Shown in pieces: positions 1 through 64,000 of a DNA stretch of 64,000 bases (the first letter of the stretch is position 1; the number at the start of each line of letters is the position of its first letter). The notes below the pieces were generated by a model, which worked only from the letters and a program-made list of their open reading frames with translations, did not search any database and was not told where the DNA came from. The stretch spans positions 615,959 to 679,958 of the forward strand of contig JALIZF010001749.1 in the NCBI GenBank assembly GCA_029948255.1, in the 5' to 3' direction. The translations under genes were made by a program, and so were the position numbers. This DNA is from Telmatactis stephensoni (taxonomy: Eukaryota; Cnidaria; Anthozoa; Actiniaria; Isophelliidae).

Positions 1-1140
1 TAAGGGTTTACTGTCATATATTGTTGATGTGCAACGGTTGCTATGCAAAATTAAGGGTCTTGTTTTGGCATAGGGTCATGCTTGTTGGCTGCATGTTTTG
101 TGGGAATCATTTGACTCCTGGTAGAGCAATGTACACCTGACATAAAGGACTTATTTTCATTCTTGTTGCACATGCCTTCAATCTGTTTTTTTTAAAAAGC
201 TATTCTTTGACGGATTTTCTGAAAACGAAGTGTTAGTTCTTCAATATTCATATTATATTATTCACAGTCTTTTCTTCCAAGCCAAACATGGGATTGGCAA
301 AAAATTAAGGAATACAGCAGTTATTTACATTATTTGCTTACCAATTCAGTGATAACTTCAAATTCTCTCATATGCATTGCTAAAGAAAATTATAGACTTT
401 TCTGTAGCTATGATTGTCATGTGATAACATCATAATAATTAAAGTATGTGAAAGCTCCCTCGAAGAACAAAAACTATAAATTATTGTAAAAGTGATTAGA
501 AAATTTAGAGGCATCTTAAAGCTTTCAAATTTCCCTAGCAATGGTCAATTTTGTTATGTCAGTACACACTTACCGGTAACCCGGCCAGCATGTATCATAA
601 AAACAAATGTTGACACAAACAACTCACTAACATACTAGAACACAGTGTATTAACAAACTGAATAATATTTATGAGCTAGCTACCCTTGTCCTGCATTTCT
701 ATACCCAAAAATCCTAATGATTAATTTTGTTGTTGTGTGCAGCGAGATTTCATATCAATGTTACCTTTTCACTTAAGAGATCAAACATCAAATGATTTTG
801 ACTTGTTCCAAGGTTAATAGTTCCCTGTATAAATGACAAATTGTCTAGTATAACTAATATTTTTTAGTTTACTTTCATATCTATCATTTATTCATTTACT
901 TTTTTTGCAAAATATGTGATCCACCTTCCTCTGTGGACCAACGTCCACGTCTGCGTTGTATCCACACCCATCACAAATGACTGTTTTATATTGCTTCATC
1001 ATGAAGTGCTGTGGCTATTTGACTGCAGCCAGTCATTGACCTCTACTACTATTTGACCAGCAGTTTTAAATTTTCAGAAAGTTTATAAATTTTCAGGCAT
1101 ATATCTACCCAACACTGCATGGAAGAAGTATACCCGACAT
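1..1140. other. Intergenic AT-rich DNA, no gene seen
   Basis: I see no supportable coding region, RNA gene or clear repeat structure in this stretch. The short open frames here have no recognisable motif or splice context. Confidence 0.6.
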
Positions 1141-1340
1141 TACCACTGTGTGCAAAACTACGCTTCCCACCAGACTAAAGTCTCAATTGGGAATTTGGTC
1201 AATAGGCTACCAAAAATCCAGATAGAGGCGGAGTTTTCTATACAATGTCTGTACACTTTGCTGGCTTGACGGTAGCCTATTGACCAAATCCCAATCGAGA
1301 CTTTAGTCTGATGGGATGCGTTATTATGCACACGGTGGTA
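1141..1340. mobile_element. 200-bp palindromic MITE, copy 1
   Basis: The sequence begins TACCACTGTGTGCA and ends TGCACACGGTGGTA, and its two halves are near reverse complements around a short unique centre. Two further copies of exactly 200 bp lie at 3778-3977 and 7266-7465. It has no coding capacity, as expected for a miniature non-autonomous DNA transposon. The terminal TA bases could be part of a TA target site. Confidence 0.85.
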
Positions 1341-2991
1341 TTAAAATGATGTTAACTGGTTAAGCTGGAGCAACTTAAATTAAGTCAGTGATTGCAAAAA
1401 ATAATCGTGAAATAGTTAGTAGACTAATTCTTGGTTTTCATGTGATGTCATCGAAATATTCATGCTTCATAATGATCACATTAAATTTAGTCTGGAGTAT
1501 GTTGTATATATACCCTAAGAGAAGTTTTTCTTGAATATTTGAGAAACTTTCCTTGTTTGGTTTTTGAGTTATCAAAGGTAAAAACTTTGTCACGCAACAC
1601 TGTCACGCGTTTTCCTCAGGACGTAAAACGATGAATTTGTTAGAAGTAAACACACATTTGGCTTGCTCTATGAACTAGATGCACACGTGCGTTCACTCGT
1701 GCCCCTGGAGCCCTTTTTAAGAGAGGCTCCAACGACCGGCTCCATTCGTACTCTTCCCCGAGCCGTTTCACGCATTCTTCAACATTTCAGGAAATAGCTA
1801 ACCGTAACATAATGACCTTTTTTTAATCGGCTAACTTTTAAACTAAAAAATATGACCGGCCCGTACCTTTACGATTTCCGCTTCATAGCCTAGTTTTTAA
1901 AAGGCCCACCAAATCACCCTATTTCAGTCGTCCTGCAGCCGATAAAGGTTACAGCTATCATCCACTAGTTATCTATATTGTATGACTTTGTATGAGACTA
2001 CCGTGACAGCCAAATTATTTACATTTTTAGACATGTTCAATGATCAAACCAGCGACAAATACAATTCAACCACATATAGTGTTAAATCTCTCAATATCTA
2101 TATAGTGATATAAGGACTATTAATATTCTATTCATTTACAGTATTTTTACAATATCAAATCTTCCAGAGCTCCGTGACAAATTTTTGTCAATCCACCTTG
2201 AACCGACATTCCAAAATCCGAGTTTTGTTTTCTTTAAGACCTCGTAAAATTCAAGCTAAGATATTATTCTATAAGTTCATTTATTTCACTTATCACCTGA
2301 ATTGTTTGTCTTAAAGGCTCTACAACCGGCTCACTAACATAGTAACAACTCATAAGACCTCTTTTTTGAATCGGCTAACTTAAACTAAAGAATATCTGAT
2401 TAGTCAATTTGTCTGTCATCAGCTATCAGTTTGCCATTGTCTTTCTATTATCATGCATGAGTATTATATATCTCCGACATGCAAACATATACCTGCGAAT
2501 ATACCAGTTTATTCAACTTTTTATGTCACTATGTATCTCAATTGTTTGCTGCAAAGACTTCTACATCGGCGTTTTTGACACAACATATGATTCGTGTATT
2601 TTTTCGTTCATATTTAATAGGATGTTTTATATATGAATAAGAGACATTACGTGACCAAACGCGAGGTCAAATAGAAAACGTCTGGTGATATTCTGATATT
2701 AAAATTCAGTACAAAAACCTCTCAAGATCTCTTGAATGCTTGAATGAGGAATATAATTGACTTGCTTCTATGCATGTTCGTTTAGCAACATGTAGGATGA
2801 GAAATTCGTAGTTTTCCAGCTCATAGGAAATAGTCGTTATCGCGAGCCGCTTCCTTTCAAGTACTCCATTTAGAGTTCGATATTTGGTCAAAGTATTGGA
2901 GATGAAGCTCAAAATAACAGCCCGTTCTGAAGCTCTTATAAGTATATAGGTATATCTCGAGTTAAAAGCTCCAAATTACATTGTGCTACTG
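1341..2991. other. Intergenic DNA, no gene seen
   Basis: Short open frames at 2409-2636 (+) and 2706-2912 (-) show no domain, no sensible composition and no neighbours that would support them. I see nothing else here. Confidence 0.55.
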
Positions 2992-3256
2992 CACAGGCAA
3001 CCCAGGCTGTACTACTGAATTTTTACACTATAGGTGAATTTAATAAATAAAGCATAAAAACATCGTTACTGTATTTATTTATTTACACCCTAAAAGAATA
3101 AAAAAAATCGTTATTTCTTATACCCCCCCCCTCCTCACGATTTTTTTTATTCTTTTAGGGTGTAAATAAATAAATGCAGTAACAATGTTTTTATGCTTTA
3201 TTTATTAAATTCACCTATAGTGTAAAAATTCAGTAGTACAGCCTGGGTTGCCTGTG
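2992..3256. mobile_element. Long perfect-type hairpin (fold-back MITE)
   Basis: Two arms of roughly 110 bp (about 2992-3107 and 3140-3256) are reverse complements with very few mismatches. They begin CACAGGCAACCCAGG on the left and end CCTGGGTTGCCTGTG on the right, around a C-rich loop. There is no open frame. This is a non-autonomous fold-back element, or the transcript would form a long stem. Confidence 0.8.
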
Positions 3257-3580
3257 GCTACTGTAGGAAAAGCCTGTCTCTGAAAGCTATTTTCTTTGTA
3301 GTCGGCCATCTTGCATTCCTAAAGTTCCTGGCTTGCGTTCGCTGAAAGGTGATGAATGAAGGGCATTGTTTTTACGTTCTTAACCAATCAGAAGTCTCTC
3401 AGGATGAAAAGAGGAAAAAAAAAACATTTGCATTTTATAACTCGTTCCCGGCCTAAAGGCCTGGGCACGAGTAATAAAACCATTGTTTATTCAGTATCTG
3501 TATCAAAATACATGATTAAGTTGTTATTTTAAATGATTTTGCCAAACTTATCTATTGTCCGCCATGTTGGTGTACTAAAG

Positions 3581-4464
3581 CCTGGAGTACCCAATCGATG
3601 AAACCGATAATCGATAACAATCGATAACAATCGATATCAATCGATATTAATTAATTGATTGATTTCGGAAATCTATGACCAATCGATAACTCAAGGTTTT
3701 TGTTTATTGATACCAATCGATACCAATCGATAATCGATTGATTTTGGAAATCAATGAACAATCAATGACTCTTTCATTACCACTGTGTGCATAATTACGC
3801 GTCCAGCCAGACTAAAGTCTCGATTGGGATTTGGTCAATAGGCTACCGGGAAGCCAGCAAAGTGTACAGACATTGTATAGAAAACTCCGCCTCTGTCTGG
3901 ATTTTTGGTAGCCTATTGACCAAATTCCCAATTGAGACTTTAGTCTGGTGGGATGCGTAGTTTTGCACACGGTGGTAATACAACTCTCAACGCTTTTCCT
4001 CTTTCGATCTCCCCTTTTTCTGCTCAGGCTGTAACGTCTCTCTGGCATTCACTTCAAATAAAAAGGGCACTCGTGATACAGTTGCGTGGATGACCAGTGT
4101 AGTGTTTTTTTTCTGAGTCCGGGCTGAGTGTTCCTTTTTTCAGGAAAATCAAACAGCAAACGTAGCTAAATTTGCTTTGTTGCTCAGCGCTTTATGTGGC
4201 AAATACAACACTAGCTGTTATCGGTTAATTTTGACATTTCCTGTATTTGTCAATCAGTGCTTGCTAAGTAATTGATATCAATCGATCAGATAAGTGGCTA
4301 TCGATTGGTGATCGATTGTTATCGATTATCAATTGATGGAGTAATTTCGTGTGTTTATCGATTGCTTGATACCAATCGATATCAATCGATTAATTGTTAT
4401 CGATTGTTATCGATTTTTCGATTGGATTTCCGATGATTGATTCTCATCGATTGGGTACTCCAGG
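3581..4464. mobile_element. Non-autonomous TIR element with 7-bp target duplication, ATCGAT-rich
   Basis: The ends read CCTGGAGTACCCAATCGATG on the left and the reverse complement on the right. They are flanked on both sides by ACTAAAG (3574-3580 and 4465-4471), a 7-bp target duplication. The interior is packed with ATCGAT/ATCAATCG motifs on both sides of a nested 200-bp MITE (3778-3977). No transposase is present, so it would depend on one supplied in trans. Confidence 0.8.
3778..3977. mobile_element. 200-bp palindromic MITE, copy 2 (nested)
   Basis: Same family as 1141-1340 but in the opposite orientation, inserted inside the ATCGAT-rich element at 3581-4464. That places its insertion after the host element. 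The open frame on the minus strand here is an artefact of the palindrome. Confidence 0.85.
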
Positions 4465-4629
4465 ACTAAAGTGGTACACCATGGCGGCTTTGTAATGATT
4501 GATATCTTTGCATTACAACGTCTTTTGGACTCAAAATTCCCTGGAGTTATGAAGTTTTTCCCTCTTCTTTAAGAGGATGTGCTCTGATTTTACTCAGGAA
4601 CGTGAGATCTGCAGTTATTTGGATGACCT

Positions 4630-5020
4630 CCCGGGGGGGGGGGACTCCGATCGTAAATGGACGGGGATGCTTGTCGTACCTTTTAGGGGTCAAAATCTGC
4701 AATCTGGTACCTTTTAGGGTGTCTTAGACTTAAGTGGACTACCAGAGACATAGCTGGTACCTTTTAGGGACTGTTTTGGGGTAAATAAACTACCTAAAAT
4801 AAGCATGAAAGAGACGATTTCGTTGATCTGAATTGAATCTTCAAAGCACATCGATAACAAAGTATTTCATTGCTTTAATTCTTTATTATTGTTTTTAAAT
4901 TGGTACCTTTTAGGGGTAGAAATGAATTGTTGCCACTCCTACTCAGGTACCTTTTAGGGGTCATTTTCAAAATTTCCGACGAGCATCCCCGTCCTCTTAT
5001 ATATAGGAGTCCCCCCCCGG
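4630..5020. mobile_element. 391-bp TIR element with 9-bp direct flanks
   Basis: The ends are G/C runs followed by GGACTCC and its reverse complement, continuing into GGGGATGC / GCATCCCC. The identical 9-mer GGATGACCT flanks both sides (4621-4629 and 5021-5029), as a target duplication would. The interior repeats GGTACCTTTTAGGG about five times in both orientations. It has no coding capacity. Confidence 0.75.
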
Positions 5021-5029
5021 GGATGACCT

Positions 5030-6829
5030 GTTGAGTGACAGAACTGCGAAGTGCCATACATTTTTTACTGAAAAATTGAGCACTCCAAAGGTTAATATCT
5101 TTGCAACAAAAGCTCATTTTGACTTGAAAATTCGTGAAGTTACATAGTTTTACTTGCTCTTTAGAGTGCTAAGCTTATATTATTTTTATTTCACTCAGGG
5201 TTCTGGCCGAAATTTTTCGATGACGTTAGGTGAAAACCAAGGATTAAAACCTAAGGCACAGAGTCTTATTTCCATTGTTAAAAACCGGAAATAATAATAA
5301 AAAACTATTACACACTAACATCCAATTTTGAATTTTACGGCTTTTTTGCAATCACTCTACTACAAAGAGGAATATAAGCTTGAGCTTAGGGCTCGATCTG
5401 CAGTTGTTCGAAAGACGAATTTACCTCAATATTATTTTCGCTGAATGGATTTCGGTGGTATTTGTTCTCGGCCACATCTAGCTTGTGAACAAAGTTCTTA
5501 AAACGAAGACCACGCTCAGAAAGATATGCCACTTTTGAGTTCGATAACTCCATCGCAATCTGACCACGAGAAAAACAGGTCATACACAACGCTTTGCTGC
5601 CGCGCTAAATAAACAAAAATCCCTCCTTTTCCCTCCCCTCCCCTCCCCACAAAAGTTTTGTGGCTGTGTACACTTTACTTGTTAGTCGGGCAGCCCAACA
5701 TTAGTATGCACGGGAGCCCGGCTTTTGATCCATTTCTTATATTTATACGAAGCGCTGTACGAATATAGAGTGAGTAGTGCTTTTAAGCCATATGTACGGT
5801 GGCCCATAAGGGACATCTATTTTGGTCCGTGGGCGCCTTTCGTTCATTTGATTTTCCTCCAAAATCAAAAACCAAAAACAGCCCTTAAATTTAATTTTTG
5901 TCCGATATAAAAATCAAAAAATGCTGTTTTTTGTAATTTTTGATTTTCGATTTTGATAAAAATCAAAAATTGGATTTCAAAATTCAATTTTTACAGAAAA
6001 ATCTTCAATTTTCATGTTTCTTCAAAATCCAAATGATTGCGAGTCACGTCAAATGACTAAGCAGGGGAGGGGTCATAGTTCTAAAATCGAGCGGCCGCTA
6101 AGCCAGTCTACTTTGTAGGGGAGGGTGAATTATTTTTAGTAGCGAAATCAACATGGCGGAATACATCACGCTTTTCACTGAAGATTTTGTTGAATTTCTA
6201 CAAGTTCATAGCAAAAATATTTGAAAACTCACTGTCATTGTCTCCGAATTCAAGGTCTCCGTACCAAGTTGTGCACAAAGGTGAGTAAAACAGTCCCTAC
6301 GATAACATTTCACTATCGAACTTCAAAAAAAATATCAACTCTTTCTGACATCGTTTAATAGGAACTGTGCAGGATAAATTTGTTTACTGAATTACTGTTC
6401 TACCTTCCCAGCTCGTATTTCATTGTAATAAAATTTCAATGGAATCTCTTCTAGGAATAATATTTATAACCCAGACAACCCCATTGGCAGTGATCAAACT
6501 CAGAACCATTTGCAACACAACAGCCGGCCCATGGCAGACTTTATTTTCACCAAAAAATTATACATCTCTTCAGTCTTATCTACTGAGACTACTGTCTAGA
6601 ACTAAGTGGTAAACTGAATCAAGTTTTATTAAGCCATATTGCTTTGAAACACAAGTCATCTATATCATTCAGGATATTACACAATCTTTTGGCATAAAGA
6701 AACCCAGAGGACTACTACAGACGAGACTGAGCAGTGATCGATATTTCTTCTGCATGGTTACACTTACAGTATTTGGAACAACAATGGAATCTGCAAATAA
6801 CTGTGTCAAACTACTATACTTGTTAGAGT
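5030..6829. other. Intergenic DNA with low-complexity tracts
   Basis: It contains a CCCTCC run near 5627-5650 and a tract rich in AAAATCAAAA/TTTTGATTTT at about 5860-6010. The open frame at 5386-5589 (-) has no recognisable domain and no supporting neighbour. I see no gene I can defend. Confidence 0.5.
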
Positions 6830-6941
6830 GGTTTTCATTAACCTGTGAAACAAAGTGTAATAAACACAATAGAAAACAAGGTATTAGAGTGTAGTAGTGT
6901 CTAATATACACTAAAGTGTTCTTCACAGGTTAATGAAAACC
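6830..6941. mobile_element. 112-bp miniature element with 20-bp perfect inverted ends
   Basis: GGTTTTCATTAACCTGTGAA at 6830-6849 is repeated as its exact reverse complement at 6922-6941. The interior is AT-rich and non-coding. Confidence 0.65.
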
Positions 6942-7265
6942 AATCTCGTGTGCAAAGGAATTTTCTCTATTTACAGCATTCTATCAAAATTTGATTAATT
7001 TATTTTCTCAGAAATGGTACTAATAGTTATAGTGATTAATAAGGTAATTAGTCATCCAATTCTGCCCATAATCATACTTGGGATAAACAAATTGGATTCC
7101 CACTGCATGGTCGTCCAATTTAATTTGTTTATTTCTCATATGATTTCAGACTGAATTGAACTCCACTCAGTCCTATTACCATTATAAAACAAAAGCATTG
7201 CTATACATCAGTAGTGAGCCAAGCATGATAAATGGAGGTAAAACACATGATTGTGTATAGTCAAT

Positions 7266-7465
7266 TACCACCGTGTGCAAAACTACGCGTCCCACCAGAC
7301 TAAAGTCTCAATTGGGAATTTGGTCAATAGGCTACCAAAAATCCAGACAGAGGCGGAGTTTTCTATACAATGTCTGTACACTTTGCTGGCTTCCCGGTAG
7401 CCTATTGACCAAATCCCAATCGAGACTTTAGTCTGGCTGGACGCGTAATTATGCACACGGTGGTA
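7266..7465. mobile_element. 200-bp palindromic MITE, copy 3
   Basis: Third copy of the family at 1141-1340 and 3778-3977, again exactly 200 bp, with TACCACCGTGTGCA and TGCACACGGTGGTA at the ends. Confidence 0.85.
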
Positions 7466-8532
7466 ATAATAGTCAAAAAACAATTCCAACAATTCAATTC
7501 CAGTCAAGGGCCTTCTCAATATCCATGTTGGTCTTTTGTGAGACCCTTTGAAGACTGTCTTTTTTCCTAACTTTCCTTATTGCTTAAAATAACCAACTAA
7601 CAAAATCTTTTTTGAGAAACATTACTGTGTAGTTAAATGAAAGGTCAATTTTTTGTAGTCCACTCTTAATCCAGTATTAATTAGCCTAGAAACTCAATTA
7701 TTAAGATAATAATAGGCCATATGAATAATTTTGTATAAAATATAGAATGGTTGTATCCATACAAATTTGCTAAATCAATAACTATAAGTATTACAAAGTG
7801 TTTGCTTATTAGACACTTTGAGCCAGTCTTTTAGTGAGAGACATGAAAAGCTGGATGCACCTTCTGAAGGGCTCGGGATTGTGGTTTACAATTTCATTGT
7901 AGACATGTGAGAAGCAGGTCATCTGTCTTGAAAACTCACTGTGCCGTCTTTCTTGTAGTTGAGGATTTTCCCTTAGTGGATCTTCACCAAAGCCCCCAAA
8001 TGATTTTAATTTTCCTCCTCCTCTTTCATATAAATACTTGGCATGTTCTGCAGTTGGGAGTAGAGTGTCTTGAAGAGGTGCTGCTTTGTTATTTTTAGTC
8101 ATTAAATCAGCTGGCTTACCTATGCCTAAACATTGCAATCATTTAGTTAACCAATCAGAATGTAACTTTAATGGTAATTACATGTAATAGTGTACAAAAT
8201 GTTGTCATGTTTACATACCAGGTATAAGATGATGATTCCATGCTGGTAAGAGTTCACTTACTCCTGCCTGCACAACTCTTATTGTGATCCAGGACACACA
8301 AAACTTTTCCACATTATCCCTCATGTCGATGATTTCTTCCTCTACCATTCTATTTAGCTGGGCTTTGATTGGATAATTTATTCGGCTGTTCACTTCCACC
8401 CAATGCCTTTCTACCATATGGTTCTAGAAAAGCATGATAATGATAATGAGAAAAGTCCTGCCATTCTCATGAGTACCTGTTCTAAACAACACCCATAATG
8501 TACTAAGTGCCATTTTACAAAGTCAGGACACG

Positions 8533-8682
8533 GGCGGATTTAGGGGAGCAGTGCACAGGGTGCACACCCCCTCCTGAGATGATTTTGAGTCCTTTTTCTC
8601 AATATTTTTCAAAAATGTCCTCTCTCCATATTATATGATGGTGCAACCCTTCCTGAAGATAATCCTGGATCCGCCCCTGGGA
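8533..8682. mobile_element. Small inverted-repeat element inside the intron
   Basis: GGGCGGATTTAGG on the left and CCTGGATCCGCCC on the right are imperfect inverted ends of a roughly 150-bp non-coding insert. It lies within the 8424-8727 intron of the interrupted integrase-core gene. Confidence 0.45.
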
Positions 8683-8842
8683 CATTTTTTTCCATGTTGT
8701 ACTGGGCTAATATATTTGAACAAGCACCTTTGTTGATGGTGTCTGCCTTACTGGAGTACGTAGGATGTTGTGTCTTAAAGGTGCCAAGGATTGCTGTATA
8801 AAGCAAGTAAGATAGAATTCCTTTCCACAGTCCACTCTCAGC

Positions 8843-8847
8843 TGATC
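8843..8847. repeat. Target-site duplication TGATC (left)
   Basis: TGATC immediately precedes the left terminal repeat and is found again at 26652-26656, immediately after the right one. In the interrupted gene these bases belong to the codons for W-D-Q. Confidence 0.9.
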
Positions 8848-8938
8848 AGCAGCAGTAAGGGTTTGTTCCGTTTGGACCTTGAAATATGCAGGCCCTGCCT
8901 GCGTAGATCGAGGGGTGTCGGCAGCAGGGATTCACTGC
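8848..8938 (+). repeat. Left terminal inverted repeat, 91 bp
   Basis: It starts AGCAGCAGTAAGGG and matches the reverse complement of 26561-26651 at every one of 91 positions. Identity stops abruptly after GATTCACTGC. Confidence 0.95.
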
Positions 8939-8984
8939 ACCAATTATGGCGTTTTGGGGCCCGGAGATTAAAAATGGCAAAACC

Positions 8985-8999
8985 CCTTACTGCTGCTGG
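8985..8999 (-). repeat. Subterminal inverted copy of the terminus (left)
   Basis: CCTTACTGCTGCTGG is the reverse complement of the terminal AGCAGCAGTAAGG plus flanking bases. It ends 150 bp inside the left tip. The matching site at the right end (26500-26512) sits at the same 150-bp spacing. Confidence 0.75.
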
Positions 9000-9049
9000 A
9001 GACATCGTCGGTTGGTATTGTTTATTGAATATAAAATATATATAGATAT

Positions 9050-11731
9050 ATGGACGCTATTGACTGGCTATTACAAAGCGAGTTACCTCCTATTGCAAAT
9101 GAAGAAATAGCGCGTCTCAGAAAGAATGTAATCGATAACACAAATGCAGATATAGTTTTTACAACGTTTATAGAAAAAAATACAGATGCTTCGATGACTG
9201 AAGAACGCGCGGAAGATATTATTAATAGACTGCCCGAAGGGGATTTTCGTCTGCAGTTAGCATTTATAAAATACGATGGCCGCCAGTGGATAGTTGAAGA
9301 GGGGAGAAATCCTATTCGGGCAAGTAATCGTAAAGATCTATTTATCTTGAATAAAAATACTAGGCCCGGCGCTTTAGTGGGCATTGACTCTTTGTATTAC
9401 GATGAGGCGTATCCTGTAACCGTGGTTATTTACTTGGGTTATAAAATAAAAGAGCCCGATGCAGAAAAGCTACAGCCGATGAGACATCCCGGCAGCTGTG
9501 TCGCCAAACTTATTAGAGAATATTTTACAGACTCTACGAAAGGCGGCAGTTTAACTGACGAACGAAAAAAGGCCATAAGGACATGGGAAAAAAATACACA
9601 GAGGTGTGGCGGTACTATAGAAGCAATAAAGAAATTAGAAGTGGCTATAAAGAGGCGCATTGTTGTGCTAGACATTATGGGCGGGTTTATTTATTCTGGC
9701 ACAGATAAGTATAGAGGCAATGGACCGGCTATAAATATTTATCAGCATAATGGTCATGCGTGGAGAGATGTGAGGTTTCCGAAGAAAAAGAGAGTAGAAG
9801 TGTATAAAGATGTGAATCCGCTGTGGACGGAATTTGACATTGACGGTAATATTCTTTGTGATGGCAGTGATTTTATTAAAGAGAATTCTATATGGCTGCT
9901 AGATGCGGAGGGGACGCAGTTTATTACGCAGGATGGGACGCTTTATCGGCCGCAGGTGGAGGATGAAAAAATAAGAAAGGCCTGTGAGATATTGGGCGAG
10001 GATTTTAGAGAAGAGGTATTTTGTAGTAGTTCTTTAGACTTTGTGGCCGCGAGAAAAAGAAATCATTGGAAGCCGACGCCGAAAGAGTTGCCGGAGATTG
10101 CGTTGGCGTGCGTTGAACATGGTCATGGCGGTCTTTGGAATATGGAGTACAAAAAAGAAGATTATGTGTCGCTGGACATGAAGCATTGTTATCCGGCCAG
10201 CTTTAAGGGACTGGGAGATGCGGCGTCTTATTATCAGCGGTATGGACATCCGGATTCGCAGTTCTTTAGGGTGGCTTTAGATGGGCGTTATGAGGCGCCG
10301 GCTAATGGGTTTGTGAAGTTGACGGCGTGGAAGTTTAAAGAGGGGCTTCATCCTATTATTTACGCGTGGTATGGTAAGCATATAGAAGAGAAAGGTTGGA
10401 TTCCGGTGCCGTTGTTAAAGTTCTTTGAAGAGCGTGGACTTTTAGAGTATACGGCGCACGAGGCCATTCTTTGCCACGGTGATAAGACACAGTGGCTGCC
10501 GGCGGATAATCATGCGGCGCGGATTGTTATTGGTAAGTTTACGCAGGGCGCCAGAGCAGGAGAAAAACATATGCAGCGGCGGCTGATAACTGATGATGAA
10601 GAGCTGAACTTTTTAATAAAAAAGGCCCATAAAGAAAATACTATGGTGCGGACAGATGACTTTGGCGGCGATGGCAAAGTGTTGTGTTATTATAACGATT
10701 ATAGGGCGCAGTATTATCATTTAAGGGCTTCTATGTTGTCGTATGCTCATATTAATCTTTTGACGATGCTGCTGCGGTTTGATAAGGAAGATATACCTAG
10801 GGTGGCCACGGATAGTTTGTATATAAGGCCTGAGGTGTTGGAAAAGATGAAAATGTATTATGTCAAAGATGAGATGGCCGAAAGTGGACAATGGCGTATA
10901 AAAAATGAAGAGATGAGGACTTGGCGAGAAAGGGTGAAATACTGCGGTAATCATAAAGAGGGCAAAAGAGAGGCGACGCAGGAAATATGGCCCAGCGTTA
11001 GTGATCCTATTAGCTATAAACGGTTTTCTTATCTCTATGGCGCTGGCGGCAGTGGTAAGACGACGAGGGTGTTAGGGCTGTTTCCGGAGGTAAAGGTATT
11101 AACGCCCACTCATCGTTTAGAAAGGGAATTAACACTGCAGGGATATGATGCGCAGACCTATCATAGCTTTTTTCGTTATAACGGCGAAAAGTGGGTTCCG
11201 GAGGCTATAAAAGAGATACCGCCGGTTATTCTTTGGGACGAGATTTGTACGGTGCCGCTGCCGATGCTGAAGGAGTTTGTAGAGTTCTTAAAGGGGAAAA
11301 CGCAGGTGATATTTGCGGGCGATCCGTGTCAGCCGCCGCCTATTGCGGGAGAAATGCCGCATGAGTGGTTAAAGGAGTTTTACCATGAAGAAATAAAAGC
11401 CGATTATAGAAGTAAAGATGAGAAGATAAAGAAGTTTAAAAGTTCATTGAGAGGATTAACCGATGTTGAGCAGTGTAAATGTATGAGGAAAAATATGAAG
11501 GCGCGGGATTATGAGCTGTTCTTGCAGGAGTGGAGGCCGACGGATTTGGTGATTAGTAGTAAAAGGGCTGTGCAGGCGAGAATTGAAAAAGATCTGTTAA
11601 GGCGGCATCGGGAAAAGTTTACTTCGCATTTGGTGCCGGTGTCTTATAGGCCACGCGATACAAGACAAAAAAAAATCAATTACGGTGCCTTATACGCAGG
11701 TAATCTTAGAAAATGCTGTAACACACGATAG
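9050..11731 (+). CDS. DNA polymerase B - SF1 helicase fusion protein
   Basis: The 893-residue product combines a divergent family-B polymerase with a Pif1/RecD-like superfamily-1 helicase. Polymerase motif A is S-L-D-M-K-H-C-Y-P (catalytic Asp near 376, Tyr-Pro at 381-382). Motif C is V-A-T-D-S near 585-589; the first Asp of the usual DTDS is Ala, but the metal-binding second Asp is kept. I see no clear 3'-5' exonuclease motifs. Helicase Walker A G-A-G-G-S-G-K-T is at 664-671, Walker B W-D-E near 729-731, and G-D-P-C-Q-P-P-P-I follows. The last helicase motifs are in another frame (11685-12059), beyond a frame change at a run of nine A near 11675. The start is the ATG right after ATATATAGATAT. 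It would replicate the element. Confidence 0.88.
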   Translation: MDAIDWLLQSELPPIANEEIARLRKNVIDNTNADIVFTTFIEKNTDASMTEERAEDIINRLPEGDFRLQLAFIKYDGRQWIVEEGRNPIRASNRKDLFILNKNTRPGALVGIDSLYYDEAYPVTVVIYLGYKIKEPDAEKLQPMRHPGSCVAKLIREYFTDSTKGGSLTDERKKAIRTWEKNTQRCGGTIEAIKKLEVAIKRRIVVLDIMGGFIYSGTDKYRGNGPAINIYQHNGHAWRDVRFPKKKRVEVYKDVNPLWTEFDIDGNILCDGSDFIKENSIWLLDAEGTQFITQDGTLYRPQVEDEKIRKACEILGEDFREEVFCSSSLDFVAARKRNHWKPTPKELPEIALACVEHGHGGLWNMEYKKEDYVSLDMKHCYPASFKGLGDAASYYQRYGHPDSQFFRVALDGRYEAPANGFVKLTAWKFKEGLHPIIYAWYGKHIEEKGWIPVPLLKFFEERGLLEYTAHEAILCHGDKTQWLPADNHAARIVIGKFTQGARAGEKHMQRRLITDDEELNFLIKKAHKENTMVRTDDFGGDGKVLCYYNDYRAQYYHLRASMLSYAHINLLTMLLRFDKEDIPRVATDSLYIRPEVLEKMKMYYVKDEMAESGQWRIKNEEMRTWRERVKYCGNHKEGKREATQEIWPSVSDPISYKRFSYLYGAGGSGKTTRVLGLFPEVKVLTPTHRLERELTLQGYDAQTYHSFFRYNGEKWVPEAIKEIPPVILWDEICTVPLPMLKEFVEFLKGKTQVIFAGDPCQPPPIAGEMPHEWLKEFYHEEIKADYRSKDEKIKKFKSSLRGLTDVEQCKCMRKNMKARDYELFLQEWRPTDLVISSKRAVQARIEKDLLRRHREKFTSHLVPVSYRPRDTRQKKINYGALYAGNLRKCCNTR

Positions 11732-12059
11732 GGCTTGGGTGCCGCTATCTGTAGTAGAAAAGGTTATTTCTTCGCCGGACTGGCGGTTAGGTTATTGTAT
11801 GACAGTACACAGTGCTCAGGGATTAACAGTTAAAGAAAACTTATGGATTATAGACCAGCGTCTTTGTTGGAGTAATCTTATTTACACTGCAGTTAGCAGA
11901 GTTGAATACTACAAACAACTAAAAAGAGCGTGGGGTCCGCAATTACGGTACGATAATACACCGCCTGAAGTAGCTAAGGCTAATATACTTAAGAAACTGC
12001 AGCGGTATAAGAAAATTGATGAGGAAAAAAATAAGGTATTCGACCTTAACGGTCGATGA
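11685..12059 (+). pseudogene. C-terminal helicase motifs, out of frame with the main ORF
   Basis: This frame holds the motifs missing from the upstream ORF: T-V-H-S-A-Q-G (motif V type, about 27 residues from its DWRLGY stretch) and Y-T-A-V-S-R (motif VI). It overlaps the 3' end of the polymerase-helicase ORF by 47 bp and has no ATG, so it is not an independent gene. A single-base change in the A-run near 11675-11684 separates the two. The direction needed is +1, so a standard -1 viral slip would not join them. It is either a mutation, an assembly error, or an unusual recoding site. Confidence 0.8.
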
Positions 12060-12241
12060 TGTTTATAAACCCAACGCAAGATGTGCTAAGTGTAACATAC
12101 CGCTACTCTGGGATTTTGAACCTAAACGACGATCAGCAATTTTCTGTGGACCGTTTAAATAATAAGAAAGGTCACTCTGTAGGTAATATACGTTTGACGT
12201 GCTTAGAGTGTAATCAGGCGCGTGGTGCAGCACTACTCTGA
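12056..12241 (+). pseudogene. HNH-type endonuclease tail, frame-broken
   Basis: The residues F-S-V-D-R-L-N-N-K-K-G-H, N-I-R-L-T-C and C-L-E-C-N-Q-A-R-G are the conserved core of an HNH/zinc-ribbon nuclease. The preceding C-x2-C pair (C-A-K-C-N) is readable only in a second frame at about 12055-12150. The helicase C-terminus, the first zinc pair and the HNH core thus lie in three successive frames. I infer that polymerase, helicase and HNH were one polypeptide. The HNH part could act in replication intermediates or strand transfer; that is not shown here. Confidence 0.65.
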
Positions 12242-12269
12242 ATCCTTGGGGACTATGAGCAGCTCTTCT

Positions 12270-12659
12270 TTAACAAATCCACGGCTTGGACCATCTGTTA
12301 AGTAATACAACACAGGCTGTCCTTCTTTTGTGACGGACTTTCGAGATCTGGTAAGTTTTCAAAGACCAATTAGGATCCGTAGCTCTTTTGGATCCTCCTT
12401 CTAATTCCCCAGGCTGATAGAAGATATCTGAACCGTATATTCTGTGCACTAATTTTTTTTCTTTCATTCCTACTGCTCTTGAACTCCTAACGTAGGATTT
12501 GTGTTCGACGTGTTTCTTTTTTATGGCATCCTTAGGTTTCATTCCCGTTGCCCTTGTTTCCTCATTATTTAAAGCCTTAATGACCTCTGGAAGTCTCTGC
12601 ACCCACTCCCTGTTGCTTTTGGATGGATCTGCTAAGTTCTTTCCAATACTGATATCCAA
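12270..12659 (-). pseudogene. Integrase C-terminal part, out of frame
   Basis: It continues the integrase ORF at 12577-13209 in another frame. It contains W-V-Q-R-L-P-E-V-I-K-A-L-N-N-E and A-T-G-M-K-P-K-D-A-I, the usual region after the catalytic Glu, and ends with a basic tail including P-G-E-L-E-G-G and D-P-N-W-S-L. The overlap with the upstream frame places the break near 12600-12650. The tail resembles the end of Polinton-type integrases. Confidence 0.75.
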
Positions 12660-13209
12660 ACAACCGTTCCGCTAGGGTGCGATTAAATCTTTCAACGAGG
12701 CTTTGACCCCTGTGGTACTCTGCTTCAGCTCTCCTGATCTTAGTATCGTGGTCTTTCAGCGTTTTAGTGACAGCGCCCATGAACTCTGTGCCCGCATCAA
12801 CCTGCAGCAGCTTTGGCCATTTTAAAACGCGCTTATAAATCCTACTTAGAGCCTCGGCGACTTCTCCAGAGTCTTTGCTGGTTAGGGGTTCGGCGTCTTT
12901 GTATCGGCTGGCGATATCCACGACAGTCAAGGCATATTTGTAAGTTTTTCTCTTTACCTTATCGTGCGGCAAAAAAAGTAAATCTGCCTGATGAACTTCG
13001 TTTGGAGTATTCACGGTAAAGCTGGGTCTAGGAATGTATTTAGGAACGGGAAGATAAACCTGCCAAAGGGTTTGTTTTTTTAACCAGTTCTTCGCTGTGT
13101 CTTCAGAGACTCTAGCCGCTACAGCAAGTTTCTTAATAGCCGAGGCTCCTCGCCAATAGCCTTCGGGTCCATAATAAATCCTCTTAAGTTTGTCTTCGAC
13201 GCGGGGCAT
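12577..13209 (-). CDS. Retroviral-type (rve) integrase, N-terminal and catalytic domains
   Basis: The 210-residue ORF has an N-terminal helix-turn-helix-like segment (about 25-45, A-A-R-V-S-E-D-T-A-K-N-W-L) and the D-D-E core: D76 in H-Q-A-D, D138 in Q-V-D-A-G-T-E-F and E173 in L-V-E-R-F-N, with 34 residues between the last two. It would cut and join element ends into host DNA with the 5-bp stagger seen in the TGATC duplication. The ATG follows ATTATATA directly. The C-terminal part is frameshifted (12270-12659), so this copy is probably defective. Confidence 0.88.
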   Translation of the reverse strand: MPRVEDKLKRIYYGPEGYWRGASAIKKLAVAARVSEDTAKNWLKKQTLWQVYLPVPKYIPRPSFTVNTPNEVHQADLLFLPHDKVKRKTYKYALTVVDIASRYKDAEPLTSKDSGEVAEALSRIYKRVLKWPKLLQVDAGTEFMGAVTKTLKDHDTKIRRAEAEYHRGQSLVERFNRTLAERLFGYQYWKELSRSIQKQQGVGAETSRGH

Positions 13210-13216
13210 TATATAA

Positions 13217-13570
13217 TCATAAAAACAAGGCCATCAAGTTCGACGTAAAAACAGAAACCTCTCCACTGGCCACTGCGATTTGGACTCGAATAGTTTGCGG
13301 ATCCAGGATGGGGAGTTGGGCGGAGAACATACCTGTTTGTTTTATTGGGTAAATAGGGATTGTTCCGACAGTGCTTTCGCCTGTTATTCGAATGCTGGCT
13401 TGTCCTTTTAAATCGATGTTTAGGTTACAAAAAAGAATGCCGCTTTTAAAACCCGCGGCGTTTATTTTTAGATTTTTGATGTCCGTCCAAAGCGGGCTAT
13501 TATATTTGCCTCCATCTGTGGGGTTTTGTTTAACTATTAATTGAGTTGCCGGAATCAGATAGGGGTTCAT
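13217..13570 (-). CDS. Unknown beta-rich small protein (117 aa)
   Basis: I do not recognise a domain. The sequence alternates hydrophobic and polar residues, with few charged stretches, as in an all-beta fold; it could be a spike or minor virion component. Its ATG shares a base with the stop of the penton-like gene (TAATG), and the ATATA box lies inside that gene's last codons. It sits in the capsid gene block, which suggests a structural role. Confidence 0.7.
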   Translation of the reverse strand: MNPYLIPATQLIVKQNPTDGGKYNSPLWTDIKNLKINAAGFKSGILFCNLNIDLKGQASIRITGESTVGTIPIYPIKQTGMFSAQLPILDPQTIRVQIAVASGEVSVFTSNLMALFL

Positions 13571-14160
13571 TATATAAATTCCAAGACAAGACTAATTTGG
13601 CGCCTGTTAAAATCGACAACCTTTCCATCGACTTTGACGGTGATATTTACTTCTGTCACCAAGTCGCAAATATCATAGTCCAAAGAAATGGGGCGATATT
13701 CTACTAGGTCAAACGGATTGCCCTTGGGCGGGAATTTCGTCATCACATGAGACAGTTTCCCATCGTCGTAGCTCTGTACTAAGTCGCAATGGATTTCATA
13801 GTTGTAAGGAATTTTCCAATGATAGACTAATCTATTATTTACTGTGTCTGTTCCTAAGAGGACATTTATGGGGAGGTTTAAACTATACTGACCTTGTTTG
13901 GGTATGGTCAGTTTCCATTCATGGGGCAATCCCGTTGTTAAAGAGACATCGTGTTTGGCGAGTTCTTTGGCCAGCGTCTGCGGTTTATAATGCGAATCAG
14001 GAATTTTATGAGCGGTTCCTTGTTTTGTCACCTCGCCGCCAATTAAATTATACCAAGAATTGTACAAAGAGCAACTTATGAGCCGAACCTTGTGAGCTTT
14101 GATCGGCGGGTTGAAATAAGTTATAAAAGGATTCTGGTCACTGTTCAAAAAGACGATCAT
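13570..14160 (-). CDS. Penton-like minor capsid protein
   Basis: This 196-residue protein has the features I associate with single-jelly-roll vertex proteins of Polintons and Polinton-like viruses. An early N-P-F-I-T-Y-F-N-P-P-I stretch leads to L-Y-N-S-W-Y-N-L-I at about residues 31-39. A segment H-Y-K-P-Q-T-L-A-K-E-L then sets up a P-x-x-x-x-L-x-x-x-L pattern, and alternating beta strands run to the end. It should form the icosahedral vertices around the major capsid protein at 20745-21995. It overlaps the next gene upstream by 4 bp (ATGA) and shares TAATG with the one downstream. Confidence 0.7.
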   Translation of the reverse strand: MIVFLNSDQNPFITYFNPPIKAHKVRLISCSLYNSWYNLIGGEVTKQGTAHKIPDSHYKPQTLAKELAKHDVSLTTGLPHEWKLTIPKQGQYSLNLPINVLLGTDTVNNRLVYHWKIPYNYEIHCDLVQSYDDGKLSHVMTKFPPKGNPFDLVEYRPISLDYDICDLVTEVNITVKVDGKVVDFNRRQISLVLEFI

Positions 14161-14582
14161 ATATAATAGGCCACGGCGCCTCCGATGGCCAGGCCTGAAA
14201 TGCCTAGAAACATTAATTCATTATTTTTTTGCCTTTTAGAAGGTGTGTAATAATCTTTAAACTGCGGTGGCTTTTTCAGAGCAAAGTGAGGATGCGTCTG
14301 TGCGTAGAGCTTAAAGGCGTAATCGGTGTTTTGGAAATTCTTATCGGCCTGCATTTTATCGCGGTAATTTTCATCTAACCAGTCGCGGTAGGCTTGTCTT
14401 TTTTTATTATAGGCGGCGAGGGCATTTTCATAGGCTTCCATGGCCAGATCGTGGCGTTTTCTTTCGGCGGCTAATTCATTTTTACTGTCGCCGTGAATCA
14501 GTTTGTCTAAATAGCGGCCGCCGTAGTTGGCGCCTGTAAAGGCTAAGGCTGCGGCGATGCTTCCGGCGATGACACTAACCAT
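14157..14582 (-). CDS. Membrane/coiled-coil protein with two hydrophobic ends (141 aa)
   Basis: A hydrophobic N-terminus (I-A-G-S-I-A-A-A-L-A-F) and a C-terminal segment (F-L-G-I-S-G-L-A-I-G-G-A-V-A-Y-Y-I) bracket a long charged helix rich in A, E, K and Y. No known domain. A virion-membrane or vertex-associated protein is possible. The last codon ATA plus the TGA stop overlaps the ATG of the penton-like gene. Confidence 0.7.
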   Translation of the reverse strand: MVSVIAGSIAAALAFTGANYGGRYLDKLIHGDSKNELAAERKRHDLAMEAYENALAAYNKKRQAYRDWLDENYRDKMQADKNFQNTDYAFKLYAQTHPHFALKKPPQFKDYYTPSKRQKNNELMFLGISGLAIGGAVAYYI

Positions 14583-14800
14583 TATATACTATTGGGCAGG
14601 TATTTTTCTTTGATCAGGTAATCTCTCAAAGCGATGCTGCCGGCGACGGCGGCGGTCATTTTAACGTAATTCATCACGCTGCTGCTGGGGTCGCCAGTGA
14701 AGGTTTCTTTTAGGGCCTTTTTGCCGACCCAGCCAACGGCGGCGACGAGAGAAGTAAGTACGGCGGCTTCTTCAGCGGTCTTCATCAATGTAGAGGGCAT
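14582..14800 (-). CDS. Small hydrophobic protein (72 aa)
   Basis: It has two alanine/valine-rich helices (about 12-28 and 48-58) likely to insert in a membrane. The C-terminal I-stop (ATA TAA) supplies the ATATAATG start of the next gene. It lies between other small membrane proteins in the structural block. Function unknown. Confidence 0.65.
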   Translation of the reverse strand: MPSTLMKTAEEAAVLTSLVAAVGWVGKKALKETFTGDPSSSVMNYVKMTAAVAGSIALRDYLIKEKYLPNSI

Positions 14801-14837
14801 TCTATATTAACTGCAAAGAGAATTTTCCCCCGCTGTT

Positions 14838-15167
14838 CTATTCCATCTCGGGGATCTTAGAGCGCTTTTTTTCTTTAGGTTCATGGTGTATTACGGGCTC
14901 AAGATGCACAGCGGTCTTCTGTGATTTCCACTGTAGGTATAAGCTGCCCATGGCCACTAAAAGGCCAAGGCCGCCGATGACGTAGCCCGGATTGATATCC
15001 CAGCCGTCACTAGATTCCGAAGAAGGGTCTTTTTTGGCTTTATTCTTTTTATTCAGCTCGGCCAGCTTTTTTCCCGCCGCTACTCTGCCGGGCGCCTTTG
15101 GCTTGGTGATCTTTTGTTCGGCCGCGGCGGGGGTAGTAGTATCTTCTTTCTGCTCGGTGTCACTCAT
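14838..15167 (-). CDS. Single-pass membrane protein with Lys/Ala-rich head (109 aa)
   Basis: A polar, lysine- and glutamate-rich N-terminal region of about 60 residues is followed by one transmembrane segment (V-I-G-G-L-G-L-L-V-A-M-G-S-L-Y-L) and a basic tail with K-E-K-K-R-S-K. No domain recognised. It is part of the run of small membrane proteins upstream of the penton-like gene. The start codon follows CCTTAATAT. Confidence 0.65.
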   Translation of the reverse strand: MSDTEQKEDTTTPAAAEQKITKPKAPGRVAAGKKLAELNKKNKAKKDPSSESSDGWDINPGYVIGGLGLLVAMGSLYLQWKSQKTAVHLEPVIHHEPKEKKRSKIPEME

Positions 15168-15223
15168 ATATTAAGGACTTGACGACTTATCAAGTAACTT
15201 GAAAATGACTTATGGTGACTTGA

Positions 15224-15752
15224 TTAAGTTGTTGACTCGACTTGATCAAGTTCTTGTGGCGGACTTGCGGTGACTTGCGGCTGACTTAGTCGTGACTTCT
15301 TGAAGTCGCTCCAAGACGTCGTAAGTTCTTGTAAGTCGATGTGCTGCGCTATGTGAAGTGCTCCGCTGGCCAACGCCATTAACTTGCCGCATTTTAAAGA
15401 CAACCAGCCACAAGTGATCTTAAGTTCTTGGGCGATGATATAGTCCTCACTTAAGTCTTTTTGTAATTGCTGGACGTCGTCTATGGGCAGTGCAAGTCCA
15501 AGTAGTTTAGTGGCCAGCTTTATAGCGCTGTCGGCGACGGCGTCTGTGGTTTTACTGGCAAGTGCCACTTCATAGCGCTTATAGAACTTCTTCACATCGG
15601 CTTCAGACAGCTGATTGACTTGTTCATGCGTCAGTTCTTTGCCGATCATTTCTTTACATTTGCCGCTGCTGACTAAAACATTAAGCTGTTCTTTCAGTTG
15701 ATCATCACCCAGCTGTGTGGGCGGCTCATCCTAATAGCTCTTCGATGTTCAT
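15224..15752 (-). pseudogene. Helical protein of unknown function, start separated by a frameshift
   Basis: The long frame (15224-15649, 141 residues) is mostly helical, with a hydrophobic centre around residues 40-105 and an S/Q/P-rich tail. The better start is the ATG at 15752, which carries the usual ATATAC context. It reads eight codons, M-N-I-E-E-L-L-G, then a stop. The frame that continues from there (D-E-P-P-T-Q-L-G-D-D) joins the long ORF. A single-base indel near 15729-15731 therefore splits the 5' end. No domain recognised. Confidence 0.6.
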
Positions 15753-15766
15753 GTATATTAGAAAAA

Positions 15767-16372
15767 TCATAGATTTTTCACGCTGTAAGGATATCTTAGG
15801 GAAAAAATCATTTTAGAATACTGATTGACTTTTAAATGCCGCATATGTTCTTGTAGCTGCTCTTTGGTTATTTCGCCGCCATAGTCGCTAAGGATGGTTT
15901 CTAGGTCGCTTTTGCTGGGCGTGTAAAAGACTACTAAAGAGCCGATATTTTCTCTAAAGGGCTTACTGACGCTGGTCAGCTGCTGCGAGAGTAACCATAC
16001 GGAAATATTATCATGGCGCCCGGAAAAGGCCAGTTTTACTAGCTCTGAAGTGCGTTTTTTTACATCATCGCCGCAGGCAATATCATCCAGAATAAGTAAC
16101 GTTTGCGTCTCGGTGATGTGCCCCCACTGCCGATGCCAAAATTTTAAATGCGTTGAGAGTTCATTAGGGTCTAAGATGTCTACAAAAAAATCATCATCTT
16201 CTTTGCCCACGTTTTCCCAGGTCTTATTGTTAACGTAGGTGGGGCAAAGTAAAACAATGTAATCGAACTTATATCTAAAAGGGCCTAATAGCTGCTCGAC
16301 CACGAATTTAGTCTTGCCGCAGCCGGTCGGGCCCACGATGAGGGCGTTACAAGGAATATGTTCTGGGTTCAT
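15767..16372 (-). CDS. HerA/FtsK-type genome-packaging ATPase
   Basis: The 201-residue protein has Walker A G-P-T-G-C-G-K-T at residues 14-21 and Walker B L-I-L-D-D at 93-97, followed by V-W-L-L-S-Q-Q-L, where the glutamine fits the sensor position of A32-like packaging ATPases. It would pump element DNA into the capsid. The frame is intact. It is divergent from the gene at 16408, with 35 bp between the two ATGs, and both starts carry ATATA-like boxes (AAGATATA and AATATAGAT). Confidence 0.88.
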   Translation of the reverse strand: MNPEHIPCNALIVGPTGCGKTKFVVEQLLGPFRYKFDYIVLLCPTYVNNKTWENVGKEDDDFFVDILDPNELSTHLKFWHRQWGHITETQTLLILDDIACGDDVKKRTSELVKLAFSGRHDNISVWLLSQQLTSVSKPFRENIGSLVVFYTPSKSDLETILSDYGGEITKEQLQEHMRHLKVNQYSKMIFSLRYPYSVKNL

Positions 16373-16407
16373 TATATCTTAAAAATCTATGGCTTTTTAA
16401 TATAGAT
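16373..16407. promoter_or_regulatory. Divergent promoter between ATPase and coiled-coil gene
   Basis: Only 35 bp separate the two start codons. AAGATATA abuts the ATPase ATG on the minus strand and AATATAGAT abuts the plus-strand ATG. Confidence 0.55.
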
Positions 16408-16614
16408 ATGAGCGTAGAAAGTATACAAAAGGCCGCCGAATTTATGCGCGAAAAAAAGAGTCTGGAAGAAGAAGTAATGGCGCTGAGGGCCGAGGTAGAG
16501 CGGCTCAAAGAAGAGTTGGCGGCCAATAAAACGGCCGAACGGTTCTCGGCCTTAGTGACCTTAGCTATGTGGGGTAAAGAAGCCGTCGTCGACTTTATGA
16601 GGCTTCCGATGTAG
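16408..16614 (+). CDS. Small coiled-coil protein (68 aa)
   Basis: Residues 12-42 form a clear heptad pattern rich in E, K and L (E-E-E-V-M-A-L-R-A-E-V-E-R-L-K-E-E-L), and a short hydrophobic C-terminal helix follows. The stop lies 5 bp before the next ATG, with TATAT in between. It may trimerise or anchor the fibre-like proteins encoded next; this is inferred from position only. Confidence 0.7.
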   Translation: MSVESIQKAAEFMREKKSLEEEVMALRAEVERLKEELAANKTAERFSALVTLAMWGKEAVVDFMRLPM

Positions 16615-16619
16615 TATAT

Positions 16620-17072
16620 ATGAATCCTTACAGCCCGGGAGCAGATTGTGTTTATGCGGCTTTAGATACCGAAGCAGATTATAATCTGGGGTCTTGGCAA
16701 AATGTGGCCGGATTGAGCGTGGATGTGAATTATCCCGGCCGAAAATTGATTCTTTGTAGTATTTGTATTAGTACCGAGAGCCATGTGAATGCGGGATTTC
16801 AATTTGTGGATCACGACGGGAAACCCTTTCTACCTATGCGCGCTAAGACGAATAAACGAGAGCCGGCCCATTTTTCATTTGAACCGCCGATCAACTCTAC
16901 AGAGAATTTAAGCGTCGTCACGTTTCATATGGTGGCCGAAGTGAAGAAAAAAGTCCAGCTTCAAGTGCGGGCCGATGACTCGGGCAAACTTCGCGTCAAT
17001 GGAATTGCCGACAAGAGAGATAGGCCTTATAATCACATGACCATTAGCACTCTGACGGTTCTTTCACTATAA
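16620..17072 (+). CDS. Fibre-like beta protein, paralogue A (150 aa)
   Basis: It aligns along its whole length with the product of the next gene. Shared stations are W-x-x-(V/I)-x-G-x-x-V-D-V, L-C-S-(I/V)-x-I-x-T, P-x-x-(H/V)-F-S-(F/Y)-E-P and V-T-F-H-(M/L)-V-A. The pattern of short hydrophobic strands suggests a compact beta sandwich like a fibre or spike head. The tandem paralogues point to a surface protein under diversification. The fold call is inference; I do not recognise a named family. Confidence 0.72.
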   Translation: MNPYSPGADCVYAALDTEADYNLGSWQNVAGLSVDVNYPGRKLILCSICISTESHVNAGFQFVDHDGKPFLPMRAKTNKREPAHFSFEPPINSTENLSVVTFHMVAEVKKKVQLQVRADDSGKLRVNGIADKRDRPYNHMTISTLTVLSL

Positions 17073-17096
17073 AAAATCTGTGATTTTTAAAATATA

Positions 17097-17693
17097 ATGG
17101 AAAATCCCTATTCCACAACTCAAGAGGTGAGTTATTACTTAGCTGAAAAAGAATATTTTGAAAAAGATGAGTGGATGGATATTGATGGGTTTTTTGTAGA
17201 TGTTGAAGGCTATTATATCATTCTTTGCTCGGTTAGTATTAACACCGGCAATGGCGCCAATGTGGGCTTTAGTCTTGTCGACAGTGGGAATCAGCCCATA
17301 ATACCCTTCAGAACCACCACAAACAAAAGGTTGCCAGTTCATTTTTCTTATGAGCCATGTACTGTGAGCGGGGAAGATTTGACACCTGTGACTTTTCACT
17401 TAGTGGCCCATTGCAAAGGGCTGGTAAAGCTTCGCCTTATGTCAAGCGATGGCGGCACTCGACTCAATGGTACGTTTCATGGCGGAAAACCTGCGGCGGA
17501 CAAGATCTACAGCCACAAACCCATCAGCGTTATGAGCGCCATCCCACTTTGTGGAGCAATAAAACAAAAAAATAATACTATGGCGCCACAGCCCATCGGC
17601 AGGGCCGCCTTACCACGGGTCGAAGAAGAGGATAAAAAACCCGCACCCAAACACCCCGGCAAAAAGCCCAAAGGACGCACATCAATGCTTTAG
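17097..17693 (+). CDS. Fibre-like beta protein, paralogue B with basic Pro-rich tail (198 aa)
   Basis: The first about 145 residues parallel the gene at 16620-17072. The extra C-terminal 50 residues are rich in K, P and G and end K-P-K-G-R-T-S-M-L. The start follows AAAATATA. It was probably made by tandem duplication, with the tail gained or lost in one copy. A role in attachment or the capsid surface is inferred from the paralogy and the neighbouring structural genes. Confidence 0.72.
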   Translation: MENPYSTTQEVSYYLAEKEYFEKDEWMDIDGFFVDVEGYYIILCSVSINTGNGANVGFSLVDSGNQPIIPFRTTTNKRLPVHFSYEPCTVSGEDLTPVTFHLVAHCKGLVKLRLMSSDGGTRLNGTFHGGKPAADKIYSHKPISVMSAIPLCGAIKQKNNTMAPQPIGRAALPRVEEEDKKPAPKHPGKKPKGRTSML

Positions 17694-17697
17694 ATAT

Positions 17698-17880
17698 ATG
17701 GACTGCTTAACGTCGTCGCCGTCGAGTGATTGTGTCATCGCCCCAGAAGAAGTGAAGAAAATGCGCTGTCTACACTGTAATGAAATCTACAGAGAAGCAG
17801 AGTTTGTGGGCCACCGCTGTACGGCCGATCTAAAGGCCCGCCGCACTAAAGATGATGGCATCTATCAGGGCGCCGATTAG
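17698..17880 (+). CDS. Small zinc-finger-like protein (60 aa)
   Basis: C-L-H-C-N-E-I-Y-R-E-A-E-F-V-G-H-R-C is a C2HC/C2H2-type finger. The ATG starts 5 bp after the previous stop within TAGATATATG. It is the last gene of the plus block before the repeat-rich region. Confidence 0.65.
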   Translation: MDCLTSSPSSDCVIAPEEVKKMRCLHCNEIYREAEFVGHRCTADLKARRTKDDGIYQGAD

Positions 17881-18288
17881 AATACGAAAAAAAAGGGGTA
17901 GGGCTCAAATTAAGAATGGTATGGTATTTTGGTATCGTTTTATATTTTTTTATCCTTATGCGAAAAAAGGGGTAGGGCTAAATTAAAGAATGGTCTGGTA
18001 TTTTGGTATCGTTTTATGTAATACTATTATCCTCTTAGAGATATAAATTACTCTTCTAAGGCGCTATAGAAGTAATATACTATTATCCTCTTAGAGATAT
18101 AAATTACTCTTCTAAGGCGCTATAGAAGTAATATACTATTATCCTCTTAGAGATACAAAACGGTACCAAAATACCATACCATTCTTAATTTGAGCCCTAC
18201 CCCTTTTTTTGCATAAGGATAAAAAAATATAAAACGATACCAAAATACCATACCATTCTTAATTTGAGCCCTACCCCTTTTTTTGCAT
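17881..18288. repeat. Inverted repeat with a central 56-bp tandem repeat (candidate origin or bidirectional terminator)
   Basis: Arms at about 17885-18018 and 18156-18287 are near reverse complements. Each holds two copies of a roughly 65-bp unit containing GGGGTAGGGCT and GGTATTTTGGTATCG. Between them a 56-bp unit starting TACTATTATCCTCTTAGAG repeats 2.4 times (18022, 18078, 18134), and each unit contains its own small stem (TTACTCTTCTA / TAGAAGTAA). The plus genes end at 17880 and the minus genes at 18289, so transcription converges here. This is the only sizeable non-coding segment in the middle of the element. Confidence 0.85.
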
Positions 18289-18753
18289 TTAATAGCGCCC
18301 TTTGAGCCATTGGCCTAATTCTTTTATCCGCTCTTCATGGGCGGCCGCAAAGTCGTCTTCGCATTTTTTAGCCAGCGCGTCATAATACTTTTCCATATTG
18401 GCATTATATTCGCTTACGCCGCCGCAGACATTATGCGACATGTGATAACGTAGACTCTGTTTAGAGGCAAAATCTCTTTTACAGGCCGGACATGGATTAT
18501 CTAAGTACAGCATTTCTTCTTCGGCTTCTCTCCGCGGCATCCTATCTTTGAGCGGATATAAACACCGCCAAATGTGATTTTCCGAATCCCTAGTATCTTT
18601 ACAGCCGCCGTGATGCACAGAAGTCCAATGTGGGCGATTTTCCCAGGGCGCGCCTTCAATGTCGTCAAAATAAGCACCGCTGCCAAAGCGTTCATCTATG
18701 CGCTTTTTTTCCTTATTCAGACGCTCTATATGCCGGCAATCGCAGCGCGCCAT
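18289..18753 (-). CDS. Cys-rich protein with C2H2 finger
   Basis: It opens with a short Cys/His cluster (C-D-C-R-H). Later it has C-P-A-C-K-R-D-F-A-S-K-Q-S-L-R-Y-H-M-S-H, a standard C2H2 finger, followed by a charged helix. The ATG at 18753 lacks the element's ATATA signal. Upstream, the finger ORF at 18801-18998 runs toward it in a different frame, so the two may be halves of one frameshifted multi-finger gene. DNA binding is likely. Confidence 0.6.
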   Translation of the reverse strand: MARCDCRHIERLNKEKKRIDERFGSGAYFDDIEGAPWENRPHWTSVHHGGCKDTRDSENHIWRCLYPLKDRMPRREAEEEMLYLDNPCPACKRDFASKQSLRYHMSHNVCGGVSEYNANMEKYYDALAKKCEDDFAAAHEERIKELGQWLKGRY

Positions 18754-18800
18754 CAAATCGCCGCAAGTCGTAGCACTCTAAATCGCCAAAGTCATATTCT

Positions 18801-18998
18801 TCAGGACGCTCTTTCTTCCGACGGTGTCACTATAGGCCTTTTCAAGCATATTTTACTTTTCAAATGCGACTGTAGCCGCTGTAAACGGCAAAAGTTCTTT
18901 CCGCACAAAGGACACTGGGTCTGACAGGTTTTGGCGAGTTCATGTTGCCGTAAACGGCGTTCAGAGGTAAAGCTTTTAGAGCAATGTACACAATTCAT
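18801..18998 (-). CDS. Two-finger C2H2 protein or N-terminal half of a longer one (65 aa)
   Basis: It has two fingers in tandem, C-V-H-C-x12-H and C-P-L-C-x12-H-x5-C, both with F and L at the expected hydrophobic positions. The start has the AGTATAAA box. The frame stops shortly before the Cys-rich ORF at 18289-18753. The third frame between them stays open, which suggests one original gene with an indel near 18800. Confidence 0.65.
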   Translation of the reverse strand: MNCVHCSKSFTSERRLRQHELAKTCQTQCPLCGKNFCRLQRLQSHLKSKICLKRPIVTPSEERAS

Positions 18999-19002
18999 TT
19001 TA

Positions 19003-19119
19003 TACTAATAAAAACTATACCCTCAAATAATGATACCGCAGCGAATAAAAAAAAGCCATAGCATCATTTTTTCCGTGGCATAAAACTTACTATTATTAAT
19101 CCGGCCTTCAGTTTTTCTT
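19003..19119. other. Short non-coding spacer
   Basis: About 115 bp with no gene; it holds only the 3' region of the acidic-protein gene and the promoter of the zinc-finger gene. Confidence 0.4.
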
Positions 19120-19302
19120 TCATTCGGCCGTGGCATTTTTTTTTCCGTATTCTAAGGTCCATGAATCGTCGCTGTCCGTGTCACTGAGGGTCCAATCGCT
19201 GCTATGTAAAGAGTCATCGGCACTACTGATGTCGCTGTAGCTCCAGTCGCTTCGGGATTCATCGGCGCTTAAAATACTACTGTCGCTGTCGCAGGAACTC
19301 AT
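19120..19302 (-). CDS. Acidic Ser/Asp-rich small protein (60 aa)
   Basis: About half the residues are S or D, in repeats such as S-D-W-S-Y-S-D, S-D-W-T-L-S-D and S-W-T-L. The start is AAATATAATG, typical of this element, and supports it as a real gene. It may be a phospho-acceptor or a DNA-mimic protein; that is speculative. Confidence 0.6.
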   Translation of the reverse strand: MSSCDSDSSILSADESRSDWSYSDISSADDSLHSSDWTLSDTDSDDSWTLEYGKKNATAE

Positions 19303-19307
19303 TATAT

Positions 19308-19631
19308 TTAAGAGAACATATCTTTCTTTTCTATTTTGACCGCATTAAAGCTCCAATAGCTATTATTGCCACAACGGCTTTTTTTGAGCCCATTACTCCG
19401 TATATGCGTATATTCTTTGCCCTCTAAAGTCTCTTTTACCCGCTGCGGCGCCCACATAGTGTAAAAATTATTATCGCCATCCTCCAGGGTCAGCTTCATA
19501 CTCTCGGCCGCGTGTATCTCAAAGACATCATAGCCCACAATCTTATAAATGCGCCCGACTTCTAAATCGCGCCACTTTGTCATGGTTTCGGCCTCTTTGA
19601 TGGCTTTGTTAAATTCTTCGGCGCTGATCAT
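19308..19631 (-). CDS. Unknown protein (107 aa)
   Basis: I do not recognise a domain. It has an acidic N-terminal helix, then a beta-rich body (W-R-D-L-E-V-G-R-I-Y-K-I-V-G-Y) that looks like a small OB- or SH3-like barrel, in the pattern of some single-strand-binding-type virus proteins. The start is AAGATATAATG. It lies between the acidic protein and the Bro-N protein, with 5 bp and 29 bp spacers. Confidence 0.6.
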   Translation of the reverse strand: MISAEEFNKAIKEAETMTKWRDLEVGRIYKIVGYDVFEIHAAESMKLTLEDGDNNFYTMWAPQRVKETLEGKEYTHIRSNGLKKSRCGNNSYWSFNAVKIEKKDMFS

Positions 19632-19660
19632 TATATCTTAAAGATGTTTTACCTTTAAAA

Positions 19661-20470
19661 TCAAATACGATGGATCACCTTTAGATGCGCCGCCAATGTT
19701 TCTTCGGTTTTAAAGCGCCTTGGACACCGCGGGCAAGGCATCCTGAGGCCGCAGCAGTATTCTTTTAAGACGTCAACTATCTCATCGTAGTCATGGCTGA
19801 CCAGCGTTAAATAGCCCTCTTGCTCATAGCGTCGTAATATTTCTTTTTGCGCCTCAGATACCTCTCCCGTGCCCTTAGGTGTCTTAAATTCTATACAGAG
19901 GCCGTTATAATTTTTATGCGAATTTTGCACTATAAGATCTGGTTGCCCTTTCTGATAGCCCTTTTGCCAGCTTTGTATGCGCTTTTCCCGGCTATCTTGG
20001 TTTTCTCCGAGCCCGGCGACAAGGAGAAGATTATGAAAGCGGCGGATATAATCTATTACTTTTTTATGTAAGTCAAACTCATTTTCGATCTTAAAGCACG
20101 TGATGGCCCTTATATCCTTTTTGAACTCATAACAGCCAGTTTTGCGTATCTGCGGCAATACCTCTGAAAACACCCACTTTCTGAATTCTATGGCGCTGGG
20201 CAGCTTACTGCTAAAAATTAACTCATACAGACCAGGCTCAGTAACATAGACGGTGTTTGGCTGCTCATTCAAGGGGGCATTATTTCGATGCCCCCTTATA
20301 TCACACAGGGATTTCTTGTACTCCTCAGATACGTGGTCTCTTATAGCATTTTTTTCACTAACATAGCCTAAGGCCCTAGCAACATCTTTTGCCTTAAAAT
20401 ACAATTCATCTCCTTTTTTTAGGGTATTGAGTTTTAGATTTAGCTGTGGGTTTTCAAAAACGCGTATCAT
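19661..20470 (-). CDS. Bro-N / VRR-NUC / C2H2 three-domain protein
   Basis: The 269 residues divide into three parts. Residues 1-112 are a Bro-N DNA-binding domain (F-K-A-K-D-V-A-R-A-L-G-Y; E-P-G-L-Y-E-L-I-F-S-S-K; F-R-K-W-V-F-S-E-V-L-P-Q-I-R). Residues 130-240 are a VRR-NUC-type nuclease core with P177-D178, E194-F-K196 and Q208. Residues 246-266 are a C2H2 finger (C-P-R-C ... H-L-K-V-I-H). The catalytic D/E-x-K set is complete, so an active structure- or site-specific nuclease is plausible, perhaps resolving replication intermediates. The start context is GATATACCATG. A truncated Bro-N duplicate lies immediately upstream at 20527-20703. Confidence 0.85.
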   Translation of the reverse strand: MIRVFENPQLNLKLNTLKKGDELYFKAKDVARALGYVSEKNAIRDHVSEEYKKSLCDIRGHRNNAPLNEQPNTVYVTEPGLYELIFSSKLPSAIEFRKWVFSEVLPQIRKTGCYEFKKDIRAITCFKIENEFDLHKKVIDYIRRFHNLLLVAGLGENQDSREKRIQSWQKGYQKGQPDLIVQNSHKNYNGLCIEFKTPKGTGEVSEAQKEILRRYEQEGYLTLVSHDYDEIVDVLKEYCCGLRMPCPRCPRRFKTEETLAAHLKVIHRI

Positions 20471-20526
20471 GGTATATCAGTATTATTTTTTTAATCTTAA
20501 AATCCGATGCTGCTAAAAATTGGCTC

Positions 20527-20703
20527 TTATATTTTTTTAATCTTAATATGCAATGCCGGGTGCAAGGGAGCGGTGAAATCGCGCGGCCTCAGGAATTTCT
20601 TATAGTCCTCAGATACCCGAACATAGCCTAAAGCCGTGGCAATATCTTTTGACTTAAAATACAAATCATCTCCGTTTTTTAGCTTTACAAAAACGCGTAA
20701 CAT
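20527..20703 (-). pseudogene. Truncated Bro-N duplicate (58 codons)
   Basis: It starts M-L-R-V-F and reads K-N-G-D-D-L-Y-F-K-S-K-D-I-A-T-A-L-G-Y, close to the Bro-N start of the neighbouring gene. It then passes into a short unrelated end and a stop. The same GATATACCATG context precedes both genes. It is a remnant of a tandem duplication that lost the nuclease part. Confidence 0.7.
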
Positions 20704-20744
20704 GGTATATCTATTATTTTTTTTAATCTTAAAAGCCGATGGAT

Positions 20745-21995
20745 TTAATAGGCAATGGACTGAAGTTGATTACCTTCTATGTTCATTTGCGCATCGCCGA
20801 CGACAAAGATGTGGCAGTTGATCTTGTCATCATTGCCCGCGCCAGAATTTGTTGTGCGTTTTATCTCCAAAGTGACGCCGTCTTGTGTGCTGACCAGTTT
20901 TAAGCCCTGGCCGTGAATATCATTGTCCTCTGAGGTTCTTAGATCCACCCACAGGGCATATTTATTGCCATGAAAGAATTGCTGGGGGCTTATGTGGTCG
21001 CCAAACCGCCTTACCACTTCATTATAAATGTCGCTCGGCTTCAGGCCCTGCGAGTAAACCTTATTTGGAACGCCGTTGATATTTACTTTGACGTTGGTAA
21101 TCTTTGGATTCACAAAGGCCTCAGAATCTCTCTGGCCAGCCGAAAATGGCTTTACGAAGAGCAACAGCAGCCCAGACAGAGACCTGCGGGGTATATTCAC
21201 CGTTTCGGTAATTAAATCTTGGGTCTTGTCTAGAACGGGGATGGTCTTGTGATGATGCACGTGGTCATAGAGAAAAGCCTTGCCAGCAGAGTATTCAGCG
21301 GCGGCACTGCGGGCTAAGGTATCGCTGTGAATGGTTTCATACTGCAGCTGTAGATTGGTCATACTGTAGTCGTGAATCGCCCCAGACAAAGCCGAGTCAG
21401 TGCCCTGCAGTAAGTTAGTGGTGTCCGCCAGCGTCACTTCAAACTGCATATCAGATGATAAGATTCTGGGGTAAAAGACACCATGGGTCTTCAGAACTTC
21501 AAAATCCAAAGGGATGACATATTTGGTGCCATAGGCCGTTGATAGCGCCGTAGCTTCTGCATCACTTCCCTTATTGGATGAACTACTTCTCATCTTTCTC
21601 AAGGTATCAGTGCCAACGCCCTGCTCCACCAGCACATCTCTCTCTTTAGGCCATAGGAATAGATCCTTATAGGTGTGGTAAAGGTCATACCTGTTGAGAT
21701 CTAAAAGACATTCGCCGGCAAATTTAACTTTCATGCGATTGACGATGTTGCGGCCTATGTTGTTAACGCAATAGCGCTTGTCGGCCGTTGTTGGTTGTAT
21801 GGCCAAATCAAACCGCAGCGCCAGGGTGCCAGGCACTAAGAGAAGATTTTCTGAGAGTGTGGGGACGCTGACGTATAATGTCTCGCCGGGCTTTGCACTA
21901 GAGGGCGTAAAAGTAACGCGATGAAAAGTCCTTTCGGCCTTTAAGCCGCCGGTCTTTTTGGGCAGAATATTAGGGTCTAACTTTGAGCTGATCAT
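20745..21995 (-). CDS. Double-jelly-roll major capsid protein
   Basis: The 416-residue product has the organisation of Polinton/PLV-type major capsid proteins. An N-terminal jelly roll carries N-N-I-G-R-N-I-V-N-R-M-K-V-K-F-A-G, the usual 'vertical' strand region with a short loop after L-D-L-N-R-Y-D-L-Y. A second roll follows, ending in strands such as H-I-F-V-V-G-D-A-Q-M. I chose the ATG at 21995 and not an upstream one because ATATATA abuts it and it is divergent from the gene at 22003. The frame is intact. It would build the icosahedral shell with the penton-like protein at 13570-14160. Confidence 0.85.
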   Translation of the reverse strand: MISSKLDPNILPKKTGGLKAERTFHRVTFTPSSAKPGETLYVSVPTLSENLLLVPGTLALRFDLAIQPTTADKRYCVNNIGRNIVNRMKVKFAGECLLDLNRYDLYHTYKDLFLWPKERDVLVEQGVGTDTLRKMRSSSSNKGSDAEATALSTAYGTKYVIPLDFEVLKTHGVFYPRILSSDMQFEVTLADTTNLLQGTDSALSGAIHDYSMTNLQLQYETIHSDTLARSAAAEYSAGKAFLYDHVHHHKTIPVLDKTQDLITETVNIPRRSLSGLLLLFVKPFSAGQRDSEAFVNPKITNVKVNINGVPNKVYSQGLKPSDIYNEVVRRFGDHISPQQFFHGNKYALWVDLRTSEDNDIHGQGLKLVSTQDGVTLEIKRTTNSGAGNDDKINCHIFVVGDAQMNIEGNQLQSIAY

Positions 21996-22002
21996 TATAT
22001 AT
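21996..22002. promoter_or_regulatory. 7-bp divergent promoter TATATAT
   Basis: The two ATGs (21995 minus, 22003 plus) are separated only by TATATAT, a near-palindrome that gives each gene the element's ATATA start box. There is no room for any other promoter element between the genes. Confidence 0.75.
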
Positions 22003-23445
22003 ATGGAAGGAGAAATAGATCCGGATTTTGATCCAACCACCGAAGAGGGCCAAATAGATATTAACGACGATGAATATGAATCTCTTATCCCAAATGATGA
22101 CGTGAACCCCCAAGGCCTTTTTGATAAGCTTAGGCATAGGATTTGGAGACGGGGCTCGATCTGTCTGGCGGTCGTTGGGTGAAAAATGGAAGTCACGTAA
22201 CCAGGGTCGCCGACTTCCTGAATACTTACAGTTGAAAACGTTTGACGCGCTAGAAGAAAATGAAATGGTCGACTGGCTGCTCGAGAGCCCCATCGAGAAC
22301 GCCAAAGAGCGCCTCTCCGAGCTCTACGAAAACTTCAACTTTGATGAGGTAAAACTATCTGAGCATCGGGGCCAGGCTTACATCTCTTTTCCAAACGAAA
22401 AGAAAAAAGACGCCTGGACTAAGCCACAAAAACTTTTTACTAAAGATGGTGAGGTTACAGAAACGGTAAAGGCGCTCAAGGGATTTAAAATGGCATCGAG
22501 AGGCCTCTTAGAGCTATTGAAAGAGCATAATGCAAAGATCGCATTACAAAAGAGAGCCATCGACCTAGAAGATCAACAGTAGAAGAGTCAGGGGCCACGG
22601 GAGTCTGTTGGATAGATTACGAATGGTAATAGGTAACGAACATGCTGCAGCCTTAAAAGAGATAGAGGAACTTAAAAAGACAATGGAAGAAAGGGAAAGA
22701 GAATATATGAGAAAAAGTAGAGCAGTTGAGGAAGCCCGAAGAAGAGACAATGAATCACTTATGACAGTGATTAACGAAGGTAAAAAAGCCTTCGAAGAAA
22801 GGGACCAAGCAAGAAATGCCTTTGATTTAGCTGTACAGGATCTAGGTCTAGAGAGAAGTACGAAGTTAAAAATCTAAAAACTACTATTGAAGGTTCCCTT
22901 GAAGAAAGACAACAACTCATAGCCAGGATTAATACTATGGAAGAACAGATAAGGCAGAGAGAACAGGCTATTGAAGACTTGGAGAGGCAAGTCGAGGAGC
23001 AACAACAGGTTATTAACGATGAAAGCCGCAGTGAGGAGGAAAGAGAGGCTGCTCAAAGGGAATTGGAAACCCTGCAGGAGAGAATTACTGAGCTGCGGGG
23101 GCAAAAAGAAAACTTAGAGCGGGAATTAGGTCTTACCACTAAGGAAAAAATAAAACGCGCCCTTTTAAAATATGGACTGCCACTTGCATTTGCAGTTGCT
23201 GTCAGCAGCGTCGTGGGTGTTATCTTCACCATGCTGAAAGCCACCGGGGCCTGGAGTTAAAAAAGTAGGACAAGGCCTTGCTAACCTGGGTAAAAAAATG
23301 GCAGGCTAGCATTCCAGGCCTGTTGGGTAGCGTACTTTCATTAGTACTAAGAACAGGTGGAGAACTGCTAAAATTCGTAGGCAACAACATCTGGATATTA
23401 GTTGTTGCCTTAGGGGCGGTCCTTCTTAAGAAGATGAAGATTTAG
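22003..23445 (+). pseudogene. Long coiled-coil membrane protein, broken by frameshifts
   Basis: The start at 22003 gives an acidic N-terminus. The sense frame then moves through 22121-22582, 22608-22877, 22937-23260 and finally a C-terminal piece ending at 23445. The central parts are dense E/R/Q heptads (for example E-D-L-E-R-Q-V-E-E-Q-Q-Q). Two hydrophobic segments end the gene: one near 23180-23235 (A-F-A-V-A-V-S-S-V-V-G-V-I-F) and one near 23390-23425 (I-W-I-L-V-V-A-L-G-A-V-L-L). In sum it would be about 470 residues. At least four frame changes break it here. Its position opposite the capsid gene suggests a virion protein, perhaps internal-membrane associated. Confidence 0.7.
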
Positions 23446-23456
23446 GCGCCTTCCGG

Positions 23457-24895
23457 TCATCGCAGTATATAATAACCCAGACTCATAGCTGAAGTCATTA
23501 GCCCAGCTTTCAGTAAGGCGTGGTCATATTTTTCCTCCTGTATGGTTGGCGGTTTTGGTTTATAAACTACTTTTTTGTTGTCGCTTCTTTTTTTACCGGA
23601 GTATGTACTTTTTACTGCAGGCTTTACAAAGTGAGGCACCCCAGCCTGTGGTTTGACCGTTAATGTCGTTGACACCAAACTTCATATTTTCAGTAGCCCT
23701 TTGTAGTTTGTTATTGTAACCTACTACGCTGTGTGTGTTTATAACAAGATTACTGGGCATTAACCAACAACCAGGGGATAAAGCATAGTCTAACCTTACT
23801 TTAGACTGCTGCACTGCAAGTTGATATCTTTGCACACTTTTACTAATGTCGTTTTCAATAATGGCACTTTCAAATAGTGTTAAAAATTCCTGCTGTGTTT
23901 CTTGTGAAGCTCCCTGTGCGTAAACAATAGGAGACCGAGTGTATGACCTTGAGCTCCCAAAATGCAGTAAACAAACGCTTCTATGCTGCGGTTAATCCTA
24001 GCAAGGTTAATAAGCCCTAGTCCTCTTTTTGCAATAAATGGAGACCAAGGATTAGGTATTTGACTTTGGATGTAGTAAAGTAAATTTCCTTTCATGCCGT
24101 CACCACCCAGGTCTGCAAACTCCCATCGACTAGGATAACCTATACCCGGCTTTGGCATATAAGGACCACCACCATAGATAAAAGTTTCACCTAGTCCATT
24201 TGCGGCGCCTTCTTTGTTGCGAAAATCGGGGTTGGTAAGTTTAAACTCATTCTTTAAACGCTCCCAGGCTATTTTATTGTAGTTATTGTCTTTTTGATTA
24301 AAAGCTTTACTGTCTGGCAGTGGCGTGTTAAGCTCATGCAGCAGCCTACGCATTGTAAATGCAACATGAAATCTTAAAAACGCATTGTCAAACATATCGA
24401 CACCTACACCACAACCCTTGGTAGCAGCCCAAACGGCAAAATTTAATTGTTGCGGCCAGTAGCGCATATCAGGCCCACTTAACCAATGTTCTACTTTCCT
24501 TACCACTAGTGTGTGTAATAGTGTAAGATTTAAAAATATCTCTCACTTTTATGTCAAAACTAGTCTTTCCTACAGGTATTTGTAAATTAGTCACTAGCTT
24601 TGCAAACTTAGTGTCGTTTTTGTTGTCATAAAATGGATAATTTTAATTTTTATCACCACGTACTGTAAGGGATAACTACTTTTATGCGTGGGGTCTAAAA
24701 AGAGTTCAAAAGCCATTTCCCCGTTGTAAAGCATAGAAGTTATTTATCCGTAATGTTATCTTTTTTGGTGTCTTTATTAAGCTGTGGGTATAGTTTTTCG
24801 CCTTTTTCTTTAAGACGTTCGTATTGTTTGTTAACTTGGCTGGTCGCATTGGCTGTTTTTATAAAAACACCCATGTTAAAATTCTCCCAACTCAT
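23457..24895 (-). pseudogene. Large conserved-looking protein of unknown function, heavily frameshifted
   Basis: The best start is the ATG at 24895, next to AATATA. Readable pieces follow in several frames down to 23457. The longest (24506-23880) contains W-L-S-G-P-D-M-R-Y-W-P-Q-Q-L-N-F-A-V-W and I-E-A-F-V-Y-C-I-L-G-A-Q, compact and low in charge, which looks like a real structural or enzymatic core. The end (23678-23457) is basic with a final hydrophobic helix. I count at least four breaks in about 480 codons. I have seen similar proteins called uncharacterized in cnidarian genomes (memory only); no domain name can be given. Confidence 0.65.
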
Positions 24896-24913
24896 TATAT
24901 TAGTAAGCTTAAT
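24896..24913. promoter_or_regulatory. 18-bp divergent promoter
   Basis: The minus ATG at 24895 and the plus ATG at 24914 are only 18 bp apart. AATATA abuts the minus start and CTTAAT the plus start. Confidence 0.55.
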
Positions 24914-25608
24914 ATGACTACTGATGTTTTAGAGCCGTCTGCACCAACTCTTTACCCTAATTTAAGCGGGCCTAATGAATTAAATGCTGAGAATTTCAGA
25001 TTGAATAAAGCAAATCTAATATTAGCTTACCTCGAAGGTCAAGCAAAGCACTACGGAAAATGTCAGGAAAAAAATATGCTAGAGCCAGAAGCATATTCCA
25101 CAAAGTTTGCTGTTACATACTGGATCTATGTCTGTTGTTTTAACGACTTCAGGGCCTGGCAACTTCTGTAGCCGGCCCTGGATTTGTCGTAGGAATACCT
25201 TTGGGGGTCGTTGGGGGAATTTGCGGGCATTATTTCAGCATTTTCAGCAGGAATAACGAAGAAATTATCCACGAAAAATATCAAAACATGACGCGACAAT
25301 AGCCCTGTCCGCGATCAAAAGTAAACAGCATAAGTGATCTGGTGTCAAAGGCATTGCATGACAGAAGGATCGATGATGTCGAATTCTAGCTAATTCTAGC
25401 CGAGGAAAATAAATACGAAAAGTTGAAGTCTGAAGTTAGGAATAAAAAAACAATTGTCAAAGACCTGACCGAGGAAGAGAGAAAAAAAAATATACCAATC
25501 AGCCAGAGACGAGCTTCAAAGAAAACTAAATCTGTAAATATTCACCTCGAGAAAAATCCCATGGGCTTTAATTTGCATATCGAACGCCAGTCTATTCACA
25601 GCTGTTAG
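24914..25608 (+). pseudogene. Membrane-plus-helical protein, broken
   Basis: From the ATG at 24914 the frame runs 85 codons (E-P-S-A-P-T-L-Y-P-N-L start, then a helical stretch N-L-I-L-A-Y-L-E-G-Q-A). It loses frame near 25060-25170. A glycine-rich hydrophobic segment (V-V-G-I-P-L-G-V-V-G-G-I-C-G) and a charged helix with L-V-S-K-A-L-H-D-R-R-I-D-D-V-E-F follow in other frames with stops, ending at 25608. The E-P-S-A-P-T-L-Y-P motif contains P-S-A-P, a PSAP-type late-domain sequence, which may be coincidental. It is inactive as it stands. Confidence 0.6.
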
Positions 25609-25720
25609 AATAAGCCAATCGGAGATCAATAAAACAATAGGCTGGATTATGCCATAAGCCATTCGTATTCATAAAACTGTTAAAGATGATGCTGATTGTA
25701 TATTTATCTGCTGTCTAACA

Positions 25721-25852
25721 CTCCCTTATATGGAGGTCTCACGCGTGAGACTTTCGAAAGAGATTATGACATAATCCCATTCATATTCTATTGAATTCAT
25801 TTTTTGACGTGGCTCCCTTATATGGAGGTCTCACGCGTGAGACTTTCGAAAG
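25721..25852. repeat. Direct 40-bp repeat pair with a 16-bp palindrome
   Basis: The 40-bp unit CTCCCTTATATGG...TTTCGAAAG occurs at 25721-25760 and 25813-25852, 92 bp apart. Each unit contains the perfect palindrome GTCTCACGCGTGAGAC (25736-25751 and 25828-25843). The second copy includes the last codons and stop of the VLTF3-like gene. Possible roles are a duplicated 3' terminator, a protein-binding site, or a recombination scar. Confidence 0.8.
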
Positions 25853-26472
25853 CTTGCGTTCGACCGATGCATCAGCCGCCTAGGAATCCATCTCAATAAG
25901 GGATGATTGTGATCGATTTCATAAAATATCTTATAGATTACGTCAGGGTAATAATAGATTTTCCCTCGCAGCTGAGTAAACATTCCTTCGGCCCTACGCA
26001 TAGTTTCCATAGAAACCTCGGGAATTTTTTTGCCTGTAATTTCTGACAAAATACAAGAAATGCCCTTATTGTATTTTTGTAGCTTTAATTTTTTTAGAGT
26101 CTTTTTCAAACCCCCCGGTGTGTGCTCTTTGAGATGAGCTTTTATCCGCCGTAAGGTTTTCTTATCAGCATAGACTGGCTCTAAACCTAATATAATTCGC
26201 ATCCATTTTCTAAAGTAAATAATTCTCTTATATGGCGTCTTTTTACGACCGCCGTTGGCATAATATTGCCCTTCAGTCGCACAGCGTACAGCATTAAAGA
26301 TTATTCGCCCACAACTTTCGCATACGGCCGAAGTGTCTTCTTCTATGGTCATCTTATCACCACAACACTTTAAGCGTCTTGGCGGCGGCGGTATAAGTTC
26401 TCGCTTAAGACAATCAGAACACATTTTATAACTTTCATAGGTTACGGCAGGCGCGTTACAGTCACACAACAT
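25831..26472 (-). CDS. Poxvirus VLTF3-like late transcription factor
   Basis: The 213-residue protein has N-terminal Cys pairs (C18/C21, C36/C37, C51-x2-C54-G) forming a zinc ribbon. These are followed by the Y-K-R-I-I-Y-F-R-K-W-M-R-I-I-L-G block at 81-96, and later S-E-I-T-G-K-K-I-P-E-V-S and Y-P-D-V-I-Y-K-I-F. That order is characteristic of the VLTF3 family of poxviruses and other large DNA viruses, which directs late transcription. The ATG abuts ATTATATA. It is intact. I infer that it recognises or acts at the ATATA boxes shared by the other genes of the element. Confidence 0.82.
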   Translation of the reverse strand: MLCDCNAPAVTYESYKMCSDCLKRELIPPPPRRLKCCGDKMTIEEDTSAVCESCGRIIFNAVRCATEGQYYANGGRKKTPYKRIIYFRKWMRIILGLEPVYADKKTLRRIKAHLKEHTPGGLKKTLKKLKLQKYNKGISCILSEITGKKIPEVSMETMRRAEGMFTQLRGKIYYYPDVIYKIFYEIDHNHPLLRWIPRRLMHRSNASFRKSHA

Positions 26473-26499
26473 TATATAATTGTTATTTTATAGTCTCTA

Positions 26500-26512
26500 C
26501 CAGCAGCAGTAA
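26500..26512 (+). repeat. Subterminal inverted copy of the terminus (right)
   Basis: CCAGCAGCAGTAA lies inside the right end. Its AGCAGCAG starts 150 bp from the right tip, the mirror image of the left-end copy at 8985-8999. Confidence 0.7.
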
Positions 26513-26560
26513 TATCTTACTCCCTCTAAGGCCCATCTGTTGCGAGCTTCCTGAAACGAC

Positions 26561-26651
26561 GCAGTGAATCCCTGCTGCCGACACCCCTCGATCTACGCAG
26601 GCAGGGCCTGCATATTTCAAGGTCCAAACGGAACAAACCCTTACTGCTGCT
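26561..26651 (-). repeat. Right terminal inverted repeat, 91 bp
   Basis: Exact reverse complement of 8848-8938. It is followed directly by the TGATC duplication. Confidence 0.95.
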
Positions 26652-26656
26652 TGATC
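26652..26656. repeat. Target-site duplication TGATC (right)
   Basis: Second copy of the 5-bp target sequence found at 8843-8847. Confidence 0.9.
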
Positions 26657-26699
26657 CCAAATACCATGCTGAACAACAATTGGCCTGTCACACAAAAAG

Positions 26700-27368
26700 A
26701 AAATATAGATAAAATGAAATATTTTTAGGGGGGGGGGTGGGTTGTCTTATAATTTGGCCCCACTGTTAGCAATTTTCTGTAAAAGTGTAAAAACTTGATT
26801 TGTAGGAGCACCTACTATAGACATTTTAATAGCTCTAAAGGCACAGTTCTGAAAGGTAGTTTCTTTTTGACAAAACAACTGCACAGCTGCAAGCAAAGCT
26901 TTTAGGAGACTCTGACAGGGAAATACACCTTAAAGTGTTATTCCACATTTCATGTTACAATGCTAACACCATCCTGCTTATACTGGAAGATCACTTCTAG
27001 CTAAAAGCAACCCCCCAAAAAACACACACCCTTGTGACCCTCCTTTATGTACCGATAAATTATAAGCCCAAGGAAGGGGGTACCTTGGGACGTGGTGGGG
27101 TCTCTGGGTCTCAATTTTTTTCTTATCCATGAGGGATTAGTCAAGTTTGACCAAGACTCACCCTCAGGAGTGGCACTGTTGGAAATTGGCTGAGAAATAC
27201 TGGTGACTAAGTTTACATATTATAAACGGATATTTTCAAAAGCTGCACTCTTCAATGGTTTGGTTATTCCAACCTTAATCCTCCCCCCCCCTCCCCCCCC
27301 CCCCCAAAAAAAAAAACAACAACAACCAAAAACAACAACAACAAAACCGGACTTAAAATTGATGCATT
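26700..27368. other. Intron of the interrupted gene with low-complexity runs
   Basis: Mostly the intron between exon 2 and exon 3, with a G-run near 26730 and a C-run followed by an A-run near 27284-27318. Nothing else seen. Confidence 0.5.
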
Positions 27369-28167
27369 TTAGACACTATTAAAATATTTCAAAGACTGTA
27401 CACCATAAAAATGTAGATATTTCAAAGATTTGTTCGTATATTCAAACCTGAAAACATGCTCGTAGATTTCCAAGTTATTCTTGACTGGCATTGTTGCTAT
27501 GGCCAAAACATACCGACTATAACCATCCACAGCTAAAATACTTGTACACCCGCACATCACCAGTTTCTCATTTTGGTCTATATGAATTTTGTGACCAAAG
27601 TAATCAGCTTTATAGGGTATAGGATTTATCAGTCGAGCTGTATTCTGAACTCTTTGTTGATGGTATTCATTTGTTATTCGTTTCAATGACGCAGAAATCC
27701 TTTTGTCGTGAACTCGTACACTTCTAGATTCTAATTTGCCTTTTAACATTTTTCGGCCATATGTTGGTCCAACCTGTCAACAACAGAATGAATTTTGATA
27801 GAAATGTTAAGACTTCCCGTGTAGGAGAATTGAAAAAGAAATCGTACTTTACCTCGGATACAGCTTTGCGCACAACCACATCAAGCTCTCCATCAGAAAG
27901 TCTTGAGCTTCTGTGAATATTGAATTTCGAACAAAATCGCCTAACGCTCATTTCACTCAGACCGGCTCTAGCGCCAGGGAATTTTTTCTTCAGCACCTCT
28001 CTTACTTGTTTGTGTTTGAAATGTTTTTGTACAACAAGTTCTCGAATAAAATCTTCGCTGACAAGCTCCTCCATTTTTAGTATTTCCACGGATTGTTTTA
28101 ACGAACAGAATAACCGGAAATAATCTGATTGTCTCAAGTATTGGCGGGAAAGGGCTTCACCAATCAA

Positions 28168-28712
28168 CGCGTATTAACCGACCTAACCTGCATAGCTGGC
28201 TCTAGGGAGAGGAGGGACGGGGAATGAGAGAGAGAAAAAAGGGAGCGGCCTTCTTTTCCCTCCTCTCATCACGCCCCTCCCTTCGAGGCTATAACTGACC
28301 AATCACTTGGCTTGATAGGAGTATATATAGACGCAGCGCCACGTGTTGTGACCTTTCTCCGCTCAAATTCTCGAAGAGCTGAGTTTGAAATCAGTGTGTT
28401 CATAAAGATGGCTAGTAAATCCTTCAACATAAGAAGAGAGGGGAAAGACCTATCATTATGCTTTTCTCTTGAAGACATAACAGTCATGCGACTAAGCACA
28501 GCCTTTGAGGTAAGGATATATGGCACGAAGGGATGTACGTAGCTTTTCTCTAAACCCGGCCATTCCGGTAGATCACCCGGCTCTCATCGGCCCACACTAT
28601 CTCCAACAGGTTTATAGAGATGTAACTGATCGTAGGAAATAAAACTTTTAAAGAAAACACAACATGGGAATTCTATTTTATTCACGCGGGTAATATAGAA
28701 GCATCGGTGTGT
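28168..28712. other. Upstream flank of the interrupted gene, no gene seen
   Basis: Opposed open frames near 28269-28542 have no recognisable domain. The stretch includes purine-rich AGAGGGA tracts near 28205-28265. Confidence 0.45.
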
Positions 28713-29706
28713 CGGCATTTCGACTTCGCGGATACCGCGGATACCGCGGATAACACGGATACCACGGATACCACGGATACCTTTTTAAAAATCAATATAG
28801 TACCAAAAATTACCTTCGATCTCTCTTATAAGTGCTTGTAAGTTTTCAGGATATACCTTTTTTAGGGCGAACGACTGCTGAAATTCACACCGCAATCAGT
28901 ATTCAGCAAAATATCAGAATACAATGTCCTGAAATAATGTCGTAATAACCTGAAGGGTTACCGTTGTCATTTGAAGTTGTTTCTTCATTTGTTGTCTCTT
29001 TAGCTTCCTTGTACTATCAAGAGTTGTTTTCTGAAAGAATACTGAAATCGCCACCTTGACTCGATAATGCTATTGTGGCGCCATGTTTGAATACAGGAAG
29101 CCCAACACAAAACCTGATAGAATAACTCTGAGAATACCTTAAAAAGATAGGCGCATAATATATATGTGCATGTGGCTAGAGCCATAGACGACTTTCAAAA
29201 ATGGCGGGCTCATTGTTCACGAGAACGAGGCCAGGGAGGCCTCTAAAATCATTATGGCATCAAATGAGTCTAAGTACATCCTGTAAAATGCACAGAAAAT
29301 AGATATTTCAAAAGGAACAGGAACACATCGTATTTGATATCAGTAGAAGTGTCGCCACGCTTCTTTTCTGGTATCAAGGCCTTTGTGGCCTCGTTCTCAT
29401 GTACTAGGCCGTCATTTTTGAAAGTCGTCTATTGTATAGCTGAGGATATTAGTTGAGTATTAGGTTCTTACGAGACAGAAAGATGTGTTTTGAATTTCTT
29501 AGTCTCGCCTGTTTTCAGTACCGTAATGTCTATTAAAACATTCGAAATTCCGTAACCGTGCCGTGCATTATGGATTAACGCTAAGGTTGACAAACAAGTC
29601 AGAGATGTCACAATATGAGGGATAACAGCCTTTTACGTTTAAACTTTGTCTCTATTTTGTTTTAACAACAGTTTAGTGTAAAGTTAACGACGAATATCTA
29701 ATATAT

Positions 29707-29860
29707 AGAGGATATTACATGGGCGCGCGGAGATACGGATTTTATCTTCGAGTGTTGAAAAGATCTCTCACGAGTGAGCGCAGCGAACGAGTGAGAGATC
29801 TTTTCAACAAGAGAAGATAAAACCGTATCTCCAAGCGAACATGTAATATTCTATTTATCA
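29707..29860. repeat. Nested palindromic element with 18-bp hairpin stem
   Basis: GTTGAAAAGATCTCTCAC is repeated as its reverse complement around a 19-bp loop rich in GAGTGAGCG/CGAACGAG. Outer flanks (GGAGATACGG.../...CCGTATCTCC; ATATTACATG/CATGTAATAT) extend the symmetry. No coding capacity. Downstream, CTTTTCACTAGTGAAAAG occurs near 29930-29948 and is repeated near 29959-29977. Confidence 0.65.
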
Positions 29861-30408
29861 TATAGTTATCAAATCAAGAGACAACAAACTATCTTTAGAG
29901 TAAATGCGCTCAATTAACCATGGTAACGATCTTTTCACTAGTGAAAAGAACATGCTATTTTCACTAGTGAAAAGAACAAGTTTTCGAAATTAAGAAATAT
30001 AGGTATTTTATAAATAATTATATGATAAAAATATATACTATGTCAGTAGGTAGAGCCACTAGCACTTGATCCCATCCACAAACATTATTAAGTTTACTAA
30101 GTTCTTAGATGAAAAAATACTTCACTCCATTTTGGCTCTCCGTGTGTTACTGACAGGTATCCGGCAGTCAATGATCTGGAATCAAGGGCACCCATAGCTG
30201 TACTACTGAATAGAATTCTACGCCTTCATTCAAAAGTTAATATGAAGTTAGCCAATAAAATGCATGTATAAACGTGGTTTTAACTGACCAAACCTAAACC
30301 AACAAAAGGAGAACGCGCTGAGGTCTGCTTAAACAAAGTGTGTAAACATCAGTATAAACTATCTTACCGGCAGCAAGGTTGCTGCAGTGATTGATAAAAT
30401 CACCACTA

Positions 30409-30756
30409 CTAAACCCCAAACTCTTTCTTTAAGTAGTCCCAATGACTTTTTGTTAGCTTAGGTTTGACTAAGCTGCAAACATGGATTCCTAAATCGCGAA
30501 TGTAGTCGGTGACGCAACTTTTCCTGAAATGGAAATGCTTCCAGTCCCTTTTGATAACTGTAGCACCCGTCTTTGGATGAGGTGAAGAATGTCTAACTTT
30601 AGCAGCCAATACAACGTCAAAAGGAACTGGGGGAACTGCTGGTGGTGTTCTGATTGTTTTACCGCAACCGTAACACTTCCTTATTTGCGTTCCTTGAAGC
30701 CTTTTTAAAATAAATTGCGTCTCATGCTTATCTGGCTCATTGCAAGAGTTAAGCAC
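30409..30756 (-). CDS. Small CxxC protein, possibly a transposon fragment (115 aa)
   Basis: The residues R-K-C-Y-G-C-G-K-T-I form a zinc-knuckle-like pair, and D-W-K-H-F-H-F-R-K-S-C-V follows 40 residues later, giving a possible second half of a zinc site. It ends in a helical segment. I recall this type of sequence within cnidarian transposon proteins but cannot name a family. No neighbour supports an operon or pathway. It may be a surviving fragment of the enclosing element. Confidence 0.35.
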   Translation of the reverse strand: MLNSCNEPDKHETQFILKRLQGTQIRKCYGCGKTIRTPPAVPPVPFDVVLAAKVRHSSPHPKTGATVIKRDWKHFHFRKSCVTDYIRDLGIHVCSLVKPKLTKSHWDYLKKEFGV

Positions 30757-32110
30757 TTTCCGGCTTGAGTTGTTATTAGAGGCGGATTTAGTTATTTGTT
30801 TGTTTGTTTGGTATTTTTCAGAGGTGCAAAAACAAAACGAGCAAGATATTTTGGGGGTTTACTCCTGCCTTTATTAAAATCATCCAGAGTAGATAAAATG
30901 TTGTTAGTATATTTCGGTAGGTAATAAACGATGACGCTTTAAAAATAGTTTAGCCTGAGTATCCTAACCCTTTTTCTAGGGAAAGGAAAGGAGGAAGGGA
31001 CTCTCTCCTTTTTCCTATTCCCTCACTTCTTAAAAATGCCAGATAATCAGATTAAAAGTAGTGCAGTTTTGAGGGTATTTTAAGGGTCTTGAGTTTATGC
31101 TTATAATTGTTTAGGGTCTAAAACGTTTTCACGCCTTGGGATTTTTAGAGTACTTGACAGATTTTCACCACAACGTACCATCACAGCCGCTATATACCCT
31201 TACTGATCAACTTGTATTAATTACGTTAACTGAAACTCCTTAAACATAAAGGAAATCAAACTTGCTGTGTTTGTTAATTTTATCTGAAGTCGGTTGCAAA
31301 AAGCCTGGATTAAGTTATCCGCCGGATAAAAAGATTTTATCCGATGGATAAGGAATTATCCGATGGATAGCGCTATTACGACATATTACTGGCACCTGGC
31401 TTGTGTTGGGCTTCCTGTGTTCAAACATGGCGCCACAAAAGTCAAGGTGGCGATTTATTCTTTCAGAAAACAACTCTTGATAGTACAAGGAAGCTAAAGA
31501 GACAACAAATGAAGAAACAACTTCAAATGACAACGGTAACCCTTCAGGTTATTACGACATTATTTCAGGACATTGTATTCTGATATTTTGCTGAATACTG
31601 ATTGCGGTGTGAATTTCAGCTCGTTCGCCCTAAAAAAGGTATATCCTGAAAACTTACAAGCACTTATAAGAGAGATCGAAGGTAATTTTTGGTACTATAT
31701 TGATTTAAAAAAAAAAAGGTATCCGTGTTATCCGTGGTATCCGTGGTATCCGAGGTATCCGCGGTATCCGCGGTATCCGCGAAGTCGAAATGCCGCTTAT
31801 TCTGGAGATTTGCCACATTATTTGGACTTCCTGTGTGATCATTCGCAATGACTTGTGGGATAATTTGCGTTGGACACGACAACAAGACATCTGAGGCTTG
31901 ACAAGGGAAATAGGAGACTGTCTGTTTGGCACCTCTTTCAGATAACAGGTTAGAAAGTCATTATAACTGTATTACTTTTGTTTTTTGACAACCTATATGT
32001 GATACGATGTGACATTTATGTCATTTTTTGTCGATAAGATGAATGTAAGCTTACCTTCGTGAAAAACATGGCGCCAACTCTTGACTTGTCTCTCGTTTCA
32101 CTGTTAACCC

Positions 32111-32622
32111 TAGTCCAGTCCCAGACTCTCTTTCTTGCCGCTCCAGGACTCGCGGAGAAAGACAGTCCAGTATAACTTGCATGCGCATGTGCAAAATGAG
32201 CCAATCAATTAATTATTTAGTATTTTGCGAGCTTGCAATATGCAAATGTCAGTGTTTGGTAGCAGTGGTAGTGATGCGTATCGAAAAATTCACAAATACG
32301 TCTTTCACAACTGTCCATCCGTAAATTAAATGGCCTGTAACTGCTCAAACTTTGGTAAAAGATTATAGTTGGTTTTTCCAAGTGCATAGCTCACTGAATC
32401 AACAAATGGCTTTCCGAAATGAGACTGATATCGTGTATACAAAACACTTTCTTCTTCAGCCATCTTGAATCATTAGATGACTTTGGGATTTGTAACCACG
32501 CGATCACCACATGAATGTGGTGATCGCGTGGTCACTAAACTGACATGCGCATGCAAGTTATACTGGACTCTCTTTCTCCGCGAGTCCTGGAGCGGCAAGA
32601 AAGAGAGTCTGGGACTGGACTA
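32111..32622. mobile_element. 512-bp TIR element with 9-bp target duplication
   Basis: It starts TAGTCCAGTCCCAGACTCTC and ends with the reverse complement, the inverted arms being about 85 bp. TGTTAACCC flanks both sides (32102-32110 and 32623-32631). No transposase. Confidence 0.75.
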
Positions 32623-32936
32623 TGTTAACCCATGAAGTAGGGTTTCTTTATTAAGCTGTTATTAGCATTTAAAAGCTGTGGATTCGATGGTGTTTGATTT
32701 TGTTTCTTAAAATCAGGTTCTGTAACGAAGTCGTTTGGGAATACAGCTGTAGTCAACTGACATGCAAACATGACACGGTCATAAAATGACCCCAGCTTTA
32801 TTTTGCTAAATGCCTACCAAATGATCCAATCTGATCTATAGATACATGTAATACATTATAGCTCAGACAAAATTTATATTCTGTACTTTTTACTTTGATT
32901 TATGGAAACAAAACTTACAAACTGCAGCAGTGTTTC

Positions 32937-33115
32937 GTACCCTGGTTCCAGAGGCTTTCTTTTGTATTTTATAATTTTTTTTCTTTTTTTCTTTTGTATT
33001 TTTCTTATTTTTGTTCTTTGTATATATTTATACGCCTTTTTCTTCTTTCTCGCGCGACGTAAAGAAAGAAAGAAATACGAAAAAAAAAGAAAAAAATCCC
33101 TCTGGGACCAGGGTA
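32937..33115. mobile_element. Small AT-rich element with CCCTGG ends
   Basis: CCCTGGTTCCAGAGG on the left and CCTCTGGGACCAGGG on the right enclose T-rich then A-rich low-complexity DNA. It interrupts a repeat copy whose intact counterpart lies at about 34500-34640. Confidence 0.5.
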
Positions 33116-33317
33116 ACTGTTTCGATATCCAAGTTAAAATGATGCTATCACATTGGTAGATTCTAGCTAGAAGTGCCACAGTTACCTTTCTATGAAATCA
33201 TTTCAGCGCAGTCTAGCTATTCAGTTTCCTAACACAATGTTTCGATACATGTATTACCATGTGTTCAATATGGAGCAGATCAATGATTATAGCAGTAGTC
33301 AGTTGATGATGCTTTAT

Positions 33318-36300
33318 TACTCTGGCTACCTGTGGTAGCTCGAGTCTAGGTTTACCTTTTCGGTCTATCAATCTATCAATCTATCAATCTATCAACGTCA
33401 CAAATCGGCAAATTACCCAGAAGCCTTTGGGGTACACTGTTGACCACGAGGCTTCCTGTGGTCGCGAGAGATTGAGAACAAAATGGCGGACGCTATCAAT
33501 TGGAATTTATCGAAGTATTGGCTTTTAATCTCAAGATACTTTGCTTTAATCGTTAATATCAAATTCTCGAATTTAGTGATGACCTTACCAGCTGTTGTAT
33601 TTAACTTATAATGTATTGATCGTCCAAGAACATGAGACAGATCGATTTGTGGCAGCAAACTTCACTTGAGGACAGACATGTAAGACACGGAGATATTGTC
33701 TTTAATAGATCAGTAGTTTGTTTAAATTAATAATATTTCACCACTGCTTGCACATAATATTTGCTTACACGGTGTCTACAGTCATGCTCTTCCTGAGAGC
33801 CGTGTTAAAAACGAACTAATTAACTAACAATATCTACAATGTTTATTTTAACTAGAAAGACTAGGAAATTCTTGCCTTTGTGTAATAAGGTGACTAGGGT
33901 GTATTCAATAATTAAGCCAGGAAACAGGAATTAGTAAACGGTGCAAAATTACACCAAATAAACAATGGAAAACAAATTATTTTTTTATTATTAACTTATA
34001 AATATTTAGTGCAATCTGTATTTTGTACAATGTCATGATTATATTGAATGCACTTTATTGTCAATCATGCTCAATGTTAGCAGATAAGAACTATAGTGAT
34101 GGATAATCATGGAAATGATAGTAAGTGTTTATGAGACCTTATATTAGCAACAATTGAAGAATAATTTTAGAATGTACAAAATGATATTTTCAATCAATGA
34201 AAAGTGATACTCAACCACAAATTTGTACAAGCTTTGTGCAACCATGTTCACAGAAACAAGATAAAGTGGATTGAATTGAAGATATTACTGTATGTAGTAG
34301 TATCAGATTGATGTGCATGGAGGAACTATATATGGTATCAGTGATGAGCATATATTGCATGACATTACACTTCAAATAAAGCATCAGCAACTGACTACTG
34401 CTATAATCATTGATCTGCTCCATATTAAAAACATGGTAATACATGTATTGAAAAGTTGTGTTAAGAAACTGAAATGATTTCATAGAAAGGTAACTGTGGT
34501 ACTTCTAGAATCTACCAATGTGACAACAGCAATATCAAAATCATTTTAACTTGGACATCGAAACAGTCTGCCACAGTTTGTAAGTTTTGTTTCCATAAAT
34601 CAAAGTAAAAAAGTACAGAATAGAAATTTAAATTGTGTGAGCTATAATGTATTATCTATAGATCATATTGGATCATTTGGTAGGCATTTACAAAATAAAG
34701 CAGACTGTATACTGTATATGTCTGGCATGATAAAAAGACCAGCAGTATATTAATAACCACCATGATGTGGCACAATTATGTACAAACTACTTTCTCCCCA
34801 ATATAATTTGTGTTCTACTCTGGGAGTACTTGTCATGCATTTTTGCAATCAAAAGACACTGACAAGTCAAACTGGTTTCCATCAACGTCTGTTCTCCATT
34901 TCTCCCCAAGTACTATACACAGGTGTAGCCTGAGTGAACGCCTATTAGGCGTCTAGTTTGAAGTTCAATTATACTCGAAGTGTAATGCAATACAATGTAT
35001 GCTCATTACTGTTACCATATATAGCTCCTCCTTGCACATCAACCTGATACTACTATATAAAGTAACATGTTCAATTCACCACTTTATCTTGTTTCTGTGA
35101 ACATGGTTGCACAAAGCTTGTACAAATTTGTGGTTGAGTATCACTTTTCATTGATTGAAAATATCATTTTGTACATTCTAAAATTGGTTCTTCAATTGTT
35201 ACTAATATAAGGTCTCATAAACATTACTATCATTTCCATGATTATCAATCACTATATTTTGATCTGCTAACATTGAGCATGATTGACAGTAAAGTGCATT
35301 CAATATAACGTAATCATGACAATTTGTACAAAATACAGATTGCACTAAATATTTATAATTTATATACAAAATCATTTGTTTTCCATTGTTTATTTGGTGT
35401 AATTTTGCACTATTTACTAGTTCTTGTTTCCTGGCTTAATTATTGAATACACTCTAGTCACCTTATAATGCAAAGGCGAGAATAATCTCCTATAGTCTTT
35501 CTAGTAGTTGAAAACATTGTAGATATTGTTAGTTAATTAGTTCGCTTCTAACACGGCTCTCATGAAGAGCATGACTGTAGACACCGTGTATAGATAGAAT
35601 TTATATAAGCAAAAATTATGTGCAAGCAGTGGTGATATAAAACAACTGACTATTGATTTGAATATATAAATATCTCCGTGTTTTACATGTCTGTCCTCAA
35701 GTGAAGTTCGGTGCCACAAATCGATCTCTGTCTCGTGTTCTTGGACAATCAATACATTACAAGTTGATTACAACAGCTGGTAAGGTCACCACAAAATTCG
35801 ATAATTCAATACTAACGATTAAAAGCAGTGACTATCCAAATATCTTGAGATTAGAAGCCAATAGTTTGATAAATTCCGATTGATAGCATCTGCCATTTTG
35901 TTCAATTGTTCTCAATCCCTCGCGACAATTCTCGACCACAGGAAGCCTCGTGGTCAACCTCGTTTTAATGACAGTGTACCCCAAAGGCTTCTGGGTAATT
36001 TGCACATTTGCGACATTGATAGATAGATAGATAGATTGATAGACTGAAAAGGTAAACCTAGACTTGAGCTACTACAGGTAGCCCAAGTAACGAGATGCCT
36101 AATAGGCGTTCACTCGGGCTACGTCTGTGTAATACTTGAGGAGAAATGGAGAACAGAAGTTGATGCAAACCAGTTTGACTTGCAAAAATAACAGGTACTC
36201 CCAGAGTAGAACACAAATTATATTGGCCAGGGAGAAAGTTTTTGGAAGGTAATTGTACCACCTGATTGGTGGTTATTCATATACTGCAGGTCTTTTTATC

Positions 36301-36375
36301 ATGCCAGACATATACAATATACAGTCTGCTTTATCTTGTAAATGCCTACCAAATGATCCAATATGATCTATAGAT
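33318..36375. repeat. Large fold-back structure with nested inverted copies
   Basis: Sequences at 33318-34200 recur inverted at about 35150-36093: TCTATCAATCTATC with GGTTTACCTTTTC on the left, GATAGATAGATAG with GAAAAGGTAAACC on the right, plus long matching stretches with GTCCAAGAACATGAGACAGATCG. A second inverted pair matches about 34660-34930 with 36120-36375, and 32816-33310 matches 34370-34720 inverted. There is no coding region. It is a nest of related fold-back or MITE insertions, the innermost now cut by the BEL element at 36376. Confidence 0.7.
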
Positions 36376-36845
36376 AATACCACAGGTTATCATTCTTGAA
36401 TACTGCTGGGTCAAAATGGCGAGGGATTTTTTTTTCAGGGAGATTTTGTGGGGAATGTAGATGCGAGTGACGTTTTGCTCGGCTGAAGCTGCCTGTAGAA
36501 ACGATCTACATAAAGGGATTGAATACTAGAGAAACATGCCTCGTAACTGAAGTAACTTTACTGGGTTTTCGTTGTTGAACTATATCGGCAATAAACTGTT
36601 GAATACATTGGTGACGATTATCGTGGCGGTTCTAAATAAAGTTAAACACAATAATTTACAACTTGAAGTTCGATTAATGTCAAAGGAATGGTTGAAATAC
36701 CTCATGGTATTCTCTCCTCATCAGCTTGAACGTTCTCGCAACGGAGACTTTACACACGAATACATTAACATGAATTATGAACATTAAATTTGGCGGCAAT
36801 TTCCGCTGACCAGTAACGCTAGATTCTACACCGCCCCCGAAAGGG
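36376..36845 (-). repeat. Candidate 3' LTR of the BEL element
   Basis: It lies directly downstream of pol on the minus strand, begins TGTAGAAT after a purine-rich tract, and ends where repeat homology of the target resumes. No second LTR is present for comparison, so the exact ends are uncertain. Confidence 0.4.
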
Positions 36846-36920
36846 AAACCTAAGACCTTTACAATTAACTCAAACTTGTAATCTAGCGAACAGTACAATG
36901 AAATATTTAGTGTCTAATGT

Positions 36921-37172
36921 TCATTGCTCATCTGAAGCTTCTAACAAGCAAAGTTTTCGAATGTTCCTCTTGTACATGCCCTTGGCTGTGCACACTTGTA
37001 CATGTCGAACCAATCCTTTGTCATCGGGAAATGTTGCCATCACGATTCCTAATGGCCAGTTGCCACGCTGAACGTTGTCATCTGACACCAACACTAGATC
37101 ACCAACTGATATGGTTCTTCGTGGTTGGAGCCACTTTTGGCGTTCATGTAGGGTGGGTAAGTACTCGGCCAA
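36921..37172 (-). pseudogene. BEL pol C-terminal integrase domain, fragment
   Basis: P-T-L-H-E-R-Q-K-W-L, V-G-D-L-V-L-V-S-D-D-N and P-L-G-I-V form the small beta-barrel domain found after the integrase core in BEL elements. It overlaps the previous fragment in another frame. Confidence 0.7.
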
Positions 37173-37444
37173 AACATGTCTGCAATTTGTTGCACTTCCT
37201 TTCTTCTTTCCTTTAACTTGACTTCGGTTTGTGTGGAAAGTGGTGAAACACTGCTATTCAGTCTAAGAAGAAGCAGGGTACTTGGCGTCAATGCTTCAAG
37301 GTCGTTAGGGTCACTTGATGCTTTAACCAATGGATGGTCATTGATGATCTTCTCAACTTCGCACAGAGTAGTATGAAGAGTTTCATCGTCTAGTAGTCTG
37401 TTCCCTACAAGAGATCGTAGGATCTTTCTCGTTGAGCCTATCAT
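37094..37444 (-). pseudogene. BEL integrase core end / linker fragment
   Basis: It starts just after the catalytic Glu region (M-I-G-S-T-R-K-I-L-R-S-L) and reads L-C-E-V-E-K-I-I-N-D-H-P-L, typical of the end of the BEL integrase core. A frame change near 37450-37490 separates it from the main integrase ORF. Confidence 0.7.
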
Positions 37445-37484
37445 CCTTTCCCATACGCCGCCAGTGTGACTAGCAGCAGGCGTG

Positions 37485-38600
37485 TTAAAGTGCCAGTGCA
37501 GTGTCGATGCTTTGCTCTCTTAATCTTTCACGGATTCTGTCTTGATTCCAGTTGCTTAGAGCTTCTTTCACTTCGGTTTCCGCACCTCTGAAGTTCGTCC
37601 TGTTATCGCTGTAGATCTCCTTTGGAGGTCCACGTCGGCTGACAAACCGGTAAACTGCTTGGATAAAGGAATCCGTTGATAAGTCTGATGAGACTTCAAT
37701 GTGGATTGCTCTAGTAGCCATACATGTAAACACACAACCATAGCGCTTTACGGTGCCACGTCTGTACTTAACAAGAAGCGGTCCAAAATAATCAACACCT
37801 ACAGCAGAGAACGGTGGTGTCCCTGGTGTCACACGTGCTTCTGGTAGTGGAGCCATCATTTGAGTGGGTGGTCTTTGGTTCTGACGTCGACATCGTATAC
37901 ATGTGTTCAGAATACGTCTGACGGTCGAGGGTCCTTTTACAATCCAATATCTTTGACGAGTTGCTGCTAACGTCTGGTTGGAACCAGCATGACCATTTTT
38001 CTCGTGGTAATGACGGACAATAAGTTCTGTGACATGGTGGTGTGATGGTAAGATGGCTGGATACTTTGCTGTGCTGTCGATTTTTGCATTTTCCAAGCGG
38101 CTTCCTACACGTAGAACACCGTCTTTTTGAAAGGGACATAGATTCTGTAATCTTCCTCCTTTTAAGTTTCCACCATGCACCTTCTCTTGTTGGAAAACCT
38201 CATGTTGTACAAATCGTATAACATGTTCAGCTTCGATGATCTCTGTCACTGTTAATGGTTCTCTGGAGATCTCATCTTTGGACTTAGTACACTTTGACTT
38301 CAAATACTTCTTGAAACGTACTAACCAAGCGACTGATTTACACAGGCGGTACCAGGAAGAATGACGACAAACTAGCTCCTTTAGACACCCTTCTTTCTTT
38401 GCTGTTTCCAAAGGAGGGATGCTGACATGTGCAAATACTTGTCCAGATGTGCAGGAACGTGTAGATGCTTTTACTTCTGGGTCATCTTCCGATATCTCGA
38501 TCGTTTCCTCCGGTTGCGAAGGCCAGTGATCTTCAGATTGCTGGAGAAAGTCTGGGCCGTTGAACCACATTTTCAATGCTTGTTCTTGTTCTCGTGACAC
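37485..38600 (-). pseudogene. BEL pol integrase zinc finger and catalytic core
   Basis: A His-Cys zinc module (H-H-H-V-T-E-L-I-V-R-H-Y-H, then C-I-R-C-R-R) precedes the core with V-G-V-D-Y-F-G-P-L (first Asp) and I-Y-S-D-N-R-T-N-F-R-G (second Asp). The Glu lies past the frame break at about 37485. The upstream part, with W-F-N-G-P-D-F-L, is the RNase H-integrase linker typical of BEL. The element is inactive. Confidence 0.8.
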
Positions 38601-38603
38601 ACC

Positions 38604-38915
38604 TCATGATGCAAGGTTGGCAGGATTGTACTCTGAAGGAACGTGGCGCCACTGTGACGGGAACGACGCATCATGAATCACTTGAAGCCTGTTGGCGACA
38701 AAGGTGTTGAAACGTTTGGAACGATTTAGGATGTATCTCAAGACAACCATCGAGTCCGTCCAGAACACCACGCGTTGAACTGGAAGCTGCAATTCACTGC
38801 GTACTTGCTGGTCAACCTTAGCCGCTACTGTGGCTGCCATTAACTCTAATCGTGGCACTGTAACTGTTTTCAGTGGGGCTACTCTTGACTTTCCTAACAT
38901 CAGGGAACAATGCAC
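38604..38915 (-). pseudogene. BEL pol RNase H-region fragment
   Basis: The residues R-V-A-P-L-K-T-V-T-V-P-R-L-E-L-M-A-A and V-F-W-T-D-S-M-V-V-L-R-Y-I are characteristic of the RNase H-like section of BEL/Pao polyproteins (Glu in L-E-L, Asp in T-D-S). A stop separates it from the integrase ORF, and a frameshift lies between it and the reverse transcriptase. Confidence 0.75.
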
Positions 38916-39104
38916 CTTGCCTTGTTCATCAACAATACGTAGATAGGATGCTGTGCCATAACCCTCAGTAGATGCGTCTGAGAAGTGGTGAATCTCTATG
39001 GTCTGGGCTCCTTTGAAGTCTGACGGCTTGTAACATCTTGGTACCTCTACGTTTACAAGAAATCTGACGTTGTCCTTTACGACCTTCCAAGCTTGGAGAA
39101 CTCA

Positions 39105-40841
39105 TCAGGTAAGCTTGCGTCCCAATCTTGCTTCTTTCGACATAAGTCCTGTAATACTATTTTGGCCGGTAACATAAAGGGAGCTGCCAGACCGAGTGGG
39201 TCGTAGATAGACGCGACGAAATGACAGAATTCCTCGTCTAGTCTCTACTGTCTCTTTGCCTGGACGGAACCCAAGAGTGTCTTCTTCAACGTTCCACTTC
39301 ACTCCTAGCGCTCTTTCGATTGGCAAGTCTTCTAAATCGAGATCCACTGACTTCGCCCTCAGGTCGGCTGGAACTTGCGCATTCACCTCTCTTTTATTTG
39401 ATATCCATTTCGTCAGTTTGAATCCTTTCTTGGCAAGTAAAGACGTTAACTGCTCTACAAGCTTCACAGCTTCATCTACCGTTGGCACAGATTTGAGGCA
39501 ATCATCAACGTAAAAATTATTACGAACAGTTTCCACGATCTGTGCGTCATACTCGTCTTTGCTATCCTCCGCAGCCTTACGTAGGGCATAAGAACACACG
39601 CTTGGGGAAGACGTGGCTCCAAATAAGTGGACTTGCATCCTATAGTCAACGGGATCCTTTGTGACGTCGCCTCCTGGCCACCATAAGAAGCGCAGGGCAT
39701 CTCTGTCTTTGGGGCTTACGTAAACTTGATGGAACATTTGCTCGACATCTGACATAATTGCAATTCTTTCTTGACGGAAACGTAGGAGTACTCCAACTAA
39801 AGAGTTGGTGTTATCGGGTCCTTGTAGCAGTTCGCTGTTGAGAGATTTCCCACCCCACGTTGCGGCACAGTCGAATACGACCCTAACCTTTCCTGGTTTA
39901 TGAGGGTGTCCGACTGGGTGATGTGGCAAGTACCACTTAACTGTACCTTCGTCGTCTTGCTGCCGCCCTCCTTCCGGTACTCTTGTAGCGTGACCTTTGG
40001 CGATGTACATCTCCATAGTCTCGGTGTATTGTCTTAGCAGTTCGGGGTCTCTTAGCAATCGTTTCTTCAGTAAATTCACCCGCTTCTCCGCCATACTTCT
40101 ATTGTTTGGGAGTTCAACGCAATTGGACTTCCACGGTAATCCGACTTGATAATGCCCGTCGATAAACTCCACCGATTTCTCCATCATGGTCTTCGCTCGT
40201 TGATCGTCGAGTGAGAGGCATTCTCCTAATGTTGCGAAACTCTCGGTAAACTCCGAATTGTACATCTGTTCCAGTTGGAACTCAACGCTCGGTGCTACTC
40301 TCTCTGGGTGGTCACATCCAAGAACTTGGTCAACGTGGATGCGATGGACGTTAGCTTCTCGCTCTCTTTTTCTTTGGAGCGGACCTGCGACAGCCCATCC
40401 TAGCAAAGTTCGTACTCCATAGGGTTGTCCCTTTCCTCCACTCTTAACCTCAAGAGGGCAAAGAGCTTCGGGGGCGTCGTTTCCAATCAGGATAGTTATC
40501 TCTTTGTTGCTTACTTCCGCAAGACAAACGTCGCTTAGATGTGGCCATCTATCTAGATCCTTGTTTGTTAAGACGCTATTCGAGATGGGAAGCTGTTCAG
40601 TAGTCCATACTTTCTCTAGACGAACCCCTTTACCAGTGGAAATACCGACGACGTCTAGGCTTAGCTGCAAACCATTTCTCTGCTCGCTTCCTGACATGGT
40701 AGATAGGACAAAGTTGACAGGGGTTGACGGAGCTCCAAGATTATCGGCTAAAGACTTTAGACACATGCTCGTATCCGATCCATCATCAAGAAAGGCGTGT
40801 GTTTCAATAACTCGATCACTGTCAGGCACGCAGACTTTCAC
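39105..40841 (-). pseudogene. BEL protease and reverse transcriptase
   Basis: The 578-residue ORF starts with an aspartic-protease motif, A-F-L-D-D-G-S-D-T-S. It continues into reverse transcriptase with V-R-V-V-F-D-C-A-A, L-L-Q-G-P-D-N-T-N-S-L, I-M-S-D-V-E-Q-M-F-H-Q-V and the catalytic F-Y-V-D-D. The frame is open here but is truncated upstream (no gag) and shifted downstream. Confidence 0.85.
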
Positions 40842-40905
40842 AGGGACAACTTTAAGACTTATCTGTTGTAGATCAGTAGTAGTAATAGAAGGTCTCTGTT
40901 AAGGG

Positions 40906-41215
40906 TATACCCTTCGGGGAATCTTCGGGTGTTCGGTTTTCCCGACGAGATATCGATTAGCCCTTCGGGGAATCTTCGGAGAGTGTTCGGGAAGCGGTAC
41001 TTGGGAAGCTGGGCATGGGATGCGCGCATGAGCAAGCAGGCGGTTCCCCACGCTGGGGCGGCGGCCCGCCCTGCGGGTCCCCGGCGCGGAGGTCTTGCCT
41101 GTCAGCCCAGCCCAGCACCCCCCCTGAGGCTAGGCAAGCAGCAGCGGCCCCCCCATCTCCCAGAAAAAAAGAAAAGGAACAAAAATAGAAAATGGAGACA
41201 ATGTGTTCAATAGTG
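40906..41215. other. GC-rich non-coding block between the BEL element and element 2
   Basis: It has repeated CCCTTCGGGGAATCTTCGG and a G/C-rich stretch with GGCGGCGGCCCGCC and its near-palindrome, unlike the surrounding AT-rich DNA. It may be a junction fragment or the eroded left end of element 2. No ORF I can support. Confidence 0.5.
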
Positions 41216-41317
41216 TACGCGTGAATCGGTTTATTGGTTTGCTTTATAAACCAAAATGAACAAACAAAGAACTAATATGTATCTAAAGTGTGTAAAAAAA
41301 AAGAATCTAAAAAGTGT

Positions 41318-41701
41318 CTAACTACCAGCTGAGATATGATGAAGTTCAAAGTTGTTGACTTCGAGACGACCATTCTTGACAAGATAATCGTACAATGTCA
41401 AGCTCGTGGTTTTAGAGAACTCGTAGCGTCGGTCAAGCCAGGCGTCGAGTTCTTGCGATCGTTGCTGATACATGGCCTCTTTGACGTCTTCATCCAAGTC
41501 GATTAATGGGTGTTGAAAGACCTGATTGCATCGTGCAAACATTCTCTCTGTCTTTTTGTGATCAAAGAAAGCTTCATAAGCATCTTCTACTTCTTGGGAC
41601 AGACAATCTTTGATGACGGTTTGATACCAATAGTCGGTTTCAACAAGTAGAAAGTCGAAATCGTCTTGATCCTCATAAAATATGATGATTTTTACAGGCA
41701 T
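41318..41701 (-). CDS. Unknown helical protein (127 aa)
   Basis: Mostly helical, with a D/E-rich start (Y-E-D-Q-D-D-F-D-F) and alternating aromatic residues. No domain recognised. An AATAAA-type signal lies beyond its stop on the minus strand near 41231. It is the outermost left gene of element 2. Confidence 0.5.
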   Translation of the reverse strand: MPVKIIIFYEDQDDFDFLLVETDYWYQTVIKDCLSQEVEDAYEAFFDHKKTERMFARCNQVFQHPLIDLDEDVKEAMYQQRSQELDAWLDRRYEFSKTTSLTLYDYLVKNGRLEVNNFELHHISAGS

Positions 41702-41708
41702 GTTCTAC

Positions 41709-41954
41709 TTAGATCATACCTATCCACTCCACTTGATCTTCTAAAGCTTTTACAACGTAGAAACTATTCTCTAAATGGCGATACAAATGTTTGGCACGTT
41801 CTCCTTGGAGTACCAGTTCGGAATGCTTGTCGAGATACGCCCTTTCTTTATCGTTCAAAACAGATGCGGCCCTAGCTGAAAACCCTGTGTAAGAGAAATG
41901 AGTCTTGGCGAGAAGATTTCCTTTCTTGTCCAAGATTTCGATACTTAGTCCCAT
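41709..41954 (-). CDS. Unknown small protein (81 aa)
   Basis: A beta-type start (L-S-I-E-I-L-D-K-K-G-N-L-L-A-K-T) is followed by a helical region. It ends 7 bp before the start of the next gene (41701), the usual tight packing of this cluster. No domain recognised. Confidence 0.5.
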   Translation of the reverse strand: MGLSIEILDKKGNLLAKTHFSYTGFSARAASVLNDKERAYLDKHSELVLQGERAKHLYRHLENSFYVVKALEDQVEWIGMI

Positions 41955-42049
41955 AATACAGAACTACTGAGGATGTTCTCAGCATCAGCGTTGGGTGCAA
42001 ATGGGGTGTACGGGAAGGAGTCCAATGTATTCTTCATTAGAGGACGTGC

Positions 42050-42454
42050 TCATGTGTCAAATTGGTAGTGAAATTTGTCACACAGTTCAAATATAGTATC
42101 CAATGAAATCTCCTGGTCTCGATCTTTGTTGACACACGACCTACATTTGTAATTTCCAAAACTGGAGTGTAAGGTCTCGTTATCTTGTAAATTGAGTTGA
42201 ACTGCATGCATCAATTGTACACGCGGGACAGAATTAGCACATGAACTGCATGACCATTGTTGTCCGATGCATTTTGGACATTCTCCACAAAAGTCTCGGT
42301 ACTTCCAATCCTTGTTGTGAAGACGTGTATAACACAAAAGTCGATTGGGTTGAATAAAATAGTTCGTATCTAATTGAAAATACTTTTTTGGGATGGTGTT
42401 ACCAAATTGAAGTCGATAAGCTGTAAATGAAGCGGTATCTTTTCCTAAAGCCAT
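42050..42454 (-). CDS. Cys-rich zinc-binding protein (134 aa)
   Basis: It contains C-G-E-C-P-K-C-I-G, C-S-S-C-A-N and later C-R-S-C, three CxxC-type units that look like a zinc ribbon or treble clef. Its ATG overlaps the stop of the Fic-domain gene by one base, so the two are likely co-expressed. It may be a transcription or ubiquitin-type cofactor; no family is recognised. Confidence 0.6.
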   Translation of the reverse strand: MALGKDTASFTAYRLQFGNTIPKKYFQLDTNYFIQPNRLLCYTRLHNKDWKYRDFCGECPKCIGQQWSCSSCANSVPRVQLMHAVQLNLQDNETLHSSFGNYKCRSCVNKDRDQEISLDTIFELCDKFHYQFDT

Positions 42455-43182
42455 TAGGCAGTGCCAGTAATCGGTGGGGTAAAGTCACAAAGACGTTGAC
42501 AATAGAAGACTAACGAATTTGCCAAGACGTCACGTAGCGGATCAGAATTTCTCATCTGTTGTGCTTGCTGTAAGATCTTGCACCAACTGATATAACTTCG
42601 ACTTGGTAGCGCGTTTTCATTCCATGGTCGGTGTACCAAGAGAAAGATTGGAATGGGATAAGGGAACCCATAAGCTTCTAGAATGTAAGCATAGAGGAGG
42701 CGGATCATCCTTCCATTTCCATCTCCAAAAGGATGAATGGCTAAAAATTCCGACACGAGCCAAGTTAACAAATCAAGAAGAGCTTGAAAGGCTTGATGAG
42801 GGACGACGTGATGGAGATGGTGTTTAATATGAAAAAAGCGTGGATTGAAATGATCAATGAGCTTTTGCATTTCACATGGGACTTCCAGAGCATAGCGTAG
42901 AACACTGCCTTCAAATTCCACCACGCGCGTCTTGTCACTGTATCGTCCTACAGTACACTCACCATCTCGGTGCTTCATGAGTATTCGATGGACTTCATTC
43001 AATAAATTGTGTTCTAGTAATCCTGCATCCTTATCGCAAGTCAGTGGGTGGAGGTAAAGATACGCTTGTAGAAAACCATCAGCATCAGGACCTTGAAGAG
43101 GAAGGTCTTCATTTTCCATAGACCAAGAAACAAAGCGTTTGACGTGGCGATGAAGCTTCCATCGCTTTGGGTCATATTCCAT
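42454..43182 (-). CDS. Fic-domain protein (AMPylase family)
   Basis: The 242-residue protein contains the complete Fic signature H-P-F-G-D-G-N-G-R at 150-158, with the catalytic His150, after a typical helical lead-in with T-V-G-R-Y near 77-81. Near the N-terminus S-W-S-M-E-N (19-24) fits the S/T-x-x-x-E-G/N inhibitory motif of Fic proteins, in the position expected for N-terminally regulated members. Fic enzymes transfer AMP or related groups to target proteins; the target here is unknown. The frame is intact. A virus-borne Fic protein would most simply modify host proteins. Confidence 0.85.
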   Translation of the reverse strand: MEYDPKRWKLHRHVKRFVSWSMENEDLPLQGPDADGFLQAYLYLHPLTCDKDAGLLEHNLLNEVHRILMKHRDGECTVGRYSDKTRVVEFEGSVLRYALEVPCEMQKLIDHFNPRFFHIKHHLHHVVPHQAFQALLDLLTWLVSEFLAIHPFGDGNGRMIRLLYAYILEAYGFPYPIPIFLLVHRPWNENALPSRSYISWCKILQQAQQMRNSDPLRDVLANSLVFYCQRLCDFTPPITGTA

Positions 43183-43337
43183 GTTTGCGAAACTGAAAAG
43201 CTAGGGTACTGCGCGTAGTGAACAGTTCATAACAAATGAGGCGTGTGAGAGATGGGGAAACGTTTATTAGTAAAAAAATGCTAAAAATAGAAATGACATC
43301 ACAATTCTAGAAAACTCTTTAAATTACAAACACGGTA

Positions 43338-43757
43338 CTAAAATACATCGGCACAGTACTGACAAAACCCTTTTCGGAACCATTCCATGACACAAGATTG
43401 ACATTCTAAGGTACAAGTAAATAAAGGCGGAGTTTGATGGGTACATCGACATGCTTGAAAATGTTTCCATTTTTTTTGTCCAAGTTCTTTTACATGATCA
43501 TACTGAAACCATTTTTTGAATACCTTTTGAATGTAGTCGTGTTCAAGTTCTTGAAAGAAGTGACAGCAAATAAATGTTGGAAACCACTCTTCTAAACATT
43601 GAATGGACGATTTGGTGTTCCATATGGTTTCATGAGAAAAAGCATAGTCAAGTTTATGATCAAAGTCAGTGGGGAGATGTAAGTCTTGAAGCCACTTTAA
43701 AACTCCATATTCAAAATAAGCGTTGAGCTTGTCGTTGATGTGGTTGATATCGGTCAT
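43338..43757 (-). CDS. Cys/His-rich protein (139 aa)
   Basis: A helical N-terminal half is followed by a zinc-binding C-terminus: C-R-C-T-H, C-T-L-E-C-Q-S-C-V and C-Q-Y-C. It overlaps the start of the next gene by 4 bp. No domain recognised. Confidence 0.55.
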   Translation of the reverse strand: MTDINHINDKLNAYFEYGVLKWLQDLHLPTDFDHKLDYAFSHETIWNTKSSIQCLEEWFPTFICCHFFQELEHDYIQKVFKKWFQYDHVKELGQKKWKHFQACRCTHQTPPLFTCTLECQSCVMEWFRKGFCQYCADVF

Positions 43758-44077
43758 GGTGTGGACTTGTTGTTTCGGATTGTCTTTCGGATCTTCTTTC
43801 TACCAAACTGGACTTTTCGTAACGGTGGATCCCCTTGACAATTTTCTTGGATTTGAAAAACCCAAAACTCGTTGAAAGAAGGGACTGGAAGTGTGATCTG
43901 ATAATCACATCCAAGGAACTTGTTGTGGAATCTCTCGTTACACTTCAATACGACTGTTTTAAACGGTACACACATGGAAAAAATTGGTGGAATAAATGGA
44001 ATTTTTCTAACTTCAATATGACAAGGTTTCTTACAAAAACAGCAAAACGGATCAAGTTCTCTTAGTTCTTGTTCCAT
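43754..44077 (-). CDS. Cys-rich small protein (107 aa)
   Basis: It begins with C-C-F-C-K-K-P-C and has a later C-N and C-D pair and a basic tail (G-R-K-K-I-R-K-T-I-R). Zinc binding and nucleic-acid contact are likely. It is overlapped on both sides by neighbours in the same cluster. Confidence 0.55.
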   Translation of the reverse strand: MEQELRELDPFCCFCKKPCHIEVRKIPFIPPIFSMCVPFKTVVLKCNERFHNKFLGCDYQITLPVPSFNEFWVFQIQENCQGDPPLRKVQFGRKKIRKTIRNNKSTP

Positions 44078-44577
44078 GGTGATTGTTGGGTTTTCGGAAC
44101 GTCATCCTCTTTTATGGCCAGGGAAGAAGGCGGGGGCAGAAAGGGGGACTGAACTTCTTGCGGTTCCTTGTCTAGATCCATGAAATCACTACACCACTTG
44201 AAATATCCACACGAGGCATTAGGAAGCGGCACGGCACAGGCAAAGAAAGGACGATTCATATTCTCGCGCGAGTGACTGACGCACAGCTTGGCATACAGAT
44301 TATGATAACACTCTGGAAATCGTACCATCTTTGGAATACGGTAGTCAAATGCCTTGTAGACAGCCATGAAATCCTCTTCGCTGAGTTTCAGGTTACATCC
44401 AAGGTTGATCTGACTCATTCTCTTCTCTCTTTCTCGGACATCTCGGATTTTTTCGGCCTTGGAGAGTTCTCCATAATCCACGGTAGTTCCACAAAAGTAG
44501 AAAACCTTCTTGTCTTTGGATGAAACCGAATTTCGTGCTGGTGTTCCACAAAAACACCAAGGTGCATCTCCAACCAT
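44062..44577 (-). CDS. GRF-type zinc-finger protein (171 aa)
   Basis: It starts with C-F-C-G and has, at about 104-131, S-R-E-N-M-N-R-P-F-F-A-C-A-V-P followed by C-G-Y-F-K-W: the GRF finger pattern, used by nucleases and topoisomerases to hold single-stranded DNA. A proline-rich tail follows. It overlaps the previous gene by 16 bp. A role in replication or repair of element DNA is likely. Confidence 0.65.
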   Translation of the reverse strand: MVGDAPWCFCGTPARNSVSSKDKKVFYFCGTTVDYGELSKAEKIRDVREREKRMSQINLGCNLKLSEEDFMAVYKAFDYRIPKMVRFPECYHNLYAKLCVSHSRENMNRPFFACAVPLPNASCGYFKWCSDFMDLDKEPQEVQSPFLPPPSSLAIKEDDVPKTQQSPWNKN

Positions 44578-44805
44578 GTTGATGTTTGGGTGTATTAGTT
44601 GTAAGACTGTTGATATCTTCTCAACACGTAACGTCTTCTGTGGTTTGTATGAAGGTACATTGCAATTTATTTCTAATCGTCTGTTTGTTTTGACTTTATT
44701 TACCTATGAGGACGCTGTGATTCGGATGCTTTCATTGGATAAAAATGATGTCATGTTTAAATTAGTATCAATGACATCATACGACGCCAATACCAAACCA
44801 AGGAA

Positions 44806-45069
44806 CTACATCACCCCACAACCGCGTGATTCTTTAACGTTGAAGTCATACCGACGATGAAATTTTTGATTCAGATATTTAATATGAAGAAGAACCTCAT
44901 CTTCTAGATGTTCCAGGATCCGCGTCATGGCCTTGTCATAGTTTTGAACTTCAGAATAGTAACTATTAGATTCGTATGTGTATTGACATAAACGAATTAA
45001 GTGTTGATACCACTGATTTTTAATTTCCAACATAAAAGATTGCATGTCATCACGTATTTTTGAGCTCAT
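44806..45069 (-). CDS. Small helical protein (87 aa)
   Basis: All-helical, with spaced aromatic residues and a polar C-terminus. It starts 8 bp after the stop of the upstream core-protein gene. No domain recognised. It could bind the virion core or DNA. Confidence 0.5.
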   Translation of the reverse strand: MSSKIRDDMQSFMLEIKNQWYQHLIRLCQYTYESNSYYSEVQNYDKAMTRILEHLEDEVLLHIKYLNQKFHRRYDFNVKESRGCGVM

Positions 45070-45077
45070 TTTGGTTT

Positions 45078-45464
45078 CTATTTATCCAAATGTTTGATCA
45101 ACTTTTTTGTCCCGTATCCTGCGCCAGCTCCAACGGCTCCTAAGGCCGCAGCCCCAGCAGCAGCTTTTGCCGCTGCGACAGCTGCAGGTATCAAGGCCAA
45201 TAATGGAAAAATTCCTCCCTTTTGTGTTCGTTTGATCTTTTGTCTGGTTACGTTTTTTATCAAACGAGACAGCCTTTGTCGTACTTTATTGGGAAAGGGA
45301 TTAACCAGTGCAGGTAAAATGCCACCCCTTTGTGTTCGTTGTCGTCTTCCTCCACCTAAATGGTAAAAATATTTTCGATCTTTTTTTGGCACGGGAAAAG
45401 TTAAACCACCCTTCTGTATTTTTCCTCCTTTTTGTTTCTTGCTGGTTGTACGTCGTGGAGGCAT
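45078..45464 (-). CDS. Virion core protein precursor with QxGG sites (128 aa)
   Basis: It is very basic, with four sites of the form Q-K-G-G or Q-R-G-G (near residues 11, 17, 44 and 81) between short segments, and ends in an alanine/glycine-rich hydrophobic region like adenovirus core and pVI-type membrane-active proteins. I read the GG sites as cut by the element's protease. The position fits a capsid interior protein. Confidence 0.65.
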   Translation of the reverse strand: MPPRRTTSKKQKGGKIQKGGLTFPVPKKDRKYFYHLGGGRRQRTQRGGILPALVNPFPNKVRQRLSRLIKNVTRQKIKRTQKGGIFPLLALIPAAVAAAKAAAGAAALGAVGAGAGYGTKKLIKHLDK

Positions 45465-45549
45465 GCTTTCTTTTCCTCTATGGACAACTTTGTTATAAAT
45501 AAAGACGCGGCGTCTGATTATTTATAGTCTTTTTTCGACCAGGTGAAGC

Positions 45550-45882
45550 ATGAACACCGCAAGGGGAATTACAAAGTCTTTAAACGTATTCATTTCCAAT
45601 GAAATTCGAATTTCAATGGAAATGTTTCAAAGGTTTACATGCCTCTTAGATCATGAATACTTGGTCAAAACCGATTCAAACTGCGGTTGGGGGCATGATT
45701 TAGAGATTAAAGACCTTTTGGATGATATTGTACAGCAAATGTCTAGCTTGACCAAATCACTGGCTATGCTCAAAAGATGTTACAACACCAGTGTTCAGTC
45801 TCAAAAGACCTACCGAAGGTATAAAAGTGATGAATTGGTGTGTGATGGGGATACAGTTGAAGAAGGGGAAGATTGTCAGTAG
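45550..45882 (+). CDS. Unknown helical protein (110 aa)
   Basis: Helical throughout, with an acidic tail (T-V-E-E-G-E-D). It lies 6 bp before a plus-strand basic core protein, so both probably share a promoter. Function unknown. Confidence 0.55.
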   Translation: MNTARGITKSLNVFISNEIRISMEMFQRFTCLLDHEYLVKTDSNCGWGHDLEIKDLLDDIVQQMSSLTKSLAMLKRCYNTSVQSQKTYRRYKSDELVCDGDTVEEGEDCQ

Positions 45883-45888
45883 TCTATT

Positions 45889-46158
45889 ATGCGCCATCAA
45901 AGTGGAGGGAATCTCTTGACAAAAGCTCTTTTAAACCAAGTGTCAACCCCGTTGATTAATGGATCGGTCAACAGAGTGGAAAATACATTGAATAGTATTA
46001 TTGGTCGGAAAATCAAAAACAAGACCTTGTCAGGACTATTAAAGAACCAAGTCAGGTCCGCTACTCCATTTTTGAAAGATTTTGTCAAACAGTTGGTCAA
46101 GAAACAAAGTGGAGGAAGACGTCGTCGTCGACGCCGCCGCCGCCGCAAAAGATACTAA
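45889..46158 (+). CDS. Core-like protein with QSGG sites and Arg-rich tail (89 aa)
   Basis: It opens M-R-H-Q-S-G-G-N and carries a second Q-S-G-G just before a tail of about ten arginines plus K-R-Y. The middle is helical and amphipathic. The two QSGG sites would free the mature protein and an arginine-rich peptide, much like small DNA-condensing peptides of adenoviruses. The function is inference. Confidence 0.65.
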   Translation: MRHQSGGNLLTKALLNQVSTPLINGSVNRVENTLNSIIGRKIKNKTLSGLLKNQVRSATPFLKDFVKQLVKKQSGGRRRRRRRRRRKRY

Positions 46159-46193
46159 AATTAATTTTTATTGACGTTCAAGAATTTTCCGGA

Positions 46194-46367
46194 ATGTTTT
46201 TATCTGTATTAACACTTGGTTGGATGATGTGGTGGGACTATCAGTTATCAAAGAAGTACGATTGGTTCAATGATAATTTAGTATTTGATCAACAAGAGTA
46301 TAAAAAGCAACTTTTATACCATGCCATTTATCGGGCACTCATTTCTCCGAAGGAAAGCAAACTGTGA
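46194..46367 (+). CDS. Small membrane protein (57 aa)
   Basis: An N-terminal hydrophobic segment (M-F-L-S-V-L-T-L-G-W-M-M-W-W) is followed by a polar helix with several tyrosines and K-K-Q. Its stop lies 5 bp before the ATG of the next gene. A small membrane anchor is plausible. Confidence 0.5.
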   Translation: MFLSVLTLGWMMWWDYQLSKKYDWFNDNLVFDQQEYKKQLLYHAIYRALISPKESKL

Positions 46368-46372
46368 AGACC

Positions 46373-46990
46373 ATGGAACGAAAGGCTCTCTTAAAAAGGT
46401 TAGTGGACACCAATGGAATGCTATTGCACCATTTGGAAGAACACATTCTGGGAATGATGGGGAATGGAAGTAGATGTCAACCCCACGAAGAAGAAATGAT
46501 TCGGAAATACGTATTAGGATTAAAAGAAGTTCACAATGGGTTGGAGTGTTTCTTGGTTTTCAACCAGTCTCAAGAACTTCAGAATGTCTTACATGGGATG
46601 AATTTGAAAATTCCTGGAATCGACTTTGAAACTTCCTCCATGACCTATCAGACGATGTCCAAATACCCTAATCTGATTTCACAACAAGAGATTCAAGAAA
46701 CCATGGTGATTCCTAGTTCTCAAGTAAAAGAACAAATGGAATGCTCCCCAACAGCACAGGTAATAGAAGCTCTACCACCTCCACCACCTTCCAATGTAGA
46801 GAACAAAAAGAGAAAAAGAAGGAGATCCAAGAAAGATGTGATGCCTCCTCTTTTAGATATGAAAAAGATCAAGGAACAAGAAGTAGCAGTGATGGAAGGA
46901 AATCTCCCCCCGTTTCCTGAAGTCCCTCCCACACCCTGCAACGAGACATTTAATGTGGAACAATTTTTCCAGTCTTTGACGGAGAATTAA
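46373..46990 (+). CDS. Unknown protein with Pro-rich, basic linker (205 aa)
   Basis: A helical N-terminal part of about 100 residues is followed by a Pro-rich run (P-P-P-P-P-S), a basic cluster (K-K-R-K-R-R-R-S-K-K) that could be a nuclear-localisation signal, and a C-terminus rich in P and E. The ATG at 46373 is chosen over an in-frame GTG nine bases upstream. Function unknown. Confidence 0.55.
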   Translation: MERKALLKRLVDTNGMLLHHLEEHILGMMGNGSRCQPHEEEMIRKYVLGLKEVHNGLECFLVFNQSQELQNVLHGMNLKIPGIDFETSSMTYQTMSKYPNLISQQEIQETMVIPSSQVKEQMECSPTAQVIEALPPPPPSNVENKKRKRRRSKKDVMPPLLDMKKIKEQEVAVMEGNLPPFPEVPPTPCNETFNVEQFFQSLTEN

Positions 46991-47043
46991 AAAAAATGTA
47001 GTCATTAAAAGATCACTGAATTGTAATGATTATGAAATGATTT

Positions 47044-47505
47044 TTATTCAAATAAATCACGTCGAATTTGTACAAGAGGTTGTTTTACTGTTCTTCGTCG
47101 TTTCTTTTTTTTAGGACTGCCTGTGCCTTTTTGTTTCATCGTTCGTTTCAGGGAGAATGTCTTACTCGCTTCTTGTTCAGCTTTAGATTTGAGATCCATG
47201 GCTGCGTCAGTGGTTCGATCTCGTAATGCTTGCTTTAAATCTTTCCCATCCAGCGCATCTTGCAACACTCCTTTAGCAGTGGACGTTGCGGTATCTACAA
47301 TGGCTTCCTTAGCCCGCTCCATGGGTGCTTTTAAAAACCCAGGGATACTTTGAAATCGTCGTGAGATACCTAGCCCCCCACTGCGCCAATTTTTTCCACC
47401 TTCTTGAGGGTGATACACAGGAATCATTCCCCCCTTTTGAGGAATGTAGACAGGTATGTCAAAATTTCCTCCACTTTGTTCAGGGACGTAGACGGGAATA
47501 TTCAT
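47044..47505 (-). CDS. Core protein precursor with three IPVY-x-P-Q-x-GG repeats (153 aa)
   Basis: The N-terminus repeats I-P-V-Y-V-P-E-Q-S-G-G, I-P-V-Y-I-P-Q-K-G-G and I-P-V-Y-H-P-Q-E-G-G. A helical middle and a basic tail (P-K-K-K-K-R-R-R-T-V) follow. The spacing of Q-x-G-G sites would give several short peptides on cleavage. It directly follows the penton-like reading frames on the minus strand. Confidence 0.7.
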   Translation of the reverse strand: MNIPVYVPEQSGGNFDIPVYIPQKGGMIPVYHPQEGGKNWRSGGLGISRRFQSIPGFLKAPMERAKEAIVDTATSTAKGVLQDALDGKDLKQALRDRTTDAAMDLKSKAEQEASKTFSLKRTMKQKGTGSPKKKKRRRTVKQPLVQIRRDLFE

Positions 47506-47810
47506 GCTTTGATAAATTTGAGTGAGAATGTAGAAACACCTGTATTGTCTAGATGGAGAAGTTCTCCTTGCTCGTTCTCAACGGTGATGTCAATAGTCTG
47601 AAATGAACTCACACCAATGATTCTGTATTTAAGGTGTTTAGGCTCAAATACGTAATCGTGCGCGTTTCCATCTTTGTCTGAATTTTCTTTCAAAGGTATA
47701 ATATCGAGTAAAGGCTGATCAATATCACCGATTCTGATAGGGTCCAAAAGAGAACAAGTGATATGGGCCATCGAATTGAACATTTTTTTACTTTTTAGCT
47801 GTAAGTGCAC
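47502..47810 (-). CDS. Penton-like C-terminal module (102 aa)
   Basis: The pattern A-H-I-T-C-S-L-L-D-P-I-R-I-G-D, followed by Q-P-L-L-D-I-I-P-L and a last strand with F-Q-T-I-D-I-T-V, matches the C-terminal half of Polinton vertex proteins. It may be the second half of a duplicated penton whose first half is in the next ORF (47795-48868), from which it is separated by a frame change. Confidence 0.65.
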   Translation of the reverse strand: MHLQLKSKKMFNSMAHITCSLLDPIRIGDIDQPLLDIIPLKENSDKDGNAHDYVFEPKHLKYRIIGVSSFQTIDITVENEQGELLHLDNTGVSTFSLKFIKA

Positions 47811-48868
47811 AAAACCAACACGAGTCCAGTCGTATGCCGGTTGGGGTAAAATTGATTTTGAATAAAAAGCTGAGGAAGTTCTTCGAATTTGTTTAGAAAG
47901 GATTTCAAGCTTATCATTTCATCGATTGGAAAGACATAAGATTTCCAATTTGCATCTACCATTTTCCCATTATTCCATTTTTCTACACTGATGGTTCTCA
48001 GACGTTCGTCGGTAGAAACTCCATGACAAAGAGCTTGAGGTAAAATACCTTTAGATCCATCAGCACCCACAAAATCCTTGTGTTTGAGTTTCTTTTTTAA
48101 GACATTGTTCACATAGTCAATAAGCGTTTCCAGTGTGCTCCATTTGGTATTAGGAATGTCAATTTCCAGTTCTTGCGGCGATTGGAACTGATCCTTCTTA
48201 AAATCATATGGAATATAACTCAGTCTGATTTTTTCATTGTTTCGAGTGATGACATTAGAAATACTGATAGCAGGTAGCGTTGCCTTGGTGAGAGCCACTT
48301 TCCATTCATTTGCTTCCATTTTAATGATCGAGGGGAGTTGAGCGGTGAATCGATTGGGAGTATTGTTAGCAAAGTAAATTTTGGACTGGTTACTCAATAA
48401 TGTCATATCCATACTTTCTTTTTGATGTATTGGAGTAGGTCTAAAATGCAGAGCAATGTATGTTGGAGAATCACGAATGAAACGTGGCGTCTGTCCTTTA
48501 GTATTAACAATCTTGAATCCAATGTGATCGAAATGAGATTTAGCTACACGTCTAATATATGGATGGTACGATTCTTGATGACGGACATGGGAGTCAAGAT
48601 CGGGAGGCACCCATTCTAAAAGAGGAAATTTATCATGGCCTACTAGCTCGTATTCAATAACATCGGTGTAGAGGAGCAGGTCTTTATGCGTTTCTGTAGA
48701 ACGCACCTCAGAGCAAATAATAGACTGAACAAAGACTTCCCATTGATCTTGTAAATTCCATAAGGAAGGAAGTTTTACCACAAAGGAATGTTGAGAATTT
48801 TGAGAAGTCCGTGGAGCACTCGGGTTAGGTAAACTACAGCACCAAAACGTAAAGGGGATATGACTCAT
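47795..48868 (-). CDS. Penton-like minor capsid protein with internal duplication
   Basis: Residues 1-160 hold one complete set of vertex-protein stations (F-V-V-K-L-P-S-L-W, then L-L-L-Y-T-D-V-I-E-Y-E-L-V-G-H, F-P-L-L-E-W-V). Residues 170-340 start a second set (R-F-T-A-Q-L-P-S-I-I, then E-W-K-V-A-L-T-K-A). The second set appears to finish in the overlapping ORF 47502-47810. Overlap and same strand suggest a fusion or frameshift. It sits between the integrase and core genes. Confidence 0.7.
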   Translation of the reverse strand: MSHIPFTFWCCSLPNPSAPRTSQNSQHSFVVKLPSLWNLQDQWEVFVQSIICSEVRSTETHKDLLLYTDVIEYELVGHDKFPLLEWVPPDLDSHVRHQESYHPYIRRVAKSHFDHIGFKIVNTKGQTPRFIRDSPTYIALHFRPTPIHQKESMDMTLLSNQSKIYFANNTPNRFTAQLPSIIKMEANEWKVALTKATLPAISISNVITRNNEKIRLSYIPYDFKKDQFQSPQELEIDIPNTKWSTLETLIDYVNNVLKKKLKHKDFVGADGSKGILPQALCHGVSTDERLRTISVEKWNNGKMVDANWKSYVFPIDEMISLKSFLNKFEELPQLFIQNQFYPNRHTTGLVLVLCTYS

Positions 48869-50115
48869 GTTTTTAATTGTGTAATAGCAGATTCATCTAC
48901 CCACTGGTTGTAATGATCAGGCCAACCTTTATACTTTACCAACACCTCCTTTTGATTGGAATCAGGATTGGTTCGTCGGTTAAGTATCTTTTCAATCTTA
49001 AACCTGATGTTTGCCTGTTCTTCTTCAGTTACCTTTTGCATTTCTTGTTCATAAAACGTCCCCTCCAATGTATCTTGTCCGTCGTAGTCAGCAAGTCGGT
49101 AATAAGGGGGTGGTCCAGGGTCACGTGATCGGACTTTGAACCATTCTTCCGTCCATTGAGGAAGGTATCCTTTTCGAAAGACGTGTTTTTGTTTACTTAT
49201 CCGAACTACATCACCAATGTTAAATTTGTACTCCGAATCTTTAAAGTTTTTCAAGTAATCTTGACGAGCTCCAAACAGGGTATTCTTTACACTTTCAGCG
49301 TCTTTATGAGTGACAGAATTTGGGGGCCTTTTAATGCTTCCGTGAGGCCTCGCATTATAACTATCGACAATGCTTTGAATAGAATCTATCCAATTATAAG
49401 ACCCTGTTTCATAAAACATTTTCCACAGTTTTCTTTTAATGGTTAATTGCACACGTTCCACAATAGCGGCTTTAGTGGTGCCATCATGGCCACTAATCAA
49501 AGATGTGGGTGGAATGAATGATTTTAGATAATCTTTAAAAGTGTGGTTATAGAATTCTGATCCTTTGTCTACATAAAGCCATAATGGTGGACGATGACCT
49601 ATTTCAAGTGCTCTTTTTACAATGACCTTATATCCACGAGTGGTTTCTTCTCCCGTCTTATTTTTCAATGGTTCGATCCAAAGATAACGTGAAAGTACGT
49701 CAATAACCACCAACATCCAGCCATACCCTTTGTTGTCTTTCTTATGCCAAGTTAAATCCGACAAATCTGCCTGCCATTCGGTGTCTACATCACTGACTAC
49801 AAATTGCCGACGTGCGTATCGTTTAGGTGCCGGGCGATGAAGGGCGTAGGTCGTTTGTGACTCTAACCACTTGCGCATCTGTGTTTCTTTCTTTTTCAGA
49901 TCGTCTTGCTTGTGCTTTTTTCCCTGTCTGGCTTCGTTCATTTCGTAAGCGATCCAAGAGGAGGCTCCATCGAGAGCGTAAGGGTGGTGATTTCCTGGTT
50001 CGAAATAAGAACGATGCCATGCATCCTCCTCTTCCAGTTGTCTTTTTTTCGCTTGGAGTTTCTTTGATGACTGTTTTCTTCCTCCTCCACATTGAAGATC
50101 GTCGTTTGAATCCAT
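48865..50115 (-). CDS. Polinton integrase with C-terminal chromodomain
   Basis: The 416-residue ORF has the rve core with D117 (Q-A-D-L-S-D-L), D183 (Y-V-D-K-G-S-E-F) and E220 (I-V-E-R), and a C-terminal chromodomain at about 368-416 (V-K-Y-K-G-W-P ... W-V-D-E-S), which can read histone marks to guide insertion. The N-terminus carries L-Q-C-G-G, a site of the same type as in the virion proteins, so it may be trimmed by the protease. The frame is open and looks functional. Confidence 0.85.
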   Translation of the reverse strand: MDSNDDLQCGGGRKQSSKKLQAKKRQLEEEDAWHRSYFEPGNHHPYALDGASSWIAYEMNEARQGKKHKQDDLKKKETQMRKWLESQTTYALHRPAPKRYARRQFVVSDVDTEWQADLSDLTWHKKDNKGYGWMLVVIDVLSRYLWIEPLKNKTGEETTRGYKVIVKRALEIGHRPPLWLYVDKGSEFYNHTFKDYLKSFIPPTSLISGHDGTTKAAIVERVQLTIKRKLWKMFYETGSYNWIDSIQSIVDSYNARPHGSIKRPPNSVTHKDAESVKNTLFGARQDYLKNFKDSEYKFNIGDVVRISKQKHVFRKGYLPQWTEEWFKVRSRDPGPPPYYRLADYDGQDTLEGTFYEQEMQKVTEEEQANIRFKIEKILNRRTNPDSNQKEVLVKYKGWPDHYNQWVDESAITQLKT

Positions 50116-50233
50116 CGAATTTGGTGTTACAACAAGAACAGGTTATACACGTTAAAGAACCTTCACGATTGACTTCAATCGGGTGATTTGCTGAAGGCAA
50201 TAAAGTCTGCACTACCGAAGCAAATTGTCCCAT
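49823..50233 (-). CDS. Possible small overlapping ORF starting M-G-Q-F (tentative)
   Basis: From the ATG at 50233, preceded directly by GTATATA, a frame of 136 residues starts M-G-Q-F-A-S-V-V-Q, has a C-I-T-C-S-C-C knot and then overlaps the integrase in another frame for about 290 bp. The MGQ start could accept a myristoyl group. The overlap part is arginine-rich and may be only a shadow of the integrase. Support is weak. Confidence 0.25.
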   Translation of the reverse strand: MGQFASVVQTLLPSANHPIEVNREGSLTCITCSCCNTKFDGFKRRSSMWRRKKTVIKETPSEKKTTGRGGCMASFLFRTRKSPPLRSRWSLLLDRLRNERSQTGKKAQARRSEKERNTDAQVVRVTNDLRPSSPGT

Positions 50234-50303
50234 TATATACGAAATCACTGACGGAACGGAGTCTTATATGCTTATATAGGATTCTTTTCTCTTCGTTGTT
50301 AAG

Positions 50304-50978
50304 ATGGAAGTAAAAAGATACGACCCCAGATGGACTACACCACTAAATATTTTAGTATCCGGACCGTCAAAAAGCGGGAAGACATGGTATATTGCTAAAT
50401 TGATCAAACATTTACCATGGCTTTTAGATCGTCCCATGAACAAGATCATTATTTGTTATGCAGTATGGCAGTCAATGTATGATGAGTTGACAGACCAATA
50501 CGCAAACATAGAATTTTATGAAGGATTACCCAGCTCACCGTTTGATCTATTTTCGACTGAACACCGTCCAGGACTCATGATTTTTGATGATCTCATGGGG
50601 GAACTAACAGACAAAGAAAACAAGAAAAAAATTGAGCAATGGTTTAGTCGCGGATCACATCACCACGATGTCTCGCTTTGCGCTTTGATTCAAAACCTCT
50701 TTCCTAAAGATATGCGTACGGTATCTCTCAACGCACATATAATCATCTACTTTCCCAACCCTCGAGATCAATTACAGTTATCTACTCTTGCACGCCAGGC
50801 TTTTCCAAACCATGGTGAACGAATTAAAAGAGCATATCTGGCCATCAAAGACACTCCGTATCATCCGTTAATCCTGGATTTTCAACAAAAAACACCTGAC
50901 GAATTTCGTGTGCGCACTGGTTTACTGCCTGAAGAACTTCGTTCCCGTAGTGAACCTTTTTCTAAATTGTATCTATGA
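50304..50978 (+). CDS. Polinton packaging ATPase
   Basis: Walker A G-P-S-K-S-G-K-T at 20-27 and Walker B L-M-I-F-D-D at 91-96 with Gln in A-L-I-Q-N-L at about 124. It belongs to the HerA/FtsK-like A32 group, is complete at 224 residues, and is the only plus-strand gene among the capsid and integrase genes. It packages the element genome into capsids. Confidence 0.9.
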   Translation: MEVKRYDPRWTTPLNILVSGPSKSGKTWYIAKLIKHLPWLLDRPMNKIIICYAVWQSMYDELTDQYANIEFYEGLPSSPFDLFSTEHRPGLMIFDDLMGELTDKENKKKIEQWFSRGSHHHDVSLCALIQNLFPKDMRTVSLNAHIIIYFPNPRDQLQLSTLARQAFPNHGERIKRAYLAIKDTPYHPLILDFQQKTPDEFRVRTGLLPEELRSRSEPFSKLYL

Positions 50979-51063
50979 TAATAAAACATTCAGTACACAA
51001 GAAGACGTGTAATAATGACATGATTTTAATAAAATAGTAGAACAAATGATACAGTTTTTTTTA

Positions 51064-51486
51064 TTAATCGTTTTCACAGCAACATCCTTGGCATGGATGG
51101 CCAAGAGGTCCTACATACTCGTCTTCAAACTGAGTTTGTATTTGGGAAGGGATCATTTCCTGACAAACAAATTGGCATACAATTTTATCGTTAGTTTTAG
51201 GTGGTCCGGGAAAACTATCATTAAAGTTGCTTTGAGTAATGTTACGTGTACGATGCCACAAATACGAAAGGCAGTAGTGTCCACACACGTAAGTATCACG
51301 ACTTTGTAATCGAGGTGATTTTTGAATTTTAACGAGCTTAAAATGTGTTAGAAACCGTAGTCCAGGATAACGTTGAAAAAATTCACTACTTCCATACGAA
51401 TCAAAAACTTCAATTTCTTGACCGTTGTAGTACATGCACAACCAATGAGAACCAGGATCTTTAATCTGGTCCACGTTGAAAACCAT
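51064..51486 (-). pseudogene. Adenain-like cysteine protease, catalytic part
   Basis: It contains H14 (P-G-S-H-W), D29 (E-V-F-D-S-Y-G), Q61 (L-Q-S-R-D) and C68 (V-C-G-H-Y-C), the catalytic set of adenovirus-type proteases. The N-terminal part lies in another frame (51461-51658), separated by a break near 51487-51510 beside a six-C run. The enzyme would mature the QxGG-bearing virion proteins, but this copy seems broken unless the break is an assembly error. Confidence 0.8.
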
Positions 51487-51658
51487 CCCCCCATGGAAAA
51501 CGTTTTTTTGGATGACTCCATTGCTTTAAGAATCGATGTGCTTGATCGGACGCCATTGTTCCCATATACTTGTAGCCATTTTGTACCTTGGACCCATTTG
51601 GCGGGTAAGAGGCTACCACGGTGATTTGATGAGTGCTCAGTTGGTTTCCAGCGTTCAT
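51461..51658 (-). pseudogene. N-terminal part of the adenain-like protease
   Basis: It starts M-N-A-G-N-Q-L-S-T-H-Q-I and continues in a frame that ends near the catalytic part at 51486. It is consistent with the N-terminal helices of this protease family. It is not an independent gene. Confidence 0.6.
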
Positions 51659-51660
51659 CT

Positions 51661-53082
51661 CTAGTGAGCATACATCATGCTCACGTTTTTATGTCCATCA
51701 ATAATCATTTTGTTTTCAAATTCTCCATAACAAATCACTGTAGTATTGTTGGCTGTTTCAGCTCGGAATTCCATGTCAATGTTTATTACTCCGAGATTTT
51801 TACTGTAATCGTATCCAAAATTTTGGCGTCCATCTGGATTGAAATTGTAGAGAAGGAAATAATTTCCATTGACGTAGTCGTCACGAGATAGTCCAACAGA
51901 TCCTGATTCCATGTTTTTCCCTGTAAAAGCATGGATAGTAGCGTATCCTTCTAACCGGTCGTGGGATTTCAAATAGAGGCGTTCATATGGAATTTCATCT
52001 CCATTACAAGTCACCCGGATCATTTCTTGTCCCATATCACAAAAGTTAAAAGGGTTTCGATCATAAGCTCCTGTAAATGCATTTCCTCTTTGAAATGCTA
52101 TGATCATGTAGTTTGGCCGATAGCCCTGAAAAACATTGTAAAAGTTGGAACGACGTCTTCCGTTGGGAATGGTCATGGTAACAATACGTGACGTCATGCA
52201 TGGGTAAATGGCCATATACTGGTTGTTTAGCATGTGGGACTCATTGAAAAGATGAAGATCTTTTTCTGCCTCTACAAAACGTACGTGCATTTTTGGGCTG
52301 TCGGCAACGATTCGAAACGTCGGGGCTGCGATAGTACCTTCAGTCATAAGAACCAACTTAGGCTCATTCCAGCGAAGTTTGAATTCCAACAAACATCCTG
52401 GGGTTAGATATTTTTCACACTGAAACACATCAATAATAGGAGTGATAATAAACTTGACTTTTCTTCCTTGACAACACCACTGGTGCCGTTTGTAGGCTCC
52501 ATGATTACGCCATTTTCCTTCATACAGTTTTACCATAGCTTTCTGTACATTGTTTTGGTTCACAGTAGGATCAAGGTCTGGTAGGGGTGAAGGATCCGTA
52601 TTGTCAAATCGTCCCGGTGTATCGGATGCCCATCCTTCTTGAGACAACTGCCCCTTTTTTTCTTCTTTACTATGATTAAACAATCTTGTAATGTATGCTT
52701 TGATGTAATAAGACTCGGACGTCTCTCCCACACTTTCTCCATTAATCTTTAATTCGAATTGTTTAATCAGTGAATGACCAATGTTGTTCACAGGAAACAC
52801 TTTATCACCATTTTGCAATAACGTGCTACCATTACCCAAAAATTCAACATCGTATTCAAATAAGATCATGGACATATCAATCCACGAGCGAGAACGTTCT
52901 ACTGTGATTTGAAGCGGACTTATGGTTGCATTCGTGGGACGGTATATTTCCCATTTTGATTTTTCTACAGACGTGTCGACAGGTGGTGATTGAAACAGTT
53001 GACCCAAATGTCCTTTAATGATTTTTTGACTTCCGATCGAAGCAAGTCCACTCGTACCTGTTTTTCCTCCCGTCTGAGCCAT
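51661..53082 (-). CDS. Polinton major capsid protein
   Basis: A 473-residue double-jelly-roll capsid protein. Diagnostic features are N-N-I-G-H-S-L-I-K-Q-F-E-L-K-I-N-G in the first roll and later E-C-or-loop regions ending in W-N-E-P-K-L. I chose the ATG at 53082, which starts M-A-Q-T-G-G-K and places a Q-x-G-G site at the very N-terminus, over the upstream in-frame ATG. It makes the bulk of the shell. The frame is intact. Confidence 0.88.
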   Translation of the reverse strand: MAQTGGKTGTSGLASIGSQKIIKGHLGQLFQSPPVDTSVEKSKWEIYRPTNATISPLQITVERSRSWIDMSMILFEYDVEFLGNGSTLLQNGDKVFPVNNIGHSLIKQFELKINGESVGETSESYYIKAYITRLFNHSKEEKKGQLSQEGWASDTPGRFDNTDPSPLPDLDPTVNQNNVQKAMVKLYEGKWRNHGAYKRHQWCCQGRKVKFIITPIIDVFQCEKYLTPGCLLEFKLRWNEPKLVLMTEGTIAAPTFRIVADSPKMHVRFVEAEKDLHLFNESHMLNNQYMAIYPCMTSRIVTMTIPNGRRRSNFYNVFQGYRPNYMIIAFQRGNAFTGAYDRNPFNFCDMGQEMIRVTCNGDEIPYERLYLKSHDRLEGYATIHAFTGKNMESGSVGLSRDDYVNGNYFLLYNFNPDGRQNFGYDYSKNLGVINIDMEFRAETANNTTVICYGEFENKMIIDGHKNVSMMYAH

Positions 53083-53138
53083 GAGGGCGAAGAAAATGAA
53101 CTCACAACCGAAATACAAAGGAGCTATTTATATCTTGA

Positions 53139-53804
53139 CTACGTCGGGGTAAACAGTTGTTTGCGTTTTGGTTTTTTCCGTAAGTTTTCTTTACGTGTGT
53201 AATATTGTTGTATTTTCTTTTCAGATTCTTTGATGGAATGTCTATTTTCGGGTGTCGACGGCTCTTTCCTCAATGTTTGGATTTTTTTGGCTTCTTTATT
53301 GATCATGCGTTCATAGGCATCTTCGAGCTCCCCCCACACTGATTCATAAGAGGGTGGATGAGATCTGACTTCTCTACCAGGTAAACTAGACGATGGGGGT
53401 GTTGACATTGAAGAGGAAGGTGGTAATTTGGTGATATTAGATGTAGATGGTTGAGAAATGGGAATTTTGGCTACTTTCAGTTGTTCCCCTTGAGCCCTAT
53501 TCAAAGAGCTTATCAAGTTAATCTTCTCAGATGAAGAAAGGTTTGGGTCGTTTAATGTTTGACGTGTCCATTGATCCAGCAACCCAATGATAGAAGATTT
53601 AGGATTCTGTTGAATAGTTTGTTGAATAGCAAAATTTTTCAGTAAGTCATAGGTATCCATTTCTCCTTTAGGATTCATTCCAATGATAGTGCCACCCGAT
53701 TGATTTTGTTTCTCTTTATTCTTCAATTCTTGTAGTTCGCTTGTAATTCGATCCCACAGTATGGCTGGAACAACGTAGGCTGTTTTGCTATCTTTGTCAT
53801 TCAT
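53139..53804 (-). CDS. Virion-associated protein with QSGG site and PPSY motif (221 aa)
   Basis: Q-N-Q-S-G-G near 33-38 is a candidate protease site. A Ser/Pro-rich centre is followed by S-H-P-P-S-Y-E-S-V-W, a PPxY late-domain motif of the kind that recruits NEDD4-type ligases. A basic coiled-coil end follows (K-K-I-Q-Q-Y-Y-T-R-K-E-N-L-R-K-K-P-K-R-K). It overlaps the next gene by 4 bp. Confidence 0.65.
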   Translation of the reverse strand: MNDKDSKTAYVVPAILWDRITSELQELKNKEKQNQSGGTIIGMNPKGEMDTYDLLKNFAIQQTIQQNPKSSIIGLLDQWTRQTLNDPNLSSSEKINLISSLNRAQGEQLKVAKIPISQPSTSNITKLPPSSSMSTPPSSSLPGREVRSHPPSYESVWGELEDAYERMINKEAKKIQTLRKEPSTPENRHSIKESEKKIQQYYTRKENLRKKPKRKQLFTPT

Positions 53805-54064
53805 TTTGTAGTAGGCACAATTTTTCGCCCTTTAGAATATAGATATGTCGGTCTTCCTTTTATAACCACGGGAATGCCTGAAACAGACCCCCCTATTTGA
53901 TGTTTAATCTTAAAACGTGTAGTCATTGCTCCTGGCCCGTTATCGTACGAGTATCTGCTATTAAATGGATTGGTCACCACACCATAATCTACAAACGATG
54001 GGCCTAAGGTTCCTCTAAACGCACCGGAGTTCTTACTGGCCTTTTTTCTTCCTCGTTTACCCAT
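53801..54064 (-). CDS. Small basic virion-type protein with QIGG site (87 aa)
   Basis: A basic N-terminus (G-K-R-G-R-K-K-A-S-K) and F-K-I-K-H-Q-I-G-G-S-V-S-G in the middle; cleavage after GG would release a hydrophobic/basic tail. It fits the mu/pVI-like class of core proteins. Confidence 0.6.
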   Translation of the reverse strand: MGKRGRKKASKNSGAFRGTLGPSFVDYGVVTNPFNSRYSYDNGPGAMTTRFKIKHQIGGSVSGIPVVIKGRPTYLYSKGRKIVPTTK

Positions 54065-54617
54065 TTTTGTCTTTTTTAGCTATGGCTGCTTTAATAATAG
54101 AGTCTAGTTCCTCTTTATCGGATGCCGACGTAGACGGGGACGAAAGTTCTTCTACCGTTGAAAAAGAAGAATCTTCTTGTTGTACTATCTCTTTCTTTTT
54201 CTTCTTCTTCTTCTTCTTCTTCTCAGTATTTCCTTTTATTCTTTCTCCGAGAGCGTCTACACCCTTACTTATACCCTCCTGTAAAACAGCCTTTCCGACT
54301 GATTTGACATGAGGTACCGCTGCTTTGGCTAAAGTTTTCAACACTTTTCCCGCCAAAATTGCTCCACTACCCCCCCTCTGTGTTAGACATCGACGTATTT
54401 GTTGTGGAGTAGCGTGACGAAAGGCAATATTGTACAATCGTCTCTTGATTTGTCTCGGAAGTTTAGTTTCGACAGGAACCTTACCGGATAAAACAGCTTG
54501 AGCCAACTGTTGTATGGCCATGAGGTGTTCATCAGTGCTATGTCTTAACAAGGGCGTAGCTTGGGAAGGATGACATATTGCTAAAGATCGAATAAAACTT
54601 TTACCATCACTCATCAT
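54057..54617 (-). CDS. Core or membrane-active protein with QRGG site and Lys-rich run (186 aa)
   Basis: C-L-T-Q-R-G-G-S-G-A-I-L is near residue 80. The following A-G-K-V-L-K-T-L-A-K-A-A-V-P amphipathic helix is like adenovirus pVI. A run of about 11 lysines follows (coded by a long TTC repeat on the plus strand near 54199-54222), then an acidic/Ser tail. The TTC tract may vary in length between copies. Confidence 0.65.
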   Translation of the reverse strand: MMSDGKSFIRSLAICHPSQATPLLRHSTDEHLMAIQQLAQAVLSGKVPVETKLPRQIKRRLYNIAFRHATPQQIRRCLTQRGGSGAILAGKVLKTLAKAAVPHVKSVGKAVLQEGISKGVDALGERIKGNTEKKKKKKKKKKEIVQQEDSSFSTVEELSSPSTSASDKEELDSIIKAAIAKKDKNG

Positions 54618-54651
54618 GACATTTGTTGCCTCTTGAACTTCTTTAAGAATT

Positions 54652-55341
54652 TTAGATATTCTGAAATGTGATCAAATGTGTTCTGTCCTTTATAGTACCC
54701 CCCAGTTTGCGAAACGGCCGTTCGTCTGGCCTTGCTTTTTGACTACGAGATTTCCGTTTTCTTTTTGTCGGGTGATGTTTCAAAAGCTCGTCAGTGGACA
54801 TAGTCTGTAAATTTTTCATTTTGGATTCCCCCTGCCACTTTGTTTGCTTTGCTAGTTCCTTAACAAGTTCTGCTGTTTCTGGTTTTATTTCTTCAAACCG
54901 ATGACGTAAAGTTTTTAATGCATGCAAATAACTTAACTTTTCTTCCAATGTTAAGTCTTCTATTCTTATCCTAGAAAAGTCGAGTCTTTTTGCTTCTTCG
55001 AGATTTTTCACATCTTCAGTCCGATTCAAATATACATTGAGATTTTCGATACCATTAGATATATCACCAGTTCTAGTCTTTGAATCGCCAGTTTCGTTTT
55101 GCAGATCACCAGTTACATTTTGAAGATCACCACTTTCATTTTTCAAATCGCCAATTATCAACTCAACATCACCACGTTGAATGGTAGAATCACCAGTTAC
55201 TCTTAAAGTTGTTGGTGATTGAATCAAAGTTTGAAATATCAAGTCATTTATTGATTTGGGGTAAATAGCTGTTCCTGATGCTAGCATTATATCGTCTTCA
55301 GTTAAGTCAATTAGTTGAGGTATTGAATGAGAGAAATCCAT
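54652..55341 (-). CDS. Protein with GD-heptad repeats (229 aa)
   Basis: Residues about 50-95 repeat a seven-residue unit, G-D-x-x-x-x-(T/S/R), six times (G-D-L-K-N-E-S, G-D-L-Q-N-V-T, G-D-L-Q-N-E-T and so on). This suggests a coiled or beta-helical rod. A helical region follows, then a basic tail with K-R-K-R-K-S-R-S. It precedes the polymerase gene. A fibre or spike role is possible. Confidence 0.6.
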   Translation of the reverse strand: MDFSHSIPQLIDLTEDDIMLASGTAIYPKSINDLIFQTLIQSPTTLRVTGDSTIQRGDVELIIGDLKNESGDLQNVTGDLQNETGDSKTRTGDISNGIENLNVYLNRTEDVKNLEEAKRLDFSRIRIEDLTLEEKLSYLHALKTLRHRFEEIKPETAELVKELAKQTKWQGESKMKNLQTMSTDELLKHHPTKRKRKSRSQKARPDERPFRKLGGTIKDRTHLITFQNI

Positions 55342-55437
55342 TTCTTTCTTAATATTGATTTCAAATGATTGAATTATATTGAGAACAGGTCTTGATATAG
55401 TTTAGTAAGATGGCTTACCTGAAGTAAAGGTAACGCG

Positions 55438-57129
55438 CTAGTAACCATAGGGTAATGTACTGATTCCATCATCCAACAACCGTCTTTTATTGTAGACAAA
55501 TTGCATGGTCTTTGTTGTCGAAACTGTCTTTAACTGTTTCGATTTTGTATCTCGTACAATGGATTTGTCATATTCAACAGGAACTTTGTCTAAATCCATC
55601 TCTAATAACTTTAACATTGTACTCATTTGAAGAAACTTTTCTGTTTTTGGCATTAGAGTCATTCCTTTGCACTTGACAACTTGATCACCACTTTTGGTAT
55701 TATATGCATACGTTTTTGGGCCTAAACTTACAAATTCTGTTATCCAATTTGTATTTGGATCTTTGCATTCATCTGACCACATACCTAACAAACTTCCAGT
55801 GGGGATCACTTCTTCGTCAGGATTACGTGTGATGTAGATTACGCTATCTGTATCGTGATATAAAACCCTTTCATTCAATTTTGAAAGGACTTCGTAAAGC
55901 CGCAAACGAGCAAATGATGTGACAAACGATGCCAGTACTACATTTCCATTTGGGTTGTCCTCGACGGCATCATTCATCTTATTATAACGCACCTGTGCAA
56001 TATTATCATTGTTTTCAAATAGTAAAACATTGATGGTTTCTACTGTTTCATCGTTAAGAAGTGCAAAATACCGGGCGGGGTCAGTTATGTATTCCGTCTT
56101 TGCTTTAAATGGATTTTGACCAAATTTTCCCCACAAACAATTAAGATCGAGCTTTGCTATCGATCGTAGACCAGGATTGACTTTGATGTCTTGTTTTTGT
56201 AATTGAATTCCATAATCTCTATGCACCTTTTGAATAAATTCATTTTGTTGTTCTTCAGTCATGGACTGTGAAGGCCAACCAGAAGCTTCAATTTTTAGTC
56301 GTAGGTTTTCTTTGATGTAATCACGAAATAAATCATTGCTGCGTTTTTTGTAATGCCATATTTCATGCACTTTACTAATTTTGTAGCCCTGCTTTACCGC
56401 TTCCGTTAATTCCGCTGTCGTCCACACTCCAGTTAAACAGCGATCTTCGTTTTCGTGTAGGCAATATTCTGTTTGATTGAGTTCCATAGCACACGTTCTA
56501 CAAAGAGTAAACATCAATTTCGATTGAATTACTTGAGGTAAAACAGGAAAGAAAAGTCCACGGGGTGGAACTACAGTACATTTGACAAGTCCGAACCATG
56601 ATCCATCATAAACTTTTTGAATGTCTTGTAACTCTGGTGCAGTTCCGCAAAAGATTTCTGGATGTCCAATAGGGAACTCCTCTTGGTACATCACACTAGG
56701 GTATAAAGAAACCACATCGATGTAAATTATACGATGTACCGGATCCGATACCAGAAGCAAGGGATCAATACTTTCTTTATTTGTTAATGCATCTTTCGTA
56801 TAACTGTAAAGACAAATCGCGTTAGTCCTTCCTCCATGAAGCCCCTGGCGTGGTAAGATTGGACGTCGAGCTTCTAAAGCAGAATGGTCCAAAAAGGGGA
56901 GATATTTCTCTCTTTCCGTTTCCCATTCATGACTCCACTTTTCCACTACCTGGAAACCGAGTTCTTTTAGACGTCGTGTGCGTTTACAGGTTTTTTCAAA
57001 GAGATCCCCCATCGAAGCTTTTTCTATCGGGTGTAACTTTAACCGGTCTTTGTAACATTTTTCACATCCATGCCAGAAACATCCGTGATATTGATATACA
57101 ACCCCATTAATTTCATCTATCCCATCCAC
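55438..57129 (-). pseudogene. Polinton DNA polymerase B, palm and thumb
   Basis: Motif A I-I-Y-I-D-V-V-S-L-Y-P at 134-144, motif B K-L-D-L-N-C-L-W-G-K-F-G at 326-337 and motif C Y-H-D-T-D-S at 424-429 are complete, and the K-C-K-G-M / C-terminal motifs follow. The N-terminal Y-H-G-C-F-W-H-G-C region is typical of Polinton polymerases. The gene continues upstream in broken frames to about 59200, so this is the intact catalytic part of a disrupted gene. Confidence 0.85.
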
Positions 57130-57596
57130 TTTAGCATTGTCAATAACCTTCTCACCGTTAGACTTAAAGCAGTTCTCAAGTTTAGTGTGGGGGATTCAAC
57201 TTGTAATGCACACAAACCATTCCAATGCCTCGACGCTCGCAATATCTCTTCTTCTATACCCCTAATGTAGGTACCATACCTATCGTGTTGGGTTTCAAAA
57301 AATTTTTCTTGAAAATAGTTAAACAAAGATGCGCAATCGTTTGTACATTCATGAAAAGGTTCTACATTAAACAATGAATAGTAAATGGAACGAAAACGTA
57401 AACATCCCATCATCAATAATTTCGTATCTTGTACACAGTATTTTTCTAGTTCTTTTTGAAAGTCAAATACTTCTTCTTTATCCTGTTTTTCTTTCAACCA
57501 TTTTTCACATTCTTTTCTTTCTTCCTTGTCTTTCATGTATTCTACTCCATAAAATTCTTTCTCCGGATAAGGCCCAATATAGTTTTGATTTTTCAA
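57117..57596 (-). pseudogene. PolB exonuclease-side fragment
   Basis: It contains E-K-Y-C-V-Q-D-T-K-L-L (ExoIII-like, with Y and D) and the preceding L-E region. It overlaps the palm ORF by 13 bp in another frame. Confidence 0.7.
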
Positions 57597-57741
57597 AGTA
57601 GAAAAAAAAGTGAGGGAACCACCCTTTTTCTTGATTTGCTAGACCAAAGGTTTCAGGAAACTTCCTCAATGCTACCGGAATAAAGCAGTACGAATCTTTA
57701 ATGTGGTTTTGTTGATAGACATTTGCATAATTTTAGCACCT

Positions 57742-58017
57742 TCAAATATGCAAGAAGGACGAAAAAGACCGATTTACCAGCCATTCTAAGATTGGATACG
57801 AATCATACCCTTTAAAATTGTGGGCAATAAATACATACAGTGTGTGAATGGGATCACTTAACACCCACTGACAAAACTCATCAATAGTGTTAAAAACTTG
57901 TAAACGTTGTCTCCCACAATTTCCTTTTTGACAAGGGTGTGAGAAATCAATATCCTCTGAACACATCTGACAGCATTTGATGGCCACCACTTTGTTCACT
58001 ACATGAGATCCTTCCAC
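57742..58017 (-). pseudogene. PolB exonuclease fragment (ExoII region)
   Basis: L-Y-V-F-I-A-H-N-F-K-G-Y-D-S-Y is the ExoII station of protein-primed polymerases. The ExoI-like F-D-F-E-T lies just upstream near 58025-58045 in the flanking sequence. Frame breaks separate it from both neighbours. Confidence 0.7.
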
Positions 58018-58270
58018 ACATCTAGTTTCAAAATCAAAAAAACAGTACTGAAATGCTTCCTCTGATGTTTCATTAGTGATTGGTTGGATTGTAACAATAG
58101 TGTGTTTTTTGATTGACGACTTTTTTACAATATTTACAAGTGGAATGGTAGCATTTATGACAATCTTTTAATGTCTTCAGATGTTTTTTTATCTTTCTGC
58201 CATAAGTCTACTGTTACCATACAGATTCCACACCGTTGGTAGCGTTGACATGTTGTATACCCGTGTGCGT

Positions 58271-59200
58271 TTAGTTTGGTTCTGATGATAATTTAAAACA
58301 AGCTTTGTTCCAAAACACCCCATGACAAATTTGGCATTCACGATTATATGGTTGACGTGTACCGTAGTGGATCGATTTTACTTTTACAACGAAGGACAGG
58401 GTCTTGTACCACCTATGCATTTTCTTGTCTTTGAAAACCTTTTTCACATTTCTGTTACAATAATAAACTGTCCCCAACCATCCACTCATGCTTGATATGT
58501 ATTCAAAATGTCTGTTTGAAATAATTCAAATAAATGCATGGTGGTCCATGTCGGGGGACTCCCCGCTGCTGACTACCATTATACACAATACATCTTGAAT
58601 TTTCGTCGTACACCTTTATGATTGCCGTTTTCTTTAACTGAATCTGAAAATGTATCAGTTCCGGAAATCCACAAGTTTCATTCCAATATTCTATTAATTG
58701 GTTAGTTGTATACCAGTCTTTAACGTTTTCATCGTCAGGAAGAGTGCCATTGTTTAATCCTGTTAGGATTGCTCTTCCTAAACAATTTCGTTTGATATTG
58801 CATGTGACTTTGGAACGTTTCCTTTCTTTCTCTCCACCTTGGACCTGATAATGAGCCCTCTTTTTTACCACCTTTGTATCCAGGCATGCTTCCTGTCTCA
58901 TTACAAGTGTGTGGAGTTTTGCCGATTTTTCTTAAACCCATGACCACACCGATAACAAAAAGTGGTGCTCTATGGTCTGTAGAATACAACCGTTCAGGGC
59001 GAATCACTGTCAATAATCTATCTCTCCATATATAAAATACATAAGCCTGTTTGCCATTCTTGTGACATAAATATTTTTTTATCACCATCTTTCTCGTTCT
59101 TGATTACTAAAACAGGATGTTTCAATTCCACTTCGTCTTGTAAAAAAGTCAACAGTTCTTGCCAAGTTATTCCTTCTCTCCATTTTAATTCTGTTTAATG
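58271..59200 (-). pseudogene. PolB N-terminal Cys-rich region, several broken frames
   Basis: Readable pieces include C-Q-I-C-H-G-V-F-W-N-K-A-C-F (58489-58271), N-V-K-D-W-Y-T-T-N-Q-L-I-E-Y-W-N (58901-58503) and P-E-R-L-Y-S-T-D-H (59088-58735). CxxC/H elements of this kind occur N-terminal to the exonuclease in Polinton polymerases. They overlap and switch frame at least three times. Confidence 0.55.
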
Positions 59201-59904
59201 TTTTTAGGGCCAATGTTAGTAAGACGAGATAATCCAACAATTAAATCCTCAGCTAAGCTGTAGATTTGGATGGAAGAAACAGCCCATCCGTTATCAATCA
59301 ATCGTTGAATCTGTTAATCAGAGAGTGTTTGATGAAGTCTCATACGTCCATTTCCGTAAAACCCCTTTGTTATTAGCACTTTGATCGTCACATTTCCCTT
59401 TAAAAGCCATTCCTTTTTAGATTGTTGAATTTTATGAATCTCTTCTTTAAATTGTTCGAGTCTCTGTTGTATAGAAGAACCGATATTAAATGAAAGAAGA
59501 ACTGGTTGCGTGAGGTCTCCGCCATTAATTTCAAGCCCCATCCAGTCTCTATTTTCTACTTTTTCGGCTTGAAAAACAAGCTCAAACATTTGATGAAAAC
59601 TTGTCAACATCCTTTGTATTCCCACGTCTAGAGTGACTTTTTGTGGGTCACGCAACTCGAATTCGTACGTCACTATTCGAGTACGAAAACGGTCGTTTTG
59701 ACGCAAAAGTGTTCGATTGACCAAAGTTAAGTTGTTGTAGTTCTTGATTAAGGTTCCAGCTCGTTGTTGAATTTCAAACTCATCGTAGACTCTATTCAAA
59801 GTCTCGTCGTCAACCTCTTCTTCATAATAATACAGTTCTTCCAAAAGTTGACATAAGTCACATAATTCTTTGTCGCTAATACCATCGTCAATAAACTCTT
59901 CCAT
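59197..59904 (-). pseudogene. Unknown helical protein with in-frame stop (196 aa plus readthrough)
   Basis: The main frame 59904-59314 begins with a D/E-rich region (about 1-45) and has helical stretches ending L-H-Q-T-L-S-D. A single TAA at 59314-59316 is followed in the same frame by about 38 more sense codons to near 59197. That fits a nonsense mutation in a longer gene. It precedes the polymerase and might be its N-terminal or accessory partner. No domain recognised. Confidence 0.5.
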
Positions 59905-60452
59905 CGTGAGTCAACAGTTGTATTGATTTCAACATATGAGCTCAACTAACCAATTCGGCGTTCTGGAGGTTTATTTAACACTGAGGTTGAGGAAAATGTT
60001 TCCACTCTGCCTCATGTTTTTAACCCAATGAAATGTTTTTAAAGACATACATTTTGAAACATAATTAGCATACGATTTCAAAACATAATAAGCATACTTG
60101 TTAATCATTAAACAAACATTAAAACAAAACAAACAAACAAACAAACAATCAAAAAAGGAACATCTAGTCAAGAGCTCGCTCTATATCCTTAGTTATTGAG
60201 GGATCACGTAGTGCGCTCGAGAAGACTTAATCAATTTCTCATATAAATAATGAGAAAGAAAGCCAAAAACCAAAATTAGTTCTTAGCGTCTTCCTGGCAA
60301 ACGTACGCAGCTGAAAAAGTCACGGGGCATTGATAAGACACAAGGTCTCATTCCCTCGACATTCCCTTATCTGTGTCTTTCCACCCTATTTTTCAGCTGT
60401 AAAAGGATAGAGCTCGCCCAACAGACTAAATGTTAGTGTCACACAATCAATC
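59905..60452. other. Non-coding region at the right side of element 2
   Basis: It contains an AAACAAAC run near 60120-60146 and a loose inverted pair, GAGCTCGCTCTAT... at about 60171 and ...ATAGAGCTCGC at about 60417. No ORF with recognisable content. Possibly the eroded right end. Confidence 0.4.
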
Positions 60453-60677
60453 GAGTTCTTAAATACTCTCTGAAAGTGACGTCAAAAGCAAAAAATTACG
60501 TCATTTTCTAATGACGAAAGCAATTTGTCATTTCCAAAAGTGACGAAAGCATTTACTTCATTTTCAAAACTGAGTGACGTTCATTTAATTACTAATTAAT
60601 TCTTTTCTACAGACGCTTTATTATTATTATTACAGAGTTATTTTTCTAGAAGGACGCTATTCTAAAATAGAAAGATA

Positions 60678-60782
60678 ATGGACGCGGATTCAAGTATTTA
60701 CCTAACTAGATTTGTTTTGCCTTTGGTATCTAGGCGGCGTAAGCACAGTTCGCTGGTTCCCAATGCTCTTTGGCCATCTTAA
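60678..60782 (+). pseudogene. Short ORF copy 1, truncated (34 codons)
   Basis: It starts M-D-A-D-S-S-I-Y-L-T-R-F and matches the ORF at 61488, but one base change creates TAA after P-S. It lies after a TTTTCTACAG splice-acceptor-like sequence. Confidence 0.5.
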
Positions 60783-61487
60783 CACGTATTACCATGTGCT
60801 GGAGTAGTCAATTTTCTCGATCTCTATAACACTGCCCTACAATGTTGTAGAGGGAAGTAATTGCGTTAAATGATTTTCATTTATTGCTTCAATTTGTAGA
60901 AAAGAAGAGGAAAAAGGATGTCAAAAGTTCATTTGCTTTCAATGAATCAATCTATCACTCGCCTTAAACTTATTATGTATAGCTCAAAACAAAGGAATGA
61001 TTGATTGGTTAATTTAATGAAACGATGCTAACTTGCTGTTTGGTGCTTGGTTTCTAGGCAACTCGAATCCGTTTCACTGGTGTTCGATGTTCTAGTTTCG
61101 ATAGAATACCAGCTTGAGAAAACTTGAACAATTCTCTTTTTAATCAAAACGAGAAGACATTCACTGAATTCAATTCAATGTACTCTCATTGACTTATCAA
61201 AAACAACATATATTGCTATTTCCGTGGCATATATGGCAGTTATCAAAATACCCCCTCCCCCACCCCTCCACCCCAAGAGTTCTTAAATACTCTCTGAAAG
61301 TGATGTCATAGACAAAAGAATACGTCATTTTCTAATGACGGAAGCACTTTGTCATTTCCAAAAGTGATGAAAGTATTTACTTCATTTTTCAAAAGTGACG
61401 TTCATTAAATTACTTCAATAGACACGTGTTTCATTTACTTACTTCAATAGGCACGTGTTTCTTTTCTACAGACGCTTTTTTAAGATA

Positions 61488-61673
61488 ATGGACGCGGATC
61501 CAAGTATTTACCTAACTAGATTTGTTTTGCCTTTGGTTTCTAGGCGACGTAAACACAGTTCGCTGGTTCCCGATGCTCTTTGGCCATCTAAACACGTATT
61601 ACCATGTGCTGGAGTGGTCAAATTACTTGATCTCTATCATGACATTTCACTACAATGTAGTAGAGGGAAGTAA
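61488..61673 (+). CDS. Short ORF copy 2 (61 codons)
   Basis: M-D-A-D-P-S-I-Y-L-T-R-F-V-L-P-L-V, then R-R-R-K-H and a Cys pair near the end. An acceptor-like TTTTCTACAG sits about 17 bp upstream, so it may be an exon. I do not recognise a function. Confidence 0.4.
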   Translation: MDADPSIYLTRFVLPLVSRRRKHSSLVPDALWPSKHVLPCAGVVKLLDLYHDISLQCSRGK

Positions 61674-62119
61674 TTGCGTTAAATGATTTTCATTTATTGC
61701 TTCAATTTGTAGAAAAGAAGAGGAAAAAGGATGTCAAAAGTTCATTTCCTTTCATTCAATCAATCTATCACTCATTTGCTTTAAACTTATTATGTATAGC
61801 TCAAAACAAAGGAATGAAACGACGCTAACTTGCTGTTTGGTGCTTGGTTTCTAGGCAACTCGAATCCGTTTCACTGGTGTTCGATGTTCTAGTTTCGATA
61901 GAATACCAGCTTGAGAAAACTTGAACAATTCTCTTTTTAATTAAAACGAGAAGACATTCGCTGAATTCATTTCAATGTACCTTCATTGTCTTCTGATAAA
62001 AAAATATATATATATTGCTATTTCCATGGTATATATGGTCGTTATCAAAACACCTCCCCACCCCCCACCCCCCACCCTGTGTTATAAACTATAAATATGA
62101 TGGGTGCTTGATGCCCTCG

Positions 62120-63091
62120 CTCACTTGTAACAACCATTCGAAGAAGAAGGAAGCAAGAAAAAGTCAAAAGGAGAGTTAAAAAGGTAAAGAACCCTGACTT
62201 CAAGTAACTTTTTAGTTTTTTTCCATTCCTCACTGATTTTTATTATTTTTCTTTTAGAGTGATTCTGAAGAAAAGTTATTTTCAAGACAACTATTTTCAA
62301 GGAAATAAAGAAAATTTGACCTAAAGAAGTAAGTTTTGATCGATCGTACCATTTGAATGCTTAGTTTTGATTTTTTTAACAGATTTTGAAAAAAACATGT
62401 ATAAACTGTTTTTTCCACTTGGTATGACCGCATGTATGCTAACATATCATTTATCTCTTTTCAAAAACTTTCTTTACGATTAAAAATGTTGATTACATTT
62501 TTTTCCTCATTTTCAGTGTCTACTGAACAGCAAGACCAACAAGAGCAACAACCCACAGTTGAACACAATCCGCTGGGGCATGCGCAAGAGCAAAATGATA
62601 ATGATGAACAACCCACCCATGGCCAACCAGAAGTGATATTAATTAGTGAGGAGGCCGCAAATGATGACGAGGACATGGATCTAGACAATCAGATCCAGAA
62701 GGCGAACACCATGGTGAGTCAGGCCCCCTGTGTCATCTGTTTTTCTATTGAAGTGGAAAAATTTGATGTTAGTGGAAAAAGAGTAAAAGATAAATCGTTT
62801 CATCGGTTGAGTTGTTGCAAAAATTTTATTCATACCTATTGTTTGCTGAAGCTAGAAACGTGTAAATCAACCAAAGATTTAATTTGTCCCGTCTGTAGAG
62901 CACGTAAGGAAATCTACCCAACGTTTTTAGTTCATGCGTTGAATAATTCTCAGACAAATGTATATGCACTTTTAGAACCAGATGAATTTATTTCTTTTGA
63001 AGTCAGTGAACTTTACGAGTACTGCTATCCCTTAGAAATCATAGCAAAGGAAATCAAACAAAGAATTGAACGCTTGTTGACATCAATGTAA
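62120..63091 (+). CDS. RING-finger protein gene, probably spliced
   Basis: The main coding exon starts at about 62517 after CATTTTCAG. Donor-like GTAAAG/GTAAGT sites at about 62183 and 62329, and an acceptor-like TTTTAG near 62258, suggest short upstream exons. The product has an acidic Q/E/N-rich region and a RING domain: C100-x2-C103, C128-C129, H134-x2-C137, C152-x2-C155 (numbering from the ATG at 62432, whose first codons are probably intron). A helical C-terminus follows. It is likely a ubiquitin ligase. Whether it belongs to element 2 or to the host is unclear. Confidence 0.6.
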
Positions 63092-63130
63092 ATAAGGTTT
63101 TTTCTTCTTCAGATCTATTCCTTTGATAAC

Positions 63131-63478
63131 ATGGTGACAAATCGTCTAGAAATGTTTCACCGAGAAACCATGCGTTATTTAAACTTCCTTAGATGTCTAA
63201 CAAAATGTACTGAACTCATTGACGATGGATATAAAGACATAACAAAATTAGAAGAAATGTTTTTGACAAAAGGGATAAGAGTCCATAGTCTTGATGACGA
63301 AGTGGAGCAGTTTAAAAATTTGTCAGAGCTTTATGACGTAAATCTTGAGGAATTACACGAATTGGCAGATAAGTTCTTCACTAAGAATAATGCTGATAAT
63401 TTTCTCTTCTTTTTTGAAACTCGCTTGAAGTCCAGTGACAGCTTTAAGAAACATAAATCTTTGATTCAACAACTTTAA
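63131..63478 (+). CDS. Unknown helical protein or exon (115 aa)
   Basis: Mostly helical and charged, with M-V-T-N-R-L-E-M-F-H-R-E-T-M-R-Y-L near the start. An acceptor-like CTTCTTCAG lies just before, at about 63110. It may be an exon or a separate gene; no domain recognised. Confidence 0.45.
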   Translation: MVTNRLEMFHRETMRYLNFLRCLTKCTELIDDGYKDITKLEEMFLTKGIRVHSLDDEVEQFKNLSELYDVNLEELHELADKFFTKNNADNFLFFFETRLKSSDSFKKHKSLIQQL

Positions 63479-63516
63479 AAATACGTGTACCCTATTGTTT
63501 ACATTTTTAGATTGGC

Positions 63517-63792
63517 TTGGAAGAAAGTGTAAACTTATATGGAAAGTTAAGATATAATTTACTATCAAGGAAAGTTTTAGCATTGCTTAGAATAGTGTGT
63601 TATGAAAATTCCATTTCACCAAAATATTTAACTCATCTTCTTCGACTAGAATGTTTTTTGATTGAATTGATGGAAGATCTTAAAGACAGTATTCTAAAAG
63701 GGAGAACAAAAATAGAATCATTGACAGGTTTTACTCGATTAAATCGATATCTTGAATCGACCGAAGATAGAAACTATGAAAGTTTTAACTAG
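63517..63792 (+). CDS. Unknown helical exon or gene, paralogous to the next one
   Basis: It is preceded by TTTTTAG and contains V-C-Y-E-N-S-I-S-P-K-Y-L. The block after 63862 (TTTTTTTAG, then T-C-Y-E-N-K-L-S-P-H-H-F) repeats the same Y-E-N-x-x-S-P pattern in the same relative position. Its stop is followed by GTAAACC, donor-like. Confidence 0.45.
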   Translation: MEESVNLYGKLRYNLLSRKVLALLRIVCYENSISPKYLTHLLRLECFLIELMEDLKDSILKGRTKIESLTGFTRLNRYLESTEDRNYESFN

Positions 63793-63861
63793 GTAAACCA
63801 TTTTTCCTCCCCCGCTTCCTCCTGATGATGATTATTTACATACTTTTGTACTTGTTTTTTT

Positions 63862-64000
63862 AGATAATGATGGAAAAATATATAGAAGTGTTTGGATACA
63901 TTACATATGTTTTAACGTTAAGGCAATCATTAAGCATACTTAAAATTACTTGTTATGAAAATAAATTGTCACCACACCATTTCCGTTATCAACGTAGAGT
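63862..64000 (+). CDS. Partial paralogous ORF running off the window
   Basis: It begins after TTTTTTTAG near 63862 with M-M-E-K-Y-I-E-V-F-G and keeps an open frame to the window end. C-Y-E-N-K-L-S-P matches the previous ORF. Confidence 0.4.

Follow-up and report, generated by a model that had tools for sequence, protein, structure and literature searches.

Boundaries of the integrated element

An integrated element of 17,804 bp occupies positions 8848–26651 of the window, the whole 64,000-nucleotide stretch of Telmatactis stephensoni DNA that was analysed. The perfect ends claimed in the original prediction were found: the inverted arms (8848–8938 and 26561–26651) are 91 nt long, 100% complementary and have 17,622 nt in between. 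The left terminal repeat (8848–9002, plus strand) starts with AGCAGCAGTAAGGG and near its end carries the inverse, CCCTTACTGCTGCT. In the window copy 91 nt of it are common to the right end; in some other copies it is about 155 nt long. The inner part of the right terminal inverted repeat (26561–26651, minus strand, 91 nt) is an alternative allele in the window copy.

The target duplication TGATC lies on both sides (8843–8847 and 26652–26656). In two empty sites of the same assembly (C138 and C1157) the element flanks are directly joined with a single TGATC, and their left flanks are 98.6 and 99.5% identical to that of the element, which fixes the element boundaries to the base and backs the predicted duplication. 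Across copies, insertion occurred at varied sites with a duplication of mostly 5 bp; it was absent in three of 11 end pairs (C404, C132 and C40).

Genes of the element

Pfam searches bore out the predicted integrase, packaging ATPase, VLTF3-like factor and Bro/VRR-NUC protein, all on the minus strand. The main part of the retrovirus-type integrase (12577–13209) matched rve (PF00665, E=1.5e-8); its probable C-terminal part (12270–12671), assigned by position and frame, lies in another frame, the gene being split near 12.6 kb in the window copy. The A32-type packaging ATPase (15767–16372) matched Pox_A32 (PF04665, E=2e-15). The putative VLTF3-like late transcription factor (25831–26472) matched Pox_VLTF3 (PF04947, E=7e-10, 39.3 bits with a cut-off of 25); the virophages mavirus and Sputnik are not known to carry VLTF3. 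A fusion protein (19661–20470) combines Bro-N (PF02498, E=1e-27), VRR-NUC (PF08774, E=1.6e-5) and a C2H2-like segment.

The ATPase was identified by profile and the double-jelly-roll (DJR) major capsid protein (20745–21995, minus strand, 416 aa) by fold. The AlphaFold2 model of the capsid protein (pLDDT 87.8) had giant-virus capsid proteins as its best solved-structure matches, and in the BFVD fold search an adintovirus protein stood at rank 9. This ranking is of little help because the PDB rows among the matches listed hold no Polinton or Polinton-like virus (PLV) capsid. The capsid assignment itself survived the structural comparison on which the original prediction had staked it. The ends, target duplication, capsid, ATPase and integrase support the predicted integrated dsDNA virus.

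No protease family appeared in the Pfam matches of 20 window ORFs and seven ORFs from other copies, the latter giving nothing above cut-off with any model. The absence of a protease carries little weight, because Pfam also missed the protease candidate of the Polinton in the same window; that candidate matched a solved viral cysteine protease with an E of only 0.38. A phmmer search of 83 element frames with this candidate as query gave no match, a test which also missed the ATPase and the capsid.

Among the other minus-strand ORFs, a small one without Pfam match and with an ATATA-ATG start (13217–13570) may encode a single-jelly-roll protein. The 196-aa ORF with an ATAT-ATG start (13570–14160, no significant Pfam match) is, by its position, a candidate minor capsid or penton protein. 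Three ORFs carry the start motif described below: one of 141 aa with hydrophobic ends (14157–14582, by eye), one of 109 aa with a transmembrane-like stretch (14838–15167, by eye) and one of 107 aa (19308–19631). Another 141-aa ORF (15224–15649) had no Pfam match, and a 154-aa ORF (18289–18753) had a weak C2H2 zinc-finger match below the cut-off (E=0.005). Two plus-strand ORFs without Pfam match, of 150 aa (16620–17072) and 198 aa (17097–17693), look by eye like possible paralogues.

A coiled-coil and transmembrane gene (22003–23260, plus strand) is broken in the window copy; copies C235, C216, C254 and C126 have open frames of 398–480 aa. The region from 23.1 to 25.6 kb is a divergent, broken version of a module (64–66% nucleotide identity) that is mostly open in other copies. 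It contains a divergent, broken copy of a 518-aa 'YWPQQ' gene (23593–24542, minus strand) and a divergent, truncated copy of a 200-aa membrane-protein gene (24794–25171, plus strand). For the 518-aa protein a relative was found in Nematostella, while a search of PDB sequences gave nothing significant. A nested foreign insertion at 23–25.6 kb, considered for its lower G+C, was rejected because all eight of eight other copies have related genes there.

The replication protein

A polymerase-like/SF1-helicase fusion with a Tlr1-like helicase is encoded on the plus strand. In the window copy the gene is open from 9050 to 11731 and then runs in other frames, the helicase end lying at 11601–12059 (plus strand). 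The open part contains a Walker A motif, palm-like motifs and the residues C150 and H236. The helicase, which is C-terminal, matched Pfam AAA_30 (E=2.3e-6), and an HNH-like C-terminal stretch follows in 21 of 22 aligned relatives. The palm-like motifs DMKxCYPAS, KFTQG and ATDS are invariant or nearly so in the fusion-protein alignment. C150 and H236 (HNGHAW), which may belong to a vOTU-like domain, are invariant in 23 alignment rows and have no fold or profile match.

The palm and vOTU assignments rest on motifs, because no polymerase or vOTU Pfam model matched any of the 23 members, alignment of the palm with the window Polinton's polymerase (hhalign) was not significant (E 0.37) and the structure model was poor (pLDDT 62.7). 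PF03175 was absent from 20 element ORFs and 23 fusion rows; the control, the window Polinton, matched at E=1.6e-24. Foldseek and VIA listed the helicase part of the model, where a missing polymerase is no evidence of absence. The predicted polymerase–helicase fusion stands with its helicase identified by profile and its polymerase part by motifs: possibly a polymerase-like palm upstream of the SF1 helicase, perhaps with a vOTU-like domain.

The fusion gene was open throughout in none of ten copies examined (tblastn against one relative), therefore no copy is demonstrably replication-competent. To call the window copy complete was an overstatement, its fusion gene and integrase being frame-broken and the 23.1–25.6 kb module decayed.

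A motif at the gene starts

The start motif was defined as ATAT or ATATA directly before ATG. Inside the element, 17 starts were used of 26 ORFs of at least 80 aa; the nine left out overlap other genes (9022–9384, 18613–18924, 20970–21215 and 21970–22293) or are pieces of broken genes (11799, 12270, 22623, 22937 and 23880). For Polinton ORFs the first in-frame ATG was taken as the start. The predicted ATATA-ATG gene starts were confirmed: the motif was present at 12 of the 17 starts and at 6 of 562 other ATGs of the element (Fisher 4e-17), one of these six (22003) being the actual start of the coiled-coil gene. The starts at 15649, 18753, 20470 (ATATACC), 22265 and 24914 had no motif; 22265 is not a true start, and 24914 lies in the decayed module. 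In the remainder of the window 16 of 1743 ATGs carried it. The divergent capsid and coiled-coil genes share the start region CAT-TATATAT-ATG (21993–22005).

ATATA is a plain AT repeat, and besides the five element starts a 129-aa ORF (six copies) and a 205-aa ORF (one copy) in other copies have no motif, which would suit a TATA box or a translation context of host type better than a viral late promoter. We regard such a host-type origin as unlikely. The motif is rare at other ATGs of the element and the window, and none of 16 Polinton starts carries it (by eye). For Pol II, the usual distance from TATA box to transcript start is about 30 nt, so with this spacing transcription would start within the gene. 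Moreover, the start codons of two divergent gene pairs are just 7–8 bp apart.

Copies in the genome

A genome-wide search for more copies, the check suggested with the original prediction, revealed many that are near-identical and recombined. Forty end places were scored (30 loci in one set, 11 in another; L041 repeats L030). Each leads into one side or the other of the same element, so the terminal repeat was not found beside unrelated content among them. Their 100% end identity is a selected figure because these are the best 40 of 173. The copies are recent and mosaic, and therefore genomes of different lineages have recombined; exchange between integrated copies could be an alternative source of the mosaicism.

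With 100 of 182 capsid candidates scored, 71 of 106 rows were full-length and stop-free (row counts of 62, 9 and 35 were made by hand and repeated once, and in some cases several rows represent fragments of a single gene). The dN/dS values indicated purifying selection between copies on the capsid and 518-aa genes; one capsid comparison was made without copy C114, and in an earlier one with C114 three pairs include an N-terminal extension. Alignments A1, A2 and A3 comprised 22 of 45 database matches, 56 of 743 (120 listed) and 28 of 335 (120 listed), respectively.

The many copies in one genome and the fusion gene broken in every copy examined would fit a purely intragenomic transposon that spreads without particles and keeps its capsid genes as relics. 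Consistent with this, no relative turned up in IMG/VR when it was searched with the ATPase, with the fusion alignment, or with the capsid as a single sequence and as an alignment. We nevertheless consider a transposon of this kind rather improbable, since relics would show neither the purifying selection nor the share of intact capsid genes described above.

Relationship to known viruses

The element combines an RVE-type integrase, a C-terminal SF1 helicase, an A32/FtsK-like ATPase and a DJR capsid, and is probably a provirus of the Tlr1-type PLV lineage in an invertebrate genome, with the cycle proposed below. This gene set had been predicted to be unusual and possibly undescribed. The combination matches, however, the published Tlr1 type as presented in PMC4028283, PMC4642659 and PMC11071308. 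Tlr1 of Tetrahymena thermophila shares the integrase, ATPase, capsid and C-terminal SF1 helicase. In Tlr1 this helicase is joined to a pPolB-like palm in place of pPolB, to which the palm-like motifs of the element may correspond. These accounts report no adenovirus-like protease for Tlr1, and the insensitive searches described above found none in the element. The two differ in host type, and the VLTF3-like factor, Bro-N/VRR-NUC protein and start-codon motif belong to the element; the fusion protein ends in GIY-YIG in Tlr1 (PMC12721341) and in an HNH-like stretch here. Among the matches listed from the open-licence literature, no account describes the Tlr1 type from an animal together with VLTF3 and the start-codon motif.

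OmPLV of the dinoflagellate Oxyrrhis marina shares the Bro-N-VRR-NUC fusion, A32 ATPase, inverted ends, a DJR capsid with giant-virus affinity and an SF1 helicase fused to pPolB. It is described, however, with the reverse order (helicase first), a full polymerase with exonuclease, and a tyrosine recombinase replacing the RVE integrase, without target duplication (PMC12721341); no tyrosine recombinase was among the Pfam matches of 20 window ORFs. PLVs of the class Aquintoviricetes (exemplar Tetraselmis viridis virus S1) likewise have a reduced morphogenesis module and fusion replication enzymes (PMC12451622). Some PLV clusters of cryptophytes commonly carry an RVE integrase with target duplications (PMC12220804), whereas the first-survey PLVs were without it, with one exception (PMC4642659). 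Virophages (mavirus, Sputnik) differ by their maturation protease and by a different set of replication genes (PMC4642659).

In cnidarians, PLV-type capsids occur in Nematostella Polintons (PMC4642659) and in outliers (PMC10120064), and PLVs are reported from stony corals (Stephens 2024, as cited in PMC12220804). The Nematostella elements have been interpreted as chimeras that carry the polymerase and integrase of a Polinton, the available text mentioning no fusion enzyme (PMC4642659). The integrated, Polinton-related adintovirus-like elements of Amoebidium appalachense, a relative of animals, contain VLTF3 and capsid genes and are in some cases complete with long terminal repeats; they differ in a family B polymerase closest to adintoviruses, a Dam methyltransferase and a size of about 30 kb (PMC11244446).

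A divergent ordinary animal Polinton or adintovirus (Eupolintoviridae) with some genes lost or replaced would share the inverted ends, capsid, ATPase, size and RVE integrase, which matches that of the window Polinton at E=4.9e-16. The adintovirus protein in the capsid fold search and the VLTF3 of Amoebidium (PMC11244446) also point that way. Such an origin is very unlikely: 20 element ORFs and 23 fusion rows showed neither the PF03175 polymerase nor a pPolB with exonuclease, the polymerase-like part is fused to an SF1 helicase, and the ATPase and capsid showed no phmmer similarity to the candidates of the window Polinton at E<=10. As predicted, the element is distinct from that Polinton, whose DNA polymerase matches PF03175 and whose integrase carries a chromodomain.

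A small, mriyavirus-like relative of giant viruses (Nucleocytoviricota) with an acquired integrase is the least probable origin, for although the VLTF3 score, the A32 ATPase, the capsid fold closest to giant-virus capsids among the matches listed and the view of VLTF2/3 as diagnostic of Nucleocytoviricota (PMC11253617) favour it, mriyaviruses are described as having an HUH endonuclease and RuvC but no DNA polymerase (PMC11253617), neither family was among the Pfam matches of 20 window ORFs (a search without positive control), the fusion enzyme, the integrase and the size of 18 kb are traits of PLVs, and Amoebidium has VLTF3 in a Polinton-related element (PMC11244446).

VLTF3 has been called undetectable outside giant-virus relatives (PMC11253617); another study reports it in Polinton-related elements of Amoebidium (PMC11244446). 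Judged by profile score, the element is an independent case of a putative VLTF3 beyond giant-virus relatives.

Proposed cycle of the probable Tlr1-type provirus

The polymerase-like/SF1-helicase fusion would replicate the linear, inverted-end dsDNA genome, and priming by a protein is probable, as family knowledge and the motifs suggest. The element's own VLTF3-like factor, acting at ATATA abutting the start codon, may turn on its genes as 'late' genes. Particles would be built and filled by the DJR capsid protein together with a minor capsid protein and the A32-type ATPase. The retrovirus-type integrase would insert the DNA at varied sites, leaving a duplication of mostly 5 bp; such duplications and two empty sites were observed.

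Protists are the known hosts of Tlr1-type PLVs; here the type appears as recent, mosaic copies in an invertebrate, and a giant-virus late factor as well as a start-codon motif at most genes are additions to it. More tentatively, and with considerable doubt, such elements may be widespread integrating viruses of invertebrates that use their own giant-virus late factor at leaderless ATATA-ATG promoters. Encoding this factor but no RNA polymerase, they would therefore be virophage-like satellites of undiscovered animal giant viruses, with the proviruses as a reservoir. The finding makes it testable whether animal genomes contain virophage-like elements that answer to giant viruses.

Boundaries and copy number

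The inverted ends of the integrated element at 8848-26651 are 91 nt long and perfect, and TGATC is duplicated on either side of it. In the assembly from which the window comes (1782 contigs, 483.5 Mb in all), the right flank matched two further places, C138 and C1157, in both of which the left flank is joined directly to the right flank with a single TGATC between them (identities for C138 and C1157: left flank 98.6 and 99.5%, right flank 99.1 and 98.7%). Both are naturally unoccupied sites, whether as alternative alleles or at loci that were duplicated, and they fix the element boundaries and the 5-bp duplication exactly. The perfect ends and target duplication of the original prediction are confirmed. 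At four end places (L001, L003, L007 and L029) the terminal repeat is about 155 nt long (152-155 of 155 positions identical), and starts and finishes with inverted AGCAGCAGTAAGGG.

The 91-nt end had 173 candidates in the assembly; the best 40, which were scored, are all 100% identical, a figure that reflects their selection. These 40 places comprise 30 loci and 11 in a second set, L041 repeating L030. All 40 run into one or other side of the same element: the polymerase side (left, with the polymerase-like/SF1-helicase fusion gene) or the VLTF3 side (right, with the VLTF3-like gene). The terminal repeat was found beside unrelated coding content at none of them. Exact target duplications flank eight of the eleven end pairs lying on one contig: 5 bp in C199, C235, C216, C126, C114 and C28, 6 bp in C254 and 7 bp in C15. 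No target duplication was found at the other three (C404, C132 and C40). Flanks recur among C404, C397 and C40, and between C132 and C96, which points to duplicated or misassembled sequence. The C28 copy probably holds an insertion, since its ends stand 34.3 kb apart.

Searching the assembly with the capsid protein gave at least 106 matching rows, with 100 of 182 candidates scored. By hand count, 62 are full-length, stop-free and 94-100% identical, nine are full-length, stop-free and 85-87% identical, and 35 are partial or interrupted. Capsid remnants with equal scores occur at five places (C404:5543-6802, C40:1321894, C397:410942, C593:254209 and C1299:46182), and are either a duplicated region or assembly duplicates. 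The element family is large and recent.

Gene decay and selection

The capsid gene is intact in five of the eight copies read (window, C216, C254, C126 and C114), with dN/dS of 0.08-0.25 in one set of 6 copy pairs and 0.08-0.26 in another of 10. For the gene encoding a 518-aa protein ('YWPQQ'), dN/dS was 0.18-0.33 (6 pairs, in which changes are few). The fusion gene is open throughout in none of the ten copies examined; its longest single frame, in C132, extends to residue 1031 of 1068. Database relatives of the fusion protein are open frames of 1043-1367 aa. The window copy had been described as complete, which holds for its perfect ends but not for its genes, as the fusion gene is interrupted and the module at 23.1-25.6 kb has decayed. 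In mid-element, at 17888-18284, two 128-nt arms that match at 95% enclose 56-nt tandem repeats. This almost perfect palindrome may be a small element nested in the larger one, or may serve in replication.

Gene starts

ATAT or ATATA directly precedes the ATG at 12 of the 17 ORF starts of the element, against 6 of its 562 other ATGs (Fisher 4e-17). Of the 1743 ATGs that the window has outside the element, 16 are preceded by it. The motif is found at none of the 16 starts of the Polinton at 41300-60000, from which such starts had been predicted to distinguish the element. The Polinton has a PF03175 polymerase whose frames are broken and an integrase with a chromodomain; its ORF at 42454-43200 encodes a Fic domain. 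A retrotransposon at 36900-40900, BEL/Pao-like by eye, has a weak reverse-transcriptase match and integrase-like frames.

The 518-aa and 200-aa genes are divergently oriented and have CATTATATATAATG in common in 8 of 8 other copies, their start codons being 8 bp apart. For the capsid gene and the coiled-coil gene the common start region is CAT-TATATAT-ATG (window, C126 and C254). Starts paired this closely leave no space for a leader, nor for a TATA box at its usual distance. The motif is missing at a 129-aa ORF (six copies) and a 205-aa ORF (one copy). Poxvirus late genes are similarly organised, with TAAAT at the start codon. The start motif together with the VLTF3-like protein suggests a late-promoter system. 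As no RNA polymerase was among the Pfam hits of 20 window ORFs and 7 ORFs of other copies, the enzyme would be supplied by a helper virus or by the host. Where the VLTF3-like gene ends (3′ side, 25721-25852), a 40-nt sequence (CTCCCTTATATGGAGG...) occurs twice without change as direct repeats, spaced by 92 nt.

Relation to known elements

Tlr elements are described as having a capsid and penton, an ATPase, an RVE integrase and, replacing pPolB, a protein with an SF1 helicase, but no protease (PMC4028283). The element shares integrase, helicase, ATPase and capsid with the Tlr1 type; it works like that type and is filed near it. Conserved motifs make a palm and a vOTU domain in the fusion protein possible, and the ORF at 13570-14160 is by its position a candidate penton gene. 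No protease was among the Pfam hits of 20 window ORFs and 7 ORFs of other copies, but Pfam also missed the Polinton's own protease candidate. By gene content the formal home of the element would be the class Aquintoviricetes. VLTF2 and VLTF3 were called undetectable outside Nucleocytoviricota (PMC11253617), but adintovirus-like elements of Amoebidium are reported to carry VLTF3 (PMC11244446). PLVs are already cited from stony corals and as associated with insect poxviruses (PMC12220804). With the Tlr gene set, the Amoebidium VLTF3 and the coral PLVs in print, the suggestion of an undescribed group is not supported as it was stated.

The capsid search returned 743 relatives, the best 120 of which are 43-95% identical; among the matches listed, many sit on contigs of 0.1-2.8 Mb. 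In the capsid tree (57 sequences, midpoint-rooted) the window sequence groups with ten relatives (support 0.988). Elysia crispata accounts for 6 of 45 rows of the fusion search. The 518-aa protein (L053:1541-3094) had no Pfam match and 335 relatives (E<=0.001), with Nematostella vectensis in one of the best 120. Contigs of equal length (6242, 534729 and 1983661) turn up in both the capsid list and the 518-aa list, a faint sign that these two genes lie together elsewhere. IMG/VR scans with capsid, fusion and ATPase queries found no relative. From the names among the relatives and the window's neighbours we infer that the host is an animal.

Mosaic structure

On the polymerase side, 17 of the 19 other ends match the window at 99.5-100% over stretches of 0.3-1.6 kb, and two (L012 and L013) match it at 93%. 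On the VLTF3 side, identity ranges from 81 to 99% among the 19 other ends. In 400-nt bins of the polymerase region, identity is about 100% and then falls to about 60-70% from differing points in C235, C254 and C15; in the remaining six of the nine copies compared it does not drop below 100% in any of the first five bins. Capsid regions are 92-97% identical. The decayed module of the window copy differs strongly from that of other copies (64-66% identity), which carry in its place a coiled-coil/transmembrane gene, the 518-aa gene (full-length in C216, C114, C254 and C15) and a gene for a 200-224-aa membrane protein (8/8).

Opposite-side pieces are present at two ends, L016 and L019. At these VLTF3-side ends the polymerase gene's opening codons stand next to the terminal repeat, and we read both as end-to-end recombination. 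The copies are mosaic. Exchange between such different lineages needs one shared cell, in which the partners are coinfecting viruses or integrated copies.
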